A DNA stretch of 64,000 bases from Lachnospiraceae bacterium (GTDB lineage: Bacteria; Bacillota; Clostridia; Lachnospirales; Lachnospiraceae): positions 1-64,000 of the forward strand of contig JAEELW010000152.1 in the NCBI GenBank assembly GCA_016282915.1, in the 5' to 3' direction. The position numbers were made by a program, and so were the translations under genes. Below the pieces are notes generated by a model. That model ran no database searches, was not told the origin of the DNA, and worked only from the letters and a program-made list of their open reading frames with translations. Shown one piece after another: positions 1 through 64,000 of the stretch. The stretch's first letter is position 1; every line of letters starts with the position of its first letter.

Positions 1-183
1 CCTCTGGCAAGGATTGGGAAAAAAGGAAGGAATAGCGCCAAAGCACTATAGTGAATGTTTTTTTACAGTTGGTGACACTTTTTTTGTACTTCATGCAATA
101 TTGATAAAAAACAGGATGTTTTCTTGTTGAAAAGAGAAAAAAACACTGAAGATATTTTGTTACTTATTCCGACCTTGTGCAAA
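1..183. other. Left-edge sequence without a supported gene
   Basis: AT-rich stretch upstream of the prepilin peptidase promoter. Short plus-strand frames end at 31-33 and 49-51 and could be the tail of an upstream pilus gene, but there is too little sequence to tell. No ribosome binding site, RNA gene or clear hairpin is visible. Confidence 0.4.
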
Positions 184-212
184 TTGACGAAGAGAGGGTT
201 CTCTGATATAAT
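184..212 (+). promoter_or_regulatory. Sigma-A type promoter of the pilus block
   Basis: TTGACG at 184-189, a 17-base spacer, and a perfect TATAAT at 207-212. The expected transcription start is about 219-220, which is one or two bases before the GTG at 221 that can start the prepilin peptidase. The transcript may therefore be leaderless. Confidence 0.75.
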
Positions 213-220
213 CTTTGCAA

Positions 221-934
221 GTGGAACTGTATGTTTTTTTGAGTGCAATCTGTGCGGCTTTGGTTTTCGGTACTGTGATGTACCGTTATTCGCTTTATAA
301 AATCTGTCTGGGACCTGAAGAGGAGCTGGACGAGGAGCTTAAAGCGGATAGTATACCGGTGGGGATAAGCCGCTGTATGAAGGGCAGTGATCGTGGCCGA
401 TGGCTCTTCGTCCTGGGAACGGCGTTGTTGTGGCTTGTACTCGGATGGAAATGGGGCTTCGGTTGGCTGTATCTCATATATGGACTGACAGCGCTGATCC
501 TTTTGGGATTGTCCATGGTAGATGCGGCGATCTTTGAACTGCCGCCCGAGATGAACGCGGCCATCGCGTTATTAGGGGCGGTAAGGCTGATCATGGATCT
601 TGCACATTGGTATGAGTACCTGATCGGCGCAGCTGTTGTGAGCGGAATATTTCTTCTGATGGCATTGGCCAGCCGGGGGAAAGCCATGGGTGGCGGGGAT
701 ATCAAGCTTATGGCGGCACTGGGGCTGCTGCTGGGCTGGAAAAAGATCCTGCTGGTGCTGGTCCTGGGAGCACTTCTTGGATGCTTCATCCATGGGGCGC
801 GGATGTTATTGACAAAGGAAAAGCATGTTCTTTCGTTCGGACCTTATCTTGCGGCAGCTGCAGTGCTCGTGATGATGTGGGGGGACGAAATGATCAGTTT
901 TTACATCAACACTTTTCTGCCTGAGCTTTCCTAG
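221..934 (+). CDS. Type IV prepilin peptidase (A24 family, short form)
   Basis: Membrane aspartyl protease that should cleave the leader peptides of the pilins encoded downstream. Two conserved aspartates are visible: one in a Ser-Met-Val-Asp segment (about residue 101) followed by a Leu-Pro pair, and one in the GGGD-x-K-L motif (about residue 160). Hydrophobic segments fill most of the chain. At about 237 aa it is shorter than classical PilD and lacks the N-terminal CxxC pairs of the methyltransferase region, so it may cleave without N-methylating. The start is uncertain: TTG at 215, GTG at 221 or ATG at 278 are in frame. GTG 221 is chosen because the promoter's expected start point falls just before it; no Shine-Dalgarno is visible at a usual distance. 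Confidence 0.85.
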   Translation: MELYVFLSAICAALVFGTVMYRYSLYKICLGPEEELDEELKADSIPVGISRCMKGSDRGRWLFVLGTALLWLVLGWKWGFGWLYLIYGLTALILLGLSMVDAAIFELPPEMNAAIALLGAVRLIMDLAHWYEYLIGAAVVSGIFLLMALASRGKAMGGGDIKLMAALGLLLGWKKILLVLVLGALLGCFIHGARMLLTKEKHVLSFGPYLAAAAVLVMMWGDEMISFYINTFLPELS

Positions 935-936
935 TT

Positions 937-957
937 CCTTCCGGTCCGGACGGAAGG
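937..957 (+). other. Hairpin after prepilin peptidase gene
   Basis: Perfect 7-bp inverted repeat CCTTCCG/CGGAAGG with a 7-base loop, directly after the stop codon. No T-tract follows, so it is a weak terminator candidate or an RNA processing or stability element. A further small hairpin (CGGCAT/ATGCCG) follows near 988-1000. Confidence 0.4.
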
Positions 958-1057
958 GGCCTGTAAAGCAAAAAAAATGCATATCTCGGCATTTATGCCG
1001 ATGCTATGATAAGACCCTTTAAGGGTTACACTACAATATGAAAGGGGAGCAGCAAGG

Positions 1058-2905
1058 ATGGCCAATAAGGCATTGACGATCTACATTTCGTCGGACGTTA
1101 TCCGTATCGCCGAGATGCAGAAGAACAACAACAAAACTGTGGTTTTGAGCAATGCCGCAGAGATCGTCACACCCGCAGGTTGTTTTAATGACGGGTATCT
1201 GGTCGATGTATCGGCGGCAGCGGAAGCCATCAGGACCGCGATCTTCGGCAGGGGATTTACGGCGAAAGAAGTTATCTTCACGATCGCCAGTAAAAAGATC
1301 GCCAACAAGGAAGTGGAGATCAACTACTTTAAAAACACGAAAAAGCTCGGACAGGTTCTGCAGGCGAACTCGGGCGAGTATTTCCCGATGAGTAATTCGG
1401 GAGATTACCTCTTCGCTTATTCGATCCTGGAGGATTACATGACCGATGACGGGCGGAAGTTCCGCGTTTCCGCAGTGGCAGCACCGATGGATCTGGTGCG
1501 CGGCTACTACGAAGTCGCGGAGGAACTGAAGCTGACGGTCCGCAGTATCGACTATTTCGGTAATTCGGTCATACAGCTTCTGTCACTGCAGATGCAGGAG
1601 GGACACACGGATCTGGTTCTCCAGATCGAAAAAGACGCGACCTACGTCAACGTTATGAGAGGTAAGGTCCTGGTCCTGCAGCGCAGCGTTAACTACGGTA
1701 AGACCGCAGTTATCAACGCCCTGATGGATGTAAAGAAGATCTCCGAGAAAGATGCGAAAACGCTGCTTTCCAACGAAGCTCTGCTGGATCAGCACGTGAC
1801 CGCAGATGAATATGCCCAGACCGTAAGCTACCTGGTAAACGGTATCGGACGTGCCGTGGAATATCACCGCACGAAAAACCCGGGCGAACTTCTGCAGGGC
1901 ATCAAGATCTTCGGTGAAGGTTCCGCCATCGCCGGTATTGAAAAGATCCTGCAGCGTGAGCTGGGGGCGAACGTGGAACATTTCGATACGCTGGCCGGTG
2001 TGTCCATTAAAGGACAGGCTGCACTGACAGCGGAAGAAGTGCTCCGTTATCTGCCGAATATCGGTGCGATCATCGATCCCATGAACCTGACGATCGGTTC
2101 CGGACAGAAGCAGAGCCTGATGGAGTCTTCCGACCTGATCAAGTATATGCTTTATGTTCTGGCGATCGCATTTGTGGGCAGTGCCGCATTCACCGGTATT
2201 TCCTGGTGGCAGCACAAGCAGGTCATGGACGAGCAGGAACGCCTGCAGAACGAGATCAAGGCCATTGAGGATATCGAAAAGATCCTTGCGGATTACGAGG
2301 CTGCCAAGCACGAATATGATCAGGTAAAAGCCTTCGAAGATATGACGCACAATGACAATGAATATCTTGTTCAGTTTGTTGACGATCTGGAAACTCTGCT
2401 TCCTTATGAATCCCATATCGTTTCGATGAAGGCGGTGGACGGTAATGTGGAATTTGATCTTGTGAGCGGCTGGCATGAGACCACCAAGAACGAGGTGGCG
2501 GATGTGCTCCTGAATATCGCTGCTCTTGATTATGTGAGCGACTTCAAGATCCCGGCCATTGAAGATACCTGGCGTATCATCATGATCATCGATCACGATG
2601 AAGACGGCAATCCGATCTACTGGACCAAGGATTATGTGTCCAAGGAAGAAGAGGAAGAAGAAGGCGAAGGTGAAGGTGAGGAAGACCAGAACGAGCTGAT
2701 CGACGGCGAAGATCTGGAGGATCCCGAGAGAGAGCCCATTCCTCCCGTGGAATATGTGGAATATGAAACCGGACTGGTATTGCCTGACGGCATCAAAGAG
2801 ATCGAACAGGTGCTGCAGCGTCAGGTAACCTATACCGCAGAATGTCATATAGGACCGCCCAAGACTCCGGAAGCGGAAAATGCGGAAGGAGGTGAGGCGA
2901 AATGA
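1058..2905 (+). CDS. Fused PilM-PilN type IV pilus assembly protein
   Basis: 615 aa. The first ~350 residues look like the actin-like PilM ATPase fold, the cytoplasmic platform of type IV pili (Ile-Tyr-Ile-Ser-Ser-Asp start, alternating strand/helix pattern). A single membrane segment follows at about 363-385, then a charged coiled coil (about 390-430) and a PilN-like periplasmic-type domain. In most bacteria PilM and PilN are separate and bind through the PilN N-terminus; here they are one chain. A very acidic Glu/Gly run lies near residues 529-560. Start ATG has AAAGGGGAG upstream. The stop overlaps the next start (ATGA), indicating translational coupling with the PilO-like gene. Confidence 0.75.
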   Translation: MANKALTIYISSDVIRIAEMQKNNNKTVVLSNAAEIVTPAGCFNDGYLVDVSAAAEAIRTAIFGRGFTAKEVIFTIASKKIANKEVEINYFKNTKKLGQVLQANSGEYFPMSNSGDYLFAYSILEDYMTDDGRKFRVSAVAAPMDLVRGYYEVAEELKLTVRSIDYFGNSVIQLLSLQMQEGHTDLVLQIEKDATYVNVMRGKVLVLQRSVNYGKTAVINALMDVKKISEKDAKTLLSNEALLDQHVTADEYAQTVSYLVNGIGRAVEYHRTKNPGELLQGIKIFGEGSAIAGIEKILQRELGANVEHFDTLAGVSIKGQAALTAEEVLRYLPNIGAIIDPMNLTIGSGQKQSLMESSDLIKYMLYVLAIAFVGSAAFTGISWWQHKQVMDEQERLQNEIKAIEDIEKILADYEAAKHEYDQVKAFEDMTHNDNEYLVQFVDDLETLLPYESHIVSMKAVDGNVEFDLVSGWHETTKNEVADVLLNIAALDYVSDFKIPAIEDTWRIIMIIDHDEDGNPIYWTKDYVSKEEEEEEGEGEGEEDQNELIDGEDLEDPEREPIPPVEYVEYETGLVLPDGIKEIEQVLQRQVTYTAECHIGPPKTPEAENAEGGEAK

Positions 2906-3756
2906 CCCTTACAGATAGAGATAAAAAGATCATCGTACTGTTGCTGATCGTAGCGGTCATCGCTCTGCCTTATGTATTCTACACCAAGGATACCAGGTCG
3001 GATACCGAGACACAGAAAGCGGTCAATGTGGATCTGCAGGCGCGGCTGACGCAGCTGCAGGAGATGAATAAGGATCGTGCCTTTTATGAGGCGGAAACAA
3101 AACGTATGCGTCAGGAACGTGATGAACTGATCGCATCTTTCCCGGCAGATGTACAGCAGGAAAATTACACCATGTGGCTGTATTACCTTGAAAAAGCAGC
3201 TTATGAGCAGGCGATGGAGAATATGATCAAGCTTGCGGAAGATGAGGATGACGAGACGCCCCGTTTCGGTTATGACGGGATCGACGGAAATACACTCTTC
3301 CTGATCTCCAGTGTGGGTTATGGTGATAATGAACTTCAGTACATTTCCGATGAAGGATCCACGGATCCTCTTACCGGTATCATCAACGATTCCACGCTGA
3401 TATTCGCAAGTTATTATGAAGGCTTCCGTTATTTCCTGGATTATGTGATGGCGGAAGAGTTGCCGATCATATATAAGTCCATCTCGGTTGAGTATGATCC
3501 CGACAGCGGACAGATCGATGGTGAAGTACTGATGGAGCAGTACGCGATCAGCGGCCAGGGACGCAAACTGGATCCTGTGCCCGTCGAGCCTGATTTCACT
3601 GCTCTTGAGCAGCGCGGTATCAAGGAATTCGGTCTCTTCGGTCCTCTGAGCGAGGAAACACGTTATCTGAACCAGATGTTTGAGGAATACCTCAGAGAGA
3701 AGGCAGAAGAAGACGAAGAGGGCGAAGAAGAAGGAATCGTAGACAATCTCGATTAA
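2902..3756 (+). CDS. PilO-like pilus assembly protein
   Basis: 284 aa. One N-terminal membrane anchor (about residues 9-25), then a coiled coil (about 35-75) and a mixed alpha/beta domain, which is the architecture of PilO, the partner of PilN in the type IV pilus alignment subcomplex. The C-terminus ends in a Glu/Asp-rich tail like the acidic region of its upstream neighbour. Translation is coupled to the PilM-PilN gene by a 4-base overlap, with GGAGGTGA just upstream. The assignment rests on architecture and position more than on motifs. Confidence 0.65.
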   Translation: MTLTDRDKKIIVLLLIVAVIALPYVFYTKDTRSDTETQKAVNVDLQARLTQLQEMNKDRAFYEAETKRMRQERDELIASFPADVQQENYTMWLYYLEKAAYEQAMENMIKLAEDEDDETPRFGYDGIDGNTLFLISSVGYGDNELQYISDEGSTDPLTGIINDSTLIFASYYEGFRYFLDYVMAEELPIIYKSISVEYDPDSGQIDGEVLMEQYAISGQGRKLDPVPVEPDFTALEQRGIKEFGLFGPLSEETRYLNQMFEEYLREKAEEDEEGEEEGIVDNLD

Positions 3757-3766
3757 TAAGTAACAG

Positions 3767-3798
3767 GCCTGTCTCCCCGAAAGGGGAGACGGGCAGGC
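3767..3798 (+). terminator. Strong hairpin between PilO-like and prepilin genes
   Basis: The stem GTCTCCCC/GGGGAGAC is closed by a GAAA tetraloop and extended by GCCT/AGGC-type pairs around a small bulge. The following sequence has no long T-run, so it may be an attenuating or mRNA-stabilising hairpin within the operon and not a full terminator. Confidence 0.5.
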
Positions 3799-4044
3799 TT
3801 CAAAATTTAAGAAACAGCGATATATAACGCATATATAAAAACACGGAAATGAAACAGAGAGAGAACAGGAACGGCATGAGCTGATGCCGGATTGAAGATT
3901 ATAAACGAAAGAACATAAGGATTGAAAACGATGCCGCAGAAAAACGGTGCGGAAGTCACCGCGGCGGCTGAAAAGATAAAGAAATATATGAAAAGCAGAT
4001 AGATGATCATGGTACAGAAACGTTTCGGGAGGAAGGAGGAGCGT

Positions 4045-4986
4045 ATGAAAAAGCTGAGGGGCAGGAAAAGAAAGGGGATTTTTAAGAATTCCAGTGGCGT
4101 GACACTTTTTGAGGTGATGATCGCCTTGGCCTTTTTTGCCATCATCATCACGCCGGTGATGCGTACCTTTGTTTCCTCGATCAAAACAAACAAAGAGAGC
4201 CGCGAGGTGATGACGGCAACAGATGTTGCGACCACCATTATGGAAGGTATCACGAGCAAGTCCTATGAGGAAGTATGCAAGGCACTGCGCATGGTTCCCG
4301 GCGGCTTCCACACACCTACAAGCGAAACGGATACTACCGCAAATGCACAGTATGCTTTCTCCAGTATCAATAATAATTATTATAATGAGGGCGGTACCCA
4401 TGTGGCACCGAACTGCATGCTGCATATGTCGGAACTGGATAAATTTGACGGAAATTACCAGATGTCGGCCACTTACAGTGTGGATGAGGCTACAAACTGT
4501 TTTAACGGACAGGTGAATGATCTGGATATGTGCGCACCGGCGATCTCCCACCTGCACACGATCTTTGGTGACAATCCGGATGCTTCGACCTTCCAGCTGC
4601 ATCAGGATGAATATGCAGAGAATCCGGACAAGATGCTGTATTTCGGTTTCAGCCATGACAGATATCCGGATACCATGACAGCTAAGGGGGTAGCGAAATC
4701 CGCTTACATGCTCTATACCGGTATCAAAAAGAATAATCTGTATTTTGATGCGACCGTAACCCTTGTTCCCCGTGCGGAAAACAGCAACTCTATATATACC
4801 GGCGGATCCAATACGGAAAACTCCGAGTATTTCGTATACGATGTAACGGTAAAGGTTTATGCTTACCGTTTTGATCCCAAAACAGGGACCTGGGTGGAAC
4901 GTTTTGATCCGGAAACCGGAACTTTCATGGGAGCTCCGGCAGCGGTTATGAAGAGCGGCATTCCGAACAAGAATCTGAACTTATAA
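4045..4986 (+). CDS. Type IV prepilin-like protein (minor pilin)
   Basis: 313 aa from ATG 4045, preferred over ATG 4003 and 4009 because GGAAGGAGGA lies 4 bases upstream. It has a basic leader of 18 residues ending in Gly, then a hydrophobic N-methylation helix beginning Val-Thr-Leu-Phe-Glu, so Glu5 of the mature pilin is present. Position 1 is Val rather than the usual Phe or Met. The rest (about 280 residues) is a large extracellular head. It should be a substrate of the prepilin peptidase at 221-934 and part of a tip or priming complex. The major pilin is not in this window. Confidence 0.75.
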   Translation: MKKLRGRKRKGIFKNSSGVTLFEVMIALAFFAIIITPVMRTFVSSIKTNKESREVMTATDVATTIMEGITSKSYEEVCKALRMVPGGFHTPTSETDTTANAQYAFSSINNNYYNEGGTHVAPNCMLHMSELDKFDGNYQMSATYSVDEATNCFNGQVNDLDMCAPAISHLHTIFGDNPDASTFQLHQDEYAENPDKMLYFGFSHDRYPDTMTAKGVAKSAYMLYTGIKKNNLYFDATVTLVPRAENSNSIYTGGSNTENSEYFVYDVTVKVYAYRFDPKTGTWVERFDPETGTFMGAPAAVMKSGIPNKNLNL

Positions 4987-5022
4987 GCGGACAGGACAGC
5001 CATTATAGGAGGAAAGAGGAGA

Positions 5023-6663
5023 ATGAAAAGTCTTAAGAAAAACAAAGGAGCAGCGTTGGTCGCAGTGCTGATCGGGGTCCTGTTCATTACGATCCTTTGC
5101 AGTTCCATGCTATACATGACTACGATCAACTACAGGATGAAGAGCCAGAGAGAATTTGCGACGGACAATTTCTACACGGCGGAACTCGGCCTGAACCAGC
5201 TGATGACCCAGATCCGTCAGTACAGTTCCGTGCAGGCCGATCCCAAAACAGCTCTGCGCGGCTATCTGAACGGTGGCGGCAATCATTTTAATGTGACGAA
5301 TCTTCAGTCCATGGTGAATCATATCGATAATACCATGGTCAGAGGTCTTCAGAAGATCGAGATCAAAGATGCATACGCGGGGACTGCGGTAGCTTCCTAT
5401 GAAGAAGTAGGGAATTATATCAAACTCAAGGGTGTGCAGGTGACGGCATATGCAGATTCCCCGGATGGCAAAGGAACCTATGAGAGCAATATCGTAACGG
5501 ATATATGGGTCGGCTTCCCTGCCAGCAGCGATGCACCGGGAAAACTGAATGATTTCAGTATCCTTTCCGACAGTCCGCTCTATGTGAGTGAAAGCAGCCA
5601 GTATTTCGGCGGTGATGTCTATATGCGTCAAAACGGCTCCCTCGGAACAGACGCACTTAAGGTCGGACCTCTTTCGGTAGTGACCATACTCGGGAACTAT
5701 ACCTTCTTTGACGGTGATCTGCATGTAGAGAACGGCGGTGTGTGCTATCTGGCCGGAACCACCTATGTGCGCGGAAATATTAAGGTTGAAGGTACCGGAC
5801 AGGTACTTTATGGCAGCAATCTTTATGTGCAGGGTGGCACGAGCGGTTCCGTAGTATCCTGCGGTAACGGAAAACTGAATCCCGGACCGGTAAAGTGGGA
5901 TAATTATGAAAAGTACAAAAATGGTCTGGGCGGAATGCTTGTTTCCAAGTATATGCATTTACATGTCAATTCTTCTACCTATTCCGACGGATTCGGTAAC
6001 GGCGGTACCAACAATGATGCTCTGCTGACGCAGAGACAGATGTGGACGGCCTGCAAGAACGGCGGCTGGAACAAGAGCGATGCTCTGGTCACGGGCACGG
6101 TAGACGGAGTGACAGCCAGCGCGATCTATCTCACCAATTCAGATAACGTTTCCGGCGGTGATCATTATCAGGATTGCCTGATCATCGCAGCAGGCTGCCC
6201 GAGTAACTTTGAAGGTTCCCTGACAAACTGCACGTTCCTGAATGTATGTAATGACAGCAGCTTAAAGATCCATATCCAGGCGAAAGGTTTCCCCTGGGGG
6301 ACAATGGATGATGCACATTTTGATGCAGCCAGAAAGCTCTTTGTCAAAGGAAAATCCGACAGCCCCGGGGTGCAGATCAAGAACGATTCCAAATCGCTTT
6401 CGGTAGAGAATATGACGCCTGTCGCAGGAAAGTCCGATGAATTTAACCTTGGAGGCGACGTGATCAAGGTATACTCTACGGATGACGGCGGCAAACCGTA
6501 CTACTACGTTAAGGGAAATGAAAACCAGAATTATTTTACCTTTGATAATTTCCTGGATAAGAATATGGAGAAAACGCTTCGTGAGTTTAAGGGAGCGGCC
6601 GGAAATGACGACTCCGGTTCTTCACAGCCCATGATCAAGATCGTCAACTGGACGAAGGATTAA
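5023..6663 (+). CDS. PilX-like pilin-related surface protein
   Basis: 546 aa. Short basic leader (Lys-rich, ending in Gly9) and a hydrophobic helix to about residue 31, as in PilX/GspK-type minor pilins. The residue at mature position 5 is Ala, not the usual Glu. About residues 185-280 show short Gly/Asn-rich beta repeats of the kind seen in right-handed beta-helix or bactofilin-like folds (repeated Val-x-Gly-Asn patterns). The C-terminal half is polar and secreted in character. The start has AGGAGGAAAGAGGAG upstream. It lies in the pilin block, 4 bases before the next pilin gene. Exact role unknown; a pilus tip or adhesin function is inference. Confidence 0.6.
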   Translation: MKSLKKNKGAALVAVLIGVLFITILCSSMLYMTTINYRMKSQREFATDNFYTAELGLNQLMTQIRQYSSVQADPKTALRGYLNGGGNHFNVTNLQSMVNHIDNTMVRGLQKIEIKDAYAGTAVASYEEVGNYIKLKGVQVTAYADSPDGKGTYESNIVTDIWVGFPASSDAPGKLNDFSILSDSPLYVSESSQYFGGDVYMRQNGSLGTDALKVGPLSVVTILGNYTFFDGDLHVENGGVCYLAGTTYVRGNIKVEGTGQVLYGSNLYVQGGTSGSVVSCGNGKLNPGPVKWDNYEKYKNGLGGMLVSKYMHLHVNSSTYSDGFGNGGTNNDALLTQRQMWTACKNGGWNKSDALVTGTVDGVTASAIYLTNSDNVSGGDHYQDCLIIAAGCPSNFEGSLTNCTFLNVCNDSSLKIHIQAKGFPWGTMDDAHFDAARKLFVKGKSDSPGVQIKNDSKSLSVENMTPVAGKSDEFNLGGDVIKVYSTDDGGKPYYYVKGNENQNYFTFDNFLDKNMEKTLREFKGAAGNDDSGSSQPMIKIVNWTKD

Positions 6664-6673
6664 GGAGGTGGCG

Positions 6674-7222
6674 ATGATGAAGACGGATAAACAGCGGCGC
6701 CTGAACAATAAGGGTATGTCGATCCTTGAGCTGCTTCTCTTTATGGGGATTGCTGTGATGATCATGGCTATGGTGCTGATCTCCTACAACGTGATCAATA
6801 GGTCCAGCGCGACCAAGTCCATGAACAGACTGGTGAATGTTCTCAGGGCGGCAAGACTGGATGCCATGAGCAAAGGCCAGGAAGCGGGAGTGGTACAGCT
6901 CATGCTTGACGGCGGTAATGTTGTGGCAAGGGTTGGAAACAGTACAAGCACGGAACTGATCTGCGGCGGTGGCGTGATCATGACTTCGGTCTGGAGTACG
7001 GATTATTCGGTGGTCCCTGCTGCGGGAGCTGCTTCCAACGGCGGTATCATTTCCTTTAATACGAACGGAAAGGTGAGAACAGGCGGTTCGAATGCGTCTA
7101 CGGTAAATACTTTCCTGATGGTGAGCGGCAGTAAGCAGTATATCGTCAGGGTATATGCCGAGACGGGAGCAGTGGAGGGCCTTCCTGTGACAGCTCCTCC
7201 TGCCGCACCCGAAGGTGGCTGA
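6674..7222 (+). CDS. GspH/FimT-like minor prepilin
   Basis: 182 aa. Leader Met-Met-Lys... ending in Asn-Asn-Lys-Gly, cleavage before Met-Ser-Ile-Leu-Glu, so Glu5 is present; a hydrophobic helix follows to about residue 38. Size and the small beta-rich head fit the GspH/FimT pseudopilin group. The in-frame GTG at 6668 lies inside the AAGGAGG Shine-Dalgarno (6662-6668), so ATG 6674 (or 6677) is the start. The head is rich in Gly, Ser, Asn and Val, and ends in an Ala/Pro-rich tail. Confidence 0.7.
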   Translation: MMKTDKQRRLNNKGMSILELLLFMGIAVMIMAMVLISYNVINRSSATKSMNRLVNVLRAARLDAMSKGQEAGVVQLMLDGGNVVARVGNSTSTELICGGGVIMTSVWSTDYSVVPAAGAASNGGIISFNTNGKVRTGGSNASTVNTFLMVSGSKQYIVRVYAETGAVEGLPVTAPPAAPEGG

Positions 7223-7283
7223 TCATGAAAGAAAAAGTTTTTGCTGATGAGTTTATAAGTGACTGTAGAGAAAGGAGGAGGCA

Positions 7284-9125
7284 ATGAAGAACAATAAGGG
7301 TTTTACCCTGGTAGAGATGCTGGTAGCCGTAGCCGTGCTTCTGCTGGTAATGGCCGAGGTGGGTGCCCTCATGGTAAACAGCCAGACCATGTACCGTAAC
7401 GGCTATTATGAGGTGAACCTGCAGGAAAGCGCGCAGCAGGTGACCCAGCAGCTCCAGGATCTGCTGATGAATGCCAATGTAAAAGATGGTGTTACTACGG
7501 AAACCAAATATTCCGGTTCGGTCAGTTCGGATGTGATCACGATCCAGACGACGGAAAGACAGATCGACGGTACCGGGCATTATAACGGTGTAGAGGAAAA
7601 TGTGACTTACCAGATCGGCCGCAGAGCGGATATCATGGGGACCGATATGCAGGATGGTAAGTTTGGTCCTTACGATGATCTGATCCTTACGAAAAACGGC
7701 AGCGGAGCAATACTCATTGCCGAAGATGTTCAGAGTATTTATGTGACCAAGAATAAAAACCGTTCCGGTGGTCTGGGTGCTGTTAATCCGGATGATATGT
7801 ACAATCTGAAGACGGCAGACGTGATCACTCTGGAGCTGAATATGGCAAACAAACAGTACCGTTATGCGGCTACCAGTGAAGTGTTCCTTCGTAACCGTCC
7901 CGGTACCGGCGGCCCGGATCTGCCTCCTTCCGGCGACGGCACGGGAGCGGATGTGGACATGACGATCCTTCGTGTGCATGAGTATGATCTGAAAAAGTTT
8001 GTCCCGAAGGGTTATGACCGTTTTGTATGGGATAGCACTGCAGTCGGAGCAGACAGTAAATATGATCTGGATGTGACCGGCGAGATCCGCTGTAAATCGG
8101 ATGTGAATAATGCCTGGAATATGGAAGTGGGGCCGTTTGTTATCCTTGCATCCGTAGAGTCCTCGGGCGGTACTCCGCTGAAGATCTCTGTTCATACGCC
8201 TTCGGTCAACGACGGCAGCCGTGTTGCCATCTATACCTGGACGGATACCACGGGTACCATGCTGAATGCCATTCCGGTAAGCGGTATCTGCACCTGCCCG
8301 TCTTGCTGTACGGAAGTGGTCATGGATGCACAGATTACGCTGAATCTGATGAAGACACATAAGGATCCTTACCAGAAAAATACACATCAGTTTAATAATG
8401 AATTTGATCTGGCACTTTATCATGGTGGGCATGAGGGTTTTGAGATCCGTCTGAAAGAAGATGAAAACCATTCAGACGGTACGGTATCCAAAAAAGGTAC
8501 CGGTGTTCCGGATGATGAATCGACAGTGGCATGGGATAATGAGATCTTTGCAAGAGCCAGAGGAAATGCAACATTGAATGATGACGGCCCTGAGCTGAAG
8601 CTTCATAATTCCTGGTTTGGCGTATCCTATTGGAGACATATTCCTGGGAAACCTACCGAGTGGCATGATTATGCTCCCGGTACTACACAGCCTGCACTTT
8701 ATGTGAATTATTCGAAGCCGTTTAATAATGGTAATTCGGATAATCAGTTCTTCTTCCCGACAGGAAGCAGCGGAGCTAACTGGTGTGCGGACTTCAAGCT
8801 GAAGTGCATCCATGTGGACAACAAGGCAAATGCATTTGGCCTGAATACCAGCCAGCATGCGGATAATGCTTCTCCTTATTGGAATTACATTATCGATCAG
8901 GATGGATATGTTCGTGTTCATGTATGGTGTAAGTTCAAGAACGGTAAAGTACTGCAGGACAATGCACATATTTATGACTGCTACGGATATTTCTATCCTC
9001 AGAAGACCGGTTCGGTTGCCCAGCATGAAAAGCTGACAAACCTTATTACGGGCCCGATCGATCCCGATGATGCAAATCCGCCCGATGCGAATGTAGCTTA
9101 TGAGTATTATGATGCACCGCACTGA
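7284..9125 (+). CDS. Large prepilin-like protein (PilW/GspJ-type N-terminus)
   Basis: 613 aa, very large for a pilin. It begins with the textbook class III leader Met-Lys-Asn-Asn-Lys-Gly and Phe-Thr-Leu-Val-Glu, so cleavage after Gly6 and Glu5 are both present. The first ~220 residues look like a PilW/GspJ-type minor pilin. The remaining ~390 residues are an extra extracellular region with a Cys-x-Cys-x2-Cys-Cys cluster near residue 336 and many aromatic and His residues. It may be a pilus-tip adhesin; that is inference. It is the last gene before a strong terminator. RBS AAAGGAGGAGG precedes the ATG. Confidence 0.65.
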   Translation: MKNNKGFTLVEMLVAVAVLLLVMAEVGALMVNSQTMYRNGYYEVNLQESAQQVTQQLQDLLMNANVKDGVTTETKYSGSVSSDVITIQTTERQIDGTGHYNGVEENVTYQIGRRADIMGTDMQDGKFGPYDDLILTKNGSGAILIAEDVQSIYVTKNKNRSGGLGAVNPDDMYNLKTADVITLELNMANKQYRYAATSEVFLRNRPGTGGPDLPPSGDGTGADVDMTILRVHEYDLKKFVPKGYDRFVWDSTAVGADSKYDLDVTGEIRCKSDVNNAWNMEVGPFVILASVESSGGTPLKISVHTPSVNDGSRVAIYTWTDTTGTMLNAIPVSGICTCPSCCTEVVMDAQITLNLMKTHKDPYQKNTHQFNNEFDLALYHGGHEGFEIRLKEDENHSDGTVSKKGTGVPDDESTVAWDNEIFARARGNATLNDDGPELKLHNSWFGVSYWRHIPGKPTEWHDYAPGTTQPALYVNYSKPFNNGNSDNQFFFPTGSSGANWCADFKLKCIHVDNKANAFGLNTSQHADNASPYWNYIIDQDGYVRVHVWCKFKNGKVLQDNAHIYDCYGYFYPQKTGSVAQHEKLTNLITGPIDPDDANPPDANVAYEYYDAPH

Positions 9126-9137
9126 TTGAAAGATTTC

Positions 9138-9172
9138 CCCCCGCCGAAAGGCGGGGGTTTTTATTTTTTTTC
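9138..9172 (+). terminator. Rho-independent terminator of the pilus block
   Basis: CCCCCGCC (9138-9145), GAAA loop, GGCGGGGG (9150-9157), then a T-rich tract TTTTTATTTTTTTT. This is the clearest intrinsic terminator in the window and separates the pilus block from topA. Confidence 0.93.
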
Positions 9173-9208
9173 TTTCCCTCCATCATCCCGAAAGCCGTTT
9201 TTTTCCTC

Positions 9209-9236
9209 TTGACATTCCTGCTTCTTCTATTATATA
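9209..9236 (+). promoter_or_regulatory. Sigma-A type promoter of topA
   Basis: TTGACA at 9209-9214, a 16-base spacer and TATATA at 9231-9236. It gives a topA leader of about 130 bases. Confidence 0.7.
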
Positions 9237-9250
9237 GTTTTATGCGTGTG

Positions 9251-9270
9251 CAAATTGTATGTGCAATTTG
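9251..9270 (+). promoter_or_regulatory. Inverted repeat just downstream of the topA start point
   Basis: CAAATTG at 9251-9257 and CAATTTG at 9264-9270 form a perfect 7-bp inverted repeat with a 6-base centre, about 8 bases after the expected transcription start. It could be an operator. A second hairpin, CGGGTCG/CGACCCG, sits at 9324-9347 in the leader. Confidence 0.35.
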
Positions 9271-9376
9271 ATCCGATGAGATAGAAAAACATCGAAGCTG
9301 TGCAGCAGTTCGCAGACGGTATTCGGGTCGGAAGCTCGATCGACCCGGTAAATCTTATGAACTACGAGGGAAAAAG

Positions 9377-11428
9377 ATGGCTAAGAATCTTGTGATCGTG
9401 GAGAGCCCGGCCAAGGTGAAGACGATCAAGAAATTTTTGGGAAGCAATTATGAAGTGTGCGCCAGCAACGGTCATGTGCGCGATCTGCCCAAGAGCACCA
9501 TGGGGATTGATGTGGAACATGATTACGAGCCGAAGTATATTACGATCCGCGGTAAGGGCGAAGTGCTTGCAAAGCTCCGGAAGGAAGTAAAAAAAGCCGA
9601 CAATATCTATCTGGCAACCGACCCGGACCGCGAAGGAGAAGCCATCAGCTGGCATTTATATGAAGCGCTGAAGCTTGGCGAAAAGAAGGTGCAGCGCATT
9701 TCCTTTAACGAGATCACGAAGAATGCCGTGAAGGAATCCTTAAAGCACCCGCGGGACATCGATATGGATCTGGTAGATGCACAGCAGGCGCGTCGTATCA
9801 TGGACCGCATGGTCGGCTATCGTATCTCTCCCCTGCTTTGGGGCAAGATCAAGCGGGGGCTTTCCGCGGGCCGTGTACAGAGTGTGGCACTGCGCATCAT
9901 CTGCGACCGTGAGGAAGAGATCGCGGCTTTTATTCCCAGGGAATACTGGAGCGTGGAAGCGCAGTTTACCGCAGGCGGAAAGAAGAGTTTTACGGCTTCT
10001 TTTGCCTGTGATGAGAACGGAAAAAAGACCATCGACAGCAGACAGGAAGCGGAGAGGATCGAAAAGCTCTTAAAGGGCGCCGATTTTGAGATCAGCGACT
10101 TAAAGCGCGGTGAGCGTACACGCAAGGCGCCGCTGCCCTTTATCACGTCTACGCTGCAGCAGGAAGCCAGCAAGGCTTTGAATTTTTCGACGCAGAAGAC
10201 GATGCGCACCGCGCAGTCTTTGTATGAAGATGGTTTCATTTCCTATTTAAGAACGGATTCCACGCGTGTATCCGACGAAGCTGTAAATGCGGCTTATGAC
10301 TATATACTCTCAAATTACGGTGATAAATATCCCGCGCCGAAGTCGGAGGAGAAGAAAAGTGACAAAAAGATCCAGGACGCGCATGAAGCGATCCGTCCTA
10401 CAGACATCTCACGTACTCCGGAGCAGCTCAAGGATAAACTTCCGAGGGATCAGTACCGCCTGTACAGCCTGATCTGGAAACGTTTTGCGGCCAGCCGCAT
10501 GATGCCTGCCGTTTACGATACCCTTTCCCTGAAACTCAATGCAAGAGGTGTGGCTTTTAACGCTTCGGCGAGCGGTATCCGTTTTGACGGTTTCATGAAG
10601 GTTTATACCGATGAAGAGGATGAAAAGGCACAGAACAGCTTTTTGCTGAAGGAACTGAATGAGAAGACAAAGCTTCATTTTGTATCTCTGGAAAAAAAGC
10701 AGCATTTTACACAGCCGCCCGCACATTATACGGAAGCAAGTCTCGTGCGGGCCATGGAGGAGCTGGGCATCGGCCGTCCCTCCACTTATGCACCCACGAT
10801 CACCACGATACTTGCGAGACGCTATATCGTAAAGGAAAGCCGGAATCTCTTTGTTTCCGAGCTGGGTGAGATCGTAAACCGTGTGATGAAGGACGAATTT
10901 CCGGCCATCGTGGACGTGAATTTTACCGCTACGATGGAAGCACTGCTGGACAGTGTGGGTGAGGGACAGACCAACTGGCGGACCATCATCTCCAATTTTT
11001 ATCCCGATCTGGACTCTGCGGTGAAGAAGGCCGAGGAAGAGATGGCCAAGATCGAGATCCGGGATGAAGAGAGCGATGTGGAATGCGAAAACTGCGGCCG
11101 GAAGATGGTCATCAAGTACGGACCTCACGGACGTTTTCTTGCCTGCCCCGGATTCCCCGAGTGCCGCAATACCAAGCCTTATTATGAAAAGACAGGGGTA
11201 CAGTGTCCGAAATGCGGCGGAGAGATCGTGATCCGGCAGACGCAGAAGGGGCGGCGTTATTATGGCTGCGAAAATATCCCGGAATGCGATTTTATGGTAT
11301 GGAACCGGCCGGTAAAGGAAAAGTGCCCGCAGTGCGGCGGTATCCTTCTGAAAAAAGGAAGCAAGCTGGTCTGCAATGATGCGGAATGCGGCTTCGTGAA
11401 GGACGATGACATCAAAGACGAAGAGTAA
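9377..11428 (+). CDS. topA: DNA topoisomerase I
   Basis: 683 aa type IA topoisomerase, which relaxes negative supercoils by single-strand passage. The N-terminal Toprim domain has the DPDREGEA motif at 82-89. The active-site tyrosine is Y290 in the Ile-Ser-Tyr-Leu-Arg-Thr-Asp-Ser motif. The C-terminus (about 570-680) has three zinc-ribbon repeats, each with a Cys-x2-Cys pair near its start and later cysteines. Length is normal for Firmicutes. The start ATG follows GAGGGAAAA. Its place directly ahead of codY and the flagellar genes is the usual Bacillus/Clostridia order. Confidence 0.98.
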   Translation: MAKNLVIVESPAKVKTIKKFLGSNYEVCASNGHVRDLPKSTMGIDVEHDYEPKYITIRGKGEVLAKLRKEVKKADNIYLATDPDREGEAISWHLYEALKLGEKKVQRISFNEITKNAVKESLKHPRDIDMDLVDAQQARRIMDRMVGYRISPLLWGKIKRGLSAGRVQSVALRIICDREEEIAAFIPREYWSVEAQFTAGGKKSFTASFACDENGKKTIDSRQEAERIEKLLKGADFEISDLKRGERTRKAPLPFITSTLQQEASKALNFSTQKTMRTAQSLYEDGFISYLRTDSTRVSDEAVNAAYDYILSNYGDKYPAPKSEEKKSDKKIQDAHEAIRPTDISRTPEQLKDKLPRDQYRLYSLIWKRFAASRMMPAVYDTLSLKLNARGVAFNASASGIRFDGFMKVYTDEEDEKAQNSFLLKELNEKTKLHFVSLEKKQHFTQPPAHYTEASLVRAMEELGIGRPSTYAPTITTILARRYIVKESRNLFVSELGEIVNRVMKDEFPAIVDVNFTATMEALLDSVGEGQTNWRTIISNFYPDLDSAVKKAEEEMAKIEIRDEESDVECENCGRKMVIKYGPHGRFLACPGFPECRNTKPYYEKTGVQCPKCGGEIVIRQTQKGRRYYGCENIPECDFMVWNRPVKEKCPQCGGILLKKGSKLVCNDAECGFVKDDDIKDEE

Positions 11429-11587
11429 GTTTTTTGTATTTTGCATCTGTCCTGTAAAAAGAAAACAGGCGACAGGTAAGGTACAGAAGCGCGAATGTTT
11501 TTGAAGGAAAGTATGTGTCCCGCAGAGGACGAAGAATATCATATCGTAACCCGGGTGAGCATGATAGCTGAATAAGGAAGAGAATTT

Positions 11588-12364
11588 ATGAGCAGTATAT
11601 CCTTACTTGACCGTACAAGAAAACTGGGGCAGCTGCTGCACAATAATACCTCCGCAACGGTGGTATTTAATGATATCTGCATGCTGCTCGGAGACATCCT
11701 TGAGTCCGATGTGCTGGTATTGAGCCGGCGGGGGAAGGTACTCGGCGTAGGCGAGTGCTGCGAGGTATGCAGACTACAGGAGCTCCTTCGATACGAGGTG
11801 GGTGCCGTGGTGGATCAGGCGCTGAACGACCGTTTTCTTGCGATCCTTTCCACGCAGGATAACGTGAACCTGATGACCCTGGGCTTTGCGACGGATGCCG
11901 CGGGAGGCGGAGGCCGTTATCATGCGGTGGCGTCGCCGATCTATGCGGGCGGCGAACGTCTCGGAACGCTGTTCCTCTTTAAGGACCATGGCTGGTATGA
12001 GATGGATGATATCATCCTGATCGAATATGCGGCCACGGTGGTGGGGCTGGAGCTTTTGCGCAGTCTGACCAGGGAAGCGGACGAGAGCGACCGCAGGGAA
12101 CAGGGCGTAAAGAGCGCACTGGATGCGCTGACGGCTACGGAAAAAGAAGCGATGAAGCACATCCTGAACGAAATGGACAATTCGGAAGCACTGATCGTTA
12201 CCAGCCGTATTGCCGACGAGACCGGAATCGGCCGGAGCATGGTGGTGAATGCGATCCGAAAGCTGGAAAGCGCCGGCATCATCGAAAGCCATTCCGCCGG
12301 TGTTAAAGGTACCAGGATACGCGTATTGAACGAACTGATCTACGAAGAACTGGGTATCCTGTAA
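11588..12364 (+). CDS. codY: GTP-sensing global regulator CodY
   Basis: 258 aa, the normal length of CodY. The N-terminal GAF-type domain (about 1-155) should bind branched-chain amino acids; the C-terminal winged helix (about 200-245) carries the diagnostic Arg-Ser-Met-Val-Val-Asn-Ala-Ile-Arg-Lys-Leu-Glu-Ser-Ala-Gly-Ile-Ile-Glu-Ser recognition segment. CodY represses nutrient-scavenging and often motility genes when GTP and branched-chain amino acids are plentiful. It lies directly upstream of the flagellar operon, whose promoter contains a CodY-box-like sequence. Start ATG follows AAGGAAGAG. Confidence 0.97.
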   Translation: MSSISLLDRTRKLGQLLHNNTSATVVFNDICMLLGDILESDVLVLSRRGKVLGVGECCEVCRLQELLRYEVGAVVDQALNDRFLAILSTQDNVNLMTLGFATDAAGGGGRYHAVASPIYAGGERLGTLFLFKDHGWYEMDDIILIEYAATVVGLELLRSLTREADESDRREQGVKSALDALTATEKEAMKHILNEMDNSEALIVTSRIADETGIGRSMVVNAIRKLESAGIIESHSAGVKGTRIRVLNELIYEELGIL

Positions 12365-12488
12365 AGCGTTTTTTTATACAGTGCAGGGTCATGCCATGTT
12401 TTGGACCATGATTGCGCGTCGGGTGCGCGATTCGGCTGTGAACGGTATGGCTGCTTTATCCGAAGCGGGTCCGCTCATTGATTTATTC

Positions 12489-12517
12489 TTGTATTTTCCC
12501 GAAAATAAATATATAAT
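12489..12517 (+). promoter_or_regulatory. Sigma-A type promoter of the flagellar operon
   Basis: TTGTAT at 12489-12494, an exact 17-base spacer and TATAAT at 12512-12517. It is the only good promoter between codY and flgB. The spacer overlaps a CodY-box-like palindrome. Confidence 0.75.
12493..12507 (+). promoter_or_regulatory. Putative CodY box in the flagellar promoter
   Basis: ATTTTCCCGAAAATA matches the CodY consensus AATTTTCWGAAAATT at 11 of 15 positions. The palindrome TATTTTC/GAAAATA has a 2-base centre where the consensus has one. Its position between -35 and -10 would allow direct repression, and codY is the adjacent gene. Four mismatches are within the range of functional sites in Bacillus, but this is unproven. 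Confidence 0.45.
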
Positions 12518-12750
12518 ATACACGTATCTTTACAGAAGAGTCCTGTATCCTGTAAAGAGAGGAACGACTAAAGCATCGGACGCCTGCGTCCGATATACAT
12601 AAGAGAAGCATAGGCAGGGATGCCCTATACGCCATGGACGGTGGGGATCTTGGTCTGTGCTTGATTTGTGTTAGAGGCAGAAAATATTATGTAAGCTGCA
12701 GGCTACATAATAATCTGCCGGATGCTTATGTATATGCAGGAGGAGTTTTT

Positions 12751-13146
12751 ATGGTTAACTCGAATGTATTCAGCTACATCAATGTGCTGGATAAGGCGGC
12801 GGATGCGGCCTGGCTCCGTAATGAGGCGATCTCCAACAATATCGCAAATGTGGATACGCCCAATTACAAGCGGCAGGATGTGACTTTTGAGGACGAACTG
12901 ATCCGTAACCTGAACAAGGTTGAGTATCGCACGATGGACGCAAAGGTCTATAATATGCGGCTTTCCCGGATCGAGCCCAGGGTATATACGGATGCAGCAT
13001 CGGTTTCCTACCGTCTGGACGGCAATAATGTGGACATCGACACCGAAAATGTATACCTGGCAAAGAACCAGCTGACCTATAACGGCCTGATCCAGTGCAT
13101 TTCCAGTGAGTTCGGAAATCTGCGTACTGCTATGGGCACATCATAA
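12751..13146 (+). CDS. flgB: Flagellar basal-body rod protein FlgB
   Basis: 131 aa proximal rod subunit, exported by the flagellar type III apparatus. The conserved rod motif Asn-Asn-Ile-Ala-Asn-Val-Asp-Thr-Pro-Asn-Tyr-Lys-Arg is near the N-terminus, and the C-terminus has the usual amphipathic helix. ATG 12751 is chosen over the in-frame ATG at 12634, because AGGAGGAG lies 5 bases upstream and the family begins here. First gene of the flagellar operon. Confidence 0.95.
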   Translation: MVNSNVFSYINVLDKAADAAWLRNEAISNNIANVDTPNYKRQDVTFEDELIRNLNKVEYRTMDAKVYNMRLSRIEPRVYTDAASVSYRLDGNNVDIDTENVYLAKNQLTYNGLIQCISSEFGNLRTAMGTS

Positions 13147-13264
13147 GGAGGGGCCCGCTGACTGGAGCACGGGCGGGGCCCCACGGATGTGGGGGATGCG
13201 TGCGACGCACAGGCAGCGGGAAGATGCCTTGTGATCACATCATAAGGAGGGGTTTTTTTATATC
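13147..13264 (+). repeat. Structured insert between flgB and flgC with 17-bp flanking duplication
   Basis: CACATCATAAGGAGGGG occurs at 13137-13153 (flgB end) and again at 13236-13252, exactly. The 82 bases between them fold as a closed junction: outer stem CCCGCTG (13154-13160)/CAGCGGG (13214-13220), with inner hairpins CCCCAC/GTGGGG (13179-13194) and TGCGT/ACGCA (13197-13209). The duplicated block contains the flgB stop codon and a Shine-Dalgarno, so the insertion separated flgB from flgC while leaving a binding site next to each. Confidence 0.75.
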
Positions 13265-13768
13265 ATGGGAATGTTTACAGCTTTTGATATCACGGCTTCC
13301 GGCCTGACGGCGGAACGCTACCGCATGGATACCATTGCGGAAAATATCGCAAATACCAATACCACGCGTACCGCCGACGGCACGCCTTACCGCCGCAAGG
13401 TGGTGGTCTTTGAGACCAAAGAGACCAAACAGGACCGACGCAGCTTCGGCCGCGTGCTCTCGACCGTGGTCGGGACCGGCCGCGCACAGCAGAATCACGA
13501 CCGCAACATCGTAAGTGACGATCTGATCGGCTACGGCGTAAAGATCCCGAAGATCGAAGAGGATACGGAAAGTCCGATGAACATGGTCTACGATCCGTCG
13601 CATCCCGATGCGGACGAGAACGGTTACGTGACCTATCCGAATGTTAATACGATCACCGAGATGACGAACCTGATCGATGCCAACCGTGCCTACGAAGCGA
13701 ATGCCACGGTATTCAACGCCAGCAAATCCATGATGAGCACCGGGCTGCAGCTGGCACAGAAGTCCTGA
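13265..13768 (+). CDS. flgC: Flagellar basal-body rod protein FlgC
   Basis: 167 aa proximal rod subunit. It has the N-terminal rod signature with Ile-Ala-Glu-Asn-Ile-Ala-Asn-Thr-Asn-Thr-Thr and a C-terminal helix with Asn-Leu-Ile-Asp-Ala-Asn-Arg-Ala-Tyr-Glu-Ala-Asn, typical of FlgC. Somewhat longer than usual (about 140-150 aa), the extra residues being in the middle. The AAGGAGGGG site lies 12 bases before ATG, longer than ideal, because of a T-rich run after the duplicated block. Confidence 0.95.
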   Translation: MGMFTAFDITASGLTAERYRMDTIAENIANTNTTRTADGTPYRRKVVVFETKETKQDRRSFGRVLSTVVGTGRAQQNHDRNIVSDDLIGYGVKIPKIEEDTESPMNMVYDPSHPDADENGYVTYPNVNTITEMTNLIDANRAYEANATVFNASKSMMSTGLQLAQKS

Positions 13769-13971
13769 GTCTGCCCGCTGAGGCTTTCGGAATGAATCGT
13801 CATCCGCTGTGAAGGCCGGAACAGGATCCGTATTTTGCAGAGGAAGTTTTCTGAATGAAATGATTTTACGGAGCTTTGGATAGGATTTATGCTTTGGAAA
13901 TAAGAATTCTACTTGGAACTGCTGACGTTATGGGCAGAAAGATATCCGGATAGTTATAGAGGAGTGATAGG

Positions 13972-14316
13972 ATGGAATACAGGGATACGGCAAGAGGCAT
14001 TATCGTAAGCAATCCCATAGAAAGACTGAACGTTCCGACGGGACGGGCGGTGAGCCGTGTGATAAAAGACCGCGGGGAAGAGAACGAGGATATGTTCGGC
14101 GCGATCTTCGGCGCGGCTCTCAGCAATATCAACAGCACGAACAAATACCTGTCCGATGCCGAGAATGAGGAGATCAAGCTGGCCATGGGCAAGAGCAATT
14201 CCACACATGATCTGGCCATCGCCCTGCAGAAGGCATCGACGGCACTGCAATATACGGTGACGCTCAAAAACAGCTTCGTGGAAGCGTACCGTCAGATCAT
14301 GAACATGCAGATCTGA
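13972..14316 (+). CDS. fliE: Flagellar hook-basal body complex protein FliE
   Basis: 114 aa adaptor between the MS-ring and the rod. The C-terminal half matches FliE (Ala-Leu-Gln-Lys-Ala-Ser-Thr-Ala-Leu-Gln-Tyr-Thr-Val-x-Leu-Lys-Asn... Ala-Tyr-Arg-Gln-Ile-Met-Asn-Met-Gln). GAGGAGTGATAGG precedes ATG. It follows flgC after a 203-base spacer in which I see no gene. Confidence 0.93.
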   Translation: MEYRDTARGIIVSNPIERLNVPTGRAVSRVIKDRGEENEDMFGAIFGAALSNINSTNKYLSDAENEEIKLAMGKSNSTHDLAIALQKASTALQYTVTLKNSFVEAYRQIMNMQI

Positions 14317-14324
14317 ACGATGAA

Positions 14325-14556
14325 GGGTTCAAAGCTCATAAGACGATCATGCTTGCATGAAGCGGCTTATGAGTTTGGAACCCGAACGAACATGAACAAG
14401 TAGCGGGATGCATGTAAAACATGCATCCCAGCGGATTGTGAATGGTCGTAGTATTGCGGGATGCTACGAACACTTGGCGAATGCGTAGCATGAGCTTAGT
14501 GTAAGTGTATGCGTAGCGAAGCGAAGCTGTGCGTAGCACGCAGCAATACGTATCAT
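14325..14556 (+). repeat. Family A structured repeat, copy 1 (fliE-fliF spacer)
   Basis: Module 1 is a long hairpin: GGGTTC (14325)/GAACCC (14378), CTCATAAG (14335)/CTTATGAG (14366), and TCATG-CTTG-CATGA at the tip. Module 2 contains the 11-bp stem GGGATGCATGT (14405)/ACATGCATCCC (14419). Module 3 is closed by GTATTGC (14451)/GCAATAC (14543) and contains ATGCTACG (14461)/CGTAGCAT (14484). The same three modules recur in other spacers with different but still pairing arms. This copy has the longest inner arms. Confidence 0.75.
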
Positions 14557-14600
14557 CGTTCAAAAAGATCATTCGATAGATATAAAAAGGAGTAAAGAAC

Positions 14601-16220
14601 ATGGTAGATCGAATCCTGAGCTGGATCAGAGGTATACCCAGACGTTTTCTGGACTGGTGGGAGAAATTTTCCAAACGGCAGAAACTGATCATCGCAGCAC
14701 TGGCAGCGCTGACGGTGATTGCTTTTGTCGGGCTCATCATCTGGCTGACCAAACCGGAATATGTCACGATCCATACAGCCTCCTCCGCAAAAGAGGCCAA
14801 CGAAGTGATCGGACTGCTCACCGGGGATGATATCGATTATAAGACCAGCGAAGACGGCCTTCAGATCCAGATCAAGCGTGGGGATTATACCAAAGCGGTG
14901 CTGCTCCTTGGCAGCAATTCCATCTCCACCGACAATTTCTCCATCGATAACGTGACCGACGGCGGCTTTTTCTCTACCGAGAGCGATACGCAGAAGCGTT
15001 ATATTGTCTATCTCGAACAGGAACTGGAATCAAATCTGGAAGGACAGGATTTTGTCCGCAGGGCGGATGTAAAGCTCCACATTCCCGAAGAGAACGGTAC
15101 GTTGATTGCGCAGAATAAAGAGAGTTATGCGGCAGTGACCCTGGAGCTTTCCGATGCCTGCAGCTTTGATCAGGCAGGGGCCATGGCCAGAGTCATCGCA
15201 ACAGCCCTCGGCAATGATACGACCAAGAATATTTCCATCATGGATACCAGCGGCCGCCTGCTTTATGCAGGCTCGGAAGAGAGCGAAGCCTCCTCTTCCC
15301 CTGCCGGTTTTATGACGCTGGCTTCCCAGCAGTCCCGTGCGATGGAAGCGGATGTAAAGCGTGCGCTGCTCGGCATGAACCAGTTCTCCGGCATCGAGGT
15401 GGCGGCGAATGTAGTGATCGATTCCTCCAACACCACAGAAACCTGGCATGATTATTCCAATACCGAAACCGAAGGGGACGGCGTGCTGGCCAGCCGTGAC
15501 CAGTACAACAGCCAGACCACCGGTTCCACCGGCGGCGTACCCGGGACCGATGCCAATACGGAGAATCCGGGGACCACTTATGTGTACGAGAACCAGTCCC
15601 AGAACAGTTCCATCGTGACCGAGCTCAGCGAAGATTTCCTGCCCGATGAGCATATCAAGACGCAGGAGCGCCGGGCCGGCGGCATCGACTGGGAGAATTC
15701 CTCTATCACCGTCACGCTTCTGACCTACAAGATGATCTATGAAGATGATGTGCAGGAAGCAGGCGATCTGGAAGGGATCACCTGGGCACAGTATAAGCTG
15801 GCCAATGACACCCGTACGGAGCTGGAGGTGCCGCAGAACCTGATCATGGCGGTTTCCAATGCTTCCGGTATCGCCGCGGGCAAGATCTCCGTGCTTTCCT
15901 ATGAACAGCCTTTCTTCGTAGACCACGAAGGACTGAACATTAAGATGACGGATGTGCTGCAGATCATCCTGATCGTACTGATCCTCGGACTGCTGGCCTT
16001 TGTGATCCTGCGCAGCATGCGCCAGGCACAGGTGGAGGAGCCCGAACCCGAGATCAGCATCGACGACATCCTGCAGAGCACCCAGCCGGAGAGTGAACTG
16101 GACGAGATCGGCGTGGAGGACAAATCCGAAGCGCGCAAGATCGTCGAAAAATTTGTGGAAGACAATCCGGAGGCCGCTGCGAATCTTCTGCGCAACTGGC
16201 TGAACGATGATTGGAGTTAA
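14601..16220 (+). CDS. fliF: Flagellar MS-ring protein FliF
   Basis: 539 aa inner-membrane ring on which the flagellum is built. N-terminal membrane helix at about 32-54, the ring-building domains after it, a Ser/Thr/Asn/Gly-rich loop in the middle (about 270-330), a second membrane helix near 452-474, and a C-terminal cytoplasmic tail that should bind FliG, ending Leu-Leu-Arg-Asn-Trp-Leu-Asn-Asp-Asp-Trp. Normal length. AAAAAGGAG precedes ATG; fliG starts 6 bases after the stop. Confidence 0.97.
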   Translation: MVDRILSWIRGIPRRFLDWWEKFSKRQKLIIAALAALTVIAFVGLIIWLTKPEYVTIHTASSAKEANEVIGLLTGDDIDYKTSEDGLQIQIKRGDYTKAVLLLGSNSISTDNFSIDNVTDGGFFSTESDTQKRYIVYLEQELESNLEGQDFVRRADVKLHIPEENGTLIAQNKESYAAVTLELSDACSFDQAGAMARVIATALGNDTTKNISIMDTSGRLLYAGSEESEASSSPAGFMTLASQQSRAMEADVKRALLGMNQFSGIEVAANVVIDSSNTTETWHDYSNTETEGDGVLASRDQYNSQTTGSTGGVPGTDANTENPGTTYVYENQSQNSSIVTELSEDFLPDEHIKTQERRAGGIDWENSSITVTLLTYKMIYEDDVQEAGDLEGITWAQYKLANDTRTELEVPQNLIMAVSNASGIAAGKISVLSYEQPFFVDHEGLNIKMTDVLQIILIVLILGLLAFVILRSMRQAQVEEPEPEISIDDILQSTQPESELDEIGVEDKSEARKIVEKFVEDNPEAAANLLRNWLNDDWS

Positions 16221-16226
16221 AGTCAC

Positions 16227-17243
16227 ATGGCATCATCAAACGACAACAGCTTAACAGGCACACAGAAAGCGGCCATACTGCTCATCGCCCTCGGACCGGA
16301 GATGAGTTCGACCGTTTTCAAGCATTTAAAAGAAGAAGAGATCGAGGACCTGACACTGGAGATCGCGAATACGCGCAGCATCTCTCCCCAGGTGAAGGAA
16401 GACGTGATCAATGAATTTTATGAGATCTGTCTGGCTCAGCAGTATATCGCCGAAGGCGGTATCGGCTATGCAAAGGAATTGCTGGAAAAGGCACTGGGTG
16501 CGGACAAGGCTCTGGATGTGATCGGAAAGCTCACTGCTTCGCTGCAGGTGAAGCCTTTTGAATTTGTGCGAAAGACCGATGCGACCCAGCTTCTGTCCTT
16601 TATCCAGGACGAGCATCCCCAGACCATCGCCTTGATCCTTTCCTATCTGTCACCGCAGCAGAGCGCCCTGATCATCTCGGCGTTGCCGCAGGAGAATCAG
16701 GCGGATGTAGCCAGGCGTATCGCGACCATGGACCGTACCAGCCCAGACGTGATACAGGAGGTGGAGCGCGTGCTGGAGAGCAAGCTGGCAAATCTGGTGA
16801 ACCAGGACTATACGCAGATCGGCGGCGTGGATCAGGTGGTGGAGATCCTGAATACCACCGACCGCGGTACCGAAAAGCATATCATGGAGATCCTGGAGAT
16901 CGAAGATCCCGAACTGGCCGACGAGATCCGCAAGAAGATGTTCGTCTTCGAGGATATCCTGCTTCTGGACAACAAAGCGATACAGCGTGTGCTGCGTGAT
17001 GTAGACAATAATGATCTGGAACTGGCACTCAAGGGTACCAACGAGGAAGTGCAGAATGCGATCTTTACCAACCTGTCCAAGCGTCTGGCCGAGATGATCA
17101 AGGAAGACATGGAATTCATGGGGCCTGTGCGTATGAAGGATGTGGAAGATGCACAGCAGAAGATCGTGAATGTCATCCGTAAGCTGGAGGATTCCGGTGA
17201 GATCATCATATCCCGTGGCGGAGGTGACGAGGTCATTGTCTAA
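16227..17243 (+). CDS. fliG: Flagellar motor switch protein FliG
   Basis: 338 aa, normal length. Component of the C-ring that contacts FliF and the MotA stator. The EHPQ-Thr-Ile-Ala-Leu-Ile-Leu-Ser-Tyr-Leu armadillo motif is in the middle domain (about 130). The charged torque helix in the C-terminal domain contains Asp-Asn-Asn-Asp-Leu and a Lys/Arg/Glu pattern. The end overlaps the TTG start of fliH by 8 bases. Confidence 0.97.
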   Translation: MASSNDNSLTGTQKAAILLIALGPEMSSTVFKHLKEEEIEDLTLEIANTRSISPQVKEDVINEFYEICLAQQYIAEGGIGYAKELLEKALGADKALDVIGKLTASLQVKPFEFVRKTDATQLLSFIQDEHPQTIALILSYLSPQQSALIISALPQENQADVARRIATMDRTSPDVIQEVERVLESKLANLVNQDYTQIGGVDQVVEILNTTDRGTEKHIMEILEIEDPELADEIRKKMFVFEDILLLDNKAIQRVLRDVDNNDLELALKGTNEEVQNAIFTNLSKRLAEMIKEDMEFMGPVRMKDVEDAQQKIVNVIRKLEDSGEIIISRGGGDEVIV

Positions 17244-18072
17244 TTTCATCAAGGGCGGCTACGTGAATGTAGCATCCGGCAAAAAGCTGACCATCAATTC
17301 CAATGATTTTGTAGAAAAACGGCTGGAAGAGCTGCGGGCCAGTCTGGTGGAAGAGCCTGTGGAGAGCTTTCAGGAAGGCTTCTCGGAAGGGCTGGATCCG
17401 CTCCTGGTAGACCGTCTGATCTCTACCGAGGAAGAGGATGCCGCAGTGATCAAAGCCGGCGGTGCCCTGACGCGCGAGGATTTTCAGGCGCGTACGAAAG
17501 AAGCCGAGCGGGAAGCGGAGAATATACTGGAAGCAGCAAAGCAGGAAGCCGAGCAGATCCGCGGAGCCGCCAGGGATGAAGGCAGGGCCGAGGGCTACAG
17601 GGAAGGAAAACAGCAGGCGGAAGAAGAGTGCCGCAGGCATTATCAGAAAAAGGAACAGGAATGTGAAGAACGTGCCGCTGCGGCGGAACGTGATTTTTTG
17701 AAAAAATGCGAGGAACTGGAGCCGATCCTGGTTGACAAGATCAGCGGCATCTATGAAAGGGTGACCGGCGCGAGGCTTGAGAATGACAGGGATACGGTGC
17801 TCTTTCTGCTGAAGAGGGCATTGACGGGTTCCGATTCCGGACGCGACTATATCGTACATGTTTCTTCCGCGGATTATGAGAATGTAAAGGCGCAGAAGGA
17901 AGAGGTGGCAAAGGGCACGGGGATACTTCCGGAGAACTTTGAGATCGTGGAGGATTCCACGCTTTCACCCAATGCCTGTCTGATCGAGAGCGAAGGCGGT
18001 ATCTGGGACTGCTCCCTGGGAACGCAGCTTCAGCTCCTTACGCAGCAGTTAAAGATCCTGAGCTATGAATGA
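17236..18072 (+). CDS. fliH: Flagellar export regulator FliH
   Basis: 278 aa from TTG 17236 (Met-Ser-Asn-Phe-Ile-Lys). A GAGGTGA site at 17221-17227, inside the end of fliG, lies 8 bases before it; the longer upstream reading frame lacks such a site. The central region is a long Glu/Ala/Lys coiled coil (about 85-180) and the C-terminal region resembles FliH/YscL, the regulator of the FliI ATPase. It overlaps fliI at its end (ATG at 18065). Confidence 0.85.
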   Translation: MSNFIKGGYVNVASGKKLTINSNDFVEKRLEELRASLVEEPVESFQEGFSEGLDPLLVDRLISTEEEDAAVIKAGGALTREDFQARTKEAEREAENILEAAKQEAEQIRGAARDEGRAEGYREGKQQAEEECRRHYQKKEQECEERAAAAERDFLKKCEELEPILVDKISGIYERVTGARLENDRDTVLFLLKRALTGSDSGRDYIVHVSSADYENVKAQKEEVAKGTGILPENFEIVEDSTLSPNACLIESEGGIWDCSLGTQLQLLTQQLKILSYE

Positions 18073-19366
18073 ACTGAACCTGGACAAATATGACGCGGCC
18101 GAAAAACTCTATTACCGGCGGCTCGGCAAGATCGTAAATGTAGTGGGACTTACACTGGAGAGCGCCGGGCCCGATGCAAAGATGGGCGATATGTGCCGGA
18201 TCACGACAACGGATGGCCATATGATCATGAGCGAGGTTGTGGGTTTCAAAAACAACATGACGCTGCTCATGCCCTACGAGGCGACGGAGGGGATCGGCGC
18301 CGGCTGTGTGGTGGAAAATATGGAGCGTCCCCTTTCCGTACAGGTGGGGGATTTTCTTTTGGGTCAGATCCTTGACGGACTGGGAAGGCCCATTTCGAAG
18401 TTTACGCCCAGCGGCGAGACTTGGTATCCGCTGGATGCCAAAAGTCCGGATCCCATGACGCGTACGATCATCAGCGAAGCCCTTCCGCTTGGGGTGAAAG
18501 CCGTGGACGGGCTGATCACTGTGGGCAAGGGACAGCGTATCGGGATCTTTGCCGGCTCCGGTGTGGGGAAATCCACGCTTATGGGTATGTTTGCGAGAAA
18601 TACGCAGGCCGAGCTTAACGTGATCGCACTGATCGGCGAGCGTGGCAGGGAAGTGCGCGAATTTATCGAACGCGACCTGGGCCCCGAGGGGATGAAGCGC
18701 AGCGTCGTGGTCTGTGCCACCTCGGACAAACCGGCCCTGGAACGTAAAAAAGCCGCGCAGACGGCCACGGCCATCGCGGAATATTTCCGTTCCAAAGGCA
18801 AAGACGTACTTCTGATGATGGATAACCTGACCCGTTTTTCCATGGCGCAGCGGGAGATCGGTCTTGCGACCGGCGAACCTCCCGTGACCCGCGGCTATCC
18901 GCCCAGCGTGTATTCCGAGATGCCCAAGCTTCTGGAAAGGGCCGGACGCGACGATAAAGGCTCCATTACCGGCCTTTATGCGGTGCTGGTGGACGGCGAT
19001 GATTTCAACGAGCCCATCACCGATACGGCCCGCGGTATCCTGGACGGGCATATCATGCTGAACCGGCGTCTCGCGGCAAAGGGACATTACCCGGCCGTGG
19101 ATGTGATGCTTTCCATCTCACGATGCATGAGCATGGTGACCAGCAGTGAGCACCGGAAGGCGGCTACGAAGCTGAAGAGTGTCATGGCCACCTATGATGA
19201 GGCGGAAGACCTGATCAATATCGGTGCCTATAAAAAGGGATCCAATAAAAATATCGATTATGCCATTGACAAGATCGATGCGGTAAACGATTTTCTCTGC
19301 CAGGATGTGAATGAGAAATTTGATTTTGAAGAGACCGAGCAGCTGCTGGAAGGGCTTTTCAAGTAA
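18065..19366 (+). CDS. fliI: Flagellar export ATPase FliI
   Basis: 433 aa F1-beta-like ATPase that energises export of rod, hook and filament subunits. Walker A GSGVGKST at 164-171; Walker B region with Leu-Leu-Met-Met-Asp-Asn-Leu-Thr-Arg-Phe; conserved Pro-Pro-Val-Thr-Arg-Gly-Tyr-Pro-Pro-Ser-Val stretch. Overlaps fliH by 8 bases, suggesting coupled translation with its regulator. Confidence 0.98.
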   Translation: MNELNLDKYDAAEKLYYRRLGKIVNVVGLTLESAGPDAKMGDMCRITTTDGHMIMSEVVGFKNNMTLLMPYEATEGIGAGCVVENMERPLSVQVGDFLLGQILDGLGRPISKFTPSGETWYPLDAKSPDPMTRTIISEALPLGVKAVDGLITVGKGQRIGIFAGSGVGKSTLMGMFARNTQAELNVIALIGERGREVREFIERDLGPEGMKRSVVVCATSDKPALERKKAAQTATAIAEYFRSKGKDVLLMMDNLTRFSMAQREIGLATGEPPVTRGYPPSVYSEMPKLLERAGRDDKGSITGLYAVLVDGDDFNEPITDTARGILDGHIMLNRRLAAKGHYPAVDVMLSISRCMSMVTSSEHRKAATKLKSVMATYDEAEDLINIGAYKKGSNKNIDYAIDKIDAVNDFLCQDVNEKFDFEETEQLLEGLFK

Positions 19367-19392
19367 GCTGTTGAAGGTGTAAGGTACAGGAT

Positions 19393-19878
19393 ATGGCGCG
19401 CTTTCGATATCGCATGCAGAATATACTGGAACTCAAGGAAAAGCTTGAGGAACAGGAACGCAACAATTTTGCGGCCAGAAGACGTGCGCTGGACGAGGAA
19501 GAGGAAAAGATGCGTCTGGTGCTGGATAAGCGGAATGCGGCTGCGGCCGAAGGAAAAGCGCTCCGGAACGGTACGGTCGATATACAGAAGATCAAAGAAA
19601 ACCGGCGCATGCAGGAATACGCGGAAGAAGAAGTGAAACAGCAGCGAGTGAAGCTGAAGGTGGCCGAGAAGAACCTGGATATGGCAAGGCGCCGCATGAC
19701 GGAAGCCGTCCAGGAAAGAAAGATCCATGAAAGGATGCGGGAGAAAGCTTTTGAACGCTTTGTTGCCGAAGTGAACGCCGCGGAGGTCAAGGAGATCGAC
19801 GAGCTGACCTCCTATGTATACGGAAATAAAAATGACGCAGACAGCGATAAAAGATCTGCAGAAGAGGAAGAGGGTTAA
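19393..19878 (+). CDS. fliJ: Flagellar export chaperone FliJ
   Basis: 161 aa, almost entirely a charged coiled coil (Glu/Lys/Arg/Ala), starting Met-Ala-Arg-Phe-Arg-Tyr-Arg-Met-Gln as in FliJ. FliJ works with FliH and FliI as the stalk-like subunit of the export ATPase. Assignment rests on the N-terminal pattern, coiled coil, length and position after fliI. Confidence 0.85.
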   Translation: MARFRYRMQNILELKEKLEEQERNNFAARRRALDEEEEKMRLVLDKRNAAAAEGKALRNGTVDIQKIKENRRMQEYAEEEVKQQRVKLKVAEKNLDMARRRMTEAVQERKIHERMREKAFERFVAEVNAAEVKEIDELTSYVYGNKNDADSDKRSAEEEEG

Positions 19879-19881
19879 AAG

Positions 19882-20733
19882 ATGGCGGACGATCTGAAAG
19901 AACAAAAGAAAAAAATCGCCGATGAAAAAAAGAAGCTGAAGAAAGAACAGGAGACCCAGAAGAAAGAAGCGAAGAAACGCGCAAAGGAACTGGCGGATCA
20001 GGAAGCCGAACTGGAAGGTGAAACAACAGGCGGCGGGATCTCGATGTTTTTTGTCACGATCTTCATCATCGTGATCTGGCTGGGCATACTCATCGTTCTG
20101 GTCAAGCTGGATGTGGGCGGTTTCGGCAGCGGCGTACTTGCGCCCGTGCTCAAGGATATCCCCGTCATCAACAAGATCCTTCCGAGGGATACCACGACCG
20201 AGACAGACGATCTGGAAGCGTATTACGGCTATACTTCGCTGGAAGATGCCGTGGACCAGATCCGCGCGCTGGAACTGGAGCTGCAGAGCGCCCGTACCGC
20301 CAATGACACCTATGCCCAGGATGTGACGCTCTTAAAGGGCGAGGTCGAAAGACTCAAGACCTTTGAGGACATGCAGAAGGAATTTGAAAAGATCCGTTCA
20401 GAATTCTATGAGCAGGTGGTCTATGCCGAAAACGGTCCCGGTCCCGAGGAATACCGGAAATATTATGAAGCGATGGATCCCGCCACGGCGGAATATCTGT
20501 ACCAGCTGGTCGTCAAGAGCAGCGCGGCTTCCGCACAGATGCAGGAATACGCAGCGGCTTATGCCGCCATGAAGCCGGAGGAAGCGGCTGCCATCTTCAA
20601 TACCATGGGCAATTCCCTCGAACTTGTCGGCGAGATCCTCTGGAGCATGACCAGCGCCCAGCGCGGCGCCATCCTTGCGCAGATGGATCCCGACATCGCC
20701 GCACAGGTGACCAGGTTGATGGATCCGGAGTGA
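19882..20733 (+). CDS. MotE/YlxF-like flagellar protein
   Basis: 283 aa. A strongly basic/acidic coiled N-terminus (1-45), one membrane helix (about 53-73), a coiled coil (about 115-150), and a C-terminal MgtE-N-like helical domain (Ala-Met-Lys-Pro-Glu-Glu-Ala-Ala-Ala-Ile-Phe-Asn-Thr-Met). This is the layout of YlxF/MotE, found between fliJ and fliK in Firmicutes and linked to stator stability in some species. It begins 4 bases after fliJ. Confidence 0.75.
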   Translation: MADDLKEQKKKIADEKKKLKKEQETQKKEAKKRAKELADQEAELEGETTGGGISMFFVTIFIIVIWLGILIVLVKLDVGGFGSGVLAPVLKDIPVINKILPRDTTTETDDLEAYYGYTSLEDAVDQIRALELELQSARTANDTYAQDVTLLKGEVERLKTFEDMQKEFEKIRSEFYEQVVYAENGPGPEEYRKYYEAMDPATAEYLYQLVVKSSAASAQMQEYAAAYAAMKPEEAAAIFNTMGNSLELVGEILWSMTSAQRGAILAQMDPDIAAQVTRLMDPE

Positions 20734-20747
20734 TATAGGAGACAGAG

Positions 20748-20893
20748 GCGGTCACCGCTTTTTCTGCTTGCAGAAAAAAGCAGTGACCGCTTCTGGAACC
20801 GAACAGACCTGAGCAAGGAGCGATCCGCGAAGCGGAGAAGCGGATTGCGAAGGTCTGTAGGATCGCGGGAGTTGCGAAGCAACGGAGCAATCC
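20748..20893 (+). repeat. Family A structured repeat, copy 2
   Basis: Module 1: GCGGTCAC (20748)/GTGACCGC (20783) enclosing GCTTTTTCTG-CTTG-CAGAAAAA, with the same CTTG loop as copy 1 but unrelated arms. Module 2: CAGACCT (20804)/AGGTCTG (20851) around ATCCGC-GAA-GCGGA. Module 3: GGATCGC (20860)/GCAATCC (20887) with one mismatch, enclosing GTTGC-GAA-GCAAC (20871-20883). Confidence 0.8.
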
Positions 20894-20920
20894 GTATATC
20901 ACGAAGGATGCTGGTATTTT

Positions 20921-20973
20921 CAGACCTGAGCGAGGAGCGATCCGCGAAGCGGATCAGCGGATTTGCTTTTTTT
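20921..20973 (+). terminator. Family A half-copy ending in a T-tract (terminator-like)
   Basis: Starts CAGACCTGAGCGAGGAGCGA like module 2 of copy 2 and contains GATCCGC-GAA-GCGGATC. AGCGATCCGC can instead pair with GCGGATTTGCT around one bulge, and a run of seven or more T follows. A truncated repeat may thus act as an intrinsic terminator or attenuator in front of fliK. Confidence 0.5.
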
Positions 20974-21045
20974 ATTCTAAAGGATTTCCTTATTCTGTTC
21001 GATAAATAAGTTGAATGATTTTTCACCTTAAAAGGAGGATATCGA

Positions 21046-22521
21046 ATGGCTATCGCAGCGATCAGCGAGCTGAGCATGCAGGGACTTATGCCCGGTATGG
21101 TACAGCCGCAGAAGGAAGAAGCGAAGGGCGATTTCATGCAGGCCTTTAACAATGCCAGGGATGACATGGCCTCGGAAGCAGCTTCGCTTAAGACGGAAGG
21201 AACCGCTGCAAAAGGAAAGGATTCCGCAGATCAGAATACCGCAAACGCAGACAGAGGAGCTGCCGGCGGCAACGTTCAGTCCCGGAAGGCAGATACGCCC
21301 GACAGGGATACTGCGGCTGTTCAGAATAAGGAACAGCAGAATGTGCAGAAGAGCACAGATAACAGTATAAATACGGAAGCATCCTCCGCAGAAGAGGAGC
21401 TTCCTGATGATAATGCCCTGGCGGCGGTCGCAACGGCGGTTCAGCAGCTGATCGATGCGCTGGCGGAGCTTTTTAACATGGATCCGAAAGAACTGACGGG
21501 CGCGATCAGTGAGCTTACGGCCGAAGGCATGGGGCTCTTTGATGCCGGGGCAGCCGGCGGGCTCGTGGCTATGCTGAAAGGTGAAGGAGACATCGCATCC
21601 CTGCTCACCGATTCTTCTCTGAAGGATCTTGCGGGGCAGGTCAGCGAACTGATCGACAATACCATAAAAGAAGCCGGTGAGCTGATCCCGAAGGAGCCGG
21701 AGCATTTTCTCGCTGCCGCACTCATGAATGTTGAAAATGCGGACGAGGCAAAAGCGAATGCGGCGCAGAGCGTGGAGAGCCTTACGAGCGATGCGATCCT
21801 TCCCGCAGCGGAGATCGCGGATACCGTTCTGCAGGATCCTTCCGCAGGACAGCGGCAGACGCAGAACGGGAATGAAGCCGGCGCCGATGTGAAAGACGGC
21901 CATGCTCCCGCGAAAACACAGCGTGCGGAGCATGAGGCGGAGGAAGCCTTCCGGCCGGAAGCCGCTATGGTACAGAATAACGGCGGTGAAGTACAGGCAC
22001 CGGTCGATGATGCTCTCCGGAGCGAGCTGCAGTCTCTCCGCTATACGAGCAGTCCGGAGCAGATCCTGGAGCAGGTGACGGAACAGATCCGCGCACAGCG
22101 GAGTGAAGATATGAGCAGTCTGGAGATGGTGCTCCATCCCGCAAGTCTCGGCAGCGTGGCTGTACGTCTCGTAAGCCAGGACGGTCATGTGAGTGCACTG
22201 TTTACGGCCCAGAACGAGGCGGTCCGTGATGCACTTGCCGGACAGCTTGCGATCCTGAAAGAGAATATGGAGCAGGCCGGCGTAAAAGTGGAAGCAGTGG
22301 AAGTAACGGTCGGCAGCCATGCGTTTGAACAGAATCTGGAACAGGGCAATGACGGACAGAGCGAAGCGGAGGCACAGGAGCAGGATCGCCTGCGGCGTGC
22401 CACCCACCGCATCGACCTGGGCGATTATGCCGAGGGCGAAGAGATCGTAGTGGATGAAGCCGATGCTGTGACCGTACAGATGATGCAGGCCGATGGAAAC
22501 CGTATGGATTACAGAGCATAA
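21046..22521 (+). CDS. fliK: Flagellar hook-length control protein FliK
   Basis: 491 aa. A long, low-complexity Ala/Glu/Asp/Gln-rich N-terminal region (the flexible ruler) is followed by a C-terminal FliK domain at about 350-430: Leu-Glu-Met-Val-Leu-His-Pro-Ala-Ser-Leu-Gly-Ser-Val-Ala-Val-Arg-Leu. This domain makes FlhB switch from hook to filament export. Position between the ylxF-like gene and flgD is standard. Start ATG follows AAAGGAGGAT. Confidence 0.88.
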   Translation: MAIAAISELSMQGLMPGMVQPQKEEAKGDFMQAFNNARDDMASEAASLKTEGTAAKGKDSADQNTANADRGAAGGNVQSRKADTPDRDTAAVQNKEQQNVQKSTDNSINTEASSAEEELPDDNALAAVATAVQQLIDALAELFNMDPKELTGAISELTAEGMGLFDAGAAGGLVAMLKGEGDIASLLTDSSLKDLAGQVSELIDNTIKEAGELIPKEPEHFLAAALMNVENADEAKANAAQSVESLTSDAILPAAEIADTVLQDPSAGQRQTQNGNEAGADVKDGHAPAKTQRAEHEAEEAFRPEAAMVQNNGGEVQAPVDDALRSELQSLRYTSSPEQILEQVTEQIRAQRSEDMSSLEMVLHPASLGSVAVRLVSQDGHVSALFTAQNEAVRDALAGQLAILKENMEQAGVKVEAVEVTVGSHAFEQNLEQGNDGQSEAEAQEQDRLRRATHRIDLGDYAEGEEIVVDEADAVTVQMMQADGNRMDYRA

Positions 22522-22539
22522 GTTTAGATAGCGACGGAA

Positions 22540-22651
22540 TGGGGGTTTCTCTGCGAGACCCTTTGCGAGCGTCGGCGCTTAATGAGCAAAGCGAATTTAG
22601 CGTCCGCTACGTGAGCAACGGAGCGGGAGCGTGTCGAGCAGAGATCCTCCA
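22540..22651 (+). repeat. Family B structured repeat, copy 1 (fliK-flgD spacer)
   Basis: Closed by TCTCTGC (22548)/GCAGAGA (22638), extended outward by TGGGGG (22540)/CCTCCA (22646). The inside is nearly identical to the copy at 28975-29075 (shared blocks such as GAGACCCTTTGCGAGCGTCG and TTTAGCGTCCGCTACGTGAG), while the closing stem differs in sequence but stays paired. It occupies most of the 211-base spacer. Confidence 0.75.
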
Positions 22652-22732
22652 TGACGGAGCGGATAGCCTGCAAGCACAGCAGGATGAAACCTGTGGCCAG
22701 CGTTAATCATTCTTATCAGGAAGGAGAATCAT

Positions 22733-23593
22733 ATGAGTCTGATAGCACCTTTGGTAGACGGAAAATTTGATACCGAGACCACTTCCAGTGCGTCTCTTAA
22801 GAATGCGAAAGAAGAAAAAGGCAAAAACAGTGTAGACAGCGAAGCGTTCCTGCAGCTTCTGGTCGCGGAAATGCAGAACCAGGATCCGCTGGAACCCACC
22901 TCCAATACCGAGTGGGTGAGCCAGTATGCTACCTTTACGCAGGTGAGCGAGATCCAGGATATCGGAAAAGCCATGAGCGGCGTGCAGGCCCAGAACCTTG
23001 TCGGCAAGAACGTCATCATGAAGGTGACGGATTCCACGGGAAATACGGATCTGGTGAGCGGCATGGTGGAACGTGTGGGTTATCAGGAAGGGAAGGCCTA
23101 TGTTTATATAGAAGGAAATCCTTATTCCATCGATGACCTGGATACCGTGATCAGCGAGGAGTACATGGCGGCACAGGATAAAGTGGACACCATCCGCGAG
23201 CTGATCAAAGAACTGCCGAGCATACAGAACCTGACCATCAGCGATCAGGATACCGTGGTTGCCCTCGGTGAGATCCTTCATAATATGACGGATTATGAGC
23301 GCAGCTTTGTAGAGCAGGAAGTGATCGACGAGATCGATAAGTACGGCGAACGCATGCTGGCCATTGTTTCCGATTTTAACGCGCAGCAGAGCGCCCAGAC
23401 CCTGAAGGAAGCCCTTGCAACGCTTCCCGAGCTCGACAAGATCAGCGTGGATGAGCACGGTGAAAAGATTGAAAGCCTGTACAAGGCTCTTCAGAATGTA
23501 AACGATATGGTGAAGGATTATCTCGGAAAAGACGGGATCGGACAGATCGAGGCCTATTATGCAAGGCTTCAGGAGCTGAAGGAAGCAGAGTGA
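22733..23593 (+). CDS. flgD: Flagellar hook assembly protein FlgD with C-terminal helical repeats
   Basis: 286 aa. Residues about 35-85 are the FlgD signature (Phe-Leu-Gln-Leu-Leu-Val-Ala-Glu-Met-Gln-Asn-Gln-Asp-Pro-Leu-Glu-Pro), the hook cap needed for hook polymerisation. A short beta region follows to about 140. The last ~140 residues are not usual FlgD: they form two similar helical units (about 151-209 and 221-281), each with Leu-Pro near the start, an acidic turn and regularly spaced Leu/Val/Tyr, like helical bundle repeats of clostridial surface proteins. The sequence is one continuous open frame, so this looks like a real fusion. Confidence 0.9.
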   Translation: MSLIAPLVDGKFDTETTSSASLKNAKEEKGKNSVDSEAFLQLLVAEMQNQDPLEPTSNTEWVSQYATFTQVSEIQDIGKAMSGVQAQNLVGKNVIMKVTDSTGNTDLVSGMVERVGYQEGKAYVYIEGNPYSIDDLDTVISEEYMAAQDKVDTIRELIKELPSIQNLTISDQDTVVALGEILHNMTDYERSFVEQEVIDEIDKYGERMLAIVSDFNAQQSAQTLKEALATLPELDKISVDEHGEKIESLYKALQNVNDMVKDYLGKDGIGQIEAYYARLQELKEAE

Positions 23594-23900
23594 TCGAAGC
23601 TTTCATACAACGGAAAACAGACTGCGGCTGCAGGTCCTGCATGATGCGCATTAAAGGAGACAGAGCAGCCGGAGGCCCGGACGATAAAATAGTACGGGAG
23701 CAGCTCTTAAGTAAAATGACCGGACAGTCGATATATGTAATGTAAGGAAAAGAACCGGAAAGGTTCCGGAACGGCAGCACGAGAGGATGTTTTCTCAGGG
23801 ACGAGAAGCGCGGATAAAGGACGATCGGCCTCCTTTCGAAACGAGTAGAGGGGAGGCTGTTATTATGCCTCCAAAAAGATAAAGAGGAGGAAATTGCCTT
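23594..23900 (+). other. flgD-flgE spacer with competing hairpins
   Basis: 307 bases without a convincing gene (the longest plus-strand frame with ATG is about 33 codons and has no ribosome binding site). GAACC/GGTTC form a small hairpin near 23758-23772. GGAGGC at 23852-23857 can pair either with GCCTCC at 23828-23833 or with GCCTCC at 23867-23872, so two mutually exclusive hairpins are possible just before the GAGGAGG site of flgE. Confidence 0.5.
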
Positions 23901-25757
23901 ATGATGAGATCTCTTTACTCCGGCGTAGCGGGGTTGAAGACACACCAGATCAAGATGGACGTTATCGGTAACAATATCGCCAACGTCAACACCGTGGCTT
24001 ACAAGTCCCAGTCCATCACTTTTGCGGAACTGATGTACCAGACGACGCAGAATGCTTCCGGACCTAACGCCGAGACAGGCCGGGCCGGTGTCAATGCCAA
24101 GCAGATCGGTCTTGGTGTACAGAGTGCGGCGATCTCCACCGCGATCTCCCAGCAGGGTTCCTCCCAGAATACGGGTAATGCTTTTGATCTCCGTATCTCC
24201 GGCGATGCTTTCTTCGTTGTGAATGGCGGTTCCGGCAACAAGTTCACCCGTGACGGTTCCTTCTATGTAGATGCGGCCGGAAATCTGGCCATGAGCAGCA
24301 ACGGTTATAATGTCATGGGCTGGCAGGTGGATAAGAACGGCGATATCGTACAGGATAACGTGAGCGCGCTGAAGATCCTTGCTCCGGCAAATATGACTTC
24401 ACCCCCTCAGGTTACCAGCCGTGCGAATATGAGCGGCATCGTAGATAAGATGGACCCCCAGATCCTCGGCGACGGCAAGGTGATCAACCTGCAGATCTAT
24501 GACAACCTCGGTTATTCCTATACCGCACGCTTCAGCATGCAGGGAACGGATGATGAAGGCGTATATGCGCTCACTCTGGAAGATCTGCGTGATGCAAATA
24601 ACGATTCCGTGCTGGACAAGTTTGATGCAAATATCTTTACGGGGACCGAATTCGATCCTACCGCGGGCGGTACGCAGATCCTGCGGTCCAAGACCTATTC
24701 TCTTTCCGATAAATACAGCATCGCCACAGCGCCCGCGATCAAGGAAAATACCAGCGGTGATGTACTGACTCCGCCCTTTACCGGAAACGATCTTGTGCCG
24801 GCGGCCGGCGAAACGGTCAGCAAGGCAGACAAGTATGCAAGGGCCTGGGGCGTTAAGGATTATGCTACACTGCAGAACATGACCTTCTCAAAGTACAGCA
24901 CCCAGACGGTCGCGGCAACGGACAATCCCGGAGAGCTGGGACTGTATGAGCAGGATGCGAACGGCAAGTATGTTCTTACCACGGATACTGCACCGGCGGC
25001 GTCAAAGACTTATTATAAGAGAGAAGAAGTTAAGTTTGAAGATATGCTTACGGATGCGGCGCTTCTGGCTGAGGTGATGAATACTACCGACGGAACACTT
25101 ACCAGCTCCGGTAATATCGCAAAGAACGGCCAGACACTGACCGTGACCTATGACCAGATCAGCGGCGCGCTGAAGGCGATCGGCGGCGGAAAATTTGAGA
25201 ATTTCTATATGCTGATCGAGCCGAAGGAGGTCGGTGCAGACAATCCCTTCTCCATGGAATCGGCCCAGGGCGATGACAAGGGAGCTCCCGGTATCGCCGT
25301 GTATATGACGGATACCACTAATGTCAATAATGAGAAGAAATCCACGATCAATGCGGTCAGCGGCGATCACGATGCTTTCGGTACCGGCTGGGCACTGGGA
25401 ACCATGACCGGTGTATCCATCCAGAATGACGGCAAGATCTACGGCGCTTATGATAACGGCCAGACCAAGCTGCTGGGCCAGATCGCATTCGCAAAGTTTG
25501 CCAATGCGGCAGGCCTTGAAAAAGAGGGCGACAACCTTTATTCCGCAACTCTGAACTCCGGCGAATTCGACGGTATCGGCATTGATGTGGCGGCGGACGG
25601 CGGCAAGGTTTCCACCGGTATCCTGGAAATGTCAAACGTTGACCTCTCCAGCGAGTTCACCGAGCTGATCACCACGCAGCGTGGTTTCCAGGCCAACAGC
25701 CGTATCATCACCGTATCCGATACGCTGCTGGAAGAGCTCGTGAACCTGAAGAGATAA
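23901..25757 (+). CDS. flgE: Flagellar hook protein FlgE
   Basis: 618 aa subunit of the hook. N-terminal rod/hook signature with Met-Arg-Ser-Leu-Tyr-Ser-Gly-Val-Ala-Gly-Leu and Gly-Asn-Asn-Ile-Ala-Asn-Val-Asn-Thr; C-terminal Ser-Asn-Val-Asp-Leu-Ser... Leu-Ile-Thr-Thr-Gln-Arg-Gly-Phe-Gln-Ala-Asn-Ser-Arg. It is larger than the ~260-400 aa FlgE proteins of many bacteria; the extra residues are in the central surface-exposed region (about 240-480). AGGAGGAAATTGCCTT precedes ATG. The conserved small gene often found between flgD and flgE in Firmicutes is absent. Confidence 0.94.
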   Translation: MMRSLYSGVAGLKTHQIKMDVIGNNIANVNTVAYKSQSITFAELMYQTTQNASGPNAETGRAGVNAKQIGLGVQSAAISTAISQQGSSQNTGNAFDLRISGDAFFVVNGGSGNKFTRDGSFYVDAAGNLAMSSNGYNVMGWQVDKNGDIVQDNVSALKILAPANMTSPPQVTSRANMSGIVDKMDPQILGDGKVINLQIYDNLGYSYTARFSMQGTDDEGVYALTLEDLRDANNDSVLDKFDANIFTGTEFDPTAGGTQILRSKTYSLSDKYSIATAPAIKENTSGDVLTPPFTGNDLVPAAGETVSKADKYARAWGVKDYATLQNMTFSKYSTQTVAATDNPGELGLYEQDANGKYVLTTDTAPAASKTYYKREEVKFEDMLTDAALLAEVMNTTDGTLTSSGNIAKNGQTLTVTYDQISGALKAIGGGKFENFYMLIEPKEVGADNPFSMESAQGDDKGAPGIAVYMTDTTNVNNEKKSTINAVSGDHDAFGTGWALGTMTGVSIQNDGKIYGAYDNGQTKLLGQIAFAKFANAAGLEKEGDNLYSATLNSGEFDGIGIDVAADGGKVSTGILEMSNVDLSSEFTELITTQRGFQANSRIITVSDTLLEELVNLKR

Positions 25758-26110
25758 GCCTTCACCATGACAGGCAGTGCGCTGTGATCTATAATGATGA
25801 ACAAAGGATATCAATAAGTCCATATGAAACGAGAAGCCCTGGAGCTTGCTGTTCCAGGGCTTCTCTTGCTCTTCCGAGCGAGCTGATCTCAGGCTGCTGC
25901 CGGTTATTCACCTCTGTCCGGTCATTTACAGATATAGTTGCTGATTATACCTGCCATGGCAGAAATAAGAAAAGATATCAAAAAGTCCATATACTCACAT
26001 TCTTTCATGGGAGGCTCCCGGCATGGGGATTGCAACATATATAATAGAATAAAATAATATACTACATCGAATAGAACATGGGTAAATCGAGACACAGAGG
26101 AGGCGATCCT
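25758..26110 (+). other. flgE-swrD spacer with direct repeats and a strong hairpin
   Basis: 353 bases without a gene. It holds a 13-bp hairpin at 25831-25865 and a 19-bp direct repeat (one mismatch) at 25807-25825 and 25974-25992 (GATATCAATAAGTCCATAT versus GATATCAAAAAGTCCATAT). A TATAAT-like hexamer lies at 26040-26045, but no matching -35 is visible. Confidence 0.55.
25831..25865 (+). terminator. Hairpin after flgE
   Basis: Perfect 13-bp stem GAGAAGCCCTGGA/TCCAGGGCTTCTC with a 9-base loop. The tail is TTGCTCTTCC, only partly T-rich, so it may be a leaky terminator or a 3'-end protecting hairpin for the highly expressed flgE mRNA. Confidence 0.6.
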
Positions 26111-26296
26111 ATGATCGAACTGACCAAACTGGGCGGAACCACGGTACTTATCAACTGCGATCTGATCGAGTATGTGGAAGAAACGCCGGATACGGTGGTC
26201 ACACTCACCACCGGAAGAAAGCTAATTGTAAAAGAGAGTAGACAAGAAATCAAAAATCTTGTAAAATGCTATAAGCAGGAAATATACCATGGATGA
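26111..26296 (+). CDS. swrD: SwrD/FlbD family flagellar protein
   Basis: 61 aa, beginning Met-Ile-Glu-Leu-Thr-Lys-Leu, with Leu-Ile-Asn-Cys-Asp-Leu-Ile-Glu and a Thr-x-Thr-Gly-Arg-Lys-Leu pattern typical of the small FlbD/SwrD family. In Bacillus, SwrD raises motor torque and lies after the hook gene. It precedes motA and motB here. ATG 26111 follows AGAGGAGGCGATCCT; the in-frame ATG at 26078 has no such site. Confidence 0.85.
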   Translation: MIELTKLGGTTVLINCDLIEYVEETPDTVVTLTTGRKLIVKESRQEIKNLVKCYKQEIYHG

Positions 26297-26396
26297 CGAC
26301 CGGAGCCCCGGGGCTTTGGTGTTATCTGTGTGTTTTGTGTTTTTAAACAAATCAGGATATTTCTGTCAGAATAAAAAACTGAGGGGATAGGGACTC

Positions 26397-27191
26397 ATGG
26401 ATATAGCATCATTGATCGGCCTTGCAATGTGCGGCGTCCTGGTTGTGTTCGGTATCGTTTTCGATGCCAAGACCGGCGTCAATTTCGCGTCACTGCTGAA
26501 CTTCCTGGACGTACCGAGCGCCATCATCACTTTCGGCGGCGCTTTCATGTGCGTTATGGCCGGTAATACCATGCCTGATTTCATCGCAGGTTTAAAAAGC
26601 TTCGGTGTCATCTTTCATCCGCCGCAGGTGGATCCCGTGGGTACCATACAGAAGATCATCGACCTTTCCAACGTAGCACGTAAGGAAGGGCTTTTGGCGT
26701 TGGAAGAAGGTTCGGCGGATATCGACGATGCTTTCCTGAAAAAAGGCATCATGCTGGTCGTGGACGGTACCGATCCCGAACTGGTGCGCGCCATCATGGA
26801 GACGGAGCTGGACGCCATGGCAGACCGCCATAAAGCCAAAAAAGGTTTCTGGGAAAGTGTAGCGGCCATGGGTCCTGCCTGGGGTATGATCGGTACCCTG
26901 ATCGGTCTGGTAAACATGCTGAAGGCTCTGGATGACCCCAACGCCATCGGCCCCGCAATGGCTGTCGCATTGCTGACGACCATGTACGGTTCCATGCTGG
27001 CGAACTGGATCTGTGCTCCGGTCACTTCCAAGATGGGCGTTTACGATGGCATGGAAGCCGGGCAGAAGCAGATCATGATCGAGGGGCTGCTTTCGATCCA
27101 GGCCGGTGAGAATCCGCGCGTGATCGAAGAAAAGCTGAAGAGCTTCCTGGCACCGGGAGACCGGCCGGCCGGCGAAGATCAGGGTGAATGA
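26397..27191 (+). CDS. motA: Flagellar stator protein MotA
   Basis: 264 aa, four membrane helices expected. Conserved features: the Gly-Pro-Ala-Trp-Gly-Met-Ile-Gly-Thr-Leu-Ile-Gly-Leu helix around residue 160, and the cytoplasmic loop with Arg-Lys-Glu-Gly-Leu-Leu-Ala-Leu-Glu that contacts FliG. With MotB it forms the ion-driven stator. The stop is followed by a GGGAACA/TGTTCCC hairpin (27202-27227), then motB. Confidence 0.96.
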   Translation: MDIASLIGLAMCGVLVVFGIVFDAKTGVNFASLLNFLDVPSAIITFGGAFMCVMAGNTMPDFIAGLKSFGVIFHPPQVDPVGTIQKIIDLSNVARKEGLLALEEGSADIDDAFLKKGIMLVVDGTDPELVRAIMETELDAMADRHKAKKGFWESVAAMGPAWGMIGTLIGLVNMLKALDDPNAIGPAMAVALLTTMYGSMLANWICAPVTSKMGVYDGMEAGQKQIMIEGLLSIQAGENPRVIEEKLKSFLAPGDRPAGEDQGE

Positions 27192-27271
27192 TAATGAAGC
27201 GGGGAACATTCGCATGATATTGTTCCCGGCTCAAAGATAACAACTAGCGATCGCAAGAGGTAAGTAAACAA

Positions 27272-28069
27272 GTGGGCAAGAAGAAACAGGAAGATCCCCC
27301 TGCCGGTTCACCGGCGTGGATGGCGACTTTCTCGGATCTTATGAATCTGTTGCTGTGTTTCTTCGTGCTGCTCTTTTCCATGAGCAGCATTGATGAGAAA
27401 CGCTGGGAAGAAGTGGCGGCAAGCTTTACCGCTACCTTTTCCATTTTCTCCGGCGGAGCACAGGCTATCGGTGACGGCATTCTGATCAGTAACGGCGTGA
27501 GCCAGCTGAATCAGCTGGATGACTATATCAATTCCACCGGCAAAGCGGCGGAGGATATGGATGCCGCCATTGAGAATATCATGGAAGAAGCTGAAAAGCA
27601 GATGATGGCAGCCTCTGAGGAGCTGGAAGAAAAGGTGGAAGAGGCTGTGAGCGAAGCAGGGCTGGACGATCTGGTGGAACTTTCCTATACCAGCCAGTAT
27701 GTGGAACTGACGCTGAACGGATCGCTGCTTTTTGAATCGGGCAGTTCGGTACTGAGCCAGCAGGCTTCAGTCGTGCTCGATCAGGTGGGGCTGATCCTGG
27801 AGCGTTATGCGGAAAGCACGATCGAGATCGAAGGCCATACGGATAACGTGCCGATCCAGACCGCGCGCTTCCCGAGCAATAACGAACTTTCGGATGCACG
27901 TGCACTTTCCGTATTTTATTATCTTATGGAACATACGAGTCTTGATCCTGCCAAGGTGAAGCACAGCGGCCGTGGGGAGTACAATCCCATCGCGGACAAC
28001 AACACGCAGGAAGGACGGGCACTGAACCGCCGTGTAGAGATCAAGATCTATAATTCGCTCAGCGAATAA
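27272..28069 (+). CDS. motB: Flagellar stator protein MotB
   Basis: 265 aa, GTG start preceded by GAGGTAAG. The N-terminal helix carries the ion-binding aspartate, D22, in Phe-Ser-Asp-Leu-Met-Asn. After a helical linker (about 90-130), the C-terminal OmpA-like peptidoglycan-binding domain shows Ile-Glu-Gly-His-Thr-Asp-Asn-Val-Pro and Asn-Arg-Arg-Val-Glu-Ile. Pairs with MotA just upstream. Confidence 0.96.
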   Translation: MGKKKQEDPPAGSPAWMATFSDLMNLLLCFFVLLFSMSSIDEKRWEEVAASFTATFSIFSGGAQAIGDGILISNGVSQLNQLDDYINSTGKAAEDMDAAIENIMEEAEKQMMAASEELEEKVEEAVSEAGLDDLVELSYTSQYVELTLNGSLLFESGSSVLSQQASVVLDQVGLILERYAESTIEIEGHTDNVPIQTARFPSNNELSDARALSVFYYLMEHTSLDPAKVKHSGRGEYNPIADNNTQEGRALNRRVEIKIYNSLSE

Positions 28070-28082
28070 AGAGGAGGCTATA

Positions 28083-28598
28083 ATGAAAAAGAATCTCTTA
28101 TCCATCGTTATCCTGTCGCTTCTGATCGTCAATATCGTATTGACGGCGATCATGCTCTTTTCGGTGATCGGAACGAATAAAAGGACAGCCGAGATCGTGA
28201 CGGATATCGCGGGGATACTGAGTCTGGAGCTCGGCACCGAGCCCGGCGGACAGACCGGCATGCCTTCTCCCGAGGATTCGGAATTCTACACCATACCGGA
28301 AATGACCATTACCACGAAGCGTGCGGAAGGTCAGGAAAAAGATACCTACTGCATGATCGCCATTACGCTCTCGATCAATAAGACCCACGAAAAATATGCA
28401 ACCTTCGGGGGTGAGGCGATGGGGAATTATGTGGACCTGATCAAGGGTGAGATCTTTGCCGTGATCGGACAGTATACGGCAGACGAGATCCGTCTCATGC
28501 AGGATGATATCCGCGAAGAGATCCTGAAGCGTGTCCAGAGCCGCCTCGGATCGGATGTGGTCTACGATATAACCATTTCCAGTATTATGTTCGGATGA
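28083..28598 (+). CDS. fliL: Flagellar basal body-associated protein FliL
   Basis: 171 aa. One N-terminal membrane helix (about 5-27), then a periplasmic-type domain and the C-terminal pattern Ile-Arg-Leu-Met-Gln-Asp-Asp-Ile-Arg-Glu-Glu-Ile-Leu-Lys-Arg-Val of FliL. FliL supports stator function. Lies between motB and fliM as in related genomes; AGAGGAGG precedes ATG. Confidence 0.88.
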   Translation: MKKNLLSIVILSLLIVNIVLTAIMLFSVIGTNKRTAEIVTDIAGILSLELGTEPGGQTGMPSPEDSEFYTIPEMTITTKRAEGQEKDTYCMIAITLSINKTHEKYATFGGEAMGNYVDLIKGEIFAVIGQYTADEIRLMQDDIREEILKRVQSRLGSDVVYDITISSIMFG

Positions 28599-28603
28599 TG
28601 CCA

Positions 28604-28785
28604 GGGGCCAAAACTCATGCCCCGGTCATGCTTGCATGAAACGGGGCATGAGCTTGGGCCCCGATCCGAACATGAGCAAGAAGCGATCTGCGAAGCAGAT
28701 CAGCGGATTGCGAATGTTCGTAGAATCGCGGGAGCGTCGAAGACGCGGAGCGATTCGTGGGCATCATCAATGTAGATTATTCATG
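28604..28785 (+). repeat. Family A structured repeat, copy 3
   Basis: Module 1: GGGGCC (28604)/GGCCCC (28657), CTCATGCCCC (28614)/GGGGCATGAG (28643), tip TCATG-CTTG-CATGA. Module 2: CGAACAT (28667)/ATGTTCG (28714) around GATCTGC-GAA-GCAGATC (28685-28701). Module 3: GAATCGC (28723)/GCGATTC (28750) around GCGTC-GAA-GACGC (28734-28746). All stems are perfect. Confidence 0.85.
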
Positions 28786-28786
28786 G

Positions 28787-28936
28787 TCATGCTTGCATGA
28801 AACGGGGCATGAGCTTGGGCCCCGATCCGAACATGAGCAAGAAGCGATCCGCGAAGCGGATCAGCGGATTGCGAATGTTCGTAGGCTTGCGGGAGTGCGA
28901 AGCACGTAGCAAGCCGTAGGCATCATCAAAGTAGAA
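28787..28936 (+). repeat. Family A structured repeat, copy 4 (tandem)
   Basis: Tandem repeat of the previous copy at a 161-base offset, starting at the TCATGCTTGCATGA tip, so it lacks the left arm of module 1. Module 2: CGAACAT (28828)/ATGTTCG (28875) around GATCCGC-GAA-GCGGATC. Module 3: GGCTTGC (28884)/GCAAGCC (28909) around GTGC-GAA-GCAC. Stem changes from copy 3 occur in pairs. Confidence 0.85.
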
Positions 28937-28958
28937 TATTCAAGGCTATCGAGATTAT

Positions 28959-29089
28959 TCTCGCAGTCCGGCGATCCCTGCGAGACCCTTTGCGAGCGTC
29001 GGCGCTTAGCGAGCACGAAGTGCGAGTTTAGCGTCCGCTACGTGAGCAACGGCGCGGGAGCATGTCGAGCAGGGACACCGGCTGTGAGA
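28959..29089 (+). repeat. Family B structured repeat, copy 2
   Basis: Nested closing stem: TCTCGCAG (28959)/CTGTGAGA (29082), CCGG (28968)/CCGG (29078), TCCCTGC (28975)/GCAGGGA (29069). The inside matches the fliK-flgD copy closely and has an extra GCAC-GAA-GTGC hairpin. Confidence 0.8.
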
Positions 29090-29112
29090 GAATACAGATA
29101 AGGAGCGGATAA

Positions 29113-30135
29113 GTGGGAGATATATTATCCCAGGAGGAAATAGACAACCTATTAAATGCGCTGAATTCCGGTGACGTAGACGTCGAGGATATGAAAAACG
29201 CCGACGACCGCCAGGTCAAGAACTACGACTTCAAGCGGCCGGCGAAGTTTTCCAAGGAACATCTGCGTACCCTGGAACTGATCTTTGAACATTACGGACG
29301 TCTGCTTTCCACAAACCTTCCGGTATATCTGCGGAAGAACGTGCAGGTAAACGTGGTGAGTTCGGAGACCGTCACCTTTAACGAATTTACAAACGCGCTT
29401 TCCAATCCGGTGATCCTGGGGATCGTGAATTTCCAGCCCCTGAACGGAAATATCCTTCTGGATCTGACCTCGACTGTGGGTTTTGCCTTCATCGACCGTA
29501 TGCTGGGAGGGCAGGGTGAACCCCTTGATAAGCTCAGGGAGTTTTCCGAGATCGAGATGGGTATACTGGAAAAACTGATCACGATCAGTGCCCAGCTTTT
29601 GCGGGAACCCTGGAAGAACGTGCTCGAAGTGGAGCCGGTACTGGACCGTATCGAGACCAATACACAGTTTGCGCAGATCATCGCGCCAAACGAGATGATC
29701 GCAATCGTTACGCTGAATATCAAGATGGGGGATATCGAAGGCTTTATGAACGTCTGTATCCCTTATATGACGATCGAACCCATCATCGACAACCTGAATA
29801 CGAAGTTCTGGTTCACCAGCATGACCAACGGTGATTCGGAGGATCATAAACAGGATATCGAGAACCTGCTGCGTAAGGTGGATGTGCCCGTGAAGGCCGT
29901 CCTGGGCAAAAGCCAGATCGCTGTCAGTGACTTCCTCACCCTGCAGGTGGGGGATATCATCCGTCTGGAGCGGCGCGTCGACAACGAGCTGGATGTTTAC
30001 GTCGGTATGTACAAGAAATTCTCAGCAGTACCCGGTACCGACCATGATCGCTATGCCGTGCGGGTGACCAGTGTTTTCCGTGAAGATGAGGAGTTCGGCG
30101 CGGGAGACGCGGAACAGCCCGCGGAAGCGGATTGA
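29113..30135 (+). CDS. fliM: Flagellar motor switch protein FliM
   Basis: 340 aa, GTG start after AAGGAG. The N-terminal Leu-Ser-Gln-Glu-Glu-Ile-Asp-Asn-Leu-Leu motif binds phosphorylated CheY. The middle domain has Arg-Met-Leu-Gly-Gly-Gln-Gly and the FliG-contact region; the C-terminal FliN-like domain follows (about 255-330). The intact CheY-binding motif implies a cheY gene elsewhere in the genome. Confidence 0.97.
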   Translation: MGDILSQEEIDNLLNALNSGDVDVEDMKNADDRQVKNYDFKRPAKFSKEHLRTLELIFEHYGRLLSTNLPVYLRKNVQVNVVSSETVTFNEFTNALSNPVILGIVNFQPLNGNILLDLTSTVGFAFIDRMLGGQGEPLDKLREFSEIEMGILEKLITISAQLLREPWKNVLEVEPVLDRIETNTQFAQIIAPNEMIAIVTLNIKMGDIEGFMNVCIPYMTIEPIIDNLNTKFWFTSMTNGDSEDHKQDIENLLRKVDVPVKAVLGKSQIAVSDFLTLQVGDIIRLERRVDNELDVYVGMYKKFSAVPGTDHDRYAVRVTSVFREDEEFGAGDAEQPAEAD

Positions 30136-30198
30136 GACGGAAGAGCGTTTTTCTTCCGGTCGTAACAAAGAGATTAAACAGAGAGGAACGAAAGAGCA

Positions 30199-31392
30199 AT
30201 GGATGGAATGCTTTCACAGGATGAGATCAATGCCCTCTTAAACGGAATGGATCTGAGCGAGAGCGGCGGTGATGCCCCGGCATCCGACGCGGGAGGCGGC
30301 GGAGGAAAGGGCGCTCCGGATCAGAGCCTGCTTTCGGATATCGAAAAAGACGCGATCGGCGAGATCGCCAATATCAGTATGGGCACTTCGGCGACCACGC
30401 TTTTCTCGCTGGTCAACCAGAAGGTCAATATCACGACGCCCAGGGTCACGCTTGCAAACTGGGAGACCGTACTGGCAGATTATCCTGCTCCCTGTGTCTT
30501 CGTTGAGATCCAGTATACCATCGGCCTGACGGGCTCCAACATCCTGATCCTGAACGAGCGGGATGTAAAGATCATCACCGACCTGATGATGGGCGGTGAC
30601 GGTTCCAATATTGACGGCGATCTGGGCGAGATGCATCTGTCCGCCATTTCCGAGGCGATGAACCAGATGATGGGCTCCTCGGCGACATCCCTGTCTTCCA
30701 TGATGGAGATGAAGATCGATATCAGTCCGCCCATCGCATCGCTGGTAAAGGTCAACGAGCTGACGGACGGCAGAAGACAGGATCCCTTTACGGAGGATAC
30801 CTTTGTCCAGATCGAGTTCCGTATGCAGATCGGGGAGCTGATCGATTCCACGATCATGCAGCTCTATCCGATCCAGTTCGCTAAATCTTTATATGAAAAG
30901 TTTACCGGAGGCGTATCTGTGTCGCCCGAGCCCGAAGCAGCGCCTGCGCCTGCTCCCGCAGCAGCACCGGCCCCTGCACCCGCGGCTCCTGCACCTGCAG
31001 CGGCAGCACCGCCTCCTGCGGATCCCTATGCCGGATATCCGCCCCAGGCGCCGTATCCTTATCCGCCGGCACCGGCAGCCATGCCGCAGCCGCAGATGAA
31101 TGTACAGCCGGCACAGTTCTCGGCGTTTACGCCCGAGATGGCAGCGATGATCGGCCAGGAAAACATCGGCCTGATCATGGATGTTCCGCTGGAAGTGACT
31201 GTGGAGCTTGGACGTACCTCCAAGACCATACACGAGATCCTGGATTTTGCGCCCGGTACCATCATCGAACTGGAAAAGATCGCCGGTGAGCCTATTGACG
31301 TGCTCGTGAACGGAAAGTTTGTCGCCAAAGGCGAAGTGGTGGTGATCGAAGAAAGCTTCGGCGTACGTATCACGGAGATCATTAAAGACTGA
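30199..31392 (+). CDS. fliY: Flagellar motor switch phosphatase FliY
   Basis: 397 aa. It begins with Leu-Ser-Gln-Asp-Glu-Ile-Asn-Ala-Leu-Leu, a CheY-binding peptide like that of FliM. A CheC-type phosphatase domain (about 45-225) has both active-site Glu-x-Ala/x-Asn pairs (Glu-Ile-Ala-Asn-Ile-Ser-Met-Gly and Glu-Ala-Met-Asn-Gln-Met-Met-Gly). An Ala/Pro-rich linker of about 70 residues (240-310) joins a C-terminal FliN domain. FliY replaces FliN and dephosphorylates CheY-P at the switch in Firmicutes. Stop and fliO start overlap (ATGA-type). Confidence 0.96.
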   Translation: MDGMLSQDEINALLNGMDLSESGGDAPASDAGGGGGKGAPDQSLLSDIEKDAIGEIANISMGTSATTLFSLVNQKVNITTPRVTLANWETVLADYPAPCVFVEIQYTIGLTGSNILILNERDVKIITDLMMGGDGSNIDGDLGEMHLSAISEAMNQMMGSSATSLSSMMEMKIDISPPIASLVKVNELTDGRRQDPFTEDTFVQIEFRMQIGELIDSTIMQLYPIQFAKSLYEKFTGGVSVSPEPEAAPAPAPAAAPAPAPAAPAPAAAAPPPADPYAGYPPQAPYPYPPAPAAMPQPQMNVQPAQFSAFTPEMAAMIGQENIGLIMDVPLEVTVELGRTSKTIHEILDFAPGTIIELEKIAGEPIDVLVNGKFVAKGEVVVIEESFGVRITEIIKD

Positions 31393-31838
31393 TGAGACTA
31401 TATCTGTACGCTGCGGGCAATATGCTCCTGACTACGCTGGCGGATTCGTTAAGCGGTAATAAAGCCGGCGGTACGGGCGGCAATGCCGTGAACAATTTTG
31501 CACGTTTTATCACGCTGCTCCTGATTTTTATCCTGGTGCTTGTGGTCTGCTATTATACCACACGCTTTGTTGCAAAGAACCAGAAGGGACTGCGCAGCGG
31601 CGGTAATCTGGAACTGGTCGAAAGCCTTTCGCTGGGGAGCGGCCGTTATCTGCAGCTGGTAAAGGCCGGCGGGCATTTCCTGGTGCTTTCGGTAGGAAAA
31701 GACAGCACGCAGCTTCTGTGTGAACTGCAGGCTGATGAAGTGCACAGCGTGGCGAGACAGGAAAGCGGCGGTTTTCTTGAGATCCTGAAGCGCGCGAAGG
31801 AAAAGAGCGAGGAAAAGAATGAACGGGACAAGACGTAA
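31392..31838 (+). CDS. fliO: Flagellar export component FliO
   Basis: 148 aa. One membrane helix (about 38-58) followed by a small domain with Leu-Glu-Leu-Val-Glu-Ser-Leu-Ser-Leu-Gly-Ser-Gly-Arg-Tyr-Leu, the FliO/FliZ signature, and a charged tail. FliO assists assembly of the FliP ring. In Bacillus, cheY lies between fliY and this gene; here they abut directly. The start overlaps the fliY stop. Confidence 0.85.
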   Translation: MRLYLYAAGNMLLTTLADSLSGNKAGGTGGNAVNNFARFITLLLIFILVLVVCYYTTRFVAKNQKGLRSGGNLELVESLSLGSGRYLQLVKAGGHFLVLSVGKDSTQLLCELQADEVHSVARQESGGFLEILKRAKEKSEEKNERDKT

Positions 31839-32682
31839 AAGATCCCTTCTGCGGCTCTTTGTGTACGCGCTGCTTCCCTTTGTCCTCCTGTATTTTGCAC
31901 CGCTCCAGGCACGTGCAGCGGATGCGGACAATGACGGGGATACGGATGAGCGTACCTACGAAGATGATCCGGGAAGCGGAGAAGATCCGCAGGACATAGA
32001 TAATCCAAATGTCGGTAATACGGTGACGATCGCATTAAACGACGGAAACGGTTCGATCAACGGAGCACTCCAGATCGTTCTGATCCTGACGGGCATGGCA
32101 CTTTTGCCCTTTCTTTTGCTTACGCTCACCAGTTTTACCCGTATCATCATCGTTCTGCACTTCACCAGGCAGGCGCTGAATACGCAGACGGCACCGCCCA
32201 ATATGGTCCTTCTGGGTATCGCACTGTTTCTGACGGTATATATCATGAGCCCGGTGTTTTCAACAATCTACACCGATGCGATAGAACCGCTCAACAACGG
32301 GGATATCACCACGGAGGAAGCGCTGGAGGCCGGGATCGCACCGCTGCGTGAATATATGTATCCGCAGACCGAAGTGAAGGACGTATCGGTCTTTATGGAG
32401 ATCGCAGGTTACGAGGAATGGTCGGGAGCGCCGGATGACGTGCCTCTGCAGGTCCTGATCCCGGCTTATGTGATGAGCGAACTGCGGACGGCGTTCATCA
32501 TCGGTTTCCTCATATACATACCGTTTCTGATCATTGATATGGTGGTGGCCTCGGTGCTGATGAGCATGGGTATGATGATGCTGCCGCCGACGACCATATC
32601 CATGCCGTTTAAGATACTGCTGTTCGTACTGGCGGACGGCTGGAACCTGATCATCGTAAATCTGGTGAAGACATTTTTTTAG
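31819..32682 (+). CDS. fliP: Flagellar export protein FliP
   Basis: 287 aa. N-terminal signal peptide (Lys/Arg then a hydrophobic stretch ending Ala-Arg-Ala-Ala-Asp), an acidic Asp/Glu-rich segment, then the FliP core with the Thr-Ser-Phe-Thr-Arg-Ile-Ile-Ile-Val motif, the large periplasmic loop, and Met-Gly-Met-Met-Met-Leu-Pro-Pro near the end. FliP forms the export gate with FliQ and FliR. Overlaps the fliO end. Confidence 0.97.
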   Translation: MNGTRRKRSLLRLFVYALLPFVLLYFAPLQARAADADNDGDTDERTYEDDPGSGEDPQDIDNPNVGNTVTIALNDGNGSINGALQIVLILTGMALLPFLLLTLTSFTRIIIVLHFTRQALNTQTAPPNMVLLGIALFLTVYIMSPVFSTIYTDAIEPLNNGDITTEEALEAGIAPLREYMYPQTEVKDVSVFMEIAGYEEWSGAPDDVPLQVLIPAYVMSELRTAFIIGFLIYIPFLIIDMVVASVLMSMGMMMLPPTTISMPFKILLFVLADGWNLIIVNLVKTFF

Positions 32683-32685
32683 CGT

Positions 32686-32955
32686 ATGAGCGTAGACCTG
32701 ATCACACAGATCATGGCAGATGCCATGTATACGGTATTGATCACGGCGCTGCCGCCACTGCTGATCTCCATGATCGTCGGGCTTGTGGTGAGCATCTTTC
32801 AGACCGTGACCTCGATCCAGGAGCAGACGCTGACCTTTGTGCCGAAGCTTCTGGCCATCTTTCTCGTGCTTATGATCGGGGGGAGCTGGATGCTGAACAA
32901 CATGATCAGCTTTATGGAAAATCTGTGGGCGGATTTTTCGCTGTATATCCATTAG
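32686..32955 (+). CDS. fliQ: Flagellar export protein FliQ
   Basis: 89 aa, two membrane helices, with the Gln-Ala/Thr-Ser-Ile-Gln-Glu-Gln-Thr-Leu-Thr-Phe-Val-Pro-Lys pattern diagnostic of FliQ. Starts 4 bases after fliP; part of the FliPQR export gate. Confidence 0.96.
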   Translation: MSVDLITQIMADAMYTVLITALPPLLISMIVGLVVSIFQTVTSIQEQTLTFVPKLLAIFLVLMIGGSWMLNNMISFMENLWADFSLYIH

Positions 32956-32965
32956 GGGTGCAGCA

Positions 32966-33766
32966 ATGGCCATTAACGGGGATCTGTCATTTCCGATCGA
33001 GGAACTGGAATATTTCCTGCTGATACTGACGCGTGTGAGCATGTTCATCTTTGCCGCGCCCTTCTTCAGCCGCAGGGAGATTCCCCAGACAGTCAAGGCA
33101 GCTTTTGCGGTACTGATCAGCTTTATGTTTTATACGGCGATCACGCCGCATATGTATGTGGAATATTCAAGCATCCTGGAGTATTCCATCCTGGTTCTGA
33201 AGGAAGCCATCACGGGCCTGGTCATCGGTATGGTCGGGAATATCGCCCTGCAGATCGCGTCCTTTGCCGGACAGATCGTGGATACCAATATCGGTTTCTC
33301 CATGGCGGCGCAGATGGATCCTGCGACGCAGCAGAATGTGACCGTGACCGGGAATTTTTATAACTATGCCTTCATGCTGCTCTTTATGATCACGGGGCAG
33401 CACCGCTGGCTGATGAGTGCCCTTTCGGAAACCTTTACCCTGGTCCCTCTCGGAAAGATGGTATTTCATCTGGACGCCGCACACCAGTCGGTCTTAAAGC
33501 TTCTGGTCGATTATGTGACGCTGGGTTTCCGCATCGGCCTGCCGATCTTCTGCGTGGCGCTGCTGACCAACGGCATCCTGGGTATCATGGCTAAGGTTTC
33601 GCCGCAGATGAACATGTTCGCCATAGGCGTGCAGCTCAAAGCAGTTATGGGACTGGGGATACTCGTACTGACCGTACGTATGCTCCCGGATGCGGCGGAT
33701 CTGTTATTTGTCGAGATGCGGGATATGATCAGGAGTTTTGTGCAGGTGATGGGAGGCACGGCATGA
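32966..33766 (+). CDS. fliR: Flagellar export protein FliR
   Basis: 266 aa multi-spanning membrane protein with the Phe-Ala-Gly-Gln-Ile-Val-Asp segment typical of FliR and the Pro-Gln-Met-Asn-Met-Phe motif near the C-terminus. Completes the FliPQR gate. It overlaps flhB by 4 bases. Confidence 0.95.
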   Translation: MAINGDLSFPIEELEYFLLILTRVSMFIFAAPFFSRREIPQTVKAAFAVLISFMFYTAITPHMYVEYSSILEYSILVLKEAITGLVIGMVGNIALQIASFAGQIVDTNIGFSMAAQMDPATQQNVTVTGNFYNYAFMLLFMITGQHRWLMSALSETFTLVPLGKMVFHLDAAHQSVLKLLVDYVTLGFRIGLPIFCVALLTNGILGIMAKVSPQMNMFAIGVQLKAVMGLGILVLTVRMLPDAADLLFVEMRDMIRSFVQVMGGTA

Positions 33767-34890
33767 CAGAGCCGGAACGCATCTTGCTGCTTGACCTGCA
33801 GTACTTTGCCTCGGACGGGCCCGGCGGAGAAAAGACCGAGGAACCTACCAGTAAAAAGCTGGAGGACGCCCGCAAGGAAGGGCAGGTCGCAAAATCAAGG
33901 GAATTTGCTTCGAGCTTTACGCTGCTCGGACTTTTTGTTCTCCTGCGCGTATGGATGGGGACGCTTGGGACGCAGATGGCGGAACTCTTCGGAGGCTTTT
34001 ACGGCCGTATCAGTTATTTTACCGCGCTCCCCGCATACCGGGACAATTCGAACGAATACAGTACTTTGATAAATATCGGACTTTTGCGTACGCTGATCAT
34101 CATGCTGCCTTTTCTGCTGGCGGGGCTGGTGATCTGTTTTGTCGCGGATCTGGTGCAGGTGAAATGGAAGCCGACCAGAAAGCCCTTAAAACCGAAGTTT
34201 TCCAAGATCAGCCCCATCAGCGGTATGAAAAGGCTGTTTTCTGTGAGCAAGCTGGTAGAACTGATCAAGAGCCTTTTAAAGATCGGCGTGATGATCCTCG
34301 TGGTCGTAAACGCGCTGGAGGATCAGTGGCCGCTGCTCTTCATGCTCTATGACATGCCGCTCATGCAGGCGGTCGCCATCTGCGGAGAACTCCTGATCGA
34401 CATCGGCATGCGTATCTCCCTGATCTTCCTGGGGATCGCCGTTTTTGATTATATCTATCAGAAGCGGAAGTTCCACAAGGACATGAAGATGACCAAGCAG
34501 GAAGTGAAGGAAGAGTACAAATCCCAGGAAGGCGATCCGGCCATCAAAGGCAAGATCCGGCAGAAGATGCAGGAAGCTTCCAGGCGCCGCATGATGCAGG
34601 CGCTGCCCCAGGCGGACGTGGTCATCACCAACCCCACGCATTATGCCGTAGCCCTGCGTTACGATAAAGAGATCGCCGAAGCACCCTTCCTTGTGGCAAA
34701 GGGAGCTGACCTTATGGCTCAGAAGATCAGGGATGCGGCGAAAGAGTATAAGATCGAGATCGTTGAGAACAAACCGCTTGCCCGTTCCATCTACGCCAAT
34801 GTGGAGCTGGGCGAAGAGATCCCCGAGGAACTCTACGTAGCGGTGGCTGAAGTGCTGGCGATCGTGTACCGCAGGACCGGAAGAGCGTAG
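33763..34890 (+). CDS. flhB: Flagellar export switch protein FlhB
   Basis: 375 aa. Four membrane helices and a cytoplasmic domain carrying the autocleavage motif Asn290-Pro291-Thr-His, whose cleavage changes export specificity from hook to filament subunits together with FliK. The Glu-Lys-Thr-Glu-Glu-Pro-Thr N-terminal motif of the family is present. Its start overlaps the fliR stop (ATGA). Confidence 0.97.
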   Translation: MTEPERILLLDLQYFASDGPGGEKTEEPTSKKLEDARKEGQVAKSREFASSFTLLGLFVLLRVWMGTLGTQMAELFGGFYGRISYFTALPAYRDNSNEYSTLINIGLLRTLIIMLPFLLAGLVICFVADLVQVKWKPTRKPLKPKFSKISPISGMKRLFSVSKLVELIKSLLKIGVMILVVVNALEDQWPLLFMLYDMPLMQAVAICGELLIDIGMRISLIFLGIAVFDYIYQKRKFHKDMKMTKQEVKEEYKSQEGDPAIKGKIRQKMQEASRRRMMQALPQADVVITNPTHYAVALRYDKEIAEAPFLVAKGADLMAQKIRDAAKEYKIEIVENKPLARSIYANVELGEEIPEELYVAVAEVLAIVYRRTGRA

Positions 34891-34961
34891 TATCAGAATT
34901 GCGGCGGAAGGGCAGTTTCCGACGCCGGGAGATCAATATTACAGGGAAAGGAGGAAAAGCC

Positions 34962-37010
34962 ATGCTTAAAAAGATACTGAAAGGCGACTATGTTGTTGCT
35001 TTTTATGTGCTGGCCGCGTTCGTCATGATGATCGTGCCTATACCGAGCTTTCTGCTCGATATCCTGCTGGCCGTCAACATGAGCGTTGCGTTTTCCGTCC
35101 TTTTCTCGGCCATGTTTTCAAGAGAGCCGCTGGATATGAGTTTTTATCCGACCATGCTGCTCTTTACGACCCTGTTCCGTATCTCCCTGAACGTTTCCTC
35201 CACCCGTCTGATCCTGATCAGCGGTGATCCCGGAAACGTGGTAACGACCTTCGGAAATTTCGTGGGCGGCGGCGACCTGGTCCTGGGCGTGATCGTATTT
35301 GCGATCCTGCTGATCGTGCAGTTCATGGTCATCAACAAGGGTTCCGAACGTGTGGCGGAGGTGACCGCGAGATTTACGCTGGATGCCATGCCCGGTAAAC
35401 AGATGGCCATCGATGCCGACTTAAATACCGGTGCCATTGACGATGCCGAGGCAAAACGCAGGCGTGATAAGATCCAGGAAGAAGCAAGCTTCTTCGGTTC
35501 CATGGACGGTGCAGTGAAATACGTTAAGGGAGATGCTGCTGCCGGTCTGCTCATCAGCATGGTCAATCTGGTAGGCGGCATCCTGATGGGAATGTTCCGG
35601 CGGGGACTGGATTTCAACGGTGCCCTGAACGAATACGCCATCCTGACCATCGGTGACGGCCTGGTCAGCGCCATTCCCTCGCTGCTGATCTCCCTGGCTA
35701 CCGGCGTACTGGTGACCAAGGGCTCCAAAGAGGCGGATTTCGGAAATGTCCTGATCAAGCAGATCTTCGGCCTGCCGCGGGCTCTTTATGTGGTGGGTGC
35801 GACCCTGGCTTTCCTGGGCGTCTTCACACCGCTGGACTGGTTCATCTTTATACCCCTGGGCCTGATCTTTATACTTACCGCGCGCAAGATGGAGACCTCC
35901 ATGAAGGAAGCCGGAGCGGAAGAAGCCGTGGAGGCGGAGGAAGCGGCGGAAGCCGAAGAGATACGAAAGCCTGAAAACGTCACCTCGCTTCTGCAGGTGG
36001 ATCCCATTGAACTGGAATTCGGTTACGGCATCATCCCGCTGGCCGATGCAAGTCAGGGCGGCGACCTGCTGGACCGCGTGGTCATGATCCGAAGGCATAT
36101 CGCACTGGAACTCGGTACCGTAGTGCCGATCATCCGTCTGCGTGATAACATACAGCTGAACCCGAACCAGTACATCATCAAGATCAAGGGGATACAGACC
36201 AGTGAAGGCGAGATCCTCTTTGACCATTACCTGGCCATGAACCCCGGCTTTGTTGAGGAAGAGATCACCGGTATCCCCACACTGGAGCCGGCCTTTAAGC
36301 TGGATGCGATCTGGATCACGGAAGGGCAGCGTGAACGCGCGGAAAGTGCGGGTTATACCGTCGTGGATCCGCCGTCCATCATCGCGACCCATCTGACCGA
36401 GGTGATCAGACAGCATATCGCCGAGCTGCTCACGCGTCAGGATGTGCAGGGGCTTGTGGACAATCTGAAGGAGAGCAATCCTTCCATCGTGGAGGAACTG
36501 GTGCCGAAGCTCCTGGGCCTGGGCGAGATCCAGAAGGTATTGCAGAACCTTCTTTCGGAAGGGATCTCCATCCGCGACCTTCTGACGATCTTCGAGAGCC
36601 TGGCAGACCATGCCACGGCGACGAGGGATACGGACCTTCTGACCGAATATGTGCGCGCTTCCTTAAAGCGTGCGATCTCGAACAAGTATTTTGCGGGAGA
36701 GAATACCGTGAGCGTACTGACCCTGGATCCGAAGCTGGAGCAGGATATCATGCAGAGCGTAAAGCAGTCGGAGCAGGGAGCTTATATCACGCTGGATCCC
36801 GAAAGGATCCGCAAGATGATCGACAATCTGAAAGTGGAACTGGACAAGCTGCATGAGATGGGGGCCAGCCCCATCGTACTGACCAGTCCCATCGTGCGTA
36901 TGTATTTCCGCCGCCTGGTAGAGGATTATTATAAAGACCTGGTGGTGGTGAGCTATAATGAAGTGGAATCCGATGTCGAGCTGCAAAGCGTCGGCATGGT
37001 GACCGCGTGA
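34962..37010 (+). CDS. flhA: Flagellar export platform protein FlhA
   Basis: 682 aa from ATG 34962, which has GGAGG at a good distance; an in-frame upstream start at 34899 would add a basic stretch atypical of the family. About eight membrane helices in the first ~310 residues, with the FHIPEP-region patterns (Phe-Tyr-Pro-Thr-Met-Leu-Leu... Arg-Ile-Ser-Leu-Asn-Val-Ser-Ser-Thr-Arg), then a Glu/Ala-rich linker (about 335-355) and the cytoplasmic docking domain. Confidence 0.97.
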   Translation: MLKKILKGDYVVAFYVLAAFVMMIVPIPSFLLDILLAVNMSVAFSVLFSAMFSREPLDMSFYPTMLLFTTLFRISLNVSSTRLILISGDPGNVVTTFGNFVGGGDLVLGVIVFAILLIVQFMVINKGSERVAEVTARFTLDAMPGKQMAIDADLNTGAIDDAEAKRRRDKIQEEASFFGSMDGAVKYVKGDAAAGLLISMVNLVGGILMGMFRRGLDFNGALNEYAILTIGDGLVSAIPSLLISLATGVLVTKGSKEADFGNVLIKQIFGLPRALYVVGATLAFLGVFTPLDWFIFIPLGLIFILTARKMETSMKEAGAEEAVEAEEAAEAEEIRKPENVTSLLQVDPIELEFGYGIIPLADASQGGDLLDRVVMIRRHIALELGTVVPIIRLRDNIQLNPNQYIIKIKGIQTSEGEILFDHYLAMNPGFVEEEITGIPTLEPAFKLDAIWITEGQRERAESAGYTVVDPPSIIATHLTEVIRQHIAELLTRQDVQGLVDNLKESNPSIVEELVPKLLGLGEIQKVLQNLLSEGISIRDLLTIFESLADHATATRDTDLLTEYVRASLKRAISNKYFAGENTVSVLTLDPKLEQDIMQSVKQSEQGAYITLDPERIRKMIDNLKVELDKLHEMGASPIVLTSPIVRMYFRRLVEDYYKDLVVVSYNEVESDVELQSVGMVTA

Positions 37011-37027
37011 AAGGGTGATCCGGCAGG

Positions 37028-38302
37028 ATGATCATTAAAAAATTTATCTCAAAAACCGAAGAGGATGCGCTTGCCCTTGCCCAGAAGGATCTGGGTACGG
37101 ACGTGACCATCATCCATTCCCGTTACGTAAAGCCGCGGGGGCTTTTCTCGTTCCTGAGAAAGATGCAGGTGGAGATCACGGTAGCCAAGGAAGAGGAAAT
37201 GGACCGGCCCGAAGCGCAGGCCAGGGATACGCTCCAGAAAGTGAACCAGGCCAGACAGAAGGGCGAGGAAGCAGAGAGCGAAAAGGATAAAAAAGAAGCC
37301 GGGCCCGAAAAGGAAGAGGGCAAAAAAGCGGAAAGCGGCGAAAAGAGTGCCGGAGCCATCGCCGAAGAAGTGCTGGAGGAAAAACTGGAGAACATCCAGA
37401 ACCTTCTGGAGCAGAAGCTGAAGGGCCGTGCCGAAACGGAAAAGGCAAAGAAAGAGCAGAAGGAAGAAGAACAGAAACAGGAAGACCGCGAAAAGAAGGA
37501 ACTGACCGATTTCTGCCGTCTTCTTTATCATACGCTGGTTGAAAATGAAGTGAGCGAGCGCAACGCCAACGATCTGGTCGATGAGATCGAGCAGAATTAT
37601 GCGGGCGGCGTGCAGCTGGAGCATGTGCTTTCGCATATCTATCAGAAGATCATATTGAAGTTCGGCAGACCCACGAGGATCAATCCTGCGGAAAAAGGGG
37701 CGAAGCTGGTATTCTTCATCGGGCCCACCGGCGTGGGCAAGACCACGACGCTGGCCAAGATCGCCTCACGTTTCCGCCTGAGCGAGAACCGCCGCATCGT
37801 TCTTTTTACCACCGATACCTACCGCATCTCGGCCACGGACCAGCTGAAGACTTATGCCGGCATCCTCGGAGCACCTTTTCATGTGATCTATTCCGCGGAT
37901 GAGCTGAAGGAGAATTACGAAAACTATAAGGATTTCGATTATGTACTGATCGATACCGCCGGCCATTCCCACAAAAATGAGGAACAGAAAAAGGAGATGG
38001 CGGAATTCCTGAAAGCGCTGGACGGCGTTGCGGAGTGCGAGATCTACCTGGTGGTCTCCGCCACCACGAAATACAAGGATCTGGTGGCGATTGCGGATGC
38101 ATATAAGGAAATATGCGACTACCGCCTGATCTTTACGAAACTGGACGAGACCCGGGAATGCGGCAATCTGCTGAACCTGCATCTTTATACGCAGGCTCCC
38201 ATGAGTTACGTGACCAACGGACAGAACGTACCGGATGATATCGAACTCTTTAATCCGCAGACCATGGCGAAACAGCTTCTGACGGACAGCGAATCCTCGT
38301 AG
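37028..38302 (+). CDS. flhF: Signal recognition-type GTPase FlhF
   Basis: 424 aa. The G domain at the C-terminus has the P-loop GPTGVGKT at 232-239, Asp-Thr-Ala-Gly at about 315, and Thr-Lys-Leu-Asp near 375. The N-terminal basic region and long Glu/Lys coiled coil (about 60-165) are typical FlhF B-domain features, though this one is notably charged. FlhF sets flagellar position and number with FlhG, encoded next. Confidence 0.95.
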   Translation: MIIKKFISKTEEDALALAQKDLGTDVTIIHSRYVKPRGLFSFLRKMQVEITVAKEEEMDRPEAQARDTLQKVNQARQKGEEAESEKDKKEAGPEKEEGKKAESGEKSAGAIAEEVLEEKLENIQNLLEQKLKGRAETEKAKKEQKEEEQKQEDREKKELTDFCRLLYHTLVENEVSERNANDLVDEIEQNYAGGVQLEHVLSHIYQKIILKFGRPTRINPAEKGAKLVFFIGPTGVGKTTTLAKIASRFRLSENRRIVLFTTDTYRISATDQLKTYAGILGAPFHVIYSADELKENYENYKDFDYVLIDTAGHSHKNEEQKKEMAEFLKALDGVAECEIYLVVSATTKYKDLVAIADAYKEICDYRLIFTKLDETRECGNLLNLHLYTQAPMSYVTNGQNVPDDIELFNPQTMAKQLLTDSESS

Positions 38303-38424
38303 CAGCGGAAAACACGGAGCGGTCCCGGGTAGCGGTCGGAAGCGGAAATGACCGGATCTCAGGGAAGGATGAAAGCAAAATGCATGCGGAACATGCATAA
38401 ATATCATATCAGGGAAATATCAGA

Positions 38425-39315
38425 ATGGATCAGGCACAACAGTTAAGAAATATCATAAAAGCAAACCCCCAGGCCGGCGCTCCCAGGCCTCTTGCCCGCG
38501 TGATCACGGTCACCAGCGGAAAGGGCGGCGTGGGCAAGTCCAATACGGCGATCAATCTGGCGATCTATTTCAAGAAACTCGGTCAGCGTGTGATCATACT
38601 GGACGCCGATTTCGGCCTGGCAAATATCGAGATCATGTTCGGCACCCTGCCCAAAGCAAATCTGAGCGACCTGATCTATCAGGGTAAGAACATCACCGAG
38701 ATCATCACCTGGGGGCCGGGCGATGTGGGCTTTATCTCCGGCGGATCGGGGATCGCGGGACTTTCCAATCTCGGCAGGGAATATCTGACCTATATCATAC
38801 AGAACCTGGCGCAGCTGGATGCGATCGCGGATGTGATCATCATCGATACCGGGGCGGGCATCTCGGATGCCGTACTGGAATTCCTGGTAGCAAGCGGCGA
38901 GATCCTGCTGATCACCACGCCCGAGCCCACCTCGATCACGGATTCCTATTCGCTCTTAAAAGCGCTGAACCGCCATCCCCGTTTTTCACGGGAGAATTCG
39001 CAGATCAAGGTGATCGCGAACCGCGTGGAAAACGAAGCGGACGGAGAAGTGCTCTTTAAAAAACTGAATGTTGTTGTGGGACGTTTTCTGGGGCTGCCGC
39101 TGGAATACCTCGGCGCCGTGCCCCAGGATAAACATCTGAATCAGGCAGTCATGCAGCAGAAACCCGTTTCGCTGGCCAATCCGGATGCCAAATCCGCGCT
39201 GGCTTTTCAATCCATAGCGGCGAGACTGATGCATCTGGAAACCGAAGGCAGGGTTAAGAAGCGCGGAATGGCGGCGTTCTTTTCCCATATAGTTGCGAAC
39301 AAGAAAGGACAATGA
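38425..39315 (+). CDS. flhG: MinD-like flagellar number regulator FlhG
   Basis: 296 aa ParA/MinD ATPase. The deviant Walker A motif GKGGVGKS is at 32-39, after the N-terminal Gln-Ala-Gln-Gln-Leu-Arg stretch that activates FlhF. Conserved Ile-Leu-Asp-Ala-Asp-Phe-Gly-Leu-Ala-Asn and Ile-Ile-Ile-Asp-Thr-Gly-Ala-Gly motifs follow. The stop overlaps the next start (ATGATG). The 122-base spacer before it contains a perfect ATGCATG/CATGCAT hairpin at 38380-38398. Confidence 0.95.
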   Translation: MDQAQQLRNIIKANPQAGAPRPLARVITVTSGKGGVGKSNTAINLAIYFKKLGQRVIILDADFGLANIEIMFGTLPKANLSDLIYQGKNITEIITWGPGDVGFISGGSGIAGLSNLGREYLTYIIQNLAQLDAIADVIIIDTGAGISDAVLEFLVASGEILLITTPEPTSITDSYSLLKALNRHPRFSRENSQIKVIANRVENEADGEVLFKKLNVVVGRFLGLPLEYLGAVPQDKHLNQAVMQQKPVSLANPDAKSALAFQSIAARLMHLETEGRVKKRGMAAFFSHIVANKKGQ

Positions 39316-40040
39316 TGGATCTTTATGAGATTGTAAGACCCGGAGACCGGGTAGACATCGAGAGGAGCTCGGATAAAGACAATCCCGGAGGGGAGAAGCA
39401 TTATTACATCACCAAGGTCTATGATATGGATGAGGACGAAGATGAGATCGAGATCCTCATGCCCATGGAGAAAACACGGATGATCGTGCTCTCCGTCGGG
39501 GAAGAATATGAACTGTACTTTTACGCCGGAAAGGGGATCTACACCTGTACGGCCGAGGTGACGAGCCGGCGGAACGACAGCGGTATTGCCATAGCGGTAC
39601 TTGAGCCGCTTACCGAGCTGAGCCGGCACCAGCGCAGGGAATACTTCCGTTACGACTGTGTCATCGGCATGACGGCCCGGGCACTTGGGCCGGATGAGAC
39701 CAGGCTTTATGAGACCCATAAAGAACTGGATCCGCTGCGTGAGCCGCAGGACAAAGGTGTGATCGTAGATCTGTCCGGAGGAGGCATACGTTTCGTATCG
39801 GCAGAGAGTTATGCGGTAGGCGGCCTGCTCCATTGCCGCTTCATCCTTCCGATCAAAGGGCAGATGAACACTTATAACGAAGTACTGCGCATACTTGCCG
39901 AAGATACGGTGGCGAACAACCCTTCCAACCGCGAATACCGCGGCCAGTTCCTCGGCATGGTCAACGGGGACCGGGAAGATATTATACGCTATATCTTTGA
40001 CGAAGAAAGGAAGATGAGAGCAAAGATCAGCGGGCATTAA
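39312..40040 (+). CDS. PilZ domain protein (YcgR/MotI-like flagellar brake)
   Basis: 242 aa. The N-terminal ~105 residues resemble the YcgR-N (PilZN) beta domain. The C-terminal PilZ domain starts at Arg-Arg-Glu-Tyr-Phe-Arg (about 110), the c-di-GMP-binding Arg-x3-Arg motif, and continues with Asp-Leu-Ser-Gly-Gly-Gly-Ile-Arg, the second binding motif. Proteins of this kind bind c-di-GMP and stall the stator. Its place between flhG and cheB, 4-base overlapped with flhG, supports a motility role. Confidence 0.85.
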   Translation: MMDLYEIVRPGDRVDIERSSDKDNPGGEKHYYITKVYDMDEDEDEIEILMPMEKTRMIVLSVGEEYELYFYAGKGIYTCTAEVTSRRNDSGIAIAVLEPLTELSRHQRREYFRYDCVIGMTARALGPDETRLYETHKELDPLREPQDKGVIVDLSGGGIRFVSAESYAVGGLLHCRFILPIKGQMNTYNEVLRILAEDTVANNPSNREYRGQFLGMVNGDREDIIRYIFDEERKMRAKISGH

Positions 40041-40055
40041 GAGCAGTTGTAACAG

Positions 40056-40086
40056 TAAAATCTCCTTGTACAAAAAGGAGATTTTA
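40056..40086 (+). terminator. Hairpin ending the flhG/PilZ transcript, overlapping the cheB promoter
   Basis: Perfect 12-bp stem TAAAATCTCCTT/AAGGAGATTTTA with a 7-base loop. The T-rich stretch is in the descending arm. The stem's left arm and loop contain the -35 of the promoter at 40066, so termination and initiation signals share bases. Confidence 0.6.
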
Positions 40087-40095
40087 TGCTATAAT
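40066..40095 (+). promoter_or_regulatory. Sigma-A type promoter of the cheB-cheA genes
   Basis: TTGTAC at 40066-40071, an 18-base spacer, and TATAAT at 40090-40095 preceded by the extended -10 element TGC. It gives a leader of about 66 bases before cheB and allows chemotaxis genes to be expressed apart from the flagellar promoter. Confidence 0.7.
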
Positions 40096-40168
40096 CCAGA
40101 CAGGTATTTATGCAATTTTACGGTGTTTTGGCAGGGCAAACCGGAACTTACCGAAGGAGAAATATGTT

Positions 40169-41251
40169 ATGGAGCGCAAGAAAATCCTTTTAGTCGATGA
40201 CTCTGCACTTACGAGAAGAGTTGTCTGTGATATAATAGACAGTGATGAGCGATATCAGGTTGACGGCATGGCCAATAACGGCCTGGAAGCGCTGAAGATC
40301 CTTGAAGAAAAGAGCTTTGACGGGATCATTACCGACATCAACATGCCCAGGATGAACGGTCTTGAATTCCTCAAGGAGCTGAAGAAGCGGAAGCGCGACG
40401 AACGCGTCATGGTGCTTTCCACGGAGACCAGCGAGGGCGCCAGGGTGACCATGGATGCACTGGAGCTCGGTGCGGTGGATTTTATCCAGAAGCCGCAGAG
40501 TGCGATCTACTCCAGGGATCAGGATTTTATACGGCGTTTCTTTGAGATCCTTGAAGCTGTGGTCTTTTCCAACCGCAAGGCTTCCAGCGGGATCTTCCGC
40601 AATACCGTGGTGCTCCGTCCCGGCGGGATGGTCGCCAGGATAGACAATGCGGCGGTTCCCAGGGAAGGCAAGGGAAACAAGCTGGTTGCCATCGCATCTT
40701 CCACCGGCGGCCCGAAAGCATTGCAGAGCGTGATCCCGAGGCTTCCGAAAAACCTGGATGCCGCGGTGATGATCGTGCAGCATATGCCGGTAGGCTTTAC
40801 AAAATCGCTTGCAGAGCGTCTCAACAGCATGAGTGAGCTTACGGTCAGCGAAGCGGAGGACGGTGAGTTCCTCGAAAAAGGGCATGTTTACATCGCCAAG
40901 GGCGGTGCCCACATGAAATACGAAGAAAGCGGCGGCCGCGGAAGGATCATCTATTCTAACGAGCCCAGCCGCGAGGGCGTCAAGCCCTGCGCAAACTACA
41001 TGTATGAATCTCTGATCGGTTCCGTTTTCCACAGCATCGTCTGTGTGGTATTGACGGGAATGGGGCATGACGGTACGGAGGGCATACAGAACCTTGCCAG
41101 AAAGAAGAAACTTCACATCATAGCACAGGATGAAAAGAGCTGCGTAGTAAACGGCATGCCGGGCAGTATCGTTGCCACAGGCATGGTAAATGAAGTTGTC
41201 GATCTTGACAATGTAGCACAATCGATCCTGGCAAATGTCGGGGTCAGATAA
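40169..41251 (+). CDS. cheB: Chemotaxis methylesterase CheB
   Basis: 360 aa. Receiver domain (1-120) with the phosphoacceptor D56 and Lys near 108, a linker, and the methylesterase domain with the catalytic triad S178 (Ser-Ser-Thr-Gly-Gly), H205 (Gln-His-Met-Pro) and D301 (Gly-His-Asp-Gly-Thr-Glu). Removes methyl groups from chemoreceptors to drive adaptation. The opposing methyltransferase cheR is not in the window. GAAGGAG precedes ATG. Confidence 0.97.
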   Translation: MERKKILLVDDSALTRRVVCDIIDSDERYQVDGMANNGLEALKILEEKSFDGIITDINMPRMNGLEFLKELKKRKRDERVMVLSTETSEGARVTMDALELGAVDFIQKPQSAIYSRDQDFIRRFFEILEAVVFSNRKASSGIFRNTVVLRPGGMVARIDNAAVPREGKGNKLVAIASSTGGPKALQSVIPRLPKNLDAAVMIVQHMPVGFTKSLAERLNSMSELTVSEAEDGEFLEKGHVYIAKGGAHMKYEESGGRGRIIYSNEPSREGVKPCANYMYESLIGSVFHSIVCVVLTGMGHDGTEGIQNLARKKKLHIIAQDEKSCVVNGMPGSIVATGMVNEVVDLDNVAQSILANVGVR

Positions 41252-41269
41252 TAAAGAAGGAGAGCAGAC

Positions 41270-43399
41270 ATGGACGTAAGCCAGTATTTAGACATCTTCC
41301 TTGACGAGAGCAAGGAACATCTCCAGAACCTGAACACGAGCGTGCTGAATCTCGAACAGGATCCGGAAAATGCGGATACCATCGGCGAGATCTTCCGCGC
41401 TGCCCATACCTTAAAGGGTATGGCCGGTACCATGGGGTTCAAGCGTATGCAGAACCTTACGCACGATATGGAAAATGTCTTTTCCGAGGTGCGCGACGGT
41501 AACCTGAAGGTAAATGCGGGTATGATCGACGTTCTGTTCCGCTGCCTGGACGCCATCGAAGGCTATGTGACCATCATCGGCGAGACCTCGGATGAAGGGG
41601 ACAATGACAACGAGCCCATCATCAAGGAGCTGAATGATATCCTAGCCGGAAAAGGCGGGGCAGAGGCGGCACCGGCGGCCGGAGAAAAACCCGCGGAAGA
41701 AGCGGCTGCGGAGCAGCCTGCCGAAGCGGAAGCGGCTTCAGGCTGGAATATGGCCGATCTGAGCGAAGATGAACAGAAAGCACTGGAAGATGCGATGCTG
41801 GCCAACAAAAAGCTTTACAGTGTGACCGTGACCGTGCAGGAAAACTGTCTGCTGAAGGCGGCAAGAGCGTTCCTTGTCTTTAAGGCGATCGAAGAATTCG
41901 GTGAGATCATCGCTGCCAATCCTTCGACCCAGGATATCGAAGACGAAAAGTTTGAACTGGAATTTTCGCTGATCATCGCTGCGGACGGAGAGCTGGATCC
42001 CATCCTTAAGGAGATCAAGGCGGTATCCGAGATCGCGGATGCGAAGGGCAGTGTATTTGACGGTGAAGCAGCACCGGCAGCTGCCGCTGCGGAACCCGAG
42101 AAGAAGGAAGAGAAGGAAGAAAAGCCGGAGGAGACGCATCCGGCGCCTGCGGAGACCACAGCTCCGGCTCCCGTAAAGAAGGAGGCACCGAAGAAGGATG
42201 GCGCCCAGCCCCCTGCAAAGGCCGAGAAGAAGGGCGGCAAACCCGCCGTAAACCGTACGGTACGTGTGGATATCGAAAAGCTGGATTCCCTGATGAACCT
42301 TGTCAGCGAGCTGATCATCGCCAAGAATTCCCTGGTGAGCGGCGCTACCAGCGACAGCGAATCCTCCTCCAATCTGCATGACCAGATCGATTATCTGGAA
42401 AGCGTGACCACCAATCTTCATGAATCCGTCATGAAGGTACGAATGGTTCCCATCGAGAGCGTTGTGAGCAAATTCCCGCGCATGATACGCGATATCTCCA
42501 AGCAGCTTAACAAGCCGATGGAACTGTATATGAGCGGTGAAGAGACCGAACTGGACCGTACCGTGGTGGATGAGATCGGCGACCCGCTGATGCACATGCT
42601 GCGTAATTCCGCCGACCACGGACTGGAAATGCCGGAAGAGCGTATCGCAAAGGGCAAGCCCGAAGCCGGTTCCATCTTCCTGGATGCATACCAGGACGGC
42701 AACAACGTTGTCATCGAAGTGAGAGACGACGGTAACGGTATCGATACCGACCGTGTACGCCAGAAGGCCATCGAGCGCGGCATCATGACCGAGGAACAGG
42801 CTTATGCGGCGGATGATTCCGATATCATCAATCTGCTCTTTATGCCCAGCTTCTCCACGGCGAAACAGGTTTCCGACCTTTCGGGACGCGGCGTAGGTCT
42901 GGATGTGGTAAAGAGCAAGATCGAAGCCTTAAGCGGCGAGGTGGATGTAAAGACCAAGCTTGGCGAGGGAACCACCTTCACGATTCGCCTTCCTCTTACC
43001 CTGGCCATCATCCAGGCACTGATGGTGGTCGTCGGCGGAGAGAAATATGCCATTGCACTGTCCGGCATTCAGACCATCGAGGATGTGGATCCGAAGGATG
43101 TCAAGACAGTGGAGAGCAAGGAAGTGATCAATCTGCGCGGCACAGTCATTCCGCTGCTGCGCCTGGACAACATACTGGAATGCGAATCGACCCGCAAGCC
43201 GGACGAGCACATGATCGTCGTGATCGCAAAGAAGGGCGACAAGCAGGCCGGCCTCGTGGTCGATCAGCTGATCGGACAGCAGGAGATCGTTATCAAGTCC
43301 ATGGGCAAGTACATCAACAAGTGCAAGTTCATCAGCGGCGCCACGATCCTCGGCGACGGCGAGGTTGCACTGATCATTGATTCGAACGCGCTCATTTAA
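41270..43399 (+). CDS. cheA: Chemotaxis histidine kinase CheA
   Basis: 709 aa. The P1 domain carries the phosphorylated His46 in Ala-Ala-His-Thr-Leu-Lys-Gly. An Ala/Glu/Pro-rich linker follows, then a P2-like domain (about 175-262), a second linker (about 265-325), dimerisation, the ATP-binding domain with Arg-Asn-Ser-Ala-Asp-His-Gly-Leu and Asp-Asp-Gly-Asn-Gly-Ile-Asp, and the C-terminal CheW-like P5 domain. Phosphorylates CheY and CheB in response to receptors. AAGGAGAG lies before ATG. Confidence 0.97.
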   Translation: MDVSQYLDIFLDESKEHLQNLNTSVLNLEQDPENADTIGEIFRAAHTLKGMAGTMGFKRMQNLTHDMENVFSEVRDGNLKVNAGMIDVLFRCLDAIEGYVTIIGETSDEGDNDNEPIIKELNDILAGKGGAEAAPAAGEKPAEEAAAEQPAEAEAASGWNMADLSEDEQKALEDAMLANKKLYSVTVTVQENCLLKAARAFLVFKAIEEFGEIIAANPSTQDIEDEKFELEFSLIIAADGELDPILKEIKAVSEIADAKGSVFDGEAAPAAAAAEPEKKEEKEEKPEETHPAPAETTAPAPVKKEAPKKDGAQPPAKAEKKGGKPAVNRTVRVDIEKLDSLMNLVSELIIAKNSLVSGATSDSESSSNLHDQIDYLESVTTNLHESVMKVRMVPIESVVSKFPRMIRDISKQLNKPMELYMSGEETELDRTVVDEIGDPLMHMLRNSADHGLEMPEERIAKGKPEAGSIFLDAYQDGNNVVIEVRDDGNGIDTDRVRQKAIERGIMTEEQAYAADDSDIINLLFMPSFSTAKQVSDLSGRGVGLDVVKSKIEALSGEVDVKTKLGEGTTFTIRLPLTLAIIQALMVVVGGEKYAIALSGIQTIEDVDPKDVKTVESKEVINLRGTVIPLLRLDNILECESTRKPDEHMIVVIAKKGDKQAGLVVDQLIGQQEIVIKSMGKYINKCKFISGATILGDGEVALIIDSNALI

Positions 43400-43422
43400 G
43401 CAGAAACGAGGAGAGAACAGCA

Positions 43423-43878
43423 ATGGCAAACGAACTTAGTACGAATGTTAACGAGATCACCCAGTATATCGTGATCCGGATCGGTCAGGAGCAGTACGGT
43501 ATCGATATCAAGTATATCGATAATATCGTCCGTATGCAGCAGATCACCCGTGTGCCGCAGGTTCCCGCACATTTCCGCGGCGTTATCAATCTTCGCGGAG
43601 AGGTGATCCCCGTTCTGAGCCTTCGCGTCAAGATGGGACTGGCCCCGGATGAAGATACGAAAGATACGCGTATCATCATCATCAAGATGGACCAGCACGA
43701 GCCCATCGGAATAGTGGTGGATTCGGTCAAGGAAGTGGTAAACCTTTCCAGCAGCGAAGTGGAAAAGGCAAGCTTTGATAAAAACGATGAGCGCGATGCT
43801 TATGCTTCGGGCATCGGCAAACATGAGACCGGACTGATCACGCTTCTTGATCTTGAGATGGTATTTCAGGGGCTGTAA
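43423..43878 (+). CDS. cheW: Chemotaxis coupling protein CheW
   Basis: 151 aa SH3-like adaptor that links receptors to CheA. Conserved pattern Tyr-Gly-Ile-Asp-Ile-Lys-Tyr-Ile-Asp... Arg-Gly-Val-Ile-Asn-Leu-Arg-Gly-Glu-Val-Ile-Pro-Val is present. It follows cheA and precedes cheC in the usual Firmicutes order. Confidence 0.95.
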   Translation: MANELSTNVNEITQYIVIRIGQEQYGIDIKYIDNIVRMQQITRVPQVPAHFRGVINLRGEVIPVLSLRVKMGLAPDEDTKDTRIIIIKMDQHEPIGIVVDSVKEVVNLSSSEVEKASFDKNDERDAYASGIGKHETGLITLLDLEMVFQGL

Positions 43879-43896
43879 CAGACAGGAGGTGCCATA

Positions 43897-44517
43897 ATGG
43901 CTGAAGACGGCAGGCTGACAATCGAGGAGATGTCGGATCAGTACTTTGATGTGTTGAAAGAGATCGGAAATATCGGCGCCGGCAATGCGACGACGGCATT
44001 GTCTACGATGCTCGGGACCAGGGTGGACATGATGGTCCCCAAGGTACGGCTGATGGAATTCAAGGAAGTCGGCACCACCCTGGGCGGTGAAGACCAGCTG
44101 GTGGCCGGTATCTATCTTGTCGTTGACGGTGATATCCATGGGAGTATCATGTTCATGCAGAAGAAAGAATCTGCACGGGCCATGGTGCAGAAGCTGATGG
44201 GTATGCCTTCGGAAGGTGATGATTTCAGCGAGATGGAGCTTTCCGCGCTGAAGGAGATCGGAAACGTGATCACAGGAGCCTATCTGAACTCTCTTTCCAC
44301 GCTGACCAATCTTACGATCTACCCCTCGGTGCCGGACATCTGCATTGACATGGCGGGCGCTATCCTTTCGGTCCCGGCGATCGAATTCGGTGCGATCTCC
44401 GACAAAATGCTTCTGATCCAGACGGATTTTGCGGATGATGATGATCTGTCCGGATACTTTATCCTGGTTCCCGATGAAGAATCGGATGCTAAGATACTGC
44501 ATGCTTTGGGCTTTTAA
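43897..44517 (+). CDS. cheC: CheY-P phosphatase CheC
   Basis: 206 aa. Two CheC active-site motifs are visible: Glu-Ile-Gly-Asn-Ile-Gly-Ala-Gly-Asn-Ala near 30 and Glu-Ile-Gly-Asn-Val-Ile-Thr-Gly-Ala near 125. It dephosphorylates CheY-P and binds CheD, encoded next. ACAGGAGGTG precedes ATG. Confidence 0.95.
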   Translation: MAEDGRLTIEEMSDQYFDVLKEIGNIGAGNATTALSTMLGTRVDMMVPKVRLMEFKEVGTTLGGEDQLVAGIYLVVDGDIHGSIMFMQKKESARAMVQKLMGMPSEGDDFSEMELSALKEIGNVITGAYLNSLSTLTNLTIYPSVPDICIDMAGAILSVPAIEFGAISDKMLLIQTDFADDDDLSGYFILVPDEESDAKILHALGF

Positions 44518-44532
44518 TTCGGGGTATAAAAG

Positions 44533-45018
44533 ATGTCTGATACGATCAAAGTAGGAATCGCAGATCTTAATGTTTGCAGGCCGCCCGATATGATCACGAC
44601 CATCGGTCTGGGAAGCTGTGTGGGGATAGCGATCCGTGATAAACAGAGCAAGGTCGGAGGCCTTGTTCATGTGATGCTTCCGAGCAGCAAAGAAGTACGG
44701 AGCACCGGTAATATCGCAAAATTTGCGGATACCGGCATTCCCGAGCTGGTAAGACGTCTCGAAAAAATGGGGGCTTCGCGCAGCCGTATGGTGGCAAAGA
44801 TCGCGGGCGGTGCGACCATGTTCGCATTTCAGTCCAAATCGGAGCTGACCGGTGTCGGAGACCGCAATGTGGCGGCAACAAAGGCAGCCCTGAAGGCTTT
44901 GAACATACCGATACTTGCGGAAGATACCGGAGCAAATTACGGACGGACGGTCACTTTCAATCCCGAAACCGGAGATTACGAGGTGAAAGCCGTCGGCAAG
45001 CCGATCAAGGTGATCTGA
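44533..45018 (+). CDS. cheD: Chemoreceptor glutamine deamidase CheD
   Basis: 161 aa. The active-site Cys lies in Gly-Leu-Gly-Ser-Cys-Val-Gly-Ile-Ala, with His in the following Gly-Leu-Val-His-Val-Met-Leu-Pro motif and a Thr/Ser in Lys-Ile-Ala-Gly-Gly-Ala-x-Met-Phe. CheD deamidates receptor glutamines and stimulates CheC. Confidence 0.96.
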   Translation: MSDTIKVGIADLNVCRPPDMITTIGLGSCVGIAIRDKQSKVGGLVHVMLPSSKEVRSTGNIAKFADTGIPELVRRLEKMGASRSRMVAKIAGGATMFAFQSKSELTGVGDRNVAATKAALKALNIPILAEDTGANYGRTVTFNPETGDYEVKAVGKPIKVI

Positions 45019-45019
45019 G

Positions 45020-45313
45020 TTGGCAGAGAAAAATACGGTCGATCCGCAAAAAAGAAATAATCTTAAGACAAAGCTCCTGCCGTCGCTGTTCATGCTTCTG
45101 GGCGGATCCATTGCGCTGATCTATGGCCTGGTACAAGAGTATCCGATGACGGAGCTTTTGCTTGCGATACTGATTGCCATGTTTGTATTTGCGATCATAG
45201 GGACTGTGATCAAGAGTATCATCGACAAGTTCAACATGAAGATGAATTATGCGGACTATATCGAGGAGGCCGGAGATCTGGTCGAGAAAGGCAATAACGA
45301 CGATTTTGGTTGA
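45020..45313 (+). CDS. Small two-helix membrane protein between cheD and sigma-28 gene
   Basis: 97 aa from a TTG start one base after the cheD stop, with AAGGTGATC upstream. Two membrane helices (about 20-40 and 45-67), then a basic/amphipathic segment and an acidic tail. I do not recognise the family. Its tight position between cheD and the sigma factor gene suggests co-expression with chemotaxis; function unknown. Confidence 0.7.
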   Translation: MAEKNTVDPQKRNNLKTKLLPSLFMLLGGSIALIYGLVQEYPMTELLLAILIAMFVFAIIGTVIKSIIDKFNMKMNYADYIEEAGDLVEKGNNDDFG

Positions 45314-45362
45314 GTAATGAAGTGTTGTTCTGAAATTCTACGATAAAAGGATGTATTGAAGG

Positions 45363-46130
45363 ATGGATGAAGCCGGAAAGAAAAGGCTCTGGGATGATTA
45401 TTGCAGGCTTCAGAGCACGGAACTGCGCGAGAAGCTGATACTGGAATATGCCCCGCTGGTAAAACTTGTGGCAGGGCGGCTTTCCATGTATCTCGGATAT
45501 AATGTCGAATATGAAGATCTGTGCAGTTACGGGATCTTCGGACTCATCGATGCCATTGACAAATTTGATCCCAGGAAGGGTATCAAATTTGAAACCTATG
45601 CATCACTGCGCATACGCGGTGCTATTCTGGACCAGATCCGTAAAAACGACTGGATCCCGCGGACGATACGGCAGAGGCAGCGGCAGCTGGAAGCCGCGAT
45701 GCGGGATATCGAGACCGAACAGGGACGTCCGGCTACCGATGAGGAACTGGCTGCAGCCCTTGGTATCTCGGATGACGAGCTGCTCGACTGGCAGTCGCAG
45801 ATGAAGCTGACCAATGTGGTCTCACTGAACGAGTTTATGGAATCCGGCAGCGAAGTAGCCGGAGACAGCAGCATGGGCGCGCATTTCCAGTCACCGGAAG
45901 AGGTGATGGGAAATACCGAATTGAAGGAAATGCTCATGGAGGCACTGGATCTTCTGACAGAAAAGGAGCGCAGTGTCATCCTGTTTTACTATTACGAAGA
46001 ACTGACGCTGAAAGAGATCGCCGGGATCCTCGGCGTTTCGGAATCCAGGATATCGCAGCTGCATACCCGCGCACTGGAGAAGATGCGTACGCGTCTGGGC
46101 GATTATATCGGTATTCTGCATAAAATATAG
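45363..46130 (+). CDS. fliA: Flagellar sigma factor (sigma-28, FliA/SigD)
   Basis: 255 aa sigma-70 family factor of the FliA/WhiG type. Region 2 has Asp-Leu-Cys-Ser-Tyr-Gly-Ile-Phe-Gly-Leu-Ile-Asp-Ala-Ile-Asp-Lys-Phe and Phe-Glu-Thr-Tyr-Ala-Ser-Leu-Arg-Ile-Arg-Gly-Ala-Ile. Region 3 follows, and region 4 ends in Leu-Lys-Glu-Ile-Ala-Gly-Ile-Leu-Gly-Val-Ser-Glu-Ser-Arg-Ile-Ser-Gln. It should drive late genes such as flagellin, which lie elsewhere; I see no clear sigma-28 promoter in this window. Confidence 0.96.
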   Translation: MDEAGKKRLWDDYCRLQSTELREKLILEYAPLVKLVAGRLSMYLGYNVEYEDLCSYGIFGLIDAIDKFDPRKGIKFETYASLRIRGAILDQIRKNDWIPRTIRQRQRQLEAAMRDIETEQGRPATDEELAAALGISDDELLDWQSQMKLTNVVSLNEFMESGSEVAGDSSMGAHFQSPEEVMGNTELKEMLMEALDLLTEKERSVILFYYYEELTLKEIAGILGVSESRISQLHTRALEKMRTRLGDYIGILHKI

Positions 46131-46141
46131 GAGGACTGCTT

Positions 46142-47725
46142 ATGAACCCCTATTTTCAGGTCATTATCCATGACAGCGGCACTTTTTTAAAACTGATCCC
46201 CGGAACGGGGGGCTCTCTGCCTTCCCTGCAGGAGACCATGAATTATCTGGATGTCAAAAAAGTTACATATGACGTGGGGGTTCTCGGTGCGTTTTTTAAG
46301 CAGGGTGATCCGGAGAAGCTGATCCCGCTGAACAAAACAAAGATGCTCCCCATCGCGGAAGGCAGCATCATACGCATCAGCGATGACCGGCTTACGGCTA
46401 CAGCGCGTTTTTATCCGCCTTCCACCGGCGGGCGCGAGCTGCGTCTCGATGATATCTACAGCGAATGCCGCCTGGCCAAGGTGGTCTCGGGTGTGGATGA
46501 GGATGTCCTGAAAGGCTTCCTTGCAGACAAACAGTACTGTACGGATTATGTGATCGCAAAAGGAACTCCTGTCACCGAAGGCAGCGACGCATGGATCGAA
46601 TATCATTTTAATACCGATAACCGTATCCGTCCGACCCTGAATGAAGACGGGACCGTTGACTTTTTCAACCTGAACCTTGTAAATCACTGCAGTGAAGGCA
46701 TGGTGCTCGCCACCCTTCATCCGGAGGTGAAAGGGGTAGCCGGCCGTGACGTATGCGGAAATGAGATCCCGCCCCGGAATGTGAAACCGGCACATCTTTC
46801 CTTCGGATTAAACATCGAACTGTCGGAGGATAAGCTGACCATACGTTCCAAAGTGAACGGTCACGTGAATCTTGTGGGCGGCAAGGTCTTTGTTTCCGAT
46901 GTGATGCAGGTTGTGAACGTGGACAATTCCACCGGCAATATCGAATATGATGGCAATGTCGTGGTAGAGGGCAATGTGAATTCCAACTTCAGTGTCAAAT
47001 GCAAAGGTGATGTGGAAGTGCGCGGCGTTGTCGAAGGCGCCAGGATCGAGGCCAGCGGCAACATCATCCTGATGCGTGGCATCAACGGGATGAGCAAAGG
47101 CTATCTGAAGGCCGGCGGCAATATCATCGCCAAATTTATGGAAAACTGTACGGCCGATGCCGGCGGTTATGTGGAGACCAATTCGATCCTTCATTCGAAA
47201 GTCCATGCAGGGACCGATATCAATGTGATGAGCCGCAAAGGCTTCATTACCGGCGGTGAAGTGGTGGCTACGGGGCAGGTACGTGTGCGTACCCTCGGAA
47301 GCACCATGGGAGCCGACACCCGTGTAACAGTGGGAACGGATCCAACCCTTTTATCACGCATGGGTGAGCTGAACAAGGAGATGCAGGATCTCCAGAAGAA
47401 TCTGAAAACTATGATACCGGTTCTCGAGGGCGCCAAAAAGAAGCTGGCCGCCGGAGTCAAGATGACGCCGGATCAGGTCAAACAGGTACAGGCGCTCGCG
47501 GCAAACATCAAGGCCACGCAGGAAAAGCTTGTTTCGGACAACGCCGAGCTCGATGAACTGAAAGGACGGATGGAAGAAGGCGCCAATGCTTCCGTGAGCG
47601 TGAGCGGAGAAGCTTATCAGGGCGTGGTGATCTCGATCTCGGATGTGTCGATGATCCTGAAGGATACGGTAAAATACTGCCGCTTCGTCCGCGAAAAGGG
47701 AGACGTGCGTATCGCGGCCCTGTAA
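46142..47725 (+). CDS. FapA family (DUF342) protein
   Basis: 527 aa. The N-terminal domain (about 1-190) precedes a right-handed beta-helix-like region (about 210-405) made of short Gly/Val/Asn repeats such as Gly-Asn-Ile-Ile-Leu and Gly-Gly-Asn-Ile-Ile-Ala-Lys, then a helical coiled region (about 405-480) and a small C-terminal beta domain. This is the DUF342/FapA layout, common in flagellar clusters of Firmicutes; its biochemical role is not settled. AGGAGGACTGCTT precedes ATG; 11 bases after the sigma gene. Confidence 0.85.
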   Translation: MNPYFQVIIHDSGTFLKLIPGTGGSLPSLQETMNYLDVKKVTYDVGVLGAFFKQGDPEKLIPLNKTKMLPIAEGSIIRISDDRLTATARFYPPSTGGRELRLDDIYSECRLAKVVSGVDEDVLKGFLADKQYCTDYVIAKGTPVTEGSDAWIEYHFNTDNRIRPTLNEDGTVDFFNLNLVNHCSEGMVLATLHPEVKGVAGRDVCGNEIPPRNVKPAHLSFGLNIELSEDKLTIRSKVNGHVNLVGGKVFVSDVMQVVNVDNSTGNIEYDGNVVVEGNVNSNFSVKCKGDVEVRGVVEGARIEASGNIILMRGINGMSKGYLKAGGNIIAKFMENCTADAGGYVETNSILHSKVHAGTDINVMSRKGFITGGEVVATGQVRVRTLGSTMGADTRVTVGTDPTLLSRMGELNKEMQDLQKNLKTMIPVLEGAKKKLAAGVKMTPDQVKQVQALAANIKATQEKLVSDNAELDELKGRMEEGANASVSVSGEAYQGVVISISDVSMILKDTVKYCRFVREKGDVRIAAL

Positions 47726-47788
47726 ATGCCGCTGCAGATCAAAAGGCGCGTATTTACTTACAGCTGTTTTTGAAAAGGAGGCGTGGCT

Positions 47789-48091
47789 ATGGCGATCGGA
47801 ATGGTGGAAATGCAGGGGATGATCAACCGTACCCAGGATTTTCAGCAGTTTCAGCATTTTGAAAATGAAAAAGCGGCCCTTTATCAGAGCAATCAGCAGG
47901 TACAGGTGGATCAGAATGTGGAACGCAATATTAATCAGGTCCACGAAAAGGATAATGCCGCAGAAAACAATAATGCCGACGGCGGCGACGGGAAACAGTA
48001 TGCAAACGGACGCGGAGCCCGGCAGAAGAAAAAGGCTGCCGAGGACAGGGTGGTAAATAAATCCACCATGGCATTTGATGTCAGGATATAG
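47789..48091 (+). CDS. Small polar Gln/Asn-rich protein of the flagellar cluster
   Basis: 100 aa from ATG 47789, 7 bases after AAGGAGG (an in-frame GTG at 47783 is too close to it). Soluble, strongly polar, with a Gln/Val/Asn-rich middle and a basic Arg/Lys stretch near the end, closing Met-Ala-Phe-Asp-Val-Arg-Ile. No known family recognised. The good ribosome binding site and gene-like spacing make it a real gene in my view. Confidence 0.7.
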   Translation: MAIGMVEMQGMINRTQDFQQFQHFENEKAALYQSNQQVQVDQNVERNINQVHEKDNAAENNNADGGDGKQYANGRGARQKKKAAEDRVVNKSTMAFDVRI

Positions 48092-48128
48092 AAAAAAATT
48101 TAGACTATTCAGATAAAGAGGAAAGACA

Positions 48129-49766
48129 ATGACTACACTGGAAATCTTACTGCTGGTGGCCGGCGGGCTGGCTTTCATCAGCAGCTTTTTCCTGCCCGAC
48201 GGGAAAAAAGCACAGAATGCCGAGATCTCCGAAGAGGAATTACGGGCCAGAGTGGATGAGGCGATCGAGAACAGCCGCGCGCGCATTGACGATATGAGTG
48301 AGGAGTCCATACGTTATTCGATGGAGCGGACGGAACGCGCACTGGACAAGATCACCAATGAGAAAATGATGGCTCTGGGCGAATACTCCGACGCGATCAT
48401 GAATCAGATCGCACAGAATCATCAGGAGACGGTATTCCTTCACGACATGCTCAACCGGAGCAAGGATGAGCTGACCGAACTTCTGAACCGTGCGGAAAAA
48501 GCTTCCCGAGAAGCCGATAAGCGTGCGAACGACGCTTATGATCTGGCCAGAAACGCCGAAAAGCTTGCTGAAGAGGTGAAAGGGCAGGTAGAAGAATACA
48601 GCAGCCAGGCCTATGCTGCCGAAGAAAAGATGATCGATGCACGCCGTATGATGCAGGAGATGCCTGTACGGCGTGAAGAACTTTCGAGCCAGGCGGACAG
48701 CCTGGTACGTGCCGTGGAACTGAAGTCCCGCGAAGAGTCGGAAATGCAGGATGAAGAGGATGAGGCTGCCGGGGAAGAGTATCCCGAAGTCTTCAGTATA
48801 ACGGAGGCGAAAGCGGAGCCTGTTCGGGAGGAAGTACCCGAAGAGGCAGCCGATGAGCTTTCGCTTCATACCGAAGAAGCGGCTTATGCGGAGAAAGAAC
48901 GCAGCGCTTTTGAAGAAGTCAGTGAAGCACTCGCTCTTGCCACTGAAGAATATGTATCGGATCTTCAGGAGGCGGAAGGCCGGAAAGAAGCGCCGGTGGA
49001 AGATACGCTGGCAGCGGAAGCAGCAGCTGCGGAAGAAGATCTGGAAGCCGGTGAGGACGTGCTCCCCGAAAGCGCGATCGAGATCACAGAGGATGAGCCG
49101 AAAGAGGAAGTGCTTTCGGAAGAAGAAAAAATGGAGCGCATCCTGCAGGCGGCAGCCGCAGAACTGGCGAGCGAGCGGAAGCGTCCTCTTCCGGTGGCAA
49201 AACGTCCGCAGCCGCTAAGGGAACGGCCCGTAAGTGAGGCGGCGAAAGCAGCACCCGCAAAAGCGGAAGCGGTAAAGAGCGTATCCGTGAAGACGGAAAG
49301 CGTAAAAACAGCGGCTGCAAAGACCGAGACCGTGCAGCCGGTGGCAGAGAAGCATTCCGTTGCGGCGGCAAGGGCGCTGCTTGAGAGTGTCAGCAAGAGC
49401 AGCCCGGCACTCGGAGAGGATTTTGCGGGAGGAAAACGTCCCGTGGCCGGAGAACGCGTTTCACGTACCAGCGTCAAGCGCAAACCCCGCAACAGTGTGA
49501 AACGTTCTGCGATGAACGATATGGTAAAGGGGCAGATCAGCACGGATGAATATCTTTCCCAGAAAGATGCCCAGAAAGAAACAACTCCGCGTGCCAGGGA
49601 AGCCGTCACGCTTCAGTTTGCTCCCGGCGAGAATTCCGCCAACCATAACGAGCGTATCCTGCAGATGCACCGCATGGGCCGTTCCAACATGGCCATCGCC
49701 AAAGACCTCGGCCTTGGCATCGGCGAAGTGAAGCTGGTTATTGATCTTTATGAAAACATGTCATGA
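48129..49766 (+). CDS. DUF6115-like membrane-anchored coiled-coil protein
   Basis: 545 aa. One N-terminal membrane helix (about 5-22), a coiled coil (about 35-185), a long acidic Glu/Ala-rich low-complexity region (about 200-340), a basic Lys/Ala/Val-rich region, and a C-terminal helix-turn-helix-like segment (His-Asn-Glu-Arg-Ile-Leu-Gln-Met-His-Arg-Met-Gly-Arg-Ser-Asn-Met-Ala-Ile-Ala). The ends match the DUF6115 pattern. Its position after the sigma-28 gene is like that of swrB in Bacillus, an inference from location and from the N-terminal anchor only. Confidence 0.65.
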   Translation: MTTLEILLLVAGGLAFISSFFLPDGKKAQNAEISEEELRARVDEAIENSRARIDDMSEESIRYSMERTERALDKITNEKMMALGEYSDAIMNQIAQNHQETVFLHDMLNRSKDELTELLNRAEKASREADKRANDAYDLARNAEKLAEEVKGQVEEYSSQAYAAEEKMIDARRMMQEMPVRREELSSQADSLVRAVELKSREESEMQDEEDEAAGEEYPEVFSITEAKAEPVREEVPEEAADELSLHTEEAAYAEKERSAFEEVSEALALATEEYVSDLQEAEGRKEAPVEDTLAAEAAAAEEDLEAGEDVLPESAIEITEDEPKEEVLSEEEKMERILQAAAAELASERKRPLPVAKRPQPLRERPVSEAAKAAPAKAEAVKSVSVKTESVKTAAAKTETVQPVAEKHSVAAARALLESVSKSSPALGEDFAGGKRPVAGERVSRTSVKRKPRNSVKRSAMNDMVKGQISTDEYLSQKDAQKETTPRAREAVTLQFAPGENSANHNERILQMHRMGRSNMAIAKDLGLGIGEVKLVIDLYENMS

Positions 49767-49778
49767 ATGTTTTTTAGA

Positions 49779-49812
49779 GATGCGAGAGTGCGAAGCACGG
49801 AGCAATCCGTAG
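49779..49812 (+). repeat. Family A repeat fragment (module 3 only)
   Basis: Contains GAGTGC-GAA-GCAC-GGAGCAATCCGTAG (GTGC at 49788, GCAC at 49795) and the right closing arm GCAATCC, as in module 3 of the other copies; modules 1 and 2 are missing. It lies just upstream of the stalk protein gene. Confidence 0.65.
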
Positions 49813-49850
49813 ATCATGAGATAATTAAATTTTTTGTTTTGAGGTATAAT

Positions 49851-50615
49851 ATGAGACTTTCATCCTACATGCGCGGCATCGGGATCGGGATCGCGGTGAC
49901 TGCATTGATCCTGCATTTTACAGATGGCCGAGCCAGTGCGATGAGCGACGGACAGCCCAAAAACGACACAACAGTCAGCAGCAATGCGCCCGAAAACGTG
50001 CATGAGCGTCTGGCAACGCCTACGCTTTCCGCCAATAATGTGCTTACTCTTCCGAATGTGGGAGAATCCGGTATTCCGGATATCCTGTCGGAATCTCTGA
50101 AGCAGCAGAACGGAGCTGCGGACAGTACGCCGACAGCTGCGGAGCCTTCTGCGGAAGACCCTGCGCCTACTACGCCTTTGGTGATCAGTCCCACCCCGGA
50201 GGGCGGACAGGCCGCTACGGAGACACCCACTCCGGCACCCACGGCAACTACGGCACCGACGGCGACACCCACGCCGGAACCGACACCTACGCCGAAACCG
50301 ACGGCAACGCCGACTCCGACACCGACGGTCACTCCCACACCGACGGCTACGCCGACGCCGGTTCCTTTGTCAGAGGATACGGAGGGCGGCAGAAAGAGTC
50401 TGAATACCGGAGATGTTGAGATCACCGTGGTTTCCGGTGACGGTTCCTATACGGTGGCAAAACGTCTGGCGGAAGCGGGCATTGTTTCATCGGCTGCGGA
50501 ATTTGATGAATTTCTCTGTAAGAACGGTTATGACAGAAAGATCGCGGTGGGAAAACATGTGATCCCCGCACAGTGCAGTTATGAAAGGATCGCACAGATC
50601 CTCACCGGGAAGTAA
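49851..50615 (+). CDS. Anchored or secreted protein with Thr-Pro stalk and MltG/YceG-like N-domain
   Basis: 254 aa from ATG 49851 (GAGGT just before it); the longer in-frame reading from 49767 runs through a repeat fragment. A membrane anchor or signal segment lies at about 10-30. Residues ~90-185 are rich in Thr, Pro and Ala, with a run of Thr-Pro-Thr repeats at ~125-185, like a cell-wall-spanning stalk. The C-terminal ~60 residues resemble the small LysM-like subdomain of YceG/MltG lytic transglycosylases (Thr-Val-Ala-Lys-Arg-Leu-Ala-Glu-Ala-Gly-Ile-Val, then Tyr-Glu-Arg-Ile-Ala-Gln-Ile-Leu-Thr). The catalytic domain is absent, so an enzyme role is unlikely. Confidence 0.6.
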   Translation: MRLSSYMRGIGIGIAVTALILHFTDGRASAMSDGQPKNDTTVSSNAPENVHERLATPTLSANNVLTLPNVGESGIPDILSESLKQQNGAADSTPTAAEPSAEDPAPTTPLVISPTPEGGQAATETPTPAPTATTAPTATPTPEPTPTPKPTATPTPTPTVTPTPTATPTPVPLSEDTEGGRKSLNTGDVEITVVSGDGSYTVAKRLAEAGIVSSAAEFDEFLCKNGYDRKIAVGKHVIPAQCSYERIAQILTGK

Positions 50616-50633
50616 TAAGAAAATCAGCCCGCT

Positions 50634-50849
50634 TCAGGGATCTTCAAAGACAGGAATACCCGACTCGTCCGAAAGTACCATATTTTGGACGAGTTTTTCT
50701 TTTTCGGAAACCGCATCATCATAGCCGCTTAAGGCGGCAAAGGGCGAAAACTGCGCGGCGCGGTCGTGCATGCTCATATGCGGTCTTGTTTTGGATGTGT
50801 AATGCTCGTGATCGATGATATCGTCGTATTCGTGTTCTTTTCCGTTCAT
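50634..50849 (-). CDS. Small YolD-like partner of the Y-family polymerase
   Basis: 71 aa on the minus strand, overlapping the polymerase stop by 4 bases (ATGA), so translation is coupled. Contains Met-Ser-Met-His-Asp-Arg-Ala-Ala-Gln-Phe-Ser-Pro-Phe-Ala-Ala-Leu-Ser-Gly-Tyr, a motif I associate with small proteins next to Y-family polymerases in Clostridia; the YolD assignment is tentative. Rich in His, Asp and Glu. It converges with the stalk protein gene, 18 bases away. Confidence 0.6.
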   Translation of the reverse strand: MNGKEHEYDDIIDHEHYTSKTRPHMSMHDRAAQFSPFAALSGYDDAVSEKEKLVQNMVLSDESGIPVFEDP

Positions 50850-52291
50850 GCCCGGTGACCTCCGATCTGTCCGTTGCGTTCCCTGGCCGTGGAAGCTTTA
50901 TTGAAATTGGTTCCTTTCAGCAAGGCGTTCTTTCCGTATTTTTCACGGATCTTCAATGTGGCCAGCTGCAGGGCGTGCTCTTTTTCCAGAGCCTCTTCCT
51001 CACGGGCTTCCTCCCGGCTTCTGGCTTCATAATCCGTAAAAAGATCCAGCTGTTCGTACTCGTGTTCTTTTTTCTCCGGCAGACTGCCTTCGGGAAGCAC
51101 ATGCTCCGCGATGACATTGACGCGGCGGATCAGAAGCCGCGGATCCGTGACACGTTCATAGATCTCCAGCGCCGCATCGATCATGAGTCGTGAAGAAGCG
51201 CAGCGCCGGGGGAGATGGGCGGAACCGTGGGCCGGTTTCGGGACGGCCCGGTCGTAGCGGTCCAGGCATACCTCTCCCTTATAGTCTTTCCGGAGCTCGG
51301 GATCCTTTAAGCTTTCGGTATCGTAGCCGATGTGAAGTACCAGCTGGTCGCAGTCCAGACGTTTTTCGACGAGCTGCAGGCTCAGCCCGTCCGTCATTTC
51401 ACGTACGATCACGGCGGCCTCCTCAAAGGAATAGGGGCGCATGAGTACCTGCCCTGTGCTCAGGGAATTGTTCTGCGGCCGGTAGGCCTTGATCTCGGCG
51501 ATGGTGCAGGGCTCCCAGCCCCAGGCATGGTCGATCAGGAGCTCGGCATTGATGCCGAAGCAGCGGTAGAGCGCATCTTCGAAATGCTCGGAGTAGCGCG
51601 CGATATCCCCCATGGTATAAAGGCCCATATGGGCCAGCCTGCGGGCCGTGCCGTGGCCCACACGCCAGAAATCCGTGATGGGGGTGTGACTCCATAAAAG
51701 ACGCCGGTAGGAATGTTCATTCAGCTCGGCGATACGTACCCCGTCCTTATCGGCAGGCATATGTTTCGCGACGATATCCATGGCGATCTTGCAGAGATAC
51801 ATATTCGTCCCGATCCCTGCTGTGGCTGTGATGCCCGTAGCGTTCAGTACATCCCGGATCATACGCATGGCCAGTTCATGGGCGCTTAAGCCGTAAGTCT
51901 TCAGATAAGCCGTGACATCCAGGAATACCTCATCGCAGGAATAGACGTGCATATCCTCGGGGGCGATATATTTCATATAGATGCCGTAGATCTCCGTGCT
52001 TTTCTGCATATAAAGGGACATCCTGGGGGGCGCGACGATATAGTCGAGATTCAGGGAAGGATTATCGCTGTTGAGTTTTTTTACGGCCTGCACCACTTCA
52101 AAAAGCCTGGGCCTGCCGGGGATGCCGTAGGCCTTCAGAGCCGGGGATACCGCAAGGCAGATGGTCTTGTCCGTGCGCGTCGGATCCGCCACCACCAGAC
52201 GGGTGGTCATCGGGTCAAGGCCGCGCTCGACACATTCCGCCGAGGCGTAAAAACTTTTCAGATCGATCGCGATATAGCTTCGTTCATTCAT
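50846..52291 (-). CDS. Y-family DNA polymerase (UmuC/YqjW-like)
   Basis: 481 aa error-prone lesion-bypass polymerase. Motifs: Ala-Ile-Asp-Leu-Lys-Ser-Phe-Tyr-Ala-Ser-Ala-Glu-Cys-Val-Glu near the start (metal-binding Asp and steric-gate Phe/Tyr), Tyr-Ser-Cys-Asp-Glu-Val-Phe-Leu-Asp (catalytic Asp-Glu) near 115, then Gly-Ile-Gly-Thr-Asn-Met-Tyr-Leu. A clamp-binding motif Gln-Leu-Asp-Leu-Phe lies at 414-418. The only minus-strand transcription unit in the window; a LexA-type box sits in its promoter, fitting SOS induction. Confidence 0.9.
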   Translation of the reverse strand: MNERSYIAIDLKSFYASAECVERGLDPMTTRLVVADPTRTDKTICLAVSPALKAYGIPGRPRLFEVVQAVKKLNSDNPSLNLDYIVAPPRMSLYMQKSTEIYGIYMKYIAPEDMHVYSCDEVFLDVTAYLKTYGLSAHELAMRMIRDVLNATGITATAGIGTNMYLCKIAMDIVAKHMPADKDGVRIAELNEHSYRRLLWSHTPITDFWRVGHGTARRLAHMGLYTMGDIARYSEHFEDALYRCFGINAELLIDHAWGWEPCTIAEIKAYRPQNNSLSTGQVLMRPYSFEEAAVIVREMTDGLSLQLVEKRLDCDQLVLHIGYDTESLKDPELRKDYKGEVCLDRYDRAVPKPAHGSAHLPRRCASSRLMIDAALEIYERVTDPRLLIRRVNVIAEHVLPEGSLPEKKEHEYEQLDLFTDYEARSREEAREEEALEKEHALQLATLKIREKYGKNALLKGTNFNKASTARERNGQIGGHRA

Positions 52292-52323
52292 AGCTGAATA
52301 TACAGAGTAAAGGGTTTGGATTT

Positions 52324-52352
52324 ATTATCGAACAGATGTTTGCAAATGTCAA
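52324..52352 (-). promoter_or_regulatory. Promoter of the Y-family polymerase
   Basis: Read on the minus strand: TTGACA (52352-52347), a 17-base spacer, GATAAT (52329-52324). About 33 bases from the start codon. A LexA box fills the spacer. Confidence 0.75.
52329..52342. promoter_or_regulatory. LexA/DinR SOS box
   Basis: CGAACAGATGTTTG matches the Gram-positive SOS consensus CGAACRNRYGTTYC at 13 of 14 positions. It lies inside the spacer of the polymerase promoter and overlaps the edge of the -10, the expected position for repression by LexA. Confidence 0.8.
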
Positions 52353-52360
52353 GTGGACGG

Positions 52361-52389
52361 TTGACGAAAACAGGATATTTTGTTAAAAT
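52361..52389 (+). promoter_or_regulatory. Sigma-A type promoter of the topoisomerase subunit gene
   Basis: TTGACG at 52361-52366, a 17-base spacer, TAAAAT at 52384-52389. Its -35 is 8 bases from the -35 of the divergent polymerase promoter. The resulting leader of about 150 bases includes a family A repeat fragment. Confidence 0.7.
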
Positions 52390-52410
52390 CCAAATGTTTG
52401 GCACTATATA

Positions 52411-52466
52411 ATGTTTGTAGAATTGCGGGAGCTGCAAAGCAGCGGAGCGATCCGTAAGCATCATAT
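52411..52466 (+). repeat. Family A repeat fragment in the topoisomerase gene leader
   Basis: Begins ATGTTTGTAG (the end of module 2) and continues as module 3 with GCTGC-AAA-GCAGC (52431-52443), GGAGCGATCCGTAAGCATCAT. Closing arms AATTGC/GCGATC pair imperfectly. Confidence 0.7.
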
Positions 52467-52545
52467 AAGTTGAAAACCCGATTGACTTCGATATCAGGAT
52501 AAAGCTGACGGGCCGAGACGGGATATCCGGCAGCGAGAGGAAAGC

Positions 52546-54798
52546 ATGGCACAGGAAGTATTGAACGAAAGAGTATTAAAGACCGAGTATTCGGAACTGA
52601 TGCAGAAAAGCTACATCGATTACGCCATGAGCGTGATCGTGTCCCGGGCGCTGCCGGATGTGCGTGACGGTCTGAAGCCGGTACAGCGCCGGGTGCTTTA
52701 TGATATGTATGAACTGGGCGTCCGTTATGACCGCCCTCACAGAAAGAGCGCGCGTATCGTCGGTGATACGATGGGTAAATATCATCCCCACGGCGATTCC
52801 TCGATCTATGACGCACTGGTAGTCATGACCCAGGATTTCAAGAAGGGCATCCCGCTGGTGGACGGACACGGCAACTTCGGAAACATCGAAGGCGACGGGG
52901 CTGCCGCGATGCGTTATACCGAGGCAAGGCTTGCCAGGATCTCGCAGGAAGGGATACTGGCGGATCTCGACAAGGATGTCGTGGATTTCATGCCTAATTT
53001 TGATGAGACGGAAAAAGAACCCACCGTGCTCCCGGCACGTTTTCCGAATCTGCTGGTGAACGGTTCCGAGGGTATCGCCGTAGGTATGGCGACAAAGATC
53101 CCCCCGCATAATACCGGCGAAGTGATCGATGCGACCATCGCCTATATCAGAAATGAGGGCATCACCACCGCCGAGCTCATGAAATATGTCAAAGGCCCGG
53201 ATTTTCCTACGGGCGGCATCGTTATCAACAAGGATGAACTGGAGTCCATTTACGAAAGCGGCTCCGGGAAGATCAAGCTGCGCGGACGCGTTGAAGTGGA
53301 ACAGGGAAAGGGCGGCCGCCTGCTCCTTGTGATCAAAGAGATCCCCTATACCATGATCGGGCAGGGCATCGCGCGTTTTCTTCAGGATGTGGCAGCCCTT
53401 GCGGAAAGCCGCAAGACCACGGATGTGGTGGATATCTCGAACCAGTCTTCGAAAGAGGGCATACGTATCGTGATCGAGCTGAAAAAGGATACGGACGTGG
53501 AGAATTTCACGAACATGCTCTATAAAAAGACACGTCTCGAAGATTCCTTCGGCGTGAACATGCTGGCGATCGCCGACGGCCGTCCGGAGACCATGGGGCT
53601 TAAGGAGATCCTGAAGCATAATGTGGCATTCCAGTTTGAACTGAACCGGAGAAAATATACCAACCTTCTTGCGAAAGAAAGGGAAAAGAAGGAAGTGCAG
53701 GAAGGCCTGATCAAGGCCTGCAACGTGATCGACCTGATCATCGAGATCCTGCGCGGATCCAAGGACCGTCCCCAGGCCAAGGCCTGTCTTGTGGAAGGTA
53801 TCACGGACGGGATACAGTTCAAGAGCAAACAGTCCCAGATCATGGCGGGCATGCTTCACTTTACCGAGCGTCAGGCCGATGCGATCCTGGAGCTGCGTCT
53901 GTACAGGCTGATCGGTCTCGAGATCGAAGCGCTCAAGCGCGAGTATGAAGAGACGACAGCCAATATCTACCGTTATGAGGATATCCTGGACCGCCGGGAG
54001 AGCATGGCGACGGTCATCATCAACGATCTGCAGGCCTTAAAGAAAACCTACGCGGTAGAAAGAAAGACTTCCATCGAAAATGCCGAGGATGCGGTATATG
54101 AAGAGAAGAAGGTCGAAGAGATGGACGTGATCTTTCTCATGGACCGTTTCGGCTATTGCAAGACCATCGATCCCGCTACGCTGGAGCGTAACCGCGAGGC
54201 CGTGGAGAGCGAGAATGCCTGGATCGTGGAATGCAAAAACACCGGGAAGCTCTGCGCCTTCAGCGATAAGGGCAATCTCCATACGCTGCGGGTATCCGAT
54301 CTGCCGCACGGGCGTTTCCGCGATAAGGGCGTTCCGCTGGATAATGTGAGCGCTTTCGACTCACAGCAGGAGCGTATCATCAATGTCATCAGTCAGGAAG
54401 GCATCAGTCTTCTGCGCCTGCTCTTCGTAACAAAGCAGGGTATGCTCAAATACGTGAACGGCGATGAATTCGACGTGGCAAAGCGTATGGTGGCGGCAAC
54501 GAAGCTTGCCGACGGTGACGAACTGGTGGCGGCCGAGATCCTTTACGACCAGTCCTGGCTTGCGATGTTTACCCATAACGGCATGCTCCTGAAGATGGAC
54601 GCGGAAGAAGTGCCTTTAAAGAAAAAGGCGGCGGTCGGCGTGCGCGGGATCAGGCTTTCGAAAGGCGACTATGTGGAAATGGCCGTTGTCGGCAGCGCGC
54701 ACAGTGAACGCCATCTGGTGGAATTCAACGACAAAAAGATCGACCTTGCTCTGATCCGTTCGCAGAAACGTGACGCCAAGGGCACGCGTCTGAAATGA
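52546..54798 (+). CDS. Type IIA topoisomerase subunit A (GyrA/ParC-like)
   Basis: 750 aa. Cleavage-religation subunit with the catalytic Tyr in Ala-Ala-Met-Arg-Tyr-Thr-Glu-Ala-Arg and a quinolone-pocket region [10 protein letters not shown] (susceptible-type Ser and Asp). The C-terminal region has beta-pinwheel blades, e.g. [11 protein letters not shown]. No GyrA-box (Gln-Arg-Arg-Gly-Gly-Lys-Gly) is visible, so it is more ParC-like or a divergent GyrA. No subunit B gene is nearby. AGAGGAAAG precedes ATG. Confidence 0.85.
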
Positions 54799-54802
54799 TA
54801 AA

Positions 54803-55363
54803 ATGCTGAGAGTGATCGCGGGCAGCGCCCGTTCCCTGCAATTAAAAACCGTGGAAGGCCTTACGACCCGTCCCACAACGGACCGGATCAAAGAGACCCT
54901 CTTCAATGTGCTCCAGACCGAAGTGCCAGGATCGGTTTTTGTGGATCTGTTTTCGGGCAGCGGTGCCATCGGGATCGAGGCGCTCAGCCGCGGTGCCGAA
55001 AAAACATATTTTTTCGAGACGGACAAGAATGCCGTTGCCTGTATCGAATACAACCTGAAGCATACCCGCCTTTTTGAGAAGGCATCGGTATTCCGGCAGG
55101 ATGCGGTGACGGCCCTGCGTTACGGAGTGCGGGAGGCGGTCGATATCGTTTTTGCCGATCCGCCTTACGGACAGGGCTTTGACGAACAGCTACTTGCCGT
55201 TGCCGCGGACAGCCGCGCCGTTACGGAAGACACGATCATCGTGATCGAAGAAAGCCTGGAGCGCGACTTTTCCTATGCCACAGCACTGGGATTTGACATT
55301 TTTAAGGAAAAAGTCTATAAAACAAATAAGCACGTTTTTCTGAGAAGGAGAGAATCCGAATGA
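54803..55363 (+). CDS. rsmD: 16S rRNA guanine-966 N2-methyltransferase
   Basis: 186 aa SAM-dependent methyltransferase. The SAM-binding [13 protein letters not shown] motif and the catalytic Asp-Pro-Pro-Tyr are present; N-terminal Arg-Val-Ile-Ala-Gly is typical of RsmD. It starts 4 bases after the topoisomerase stop, with a weak ribosome binding site, and overlaps coaD by 4 bases, the common rsmD-coaD pair. Confidence 0.95.
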
Positions 55364-55872
55364 AAAATGCGGTATATCCGGGCAGTTTTGATCCCATGAC
55401 CCTGGGTCATCTGGATGTGATCGAACGGGCCGCAAAGATGTTTGATACGCTTACGGTCTCGGTTCTGAACAATAAAGCGAAGTCTCCATTGTTTTCTGTG
55501 GAGGAACGTGTTAATATATTGCAGGAAGCTACAGCACATCTGGATAATGTAAAAGTAGACAGTTTTTCGGGTCTGCTGATCGACTATTGTAAGAAACTCG
55601 GCGTACACGTTGTGATCCGCGGCCTGCGCGCGATCACGGACTTTGAATACGAGCTGCAGGTGGCACAGACAAACCGTAAGCTTTCCAACGGAGATGTAGA
55701 TACGCTTTTCCTGACGACCAGTCTGGAATATGCTTACCTTTCTTCATCCTCCGTCAAAGAGATCGCCTGTTTCGGCGGTGATATACGGCAGTGCGTGCCG
55801 GCTTTTCTGGTACAGAAGGTCTACGATAAATTTGGCATAACAGCGTTTAAACAGGAGCAGCAGAACACGTAA
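55360..55872 (+). CDS. coaD: Phosphopantetheine adenylyltransferase
   Basis: 170 aa enzyme of coenzyme A synthesis (ATP + 4'-phosphopantetheine to dephospho-CoA). N-terminal [12 protein letters not shown] nucleotidyltransferase motif and C-terminal Ser-Ser-Ser-Val-Lys-Glu-Ile motif are intact. Start overlaps the rsmD stop; AGAAGGAGAG precedes it. Confidence 0.97.
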
Positions 55873-55887
55873 AGGAGACACTCAGGC

Positions 55888-56526
55888 ATGGCAAGAACAA
55901 ACAGCCAGATCGAAAGCACGATCGAGCAGATGCAGGAACTGATCGAACGGAGCAAACCCGTTTTTCTTTCCAGCACAAAGATTGCGGTAGACCGGGAAGA
56001 AATGGAGGAACTGATCAAACAGCTCCGCACCAATATGCCGGAGGAGATCGAACGCTACCGCAAGGTGATCTCCAATAAAGAGGCGATCGAACGCAGCGCA
56101 AAGGAAGAAGCGGAACGCATGCTCACCCAGGTGAAGCAGCAGGCCAACGAGATCCTTTCGGAGACCGAGATCATGAGCCGGGCGCAGAAGCAGGCCGATG
56201 ACATCGTAGCTGCCGCGGCGGCGGAAGCGGATCATATCATTGCCGATGCGCAGTATCAATGTGACCAGTACATGGCGGGCGCACAGAAATACTTGAATGA
56301 CATGCTTCAGAATCTGAACGGCATGATCTATGACTGTGTCGACAGTACCACCAGAAATACAAATAAATTCCTTGAGTATCTGAACAATCTGGGACAGACC
56401 GTGCAGGACAACTTAAACGAGCTGAACGCACAGCCGGAAGCCGAGACGGAAGCTCCGATCGAACAGCCGGCAGAGCCTCCCAGCATCTTTGAACAGCCGT
56501 TGGATGAAAACGGAGAAGCAATGTGA
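55888..56526 (+). CDS. Coiled-coil protein of unknown function after coaD
   Basis: 212 aa, soluble, mostly long helices rich in Glu, Gln and Ala (about 5-135), resembling DivIVA or ATP-synthase b-subunit coiled coils, then a Glu/Pro-rich tail. No membrane segment or catalytic motif. AAAGGAGACA precedes ATG. Its stop overlaps the GTG of the next gene. I cannot name a function. Confidence 0.75.
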   Translation: MARTNSQIESTIEQMQELIERSKPVFLSSTKIAVDREEMEELIKQLRTNMPEEIERYRKVISNKEAIERSAKEEAERMLTQVKQQANEILSETEIMSRAQKQADDIVAAAAAEADHIIADAQYQCDQYMAGAQKYLNDMLQNLNGMIYDCVDSTTRNTNKFLEYLNNLGQTVQDNLNELNAQPEAETEAPIEQPAEPPSIFEQPLDENGEAM

Positions 56527-57116
56527 AAAAGAAGATTCAGAAAGGCGAGATCGGATATTGGAAAAGTCGGAGGAAGCGGGAGTGGATCAAAACGCTCCTG
56601 CTTTTTTTGACATCCTTTCTGATGCTCATCACGGGTATGCTCGTGGCAAAACATATGAATCCCGATATCAGCTGGTCGGACAGCCGGAAAAATCTTCTGA
56701 CGGTCGCGGCCGTTCTGGGCGTGCTGCCGGCATCCCGCTGCATGATCAGCGCGATCATGTTTACGAGAGCCTGTAAGCACAGCTGTCCGCAGGAGCTTTA
56801 CGAAAGACTTAAAGTTTTTGAAGAAAAACTGCTTCTCGCGTTTGAGATCTGCCTTACCGCGGAAAAAGGGACCTATCCCCTGCATGCGGTGCTCTGCTGT
56901 GACGGAGAGATCCTGGGCCTCCTGGACGGGGATGCCTCAGCGGCGAAACAGGGCGAAGAGCATCTGAAACAGATGCTGATCAAAGACGGAAAAAAGAATG
57001 TAACGGTAAAGCTCTATACCGACAGTGATGCTTTTATCGCACGTATGGAAAGAGCCGGAGAAGCCGGAGAAAACGGTCAGGCTCTGCTTGAGCTTTTGTA
57101 CCAGATCTCATTATAA
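56523..57116 (+). CDS. Two-helix membrane protein of unknown function
   Basis: 197 aa with GTG start overlapping the previous stop. A basic N-terminus, two membrane helices (about 23-41 and 57-78), then a cytoplasmic-type domain of about 110 residues with several cysteines. No family recognised. Likely co-translated with the coiled-coil protein upstream. Confidence 0.7.
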   Translation: MKKKIQKGEIGYWKSRRKREWIKTLLLFLTSFLMLITGMLVAKHMNPDISWSDSRKNLLTVAAVLGVLPASRCMISAIMFTRACKHSCPQELYERLKVFEEKLLLAFEICLTAEKGTYPLHAVLCCDGEILGLLDGDASAAKQGEEHLKQMLIKDGKKNVTVKLYTDSDAFIARMERAGEAGENGQALLELLYQISL

Positions 57117-57120
57117 AGTC

Positions 57121-58059
57121 ATGAAGGAGCTTTTGATCGAAAAAAAAGACGCGGGACAGCGCCTGGACAAATATCTGCGCAAGTACCTGAAAAATGCGCC
57201 GTCTTCCTTCCTCTACCGCATGCTACGGAAAAAGAACATCATTCTCAACGATTCCCGGGTCGAAGGAAAAGAGCTGCTTTCCGAGGGAGATACGGTAAAG
57301 ATCTATTTTTCCGAGGAAACGCTGGCACATTTCTGCGGCGCTGAAGAAGCCGGAACGAAAAGACAGTTTCCCCCGATCGAAGTGATCTATGAGGACGCGG
57401 ACATACTGATCGCCGATAAACCCTCCGGGCTTCTTTCACAGGGGGATAAAAGCGGTGAAACGTCCTTAAACGACTGGCTCCGGGAATACTGCCGCAGGAA
57501 AGGGAATACTACGGAAACCTTCCGGCCGACGGTCTGTAACCGCCTGGACCGGAACACCTCGGGGCTGGTGCTCTGCGCGAAGACCTATGCCGGCAGCCGT
57601 TTTCTTTCGGAACAGATCGGCGGTCATGAACTGGGAAAATACTACCGGGCGCTGGTGGAGGGCGAACTCCGCGGGGAAGGGACGCTTCGCGGAATCTGGT
57701 ATAAAGATGAAGCCGCCAACCGGGTGCGGATCGAAAAAATCCCGGACGAAGATCACGGGAAAGCGGAAAACGGCGGCCGCTATGTCGAGACCCGTTACCG
57801 TGTGATACGGAGCGGAACGCGATACAGCCTTGTCGAGCTGAGGCTGATGACCGGGCGTTCCCATCAGATCCGTGCGCATATGGCGTCGATCGGTCATCCG
57901 CTGGCGGGAGACCTGAAATACGGCGGACATCCCTGCGGAAAAGAAAAAAGCCAGTTCCTGCAGGCGTTTCGCATCGTTTTTCCGAAGATCACGGGAGATT
58001 TTGCACATCTTTCCGAAAAATGCTTTGAAACGGCAATGCTGCCGGAGTTTGACATCTAG
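57121..58059 (+). CDS. RluC/RluD-type pseudouridine synthase
   Basis: 312 aa from ATG 57121. S4 RNA-binding domain (about 1-65) and a PseudoU synthase domain with the catalytic Arg-Leu-Asp-Arg-Asn-Thr-Ser-Gly-Leu motif and Gly-Arg-Ser-His-Gln-Ile-Arg-Ala-His. The family modifies uridines in 23S rRNA. The start lacks a strong ribosome binding site and lies 4 bases after the upstream stop, so coupling is likely. Which uridine it modifies cannot be told. Confidence 0.9.
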   Translation: MKELLIEKKDAGQRLDKYLRKYLKNAPSSFLYRMLRKKNIILNDSRVEGKELLSEGDTVKIYFSEETLAHFCGAEEAGTKRQFPPIEVIYEDADILIADKPSGLLSQGDKSGETSLNDWLREYCRRKGNTTETFRPTVCNRLDRNTSGLVLCAKTYAGSRFLSEQIGGHELGKYYRALVEGELRGEGTLRGIWYKDEAANRVRIEKIPDEDHGKAENGGRYVETRYRVIRSGTRYSLVELRLMTGRSHQIRAHMASIGHPLAGDLKYGGHPCGKEKSQFLQAFRIVFPKITGDFAHLSEKCFETAMLPEFDI

Positions 58060-58077
58060 TTATATTTCCTGTATGAT
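58049..58077 (+). promoter_or_regulatory. Sigma-A type promoter of the propeller/TPR gene pair
   Basis: TTGACA at 58049-58054, an exact 17-base spacer and TATGAT at 58072-58077. It overlaps the end of the pseudouridine synthase gene. Confidence 0.8.
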
Positions 58078-58116
58078 TTTCGGGTATTATTCTGTAATCC
58101 GTTTTGGGGAGCATAC

Positions 58117-59643
58117 ATGGATCCTGAGGAGATCAGCGGGCAGGAGAACGCATTGTCTTCTGCCGATACAAAAGAAGAAGCCGCTGTAAGCGGTGAAAAA
58201 AAGGACGATACGGCTGCGGAGACCACGCAGCTTTTTGAAGAACCCGCGGAAAATGCTGCCGTTGCAGATACTGCACTGCAGCTGTCCGAAGAGCCCGGAA
58301 GCAGCGCTCCGGCGGAGGATAACGCAGCCGGCGTAAGTATGCAGGAAGAGGTATCTTCAGGTACCGCGCAGCTTTTTGAAGAACCCGCAGGAACTGCCGC
58401 CGGTGCTGATACTGCACTGCAGTTGTCCGAAGAGCCCGGCGACGGAAGCGCCCCCTCCAAAAAAGGGCGCTATTATAAGATCGCCGGGATCCTCCTGAGT
58501 TTTGCGGCGGTCCTGATCCTTCTGATCAGCCTGATCGTTATCATGAAAGCGGATCAGGTCAGGGAACACTATACGGGCCCGGCATGGTATGATGAATATA
58601 CCCGCAGTGAGCTTACGCTTTCCGGAAACAATGCCTTCCCGGAAAGTCTTGTCACAAAAGACAGCGCCATCGCGGAACGTTTTTCCTACGGAAACCGGGA
58701 TGAACTTTATGCAATGGATGCGGCCGCATGCGAAGATTCTTCCTATTACTATTTTGCGGATCCGACGGATAAAGGCAGTCTCTGCCGCATTTCCAAAAAG
58801 GATATGAGCAGAAAAACGAAACTTTGCGGGATTTCTGCTGAAAATCTGAACATTCTTTCGGGGAAGATCTATTTTATCAATCATTTCACGGCCGGCGGCG
58901 ACAGTGCCGGGATCTACAGCATATCCAGAGACGGCAGCGGACTCAAGCAGCTCCTGGAAGGCAGCTTTTATTCACTGCGTATGGTAAACGACTGGCTTTA
59001 TTATATCGGCGGCGAGGACGGGAGCATACGCCGTATGAATATCCACGGTCTCAGCGAGGAGATCCTCTGTAATGAGGATTGCAACGATCTGTGGGTCGCG
59101 GGAAACGAGATCTATTATATCAGCCAGGACAGGGAAAGAGCTGTGAGCGAACGGATGGTGATCTGTGCGATGAGCGTGGACGGGAAAGGCCGCAGAGAAC
59201 TTGTGTCGCGCGGCTATTACAACTCTCTGAGCTTTCATGAGGGGATACTGTATTATTCCGTATACAACAGCGGTTACGGCTGGATCGATACTGCCTGGAA
59301 GGAAGAAGAGCCGGCGGAAGGTGAGCAGCCGGTTCAAAACGTCCAGGCACAGCCGCCACATGAGGGCTTTGTGGAGCTTAGGGGACTGTATTCACCCGTG
59401 GTATATCATGGCGGGGATCTCTGGTTTGTTGACCGTTCCGATATGCGCTCGCTTTCCGTGTATACACCGGAGAGCGGCCGGCTCCGTCATTATGAAAGTG
59501 AAAATGTGAGCAGTTTCTATCTGATGAGAGATCTGATCGTTGTCCGCTGGCTGAAGGACGGTACAAAGCCTCTGGTGAGCGTGAACCGTCTGAATACCGG
59601 TGAGATGATCGATCTTTTCGGCAGTACAACGGAGGATCAGTGA
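58117..59643 (+). CDS. DUF5050-like beta-propeller membrane protein
   Basis: 508 aa. The first ~115 residues are an acidic cytoplasmic-type region holding an internal duplication (Gln-Leu-Phe-Glu-Glu-Pro-Ala ... Asp-Thr-Ala-Leu-Gln-Leu-Ser-Glu-Glu-Pro-Gly occurs twice, 47 codons apart). One membrane helix follows at about 122-148. The rest is an external beta-propeller-like domain with repeats such as Leu-Tyr-Tyr-Ile-Gly-Gly and Ile-Tyr-Tyr-Ile-Ser, in DUF5050 style. Paired with the next gene, 0 bases apart. Function unknown; no ligand-binding motif is apparent. Confidence 0.7.
   Translation: MDPEEISGQENALSSADTKEEAAVSGEKKDDTAAETTQLFEEPAENAAVADTALQLSEEPGSSAPAEDNAAGVSMQEEVSSGTAQLFEEPAGTAAGADTALQLSEEPGDGSAPSKKGRYYKIAGILLSFAAVLILLISLIVIMKADQVREHYTGPAWYDEYTRSELTLSGNNAFPESLVTKDSAIAERFSYGNRDELYAMDAAACEDSSYYYFADPTDKGSLCRISKKDMSRKTKLCGISAENLNILSGKIYFINHFTAGGDSAGIYSISRDGSGLKQLLEGSFYSLRMVNDWLYYIGGEDGSIRRMNIHGLSEEILCNEDCNDLWVAGNEIYYISQDRERAVSERMVICAMSVDGKGRRELVSRGYYNSLSFHEGILYYSVYNSGYGWIDTAWKEEEPAEGEQPVQNVQAQPPHEGFVELRGLYSPVVYHGGDLWFVDRSDMRSLSVYTPESGRLRHYESENVSSFYLMRDLIVVRWLKDGTKPLVSVNRLNTGEMIDLFGSTTEDQ
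58227..58440 (+). repeat. In-frame tandem duplication within the propeller protein gene
   Basis: GCAGCTTTTTGAAGAACCCG occurs at 58227 and again at 58368, 141 bases (47 codons) apart, followed in both units by a similar ACTGCACTGCAG and CCGAAGAGCCCGG. The DNA copies are still close, which suggests a recent duplication. Confidence 0.8.
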
Positions 59644-61155
59644 ATGAAGGTTCAGGGCCGTGGATTGTTTTATGCAGGTACGATGCTGTTTCTGACCTCT
59701 GTGGCGGCAGGAGGAGCGGCAGCTTATGTATATACGGGAGTACCGGCTCGTACGGCAAGGCTTCTCGGTTCGGCAAACGAGGCGCTGAATACCGGAAAGA
59801 TCGACGAAGCGGGAACTCTGTACCGTTATATCCTTTCTCTGGACGGGGACAATATCGAGGCACTGGAGGGCATGATGCAGGTCTGTGCGCTCCGGGACGA
59901 ACGCCCGGAATTGTATGCCTGTGCCGGGCGTTTCCTCGAACTGAACCTGGCAACAGATGCGGCGTCGTCCGAGAAGAACCGTAAGATCCGTGAAACACTC
60001 ACCCTTATGCACGGAGAGGAGCAGCTCAGGGAAGCGGCAGAGACTTATTACAGCGGTAATGCGGACAAAGCTGCGGAAATGCTGCTCGAACTGCCGGAAA
60101 GCCTGAGCGGTGAGGATGTGAACGGGATACGGTCTTCGGCGGCCCTGACACAGGCAAGGGAGGCCTGGCTTAAGCATGATCTGGCGGCGGCATATGAGCA
60201 TCTCTGCTTTGCGGATGACAATGTTCCGTTCAACGGGGAAGAAAAGGAACGTCTGGTGATCATCGGACGTGAACATATGCTGGAATGCATAAAGCGGCAG
60301 GAATATGATGAAGCACTGGAAGTGGCCGCTGCCGTAAAGGAACGCTGCGGAAGAGATGCGCTCTCGGATCTGCGCAGCCGCTGCACCACTATAAAAAATG
60401 CATCGGCGGCCATCGACAAAAAACTGGAGCAGCTGTCCGAGCTGATCGCGGCAGATGATATCGACGGGATCACGGATTATCTTCAGGATAAAAATCTCAA
60501 GAATAATCTGAAACAGCTGAAGGGTGTGTACTATTCTCCCGAACTGCGCGGCGGGAACGGAACGGGCATCGCGATCTACCGCGTATCAAACCGTAGTTTT
60601 GTATACAGCGGCAGTATGAAGGACGGGAAGCGCGAAGGAGACGCATTGTGGCTGTATTCGGACGGAGACGGGAAGCTCTGCCTCTACCGTTTGAACTGGG
60701 TGAACGATCTGCCCGAAGGGGAAGGAACGCGTGACCAGTACAGTACGCTGGTCAACCGCGGCGAAGGCGGACAGGAACTGGACCGCAGCGTTACGCACGA
60801 GACGGACAGCTTCACGCTGAAAGGCGGTGTGATGTGCGGTGCTTATCAGATGAAGAGCGAAGTCCTGATCGAATATCCTTATTCCTATGGTATCGATTAC
60901 ACGCTGTCCGACGGCTACTGCCCGCAGATCCTGCCGGGAGAATATCCCGAGCTGATCGATTATTATCTGAACTATCCCTGTGCGCTTTCCGGCTGGACGG
61001 AGGCAGAAGCCTGGGATCCCTTCTATGAAGAAAACTACACAACGACGATCTGGTACGTATGGAGTCCTTCCCGCTGGACCGTGGAAGGGGTGGAGGTACA
61101 GCCGGACAGTGCCGAAAACCGCCTGCGTACACTTTCTTTCAAAAATATGAAATGA
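59644..61155 (+). CDS. TPR and MORN-like repeat protein with membrane anchor
   Basis: 503 aa. An N-terminal membrane anchor or uncleaved signal (about 8-28), a TPR-like helical region (about 40-285; Ala-Leu-Asn-Thr-Gly-Lys-Ile-Asp-Glu-Ala-Gly-Thr-Leu-Tyr), then MORN-like elements (Tyr-Ser-Gly-Ser-Met-Lys-Asp-Gly-Lys-Arg-Glu-Gly-Asp-Ala) near 320. No enzymatic motif. It begins directly at the propeller gene's stop with GGAGGATC upstream. Pairing with a propeller protein suggests an envelope complex, which is inference. Confidence 0.7.
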   Translation: MKVQGRGLFYAGTMLFLTSVAAGGAAAYVYTGVPARTARLLGSANEALNTGKIDEAGTLYRYILSLDGDNIEALEGMMQVCALRDERPELYACAGRFLELNLATDAASSEKNRKIRETLTLMHGEEQLREAAETYYSGNADKAAEMLLELPESLSGEDVNGIRSSAALTQAREAWLKHDLAAAYEHLCFADDNVPFNGEEKERLVIIGREHMLECIKRQEYDEALEVAAAVKERCGRDALSDLRSRCTTIKNASAAIDKKLEQLSELIAADDIDGITDYLQDKNLKNNLKQLKGVYYSPELRGGNGTGIAIYRVSNRSFVYSGSMKDGKREGDALWLYSDGDGKLCLYRLNWVNDLPEGEGTRDQYSTLVNRGEGGQELDRSVTHETDSFTLKGGVMCGAYQMKSEVLIEYPYSYGIDYTLSDGYCPQILPGEYPELIDYYLNYPCALSGWTEAEAWDPFYEENYTTTIWYVWSPSRWTVEGVEVQPDSAENRLRTLSFKNMK

Positions 61156-61159
61156 CGGC

Positions 61160-61188
61160 TTGCTTTTTACCGCGGCGCGTGGTAAAAT
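61160..61188 (+). promoter_or_regulatory. Sigma-A type promoter of rpsB-tsf
   Basis: TTGCTT at 61160-61165, a 17-base spacer, TAAAAT at 61183-61188. The hairpin TTTACCGCG/CGTGGTAAA (61166-61186) fills the spacer and extends into the -10, so read-through from upstream would fold there. The leader to rpsB is about 88 bases. Confidence 0.65.
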
Positions 61189-61282
61189 CTTGCCGTTGCA
61201 CAAAATGAGCACGCACACGTACCGTTATGGTGGCAGAGATGCTTTTGTGTGCGGAAGAACAACCTTACGCAGGTAAGAAAAA

Positions 61283-62044
61283 ATGGGCGTAATCTCAATG
61301 AAACAGCTGTTGGAAGCCGGCGTACACTTCGGTCATCAGACCAGACGCTGGAATCCCAAAATGGCTCCGTACATCTTTACGGAGCGCAACGGTATCTACA
61401 TCATCGACCTGCAGAAGAGCGTAGGCATGGTGGATACGGCATACAATGCCATCTCCGATATCGCTGCACAGGGCGGCACCGTGCTCTTTGTCGGTACAAA
61501 GAAGCAGGCACAGGAAGCCATCCGCAGTGAGGCGGAGCGTTGTGGAATGTATTATGTTAACGAGCGCTGGCTGGGCGGTATGCTCACCAACTTCAAGACG
61601 ATCCAGTCCCGGATCCGTCGCCTGAAAGAGATCGAGCGCATGTCTACGGACGGCACCTTTGATGTGCTGCCGAAGAAGGAAGTCATCAATATCCGTAAGG
61701 AGTGGGATCGTCTGGAGAAGAACCTGGGCGGTATCAAGGAGATGACACATATTCCCGATGCGATCTTTGTTGTGGATCCCAAGAAGGAGCACATCTGCAT
61801 TCAGGAAGCACGCACCCTCGGCATCACGCTGTTCGGTATCTGCGATACCAACTGCGATCCCGAAGAGCTGGATTATGTGATCCCCGGCAATGATGATGCG
61901 ATCCGTGCCGTAAAGCTCATCGTATCTAAGATGGCCGATGCGATCATCGAAGGCAAGCAGGGCGAGGAGACCGCAGCAGTTTCCGAGATCGAAGCGGAGA
62001 GCGCGGCTGCAGAGGAAGAGCAGGCTGCAGAAGGAACCGTTTAA
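61283..62044 (+). CDS. rpsB: 30S ribosomal protein S2
   Basis: 253 aa, normal length. Start [19 protein letters not shown], the S2 signature; Trp-Asn-Pro-Lys-Met and Pro-Asp-Ala-Ile-Phe-Val-Val-Asp follow. An acidic Glu/Ala tail ends the protein. It is followed by tsf as in nearly all bacteria. AGGTAAG precedes ATG. Confidence 0.98.
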
Positions 62045-62075
62045 GTAAAGAAATCAGGATCGGAGGATTTTAGAT

Positions 62076-63179
62076 ATGGCAGCGATCACAGCAGCAATGG
62101 TAAAAGAACTGCGCGAAGCAAGCGGCGCAGGCATGATGGAATGTAAGAAGGCACTGACCGAGACCGACGGCGATATGGATGCCGCCATCGAGGTGCTGAA
62201 GAAGAGCGGTGCGATGAAGGCTGCAAAGAAGGCCAGCCGTATCGCGGCGGAAGGTCTTTGTGATGTGGCAAAGTGCGAGTGCGGTAAAAAGGCCGCAGTC
62301 GTCGAGGTAAATTCCGAGACCGACTTTGTTGCAAAGAATGAAAAGTTTAAGGCATTTGTGGGCCGCGTTGCGGCACAGGCTCTGGAGAGCGACGCTAAGG
62401 ATATCGATGCTTTTCTGGGTGAAAAGTGGATCGACGATGAGGAAAAGACCGTAAAGGAAGCATTGAACGATCTGGTGCTTACCATCGGTGAGAAACTCGA
62501 CATCCGCCGTTTTAAGAAGGTCGCAAGTGAAGTGGGTATCGTGGAAAGCTATATCCACGGCGGCGGAAAGATCGCCGTTATCGTAGAGGCGGCTGCAGAG
62601 GACAAGCCCGAGACCCGCGAGGCGATGAAGAACATCGCGATGCAGGTGGCGGCGATGAATCCTACTTATATCAGGAGCGAGGATATCTCCGCGGAGGAAC
62701 TGGACAAGATCAGAGAGATCACCGTTGACAGTTCCCTGAATGATCCTGCAACCCTGCCGAAGCCGATCCAGCAGAAGCTGTTCGACAAGGCGATCGCAGA
62801 CGGAAAGTTTTCCGATGAAGATCTGAAGGCTTACGAGGAGAACAAGAACAACAAGTATCTCTTCAACTTCCTTTCCCAGGAGGCGAAAGAGTGCCTTGCA
62901 GGACTTGCAATGGCTGCGAAAGAGGATTATATCAACGACAAGATCTTCACCGGACTCGTTGACGGCCGTGTGAAGAAGCAGCTGAAGGAGATCACTCTCT
63001 TCGAACAGGTCTATGTAAAGGCCGAGGACGGCAAGCAGACCGTTGCCCAGTATGTGGATCAGGTGGCAAAGGCAGCCGGCAGCTTTGATATCTGCAGCAT
63101 TGTCCGTTTCGAGACCGGTGAAGGTATTGAGAAGAAGGAAGAGAACTTCGCTGAAGAAGTAGCAAAGCAGATGCAGTGA
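62076..63179 (+). CDS. tsf: Elongation factor Ts
   Basis: 367 aa nucleotide exchange factor for EF-Tu. The N-terminal Leu-Arg-Glu-Ala-Ser-Gly-Ala-Gly-Met-Met-Glu-Cys-Lys-Lys-Ala and Val-Asn-Ser-Glu-Thr-Asp-Phe-Val-Ala motifs are present. It is longer than the ~290 aa of Bacillus EF-Ts: about 60 extra residues (about 225-290, Lys/Asn-rich helices) lie between the core and the final Leu-Phe-Glu-Gln segment. The gene after it is not pyrH. GGAGGATTTTAG precedes ATG. Confidence 0.96.
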   Translation: MAAITAAMVKELREASGAGMMECKKALTETDGDMDAAIEVLKKSGAMKAAKKASRIAAEGLCDVAKCECGKKAAVVEVNSETDFVAKNEKFKAFVGRVAAQALESDAKDIDAFLGEKWIDDEEKTVKEALNDLVLTIGEKLDIRRFKKVASEVGIVESYIHGGGKIAVIVEAAAEDKPETREAMKNIAMQVAAMNPTYIRSEDISAEELDKIREITVDSSLNDPATLPKPIQQKLFDKAIADGKFSDEDLKAYEENKNNKYLFNFLSQEAKECLAGLAMAAKEDYINDKIFTGLVDGRVKKQLKEITLFEQVYVKAEDGKQTVAQYVDQVAKAAGSFDICSIVRFETGEGIEKKEENFAEEVAKQMQ

Positions 63180-64000
63180 TCCCGCAGGGAAAAGAATATC
63201 AGGAAAAAACAGAGCGCATGGCGCGGCAGGCACTGGGCATGGCCCGGGATGATCTGCTGCTGCACATGCGCTTTTTTGCTGCGGCCCTGCACCGCCTGAA
63301 ACCCGTATCACGGCCGGACAGCCGCCTGTTTTCGACAGATGGGGAAAAGCTCTATTATGATCCGATGCTGGTCCTGAGCATGTACGGTGAGAATCCGGTG
63401 CTTTTATCACGCACCCTGCTTCACAGCGTTCTCCACTGCCTCTTTGCGCATCCCTTCCGCCTGGAAGGAATGGACCGGGAAAAATGGGAGATCGCCGCAG
63501 ATGCAGCTGTTGAAGCCGTGATCCTGTCCCTGGGACAGCCGGCGCTTGCGCTGAAGGATGACGGAGAGCTGCAGCTGCGTTTTAAGGGTCTGCGTCAGGT
63601 GGCCGGCGGGCTTACAGCCGAACGGATCTACAATTACTTTTGCAATGCCGGGCTGCCGTCAGCAAGCCGTGTGGCCTATCTCAAAAGCTTTACCCGGGAT
63701 GATCACAGATACTGGGGGGAACCGGAACGGCTTGAGCTTACACAGCAGCAATGGGAACAGCTTTCCAGGCGTATACGCACGGAAGTGAAGGCCTTTTCAA
63801 AAGAACGTTCCATCGCCGAAGCATTATCGGAAGGGCTTTCGGAAGCGACCAGAAGACATTACGATTACGGCCGCATCCTCGCACGTTTTATGAGCTCCGG
63901 AGAATATAACAGGGTGAGTATGGACGAATTTGACCAGGTCTATTACAGTTACGGCCTTTCCCTGTATGGCAATCTTCCTCTGATCGAAGCATTGGAGTAC
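63176..64000 (+). CDS. DUF2201-type metallopeptidase-like protein (partial, runs off the window)
   Basis: At least 275 codons, open to the window end. Start GTG 63176 overlaps the tsf stop (GTGA); ATG 63218 is an alternative. The N-terminal part has Leu-Leu-His-Ser-Val-Leu-His-Cys-Leu-Phe-Ala-His, an HxxxH-type pattern of the DUF2201 putative metallopeptidase domain found with a C-terminal VWA-like domain, and Ala-Ala-Asp-Ala-Ala-Val-Glu follows. Such genes usually follow a MoxR-type ATPase gene, which is not present upstream here. No stop is visible in this frame. Confidence 0.7.
   Translation, partial: MIPQGKEYQEKTERMARQALGMARDDLLLHMRFFAAALHRLKPVSRPDSRLFSTDGEKLYYDPMLVLSMYGENPVLLSRTLLHSVLHCLFAHPFRLEGMDREKWEIAADAAVEAVILSLGQPALALKDDGELQLRFKGLRQVAGGLTAERIYNYFCNAGLPSASRVAYLKSFTRDDHRYWGEPERLELTQQQWEQLSRRIRTEVKAFSKERSIAEALSEGLSEATRRHYDYGRILARFMSSGEYNRVSMDEFDQVYYSYGLSLYGNLPLIEALEY

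Follow-up and report, generated by a model that had tools for sequence, protein, structure and literature searches.

RF01699 repeats at gene ends in Lachnospiraceae, probable bodies of a MITE-like DNA element

Folded repeats of a flagellar gene region

The window, that is, the whole 64-kb stretch of DNA analysed here, carries flagellar-region genes, including fliE, and a series of folded repeats (Table 1). In cmscan searches, four copies match the Rfam family RF01699 (Clostridiales-1 RNA) with 79.4-138.2 bits and E-values of 1e-31 to 7e-16, which exclude chance; they stand above the gathering score of 48 bits, and two fragments (30-32 bits) stand below it. The window repeats belong to this known family and not to an undescribed class. 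The Rfam check run here thereby corrects the preliminary description of this DNA, in which no known RNA class had been recognised and which had itself named an existing Rfam match as a ground for refutation. The repeats themselves were found where that description had placed them, by sequence reading and by cmscan. It had assigned one three-module plan to seven intervals; four complete or near-complete copies follow this plan, and three of the intervals (20921-20966, 49779-49812 and 52411-52466) are fragments, the first of which has no Rfam match, its module 2 being recognised by eye alone.

Table 1. Repeat copies, fragments and associated features in the window
Feature	Position	Strand	Remarks
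fliE stop codon	14314-14316		inside copy 1 left arm; fliE by NCBIfam TIGR00205
Copy 1 left closing arm, TGAACGATGA	14314..14323	+	exact reverse complement of 14553-14562
Copy 1	14317..14562	+	RF01699 79.4 bits at 14317-14502; covariance model R1 133.8 bits
Copy 2, complete	20730..20902	+	RF01699 111.6 bits
Copy 2 closing arms, GTGATATA/TATATCAC	20730-20737, 20895-20902		include stop codon of gene 19882-20733
Module 2 fragment	20921..20966	+	sequence reading
Copy 3, complete	28594..28768	+	RF01699 138.2 bits at 28596-28766
Copy 3 closing arms, GATGATGCC/GGCATCATC	28594-28602, 28760-28768		cover the stop codon and final two coding bases of gene 28083-28598
Copy 4, tandem partial duplicate of copy 3	28768..28936	+	RF01699 83.4 bits at 28768-28925
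Fragment, module 3 at ~49779-49812	49742..49816	+	RF01699 30.2 bits, below gathering score
Fragment, module 3 and right closing arm	52411..52466	+	RF01699 32.5 bits, below gathering score
Candidate right TIR for the 52411 fragment, reading TGATATCGAAGTCAATC on the - strand	52480..52496	-	4 mismatches to genus right-TIR consensus

In copy 1, an extra hairpin module (~14460-14520) sits in the loop of module 3 and, judging from the fold, the element reaches ~14562. Copies 3 and 4 have different but pairing arms in modules 2 and 3, and the left part of hairpin 1 is missing in copy 4; gene conversion between copies may account for this tandem pair (28596/28768). In the 49742 fragment, module 3 comes soon after the stop of gene 48129-49766, within which the model match already starts. 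The 52411 fragment lies upstream of a gyrA/parC-type gene (52546-54798); its candidate right terminal inverted repeat (TIR) stands at the expected distance, and a reversed-window control has two equally good matches, so that position alone favours the candidate. The complete copies of the window have neither a right TIR nor a target duplication. They are probably old members of the element proposed below, located at the 3' ends of fliE and of two other flagellar-region genes.

RF01699 is listed without function in the available part of Weinberg et al. (2010; PMC2864571), the table of which gives it as "probably" RNA and probably not cis-regulatory; the Rfam entry is typed "Gene; sRNA". Our repeats agree with this family in sequence and fold over all 166 model positions and in its taxa (Clostridiales, gut). 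The difference lies in its reading as a probable RNA: the model, which comprises three hairpins, ends before the right TIR, so that TIRs and duplications are not visible in it, and the right end of the element, as located in young copies, lies beyond.

Spread, ends and insertion sites

The genome to which the window belongs has 35 RF01699 matches on many contigs, including diverging copies, fragments and tandem copies. Hence, the genome-wide search suggested in the preliminary description returns many copies, and the dispersed, multi-copy folded element with kept loops and covarying arms described there is borne out; the flagellar region is not its special home. Counting this genome, matches are found in 13 of the 40 genomes searched and the family is present in 18 of 146 genomes of the order, one genome (G007) having 22 matches. 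In a first set, 105 listed matches were placed, the remainder being weak and below the gathering score, and the statistics use 81 copies above this score from 12 genomes, one of which (G039) is outside the genus. A held-out set comprises 104 fetched matches out of 109 listed; those omitted are the sole copy of G095 and four others located at contig edges or close to them. An Rfam scan of seven loci of long variants and their neighbours gave, beyond RF01699 and one TwoAYGGAY, sub-threshold matches alone. One viral contig carries the core pattern of the element.

The ends of the element are best seen in a related genome, G139. Of the 17 copies fetched from it, 15 share 92-99% identity with another copy and can be considered young. 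In 12 of these 17 (by eye), the common sequence extends beyond the Rfam model by 16-28 nt and finishes with ACATCA or something very similar. Young copies carry imperfect TIRs roughly 17-18 bp long, TGATGCCAGGGTCAAAAG on the left and one of the same class on the right. In G139, the TIR pattern occurs 136 times and its reversed form once; in the genome of the window, the counts are 24 and 2. A screen for the right TIR, which took 182 of the 185 copies, was passed by 26 of them, compared with 8/178 in a control stretch; right TIRs come from young copies, mainly those of G139. An exact 5-bp repeat accompanies 9 of the 26 right-TIR copies versus 2.9% expected (p 3e-8), the TIR and the target duplication having been first noticed, then counted, on the same copies. 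In young copies, target duplications are often present, 5 bp long and AT-rich. At the 142 copies without right TIR, no direct repeats above chance were found outside the arms. Because old copies show neither right TIR nor duplication, their membership rests on the homology of their body to that of young ones.

Shorter relatives (58-81 bp) bear the same ends; among seven of them, a single one shows an exact 5-bp repeat and another a repeat of 6 bp. In the genome of the window, long variants at five loci have a 211-base stretch in common at 93-100% identity, and the comparison of identity between copies covers those of at least 60 bits, which puts most long variants outside it. L027, the one long variant whose right TIR is clear, lacks an exact 5-bp repeat. 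From its length, 58-320 bp, the element likely has no coding capacity. The conserved 3' tail (TTGACC...) was considered as a promoter, an idea dropped since this tail is the right TIR.

These features are close to those of prokaryotic MITEs which, in the available part of PMC10969869, have TIRs, direct repeats fading with age, AT-rich targets and stable stem-loops when transcribed. In contrast, most old copies described here have no right TIR and still keep their palindromic body, the closing stem of which extends into the host DNA. In 20 regions (open frames read in L468 only), no autonomous partner having these ends was recognised, nor do such ends lie beside the sole DDE_Tnp_1 gene found in G139. 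A 1.4-kb TIR pair in G139 was rejected as an autonomous element, the open frames that it encloses reading, by eye, as ordinary chromosomal genes. Assemblies seem to break at the repeats.

The start of the element coincides with a stop codon in 37 of the 81 copies of the first set, versus 5/81 at the 3' end, a frequency well beyond that expected by chance. This was replicated in the held-out set (35/104 versus 6/104) and, in a further test, 35 of 50 copies were stop-adjacent where even placement predicts 12.5. Stop adjacency is less frequent in the young G139 burst (2/17) than elsewhere (70/168, p 0.018). Most orthologous sites are unoccupied, with differences between species; in congeners that lack an R1 match there, the ends of the upstream genes are retained, and no conserved target gene was found among four tested. 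Copies tend to settle just after genes, in the gene orientation, and look like small mobile DNA remnants.

Such positions could also be those of a co-opted 3'-UTR element which, whatever its origin, would be kept after stops since its hairpin tunes translation or mRNA stability. Stop adjacency and its lower frequency in the young burst agree with this possible but rather unlikely reading, as does the lowered translation reported for E. coli REPs within 15 nt of a stop codon (PMC12306157, available part). However, the mostly empty sites, the differences between species and the lack of a conserved target among the four genes argue against it, and survival at a harmless place explains the pattern equally well.

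Paired arms and how they are matched

As proposed in the preliminary description, arms differ between copies and still pair, 39 of 48 consensus pairs having at least one sequence changed on both sides (33 copies). Moreover, the closing stem of older copies often continues into the host DNA, and the 3' arm is then the reverse complement of that host site. Closing stems exceeding 7 bp by 4 or more were found in 6/50 copies versus 0.72 expected from a same-genome null, which was replicated (15/78 versus 2.98) and held without G139 and G173 (9/51 versus 0.25). An all-genome right-flank null gave 7/51 versus 0.53 and 16/80 versus 1.57, values inflated by subfamilies with a longer common stem, above all in G173. 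A perfect 24-bp arm runs across a gene end in G070 and a 15-bp arm is found in G000; in G139, copy C21 has a 14-bp arm without the ordinary right-TIR form. At sites occupied in two species, the extension differs (G000:C137, 15 bp versus G007:C63, 8 bp; G003:C34, 6 versus G009:C36, 8), which suggests growth after insertion. Gene conversion as the sole source of the paired changes was rejected, the arms being made of site-specific host sequence.

Host-derived arms might instead be made at insertion, if the inserting strand folded back, primed on TGA/TGAT and copied a host stretch as new right end. The long arms of G070 and G000, the 142 copies without target duplication and the fit of a stop codon to the TGAT end of the element point in this direction, but unequal extensions at two-species sites point to later growth and most young G139 copies (12/17 by eye) are ordinary ones with a right TIR, C21 being among the others; we consider this alternative unlikely. 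A wider version, less probable again, is that most copies moved by a second, hitherto undescribed route, in which a folded single strand would pair its TGAT end at a stop codon and copy 7-24 host bases backwards as right end. If true, transposition would here proceed with no target duplication, the terminal repeat being made from the target and each insertion bearing its own address as an inverted arm.

Whether arms are matched at the RNA or at the DNA level bears on their mismatches. A census restricted to helices with a motif anchor and at least 60% Watson-Crick pairs (63, 47, 46 and 38 copies per helix in the first set; 74, 53 and 27 in the second, the module 2 inner hairpin being left out) gave 22 G-U and 16 A-C among 1577 pairs, then 20 G-U and 10 A-C among 1348 pairs in the held-out set, that is, 42:26 combined (p = 0.07). 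The ratio is 26:10 in hairpin 1 (p = 0.01) and 16:16 in the other helices. ARAGORN accepts only standard and G-U pairs, so that the tRNA control is partly built in: 40 G-U and 0 A-C were found in 628 tRNA pairs, i.e., a G-U share of 6.4% versus 1.4-1.5% in the element. Scarce G-U, not clearly more frequent than A-C overall, agrees better with arms matched through template switching in DNA than with selection on an RNA, although hairpin 1 leans to G-U. The preliminary description had proposed selection on, or replication through, the folded form; replication is near the mechanism favoured here and RNA-level selection on the fold, G-U being rare, finds weak support at best.

A genuine structured RNA gene, namely a trans-acting sRNA with stems kept by RNA-level selection, appears improbable. 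It would agree with the Rfam type, the "probably" RNA of Weinberg et al. (2010), the strong covariation and the G-U excess of hairpin 1, as mild RNA-level selection would give. Nevertheless, 35 diverging matches in one genome with fragments and tandem copies, 27 of 40 genomes without match, TIRs and target duplications in young copies, arms built of site-specific host sequence and the low G-U share all argue against it.

GTAG beside a bulged hairpin is a hallmark of REPs. The available part of PMC3733652 also gives this hallmark and reports that GTAG REPs often provide a stop codon; there, GTAG REPs/BIMEs associated with RAYT resemble our repeats as palindromes 3' of genes, in clustered arrays, with ends giving stop codons and subfamilies having alternative paired stem residues. 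In contrast, REPs have 20-40 bp and the present element has a 166-position body, several hairpins, TIRs, 5-bp duplications and no clear RAYT link; GTAG families are listed in that part from other phyla, with no mention of Firmicutes or Clostridi. That the element is a REP/BIME-type repeat which a Y1 transposase (RAYT) moves in single-stranded form is very improbable in spite of the GTAG motif, the nested modules, the location 3' of genes and a weak match (25.7 bits) ~540 bp from a Y1 gene (L042, G039), since Y1 genes occur in 7/13 genomes with the family and 10/27 without, G007 has none at the threshold used despite its 22 matches, only that 1 of 14 Y1 loci searched (L040-L051, L110, L111) has any match, and target duplications point to a DDE-type cut.

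Proposed origin and meaning

With a probability of about three in four, we consider that RF01699 represents the body of a MITE-like, non-autonomous DNA element found in Lachnospiraceae and related Clostridia, with arms matched at the DNA level. Young copies would be moved by a transposase acting in trans. Between the ends, palindromic modules (the CTTG hairpin, the GAA hairpins and optional extra modules) would give a multi-branched fold. Once the element is inserted, its right TIR and target duplication would decay and its palindromic body persist as each arm is rewritten from the other, template switching in DNA replication being the most likely means. The same rewriting may lengthen the closing stem outward, so that host sequence beside the left end, at times including the last part of the upstream gene, is copied into the right flank. 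Many of the remaining old copies stand at stop codons and follow the gene orientation; there, the TGAT left end can act as a stop codon, and insertion elsewhere would do harm. Read-through transcription would then yield folded 3' UTRs, with possible REP-like effects on translation or mRNA decay.

Two known systems can be compared with this mechanism. The bcr1-bcr3 repeats, as described in the available parts of PMC3446304 and PMC6542083, are dispersed and MITE-like, often inside UTRs or operons, with a TTTAT motif linked to mobility. They are, however, confined to the Bacillus cereus group and likened here by description, not by sequence; stop-codon adjacency and host-derived arms are not mentioned in those parts. 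Template-switch mutations at hairpins (PMC8794818, available part) explain multi-base compensatory changes and reverse-complement repeats at stems, but were shown there in RNA gene histories and not in a mobile DNA repeat.

A family accepted in Rfam as "sRNA" has the look of a mobile DNA repeat, with covariation of a kind that can arise in DNA. If the proposed explanation is right, covariation together with many copies is insufficient for calling a repeat a functional RNA. Scarce G-U pairs, host-derived arms and a search for ends in the youngest genome would then be cheap tests for other orphan "RNA" families. Finally, the family would offer natural material for measuring bacterial template switching at hairpins, and an example of elements living at gene ends while leaving the gene unbroken.

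Identity and distribution of the repeats

The preliminary description listed seven intervals carrying folded intergenic repeats with three modules, a CTTG hairpin and two GAA hairpins; all were read in the sequence and then scanned against Rfam 15 (Table). On both counts the repeats are real and their pattern had been well seen. They had been taken for an unknown class, which is wrong, as they correspond to RF01699, Clostridiales-1 RNA, with four copies above the gathering score. In the portion of Weinberg et al. (2010; PMC2864571) consulted, Clostridiales-1 RNA is held to be a probable RNA that is unlikely to be cis-regulatory, and the excerpts of the literature mentioning this name merely list or count it. 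Hence, the Rfam family is known. What is new is the evidence for a DNA repeat resembling a MITE (a small non-autonomous element moved by another's transposase) with host-derived closing arms, together with little sign of RNA-level selection on the family. This MITE-like reading was not found in the open-access library searched.

Table. RF01699 elements of the window
Feature	Positions	Score	Basis
RF01699 match	14317-14502	79.4 bits, above gathering score	Rfam 15 scan
RF01699 match	20730-20902	111.6 bits, above gathering score	Rfam 15 scan
Module 2 alone	20921-20966		Sequence reading
RF01699 match	28596-28766	138.2 bits, above gathering score	Rfam 15 scan
RF01699 match	28768-28925	83.4 bits, above gathering score	Rfam 15 scan
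RF01699 fragment	49742-49816	30.2 bits, sub-threshold	Rfam 15 scan
RF01699 fragment	52334-52463	32.5 bits, sub-threshold	Rfam 15 scan

The genome carrying the window has 35 RF01699 matches, of which 22 exceed the gathering score. Including this genome, 13 of the 40 genomes searched have a match; among congeners, 11/23 have some match and 12/23 none. Order-wide, with filters stricter than in the 40-genome search, the element is present in 18/146 genomes (own included) and 13/93 genera (E up to 1e-9). Among the window's named relatives, most are Lachnospiraceae assemblies from the ruminant gut. One viral contig (IMGVR_UViG_3300005511_000062; L367:4910-4926) also carries the module 2 core pattern.

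Ends of young copies and insertion after host genes

The genome G139 belongs to another genus of the same family. Of its 17 fetched copies, 15 have 92-99% identity to another copy, and the two with inserts show 80%. Their common sequence extends past the Rfam model, where GGCATCA or GGCATCT is followed by 28 nt in type 1 and 16 nt in type 2, and by eye the shared tail ends with ACATCA or a close variant in 12/17 copies. This tail is a right terminal inverted repeat (TIR) matching the left end (TGATGCCAGGGTCAAAAG vs. TGATGTGGGTGTCAAAAG or TGATGTTGGGGTCAAAAG). With at most two mismatches, a 17-base TIR pattern has 136 matches in G139 vs. 1 for the reversed pattern (24 vs. 2 in the own genome, 11 vs. 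1 in G007, 2 vs. 1 in G057). A right-TIR screen is passed by 26/182 copies vs. 8/178 in a control stretch, and 9 of these 26 have an exact 5-bp direct repeat at their outer ends, vs. 2.9% of mismatched copy pairs (p 3e-8). Six of the repeats are in G139 (tttta four times, cttta, taagt), the others being tataa in G021, taata in G017, and taatc in G007; two more G139 copies (C56 and C27) have exact repeats by eye but fall below the screen. Both ends are shared by shorter relatives (58-81 bp) in G000, G007, and G139; among seven, one has an exact 5-bp repeat, one a 6-bp repeat, and five none. TIRs and direct repeats are the anatomy of a MITE. A transposase for the element was looked for, in 20 regions and through one transposase family in one genome, and not found. 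Many G139 TIR matches sit 55-105 bases into their contig, as though contigs were interrupted within element copies, so that the true copy number may exceed the count and an autonomous partner could hide in assembly gaps.

Copies were called stop-adjacent when a same-strand open frame of at least 100 codons had a stop codon finishing no more than 12 nt before the left end or 8 nt into the element. This is the case for 37/81 copies (observed -5 to +8), vs. 5/81 in the equivalent opposite-strand test of the right end; repeated unchanged on copies of 15 other genomes, the comparison gives 35/104 vs. 6/104. Even intergenic placement, a crude null built on simple open-frame calls, predicts 12.5/50 stop-adjacent copies where 35/50 are seen. 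Adjacency differs by genome (2/17 in G139, 0/15 in G173, 70/168 in all except G139). The G173 copies (L388-L402) form a subfamily mostly with a different left end (CTATAAAAGTG), often with a different shared 3′ tail (GGTATCTGCAAAGCAGAA) and often inserted after ..TTA.

The ends of the adjoining genes were compared in relatives. The gene upstream of the 28596-28766 copy ends with IMFG in 15/30 genomes (own included), with other residues closing with G in 10/30 and with VQ in 5/30. FliE ends with NMQI in 21/29 loci and NMQF in 5/29, and the end of gene 19882-20733 is conserved in near relatives. A covariance model of the element (R1) matches copies or remnants at four orthologous sites (fliE in G041 and G013, gene 19882 in G007 and G045) and none at the remaining ones. 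In the own genome, a further gene, presumably GyrB-type from its C-terminus, ends with LDF and is followed by a full element; in 29 other loci, among them the more distant paralogue L286, the ending is LDI, LDV, or LDY. In none of the 29 does R1 detect an element 3′ of this gene, the one match in L258, upstream of the gene, being a copy counted before. Since genes keep their ends at sites without the element, the stop codons are the host's and the element arrived later.

In the own genome, the complete element following the GyrB-type gene (C22:19551-19723, locus L009) precedes an unrelated gene; in many congeners shown, the GyrB-type gene directly precedes what reads as the gyrA start. The pair may have been split by recombination between element copies. 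In the window (52411-52546), an element fragment lies upstream of a gyrA/parC-type gene. The G007 orthologue of gene 19882-20733 is followed by a TwoAYGGAY RNA (RF01731, 70.1 bits; L172:1247-1409, - strand) next to an element remnant, a further listed RNA family at this intergenic position.

Closing arms and covariation

By the screen, 142 copies have no right TIR, and no direct repeats above chance were found outside their closing arms, the two halves of the outermost stem. Own-genome copies scoring 60 bits or more have diverged, their best same-genome identity being 59-89%. Some own-genome copies are not old, given long variants in which a 211-base stretch is common to five loci at 93-100% identity; the one among them with a clear right TIR, L027, has no exact 5-bp repeat.

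In many copies, the closing stem is longer than 7 bp and reaches outward into host sequence. Measured against right flanks taken from the genome's other copies, extensions of at least 4 bp are found in 6/50 copies vs. 0.72 expected, in 15/78 vs. 2.98 in a held-out set, and in 9/51 vs. 0.25 when the latter is taken without G139 and G173, where longer stems are common to a subfamily. An extended arm lies at the end of a G000 gene (AGGATATGATGCAAC/GTTGCATCATATCCT), and G070 has a 24-bp closing arm. In the window, the host stop codon is within the closing arms of all three stop-adjacent complete copies (TGAACGATGA, GTGATATA, GATGATGCC); hence, the right arm repeats the host site as its reverse complement. 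Two sites carry the element in two species each, with unequal extensions (G000:C137 vs. G007:C63; G003:C34 vs. G009:C36); with two sites to go by, the comparison leans towards arms that lengthened after insertion rather than being copied at insertion.

Double changes affect 39/48 consensus pairs. Selection on RNA should leave G-U far more frequent than A-C, its complement. The census gives 22 G-U and 16 A-C in 1577 pairs; the held-out set adds 20 and 10 in 1348 pairs (42:26 overall, p 0.07). Hairpin 1 alone favours G-U (26:10, p 0.01), the other helices being even (16:16). For 30 own-genome tRNAs the ratio is 40:0 in 628 pairs, ARAGORN accepting only standard and G-U pairs. As described in an excerpt of one study (PMC8794818), template switching in replication gives rise, at hairpins, to compensatory changes of several bases and to reverse-complement repeats. 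It would be one process behind both the covariation and the host-derived arms, and we infer that it acts on this element.

Modularity and possible effect on the host

Long variants, of about 220-320 nt, have additional conserved modules lying between the module 2 arms or before module 3, one of which recurs by eye in G000 and G139; in the window, module 3 of the copy at 14317 contains an insert. BIMEs have a similar mosaic build. As for REP/RAYT membership (RAYT being the transposase of REP/BIME repeats), the element falls outside on both criteria that could be tested. A second hairpin repeat family (CTTA-CGA ... GAG-TTTAG) occurs in the window at 14460-14520, inside the first copy, and at 28990-29045, before fliM; similar modules are inside long variants L018, L022, L023, and L025-L027. 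Extra modules of long variants also nearly match GA-cis RNA (RF02987; L025:1641-1715, 31.0 bits; L026:1640-1713, 28.5 bits), just below the gathering score of 34.7, and this RNA family may share parts with these repeats.

The element probably does mostly nothing for the host and is tolerated just 3′ of genes. Read-through transcription would leave fliE and other mRNAs with a strongly folded 3′ end. Since Escherichia coli REPs at most 15 nt from a stop are reported, in the part of the source consulted (PMC12306157), to reduce translation, by analogy an effect of the element on host mRNA or translation is plausible.
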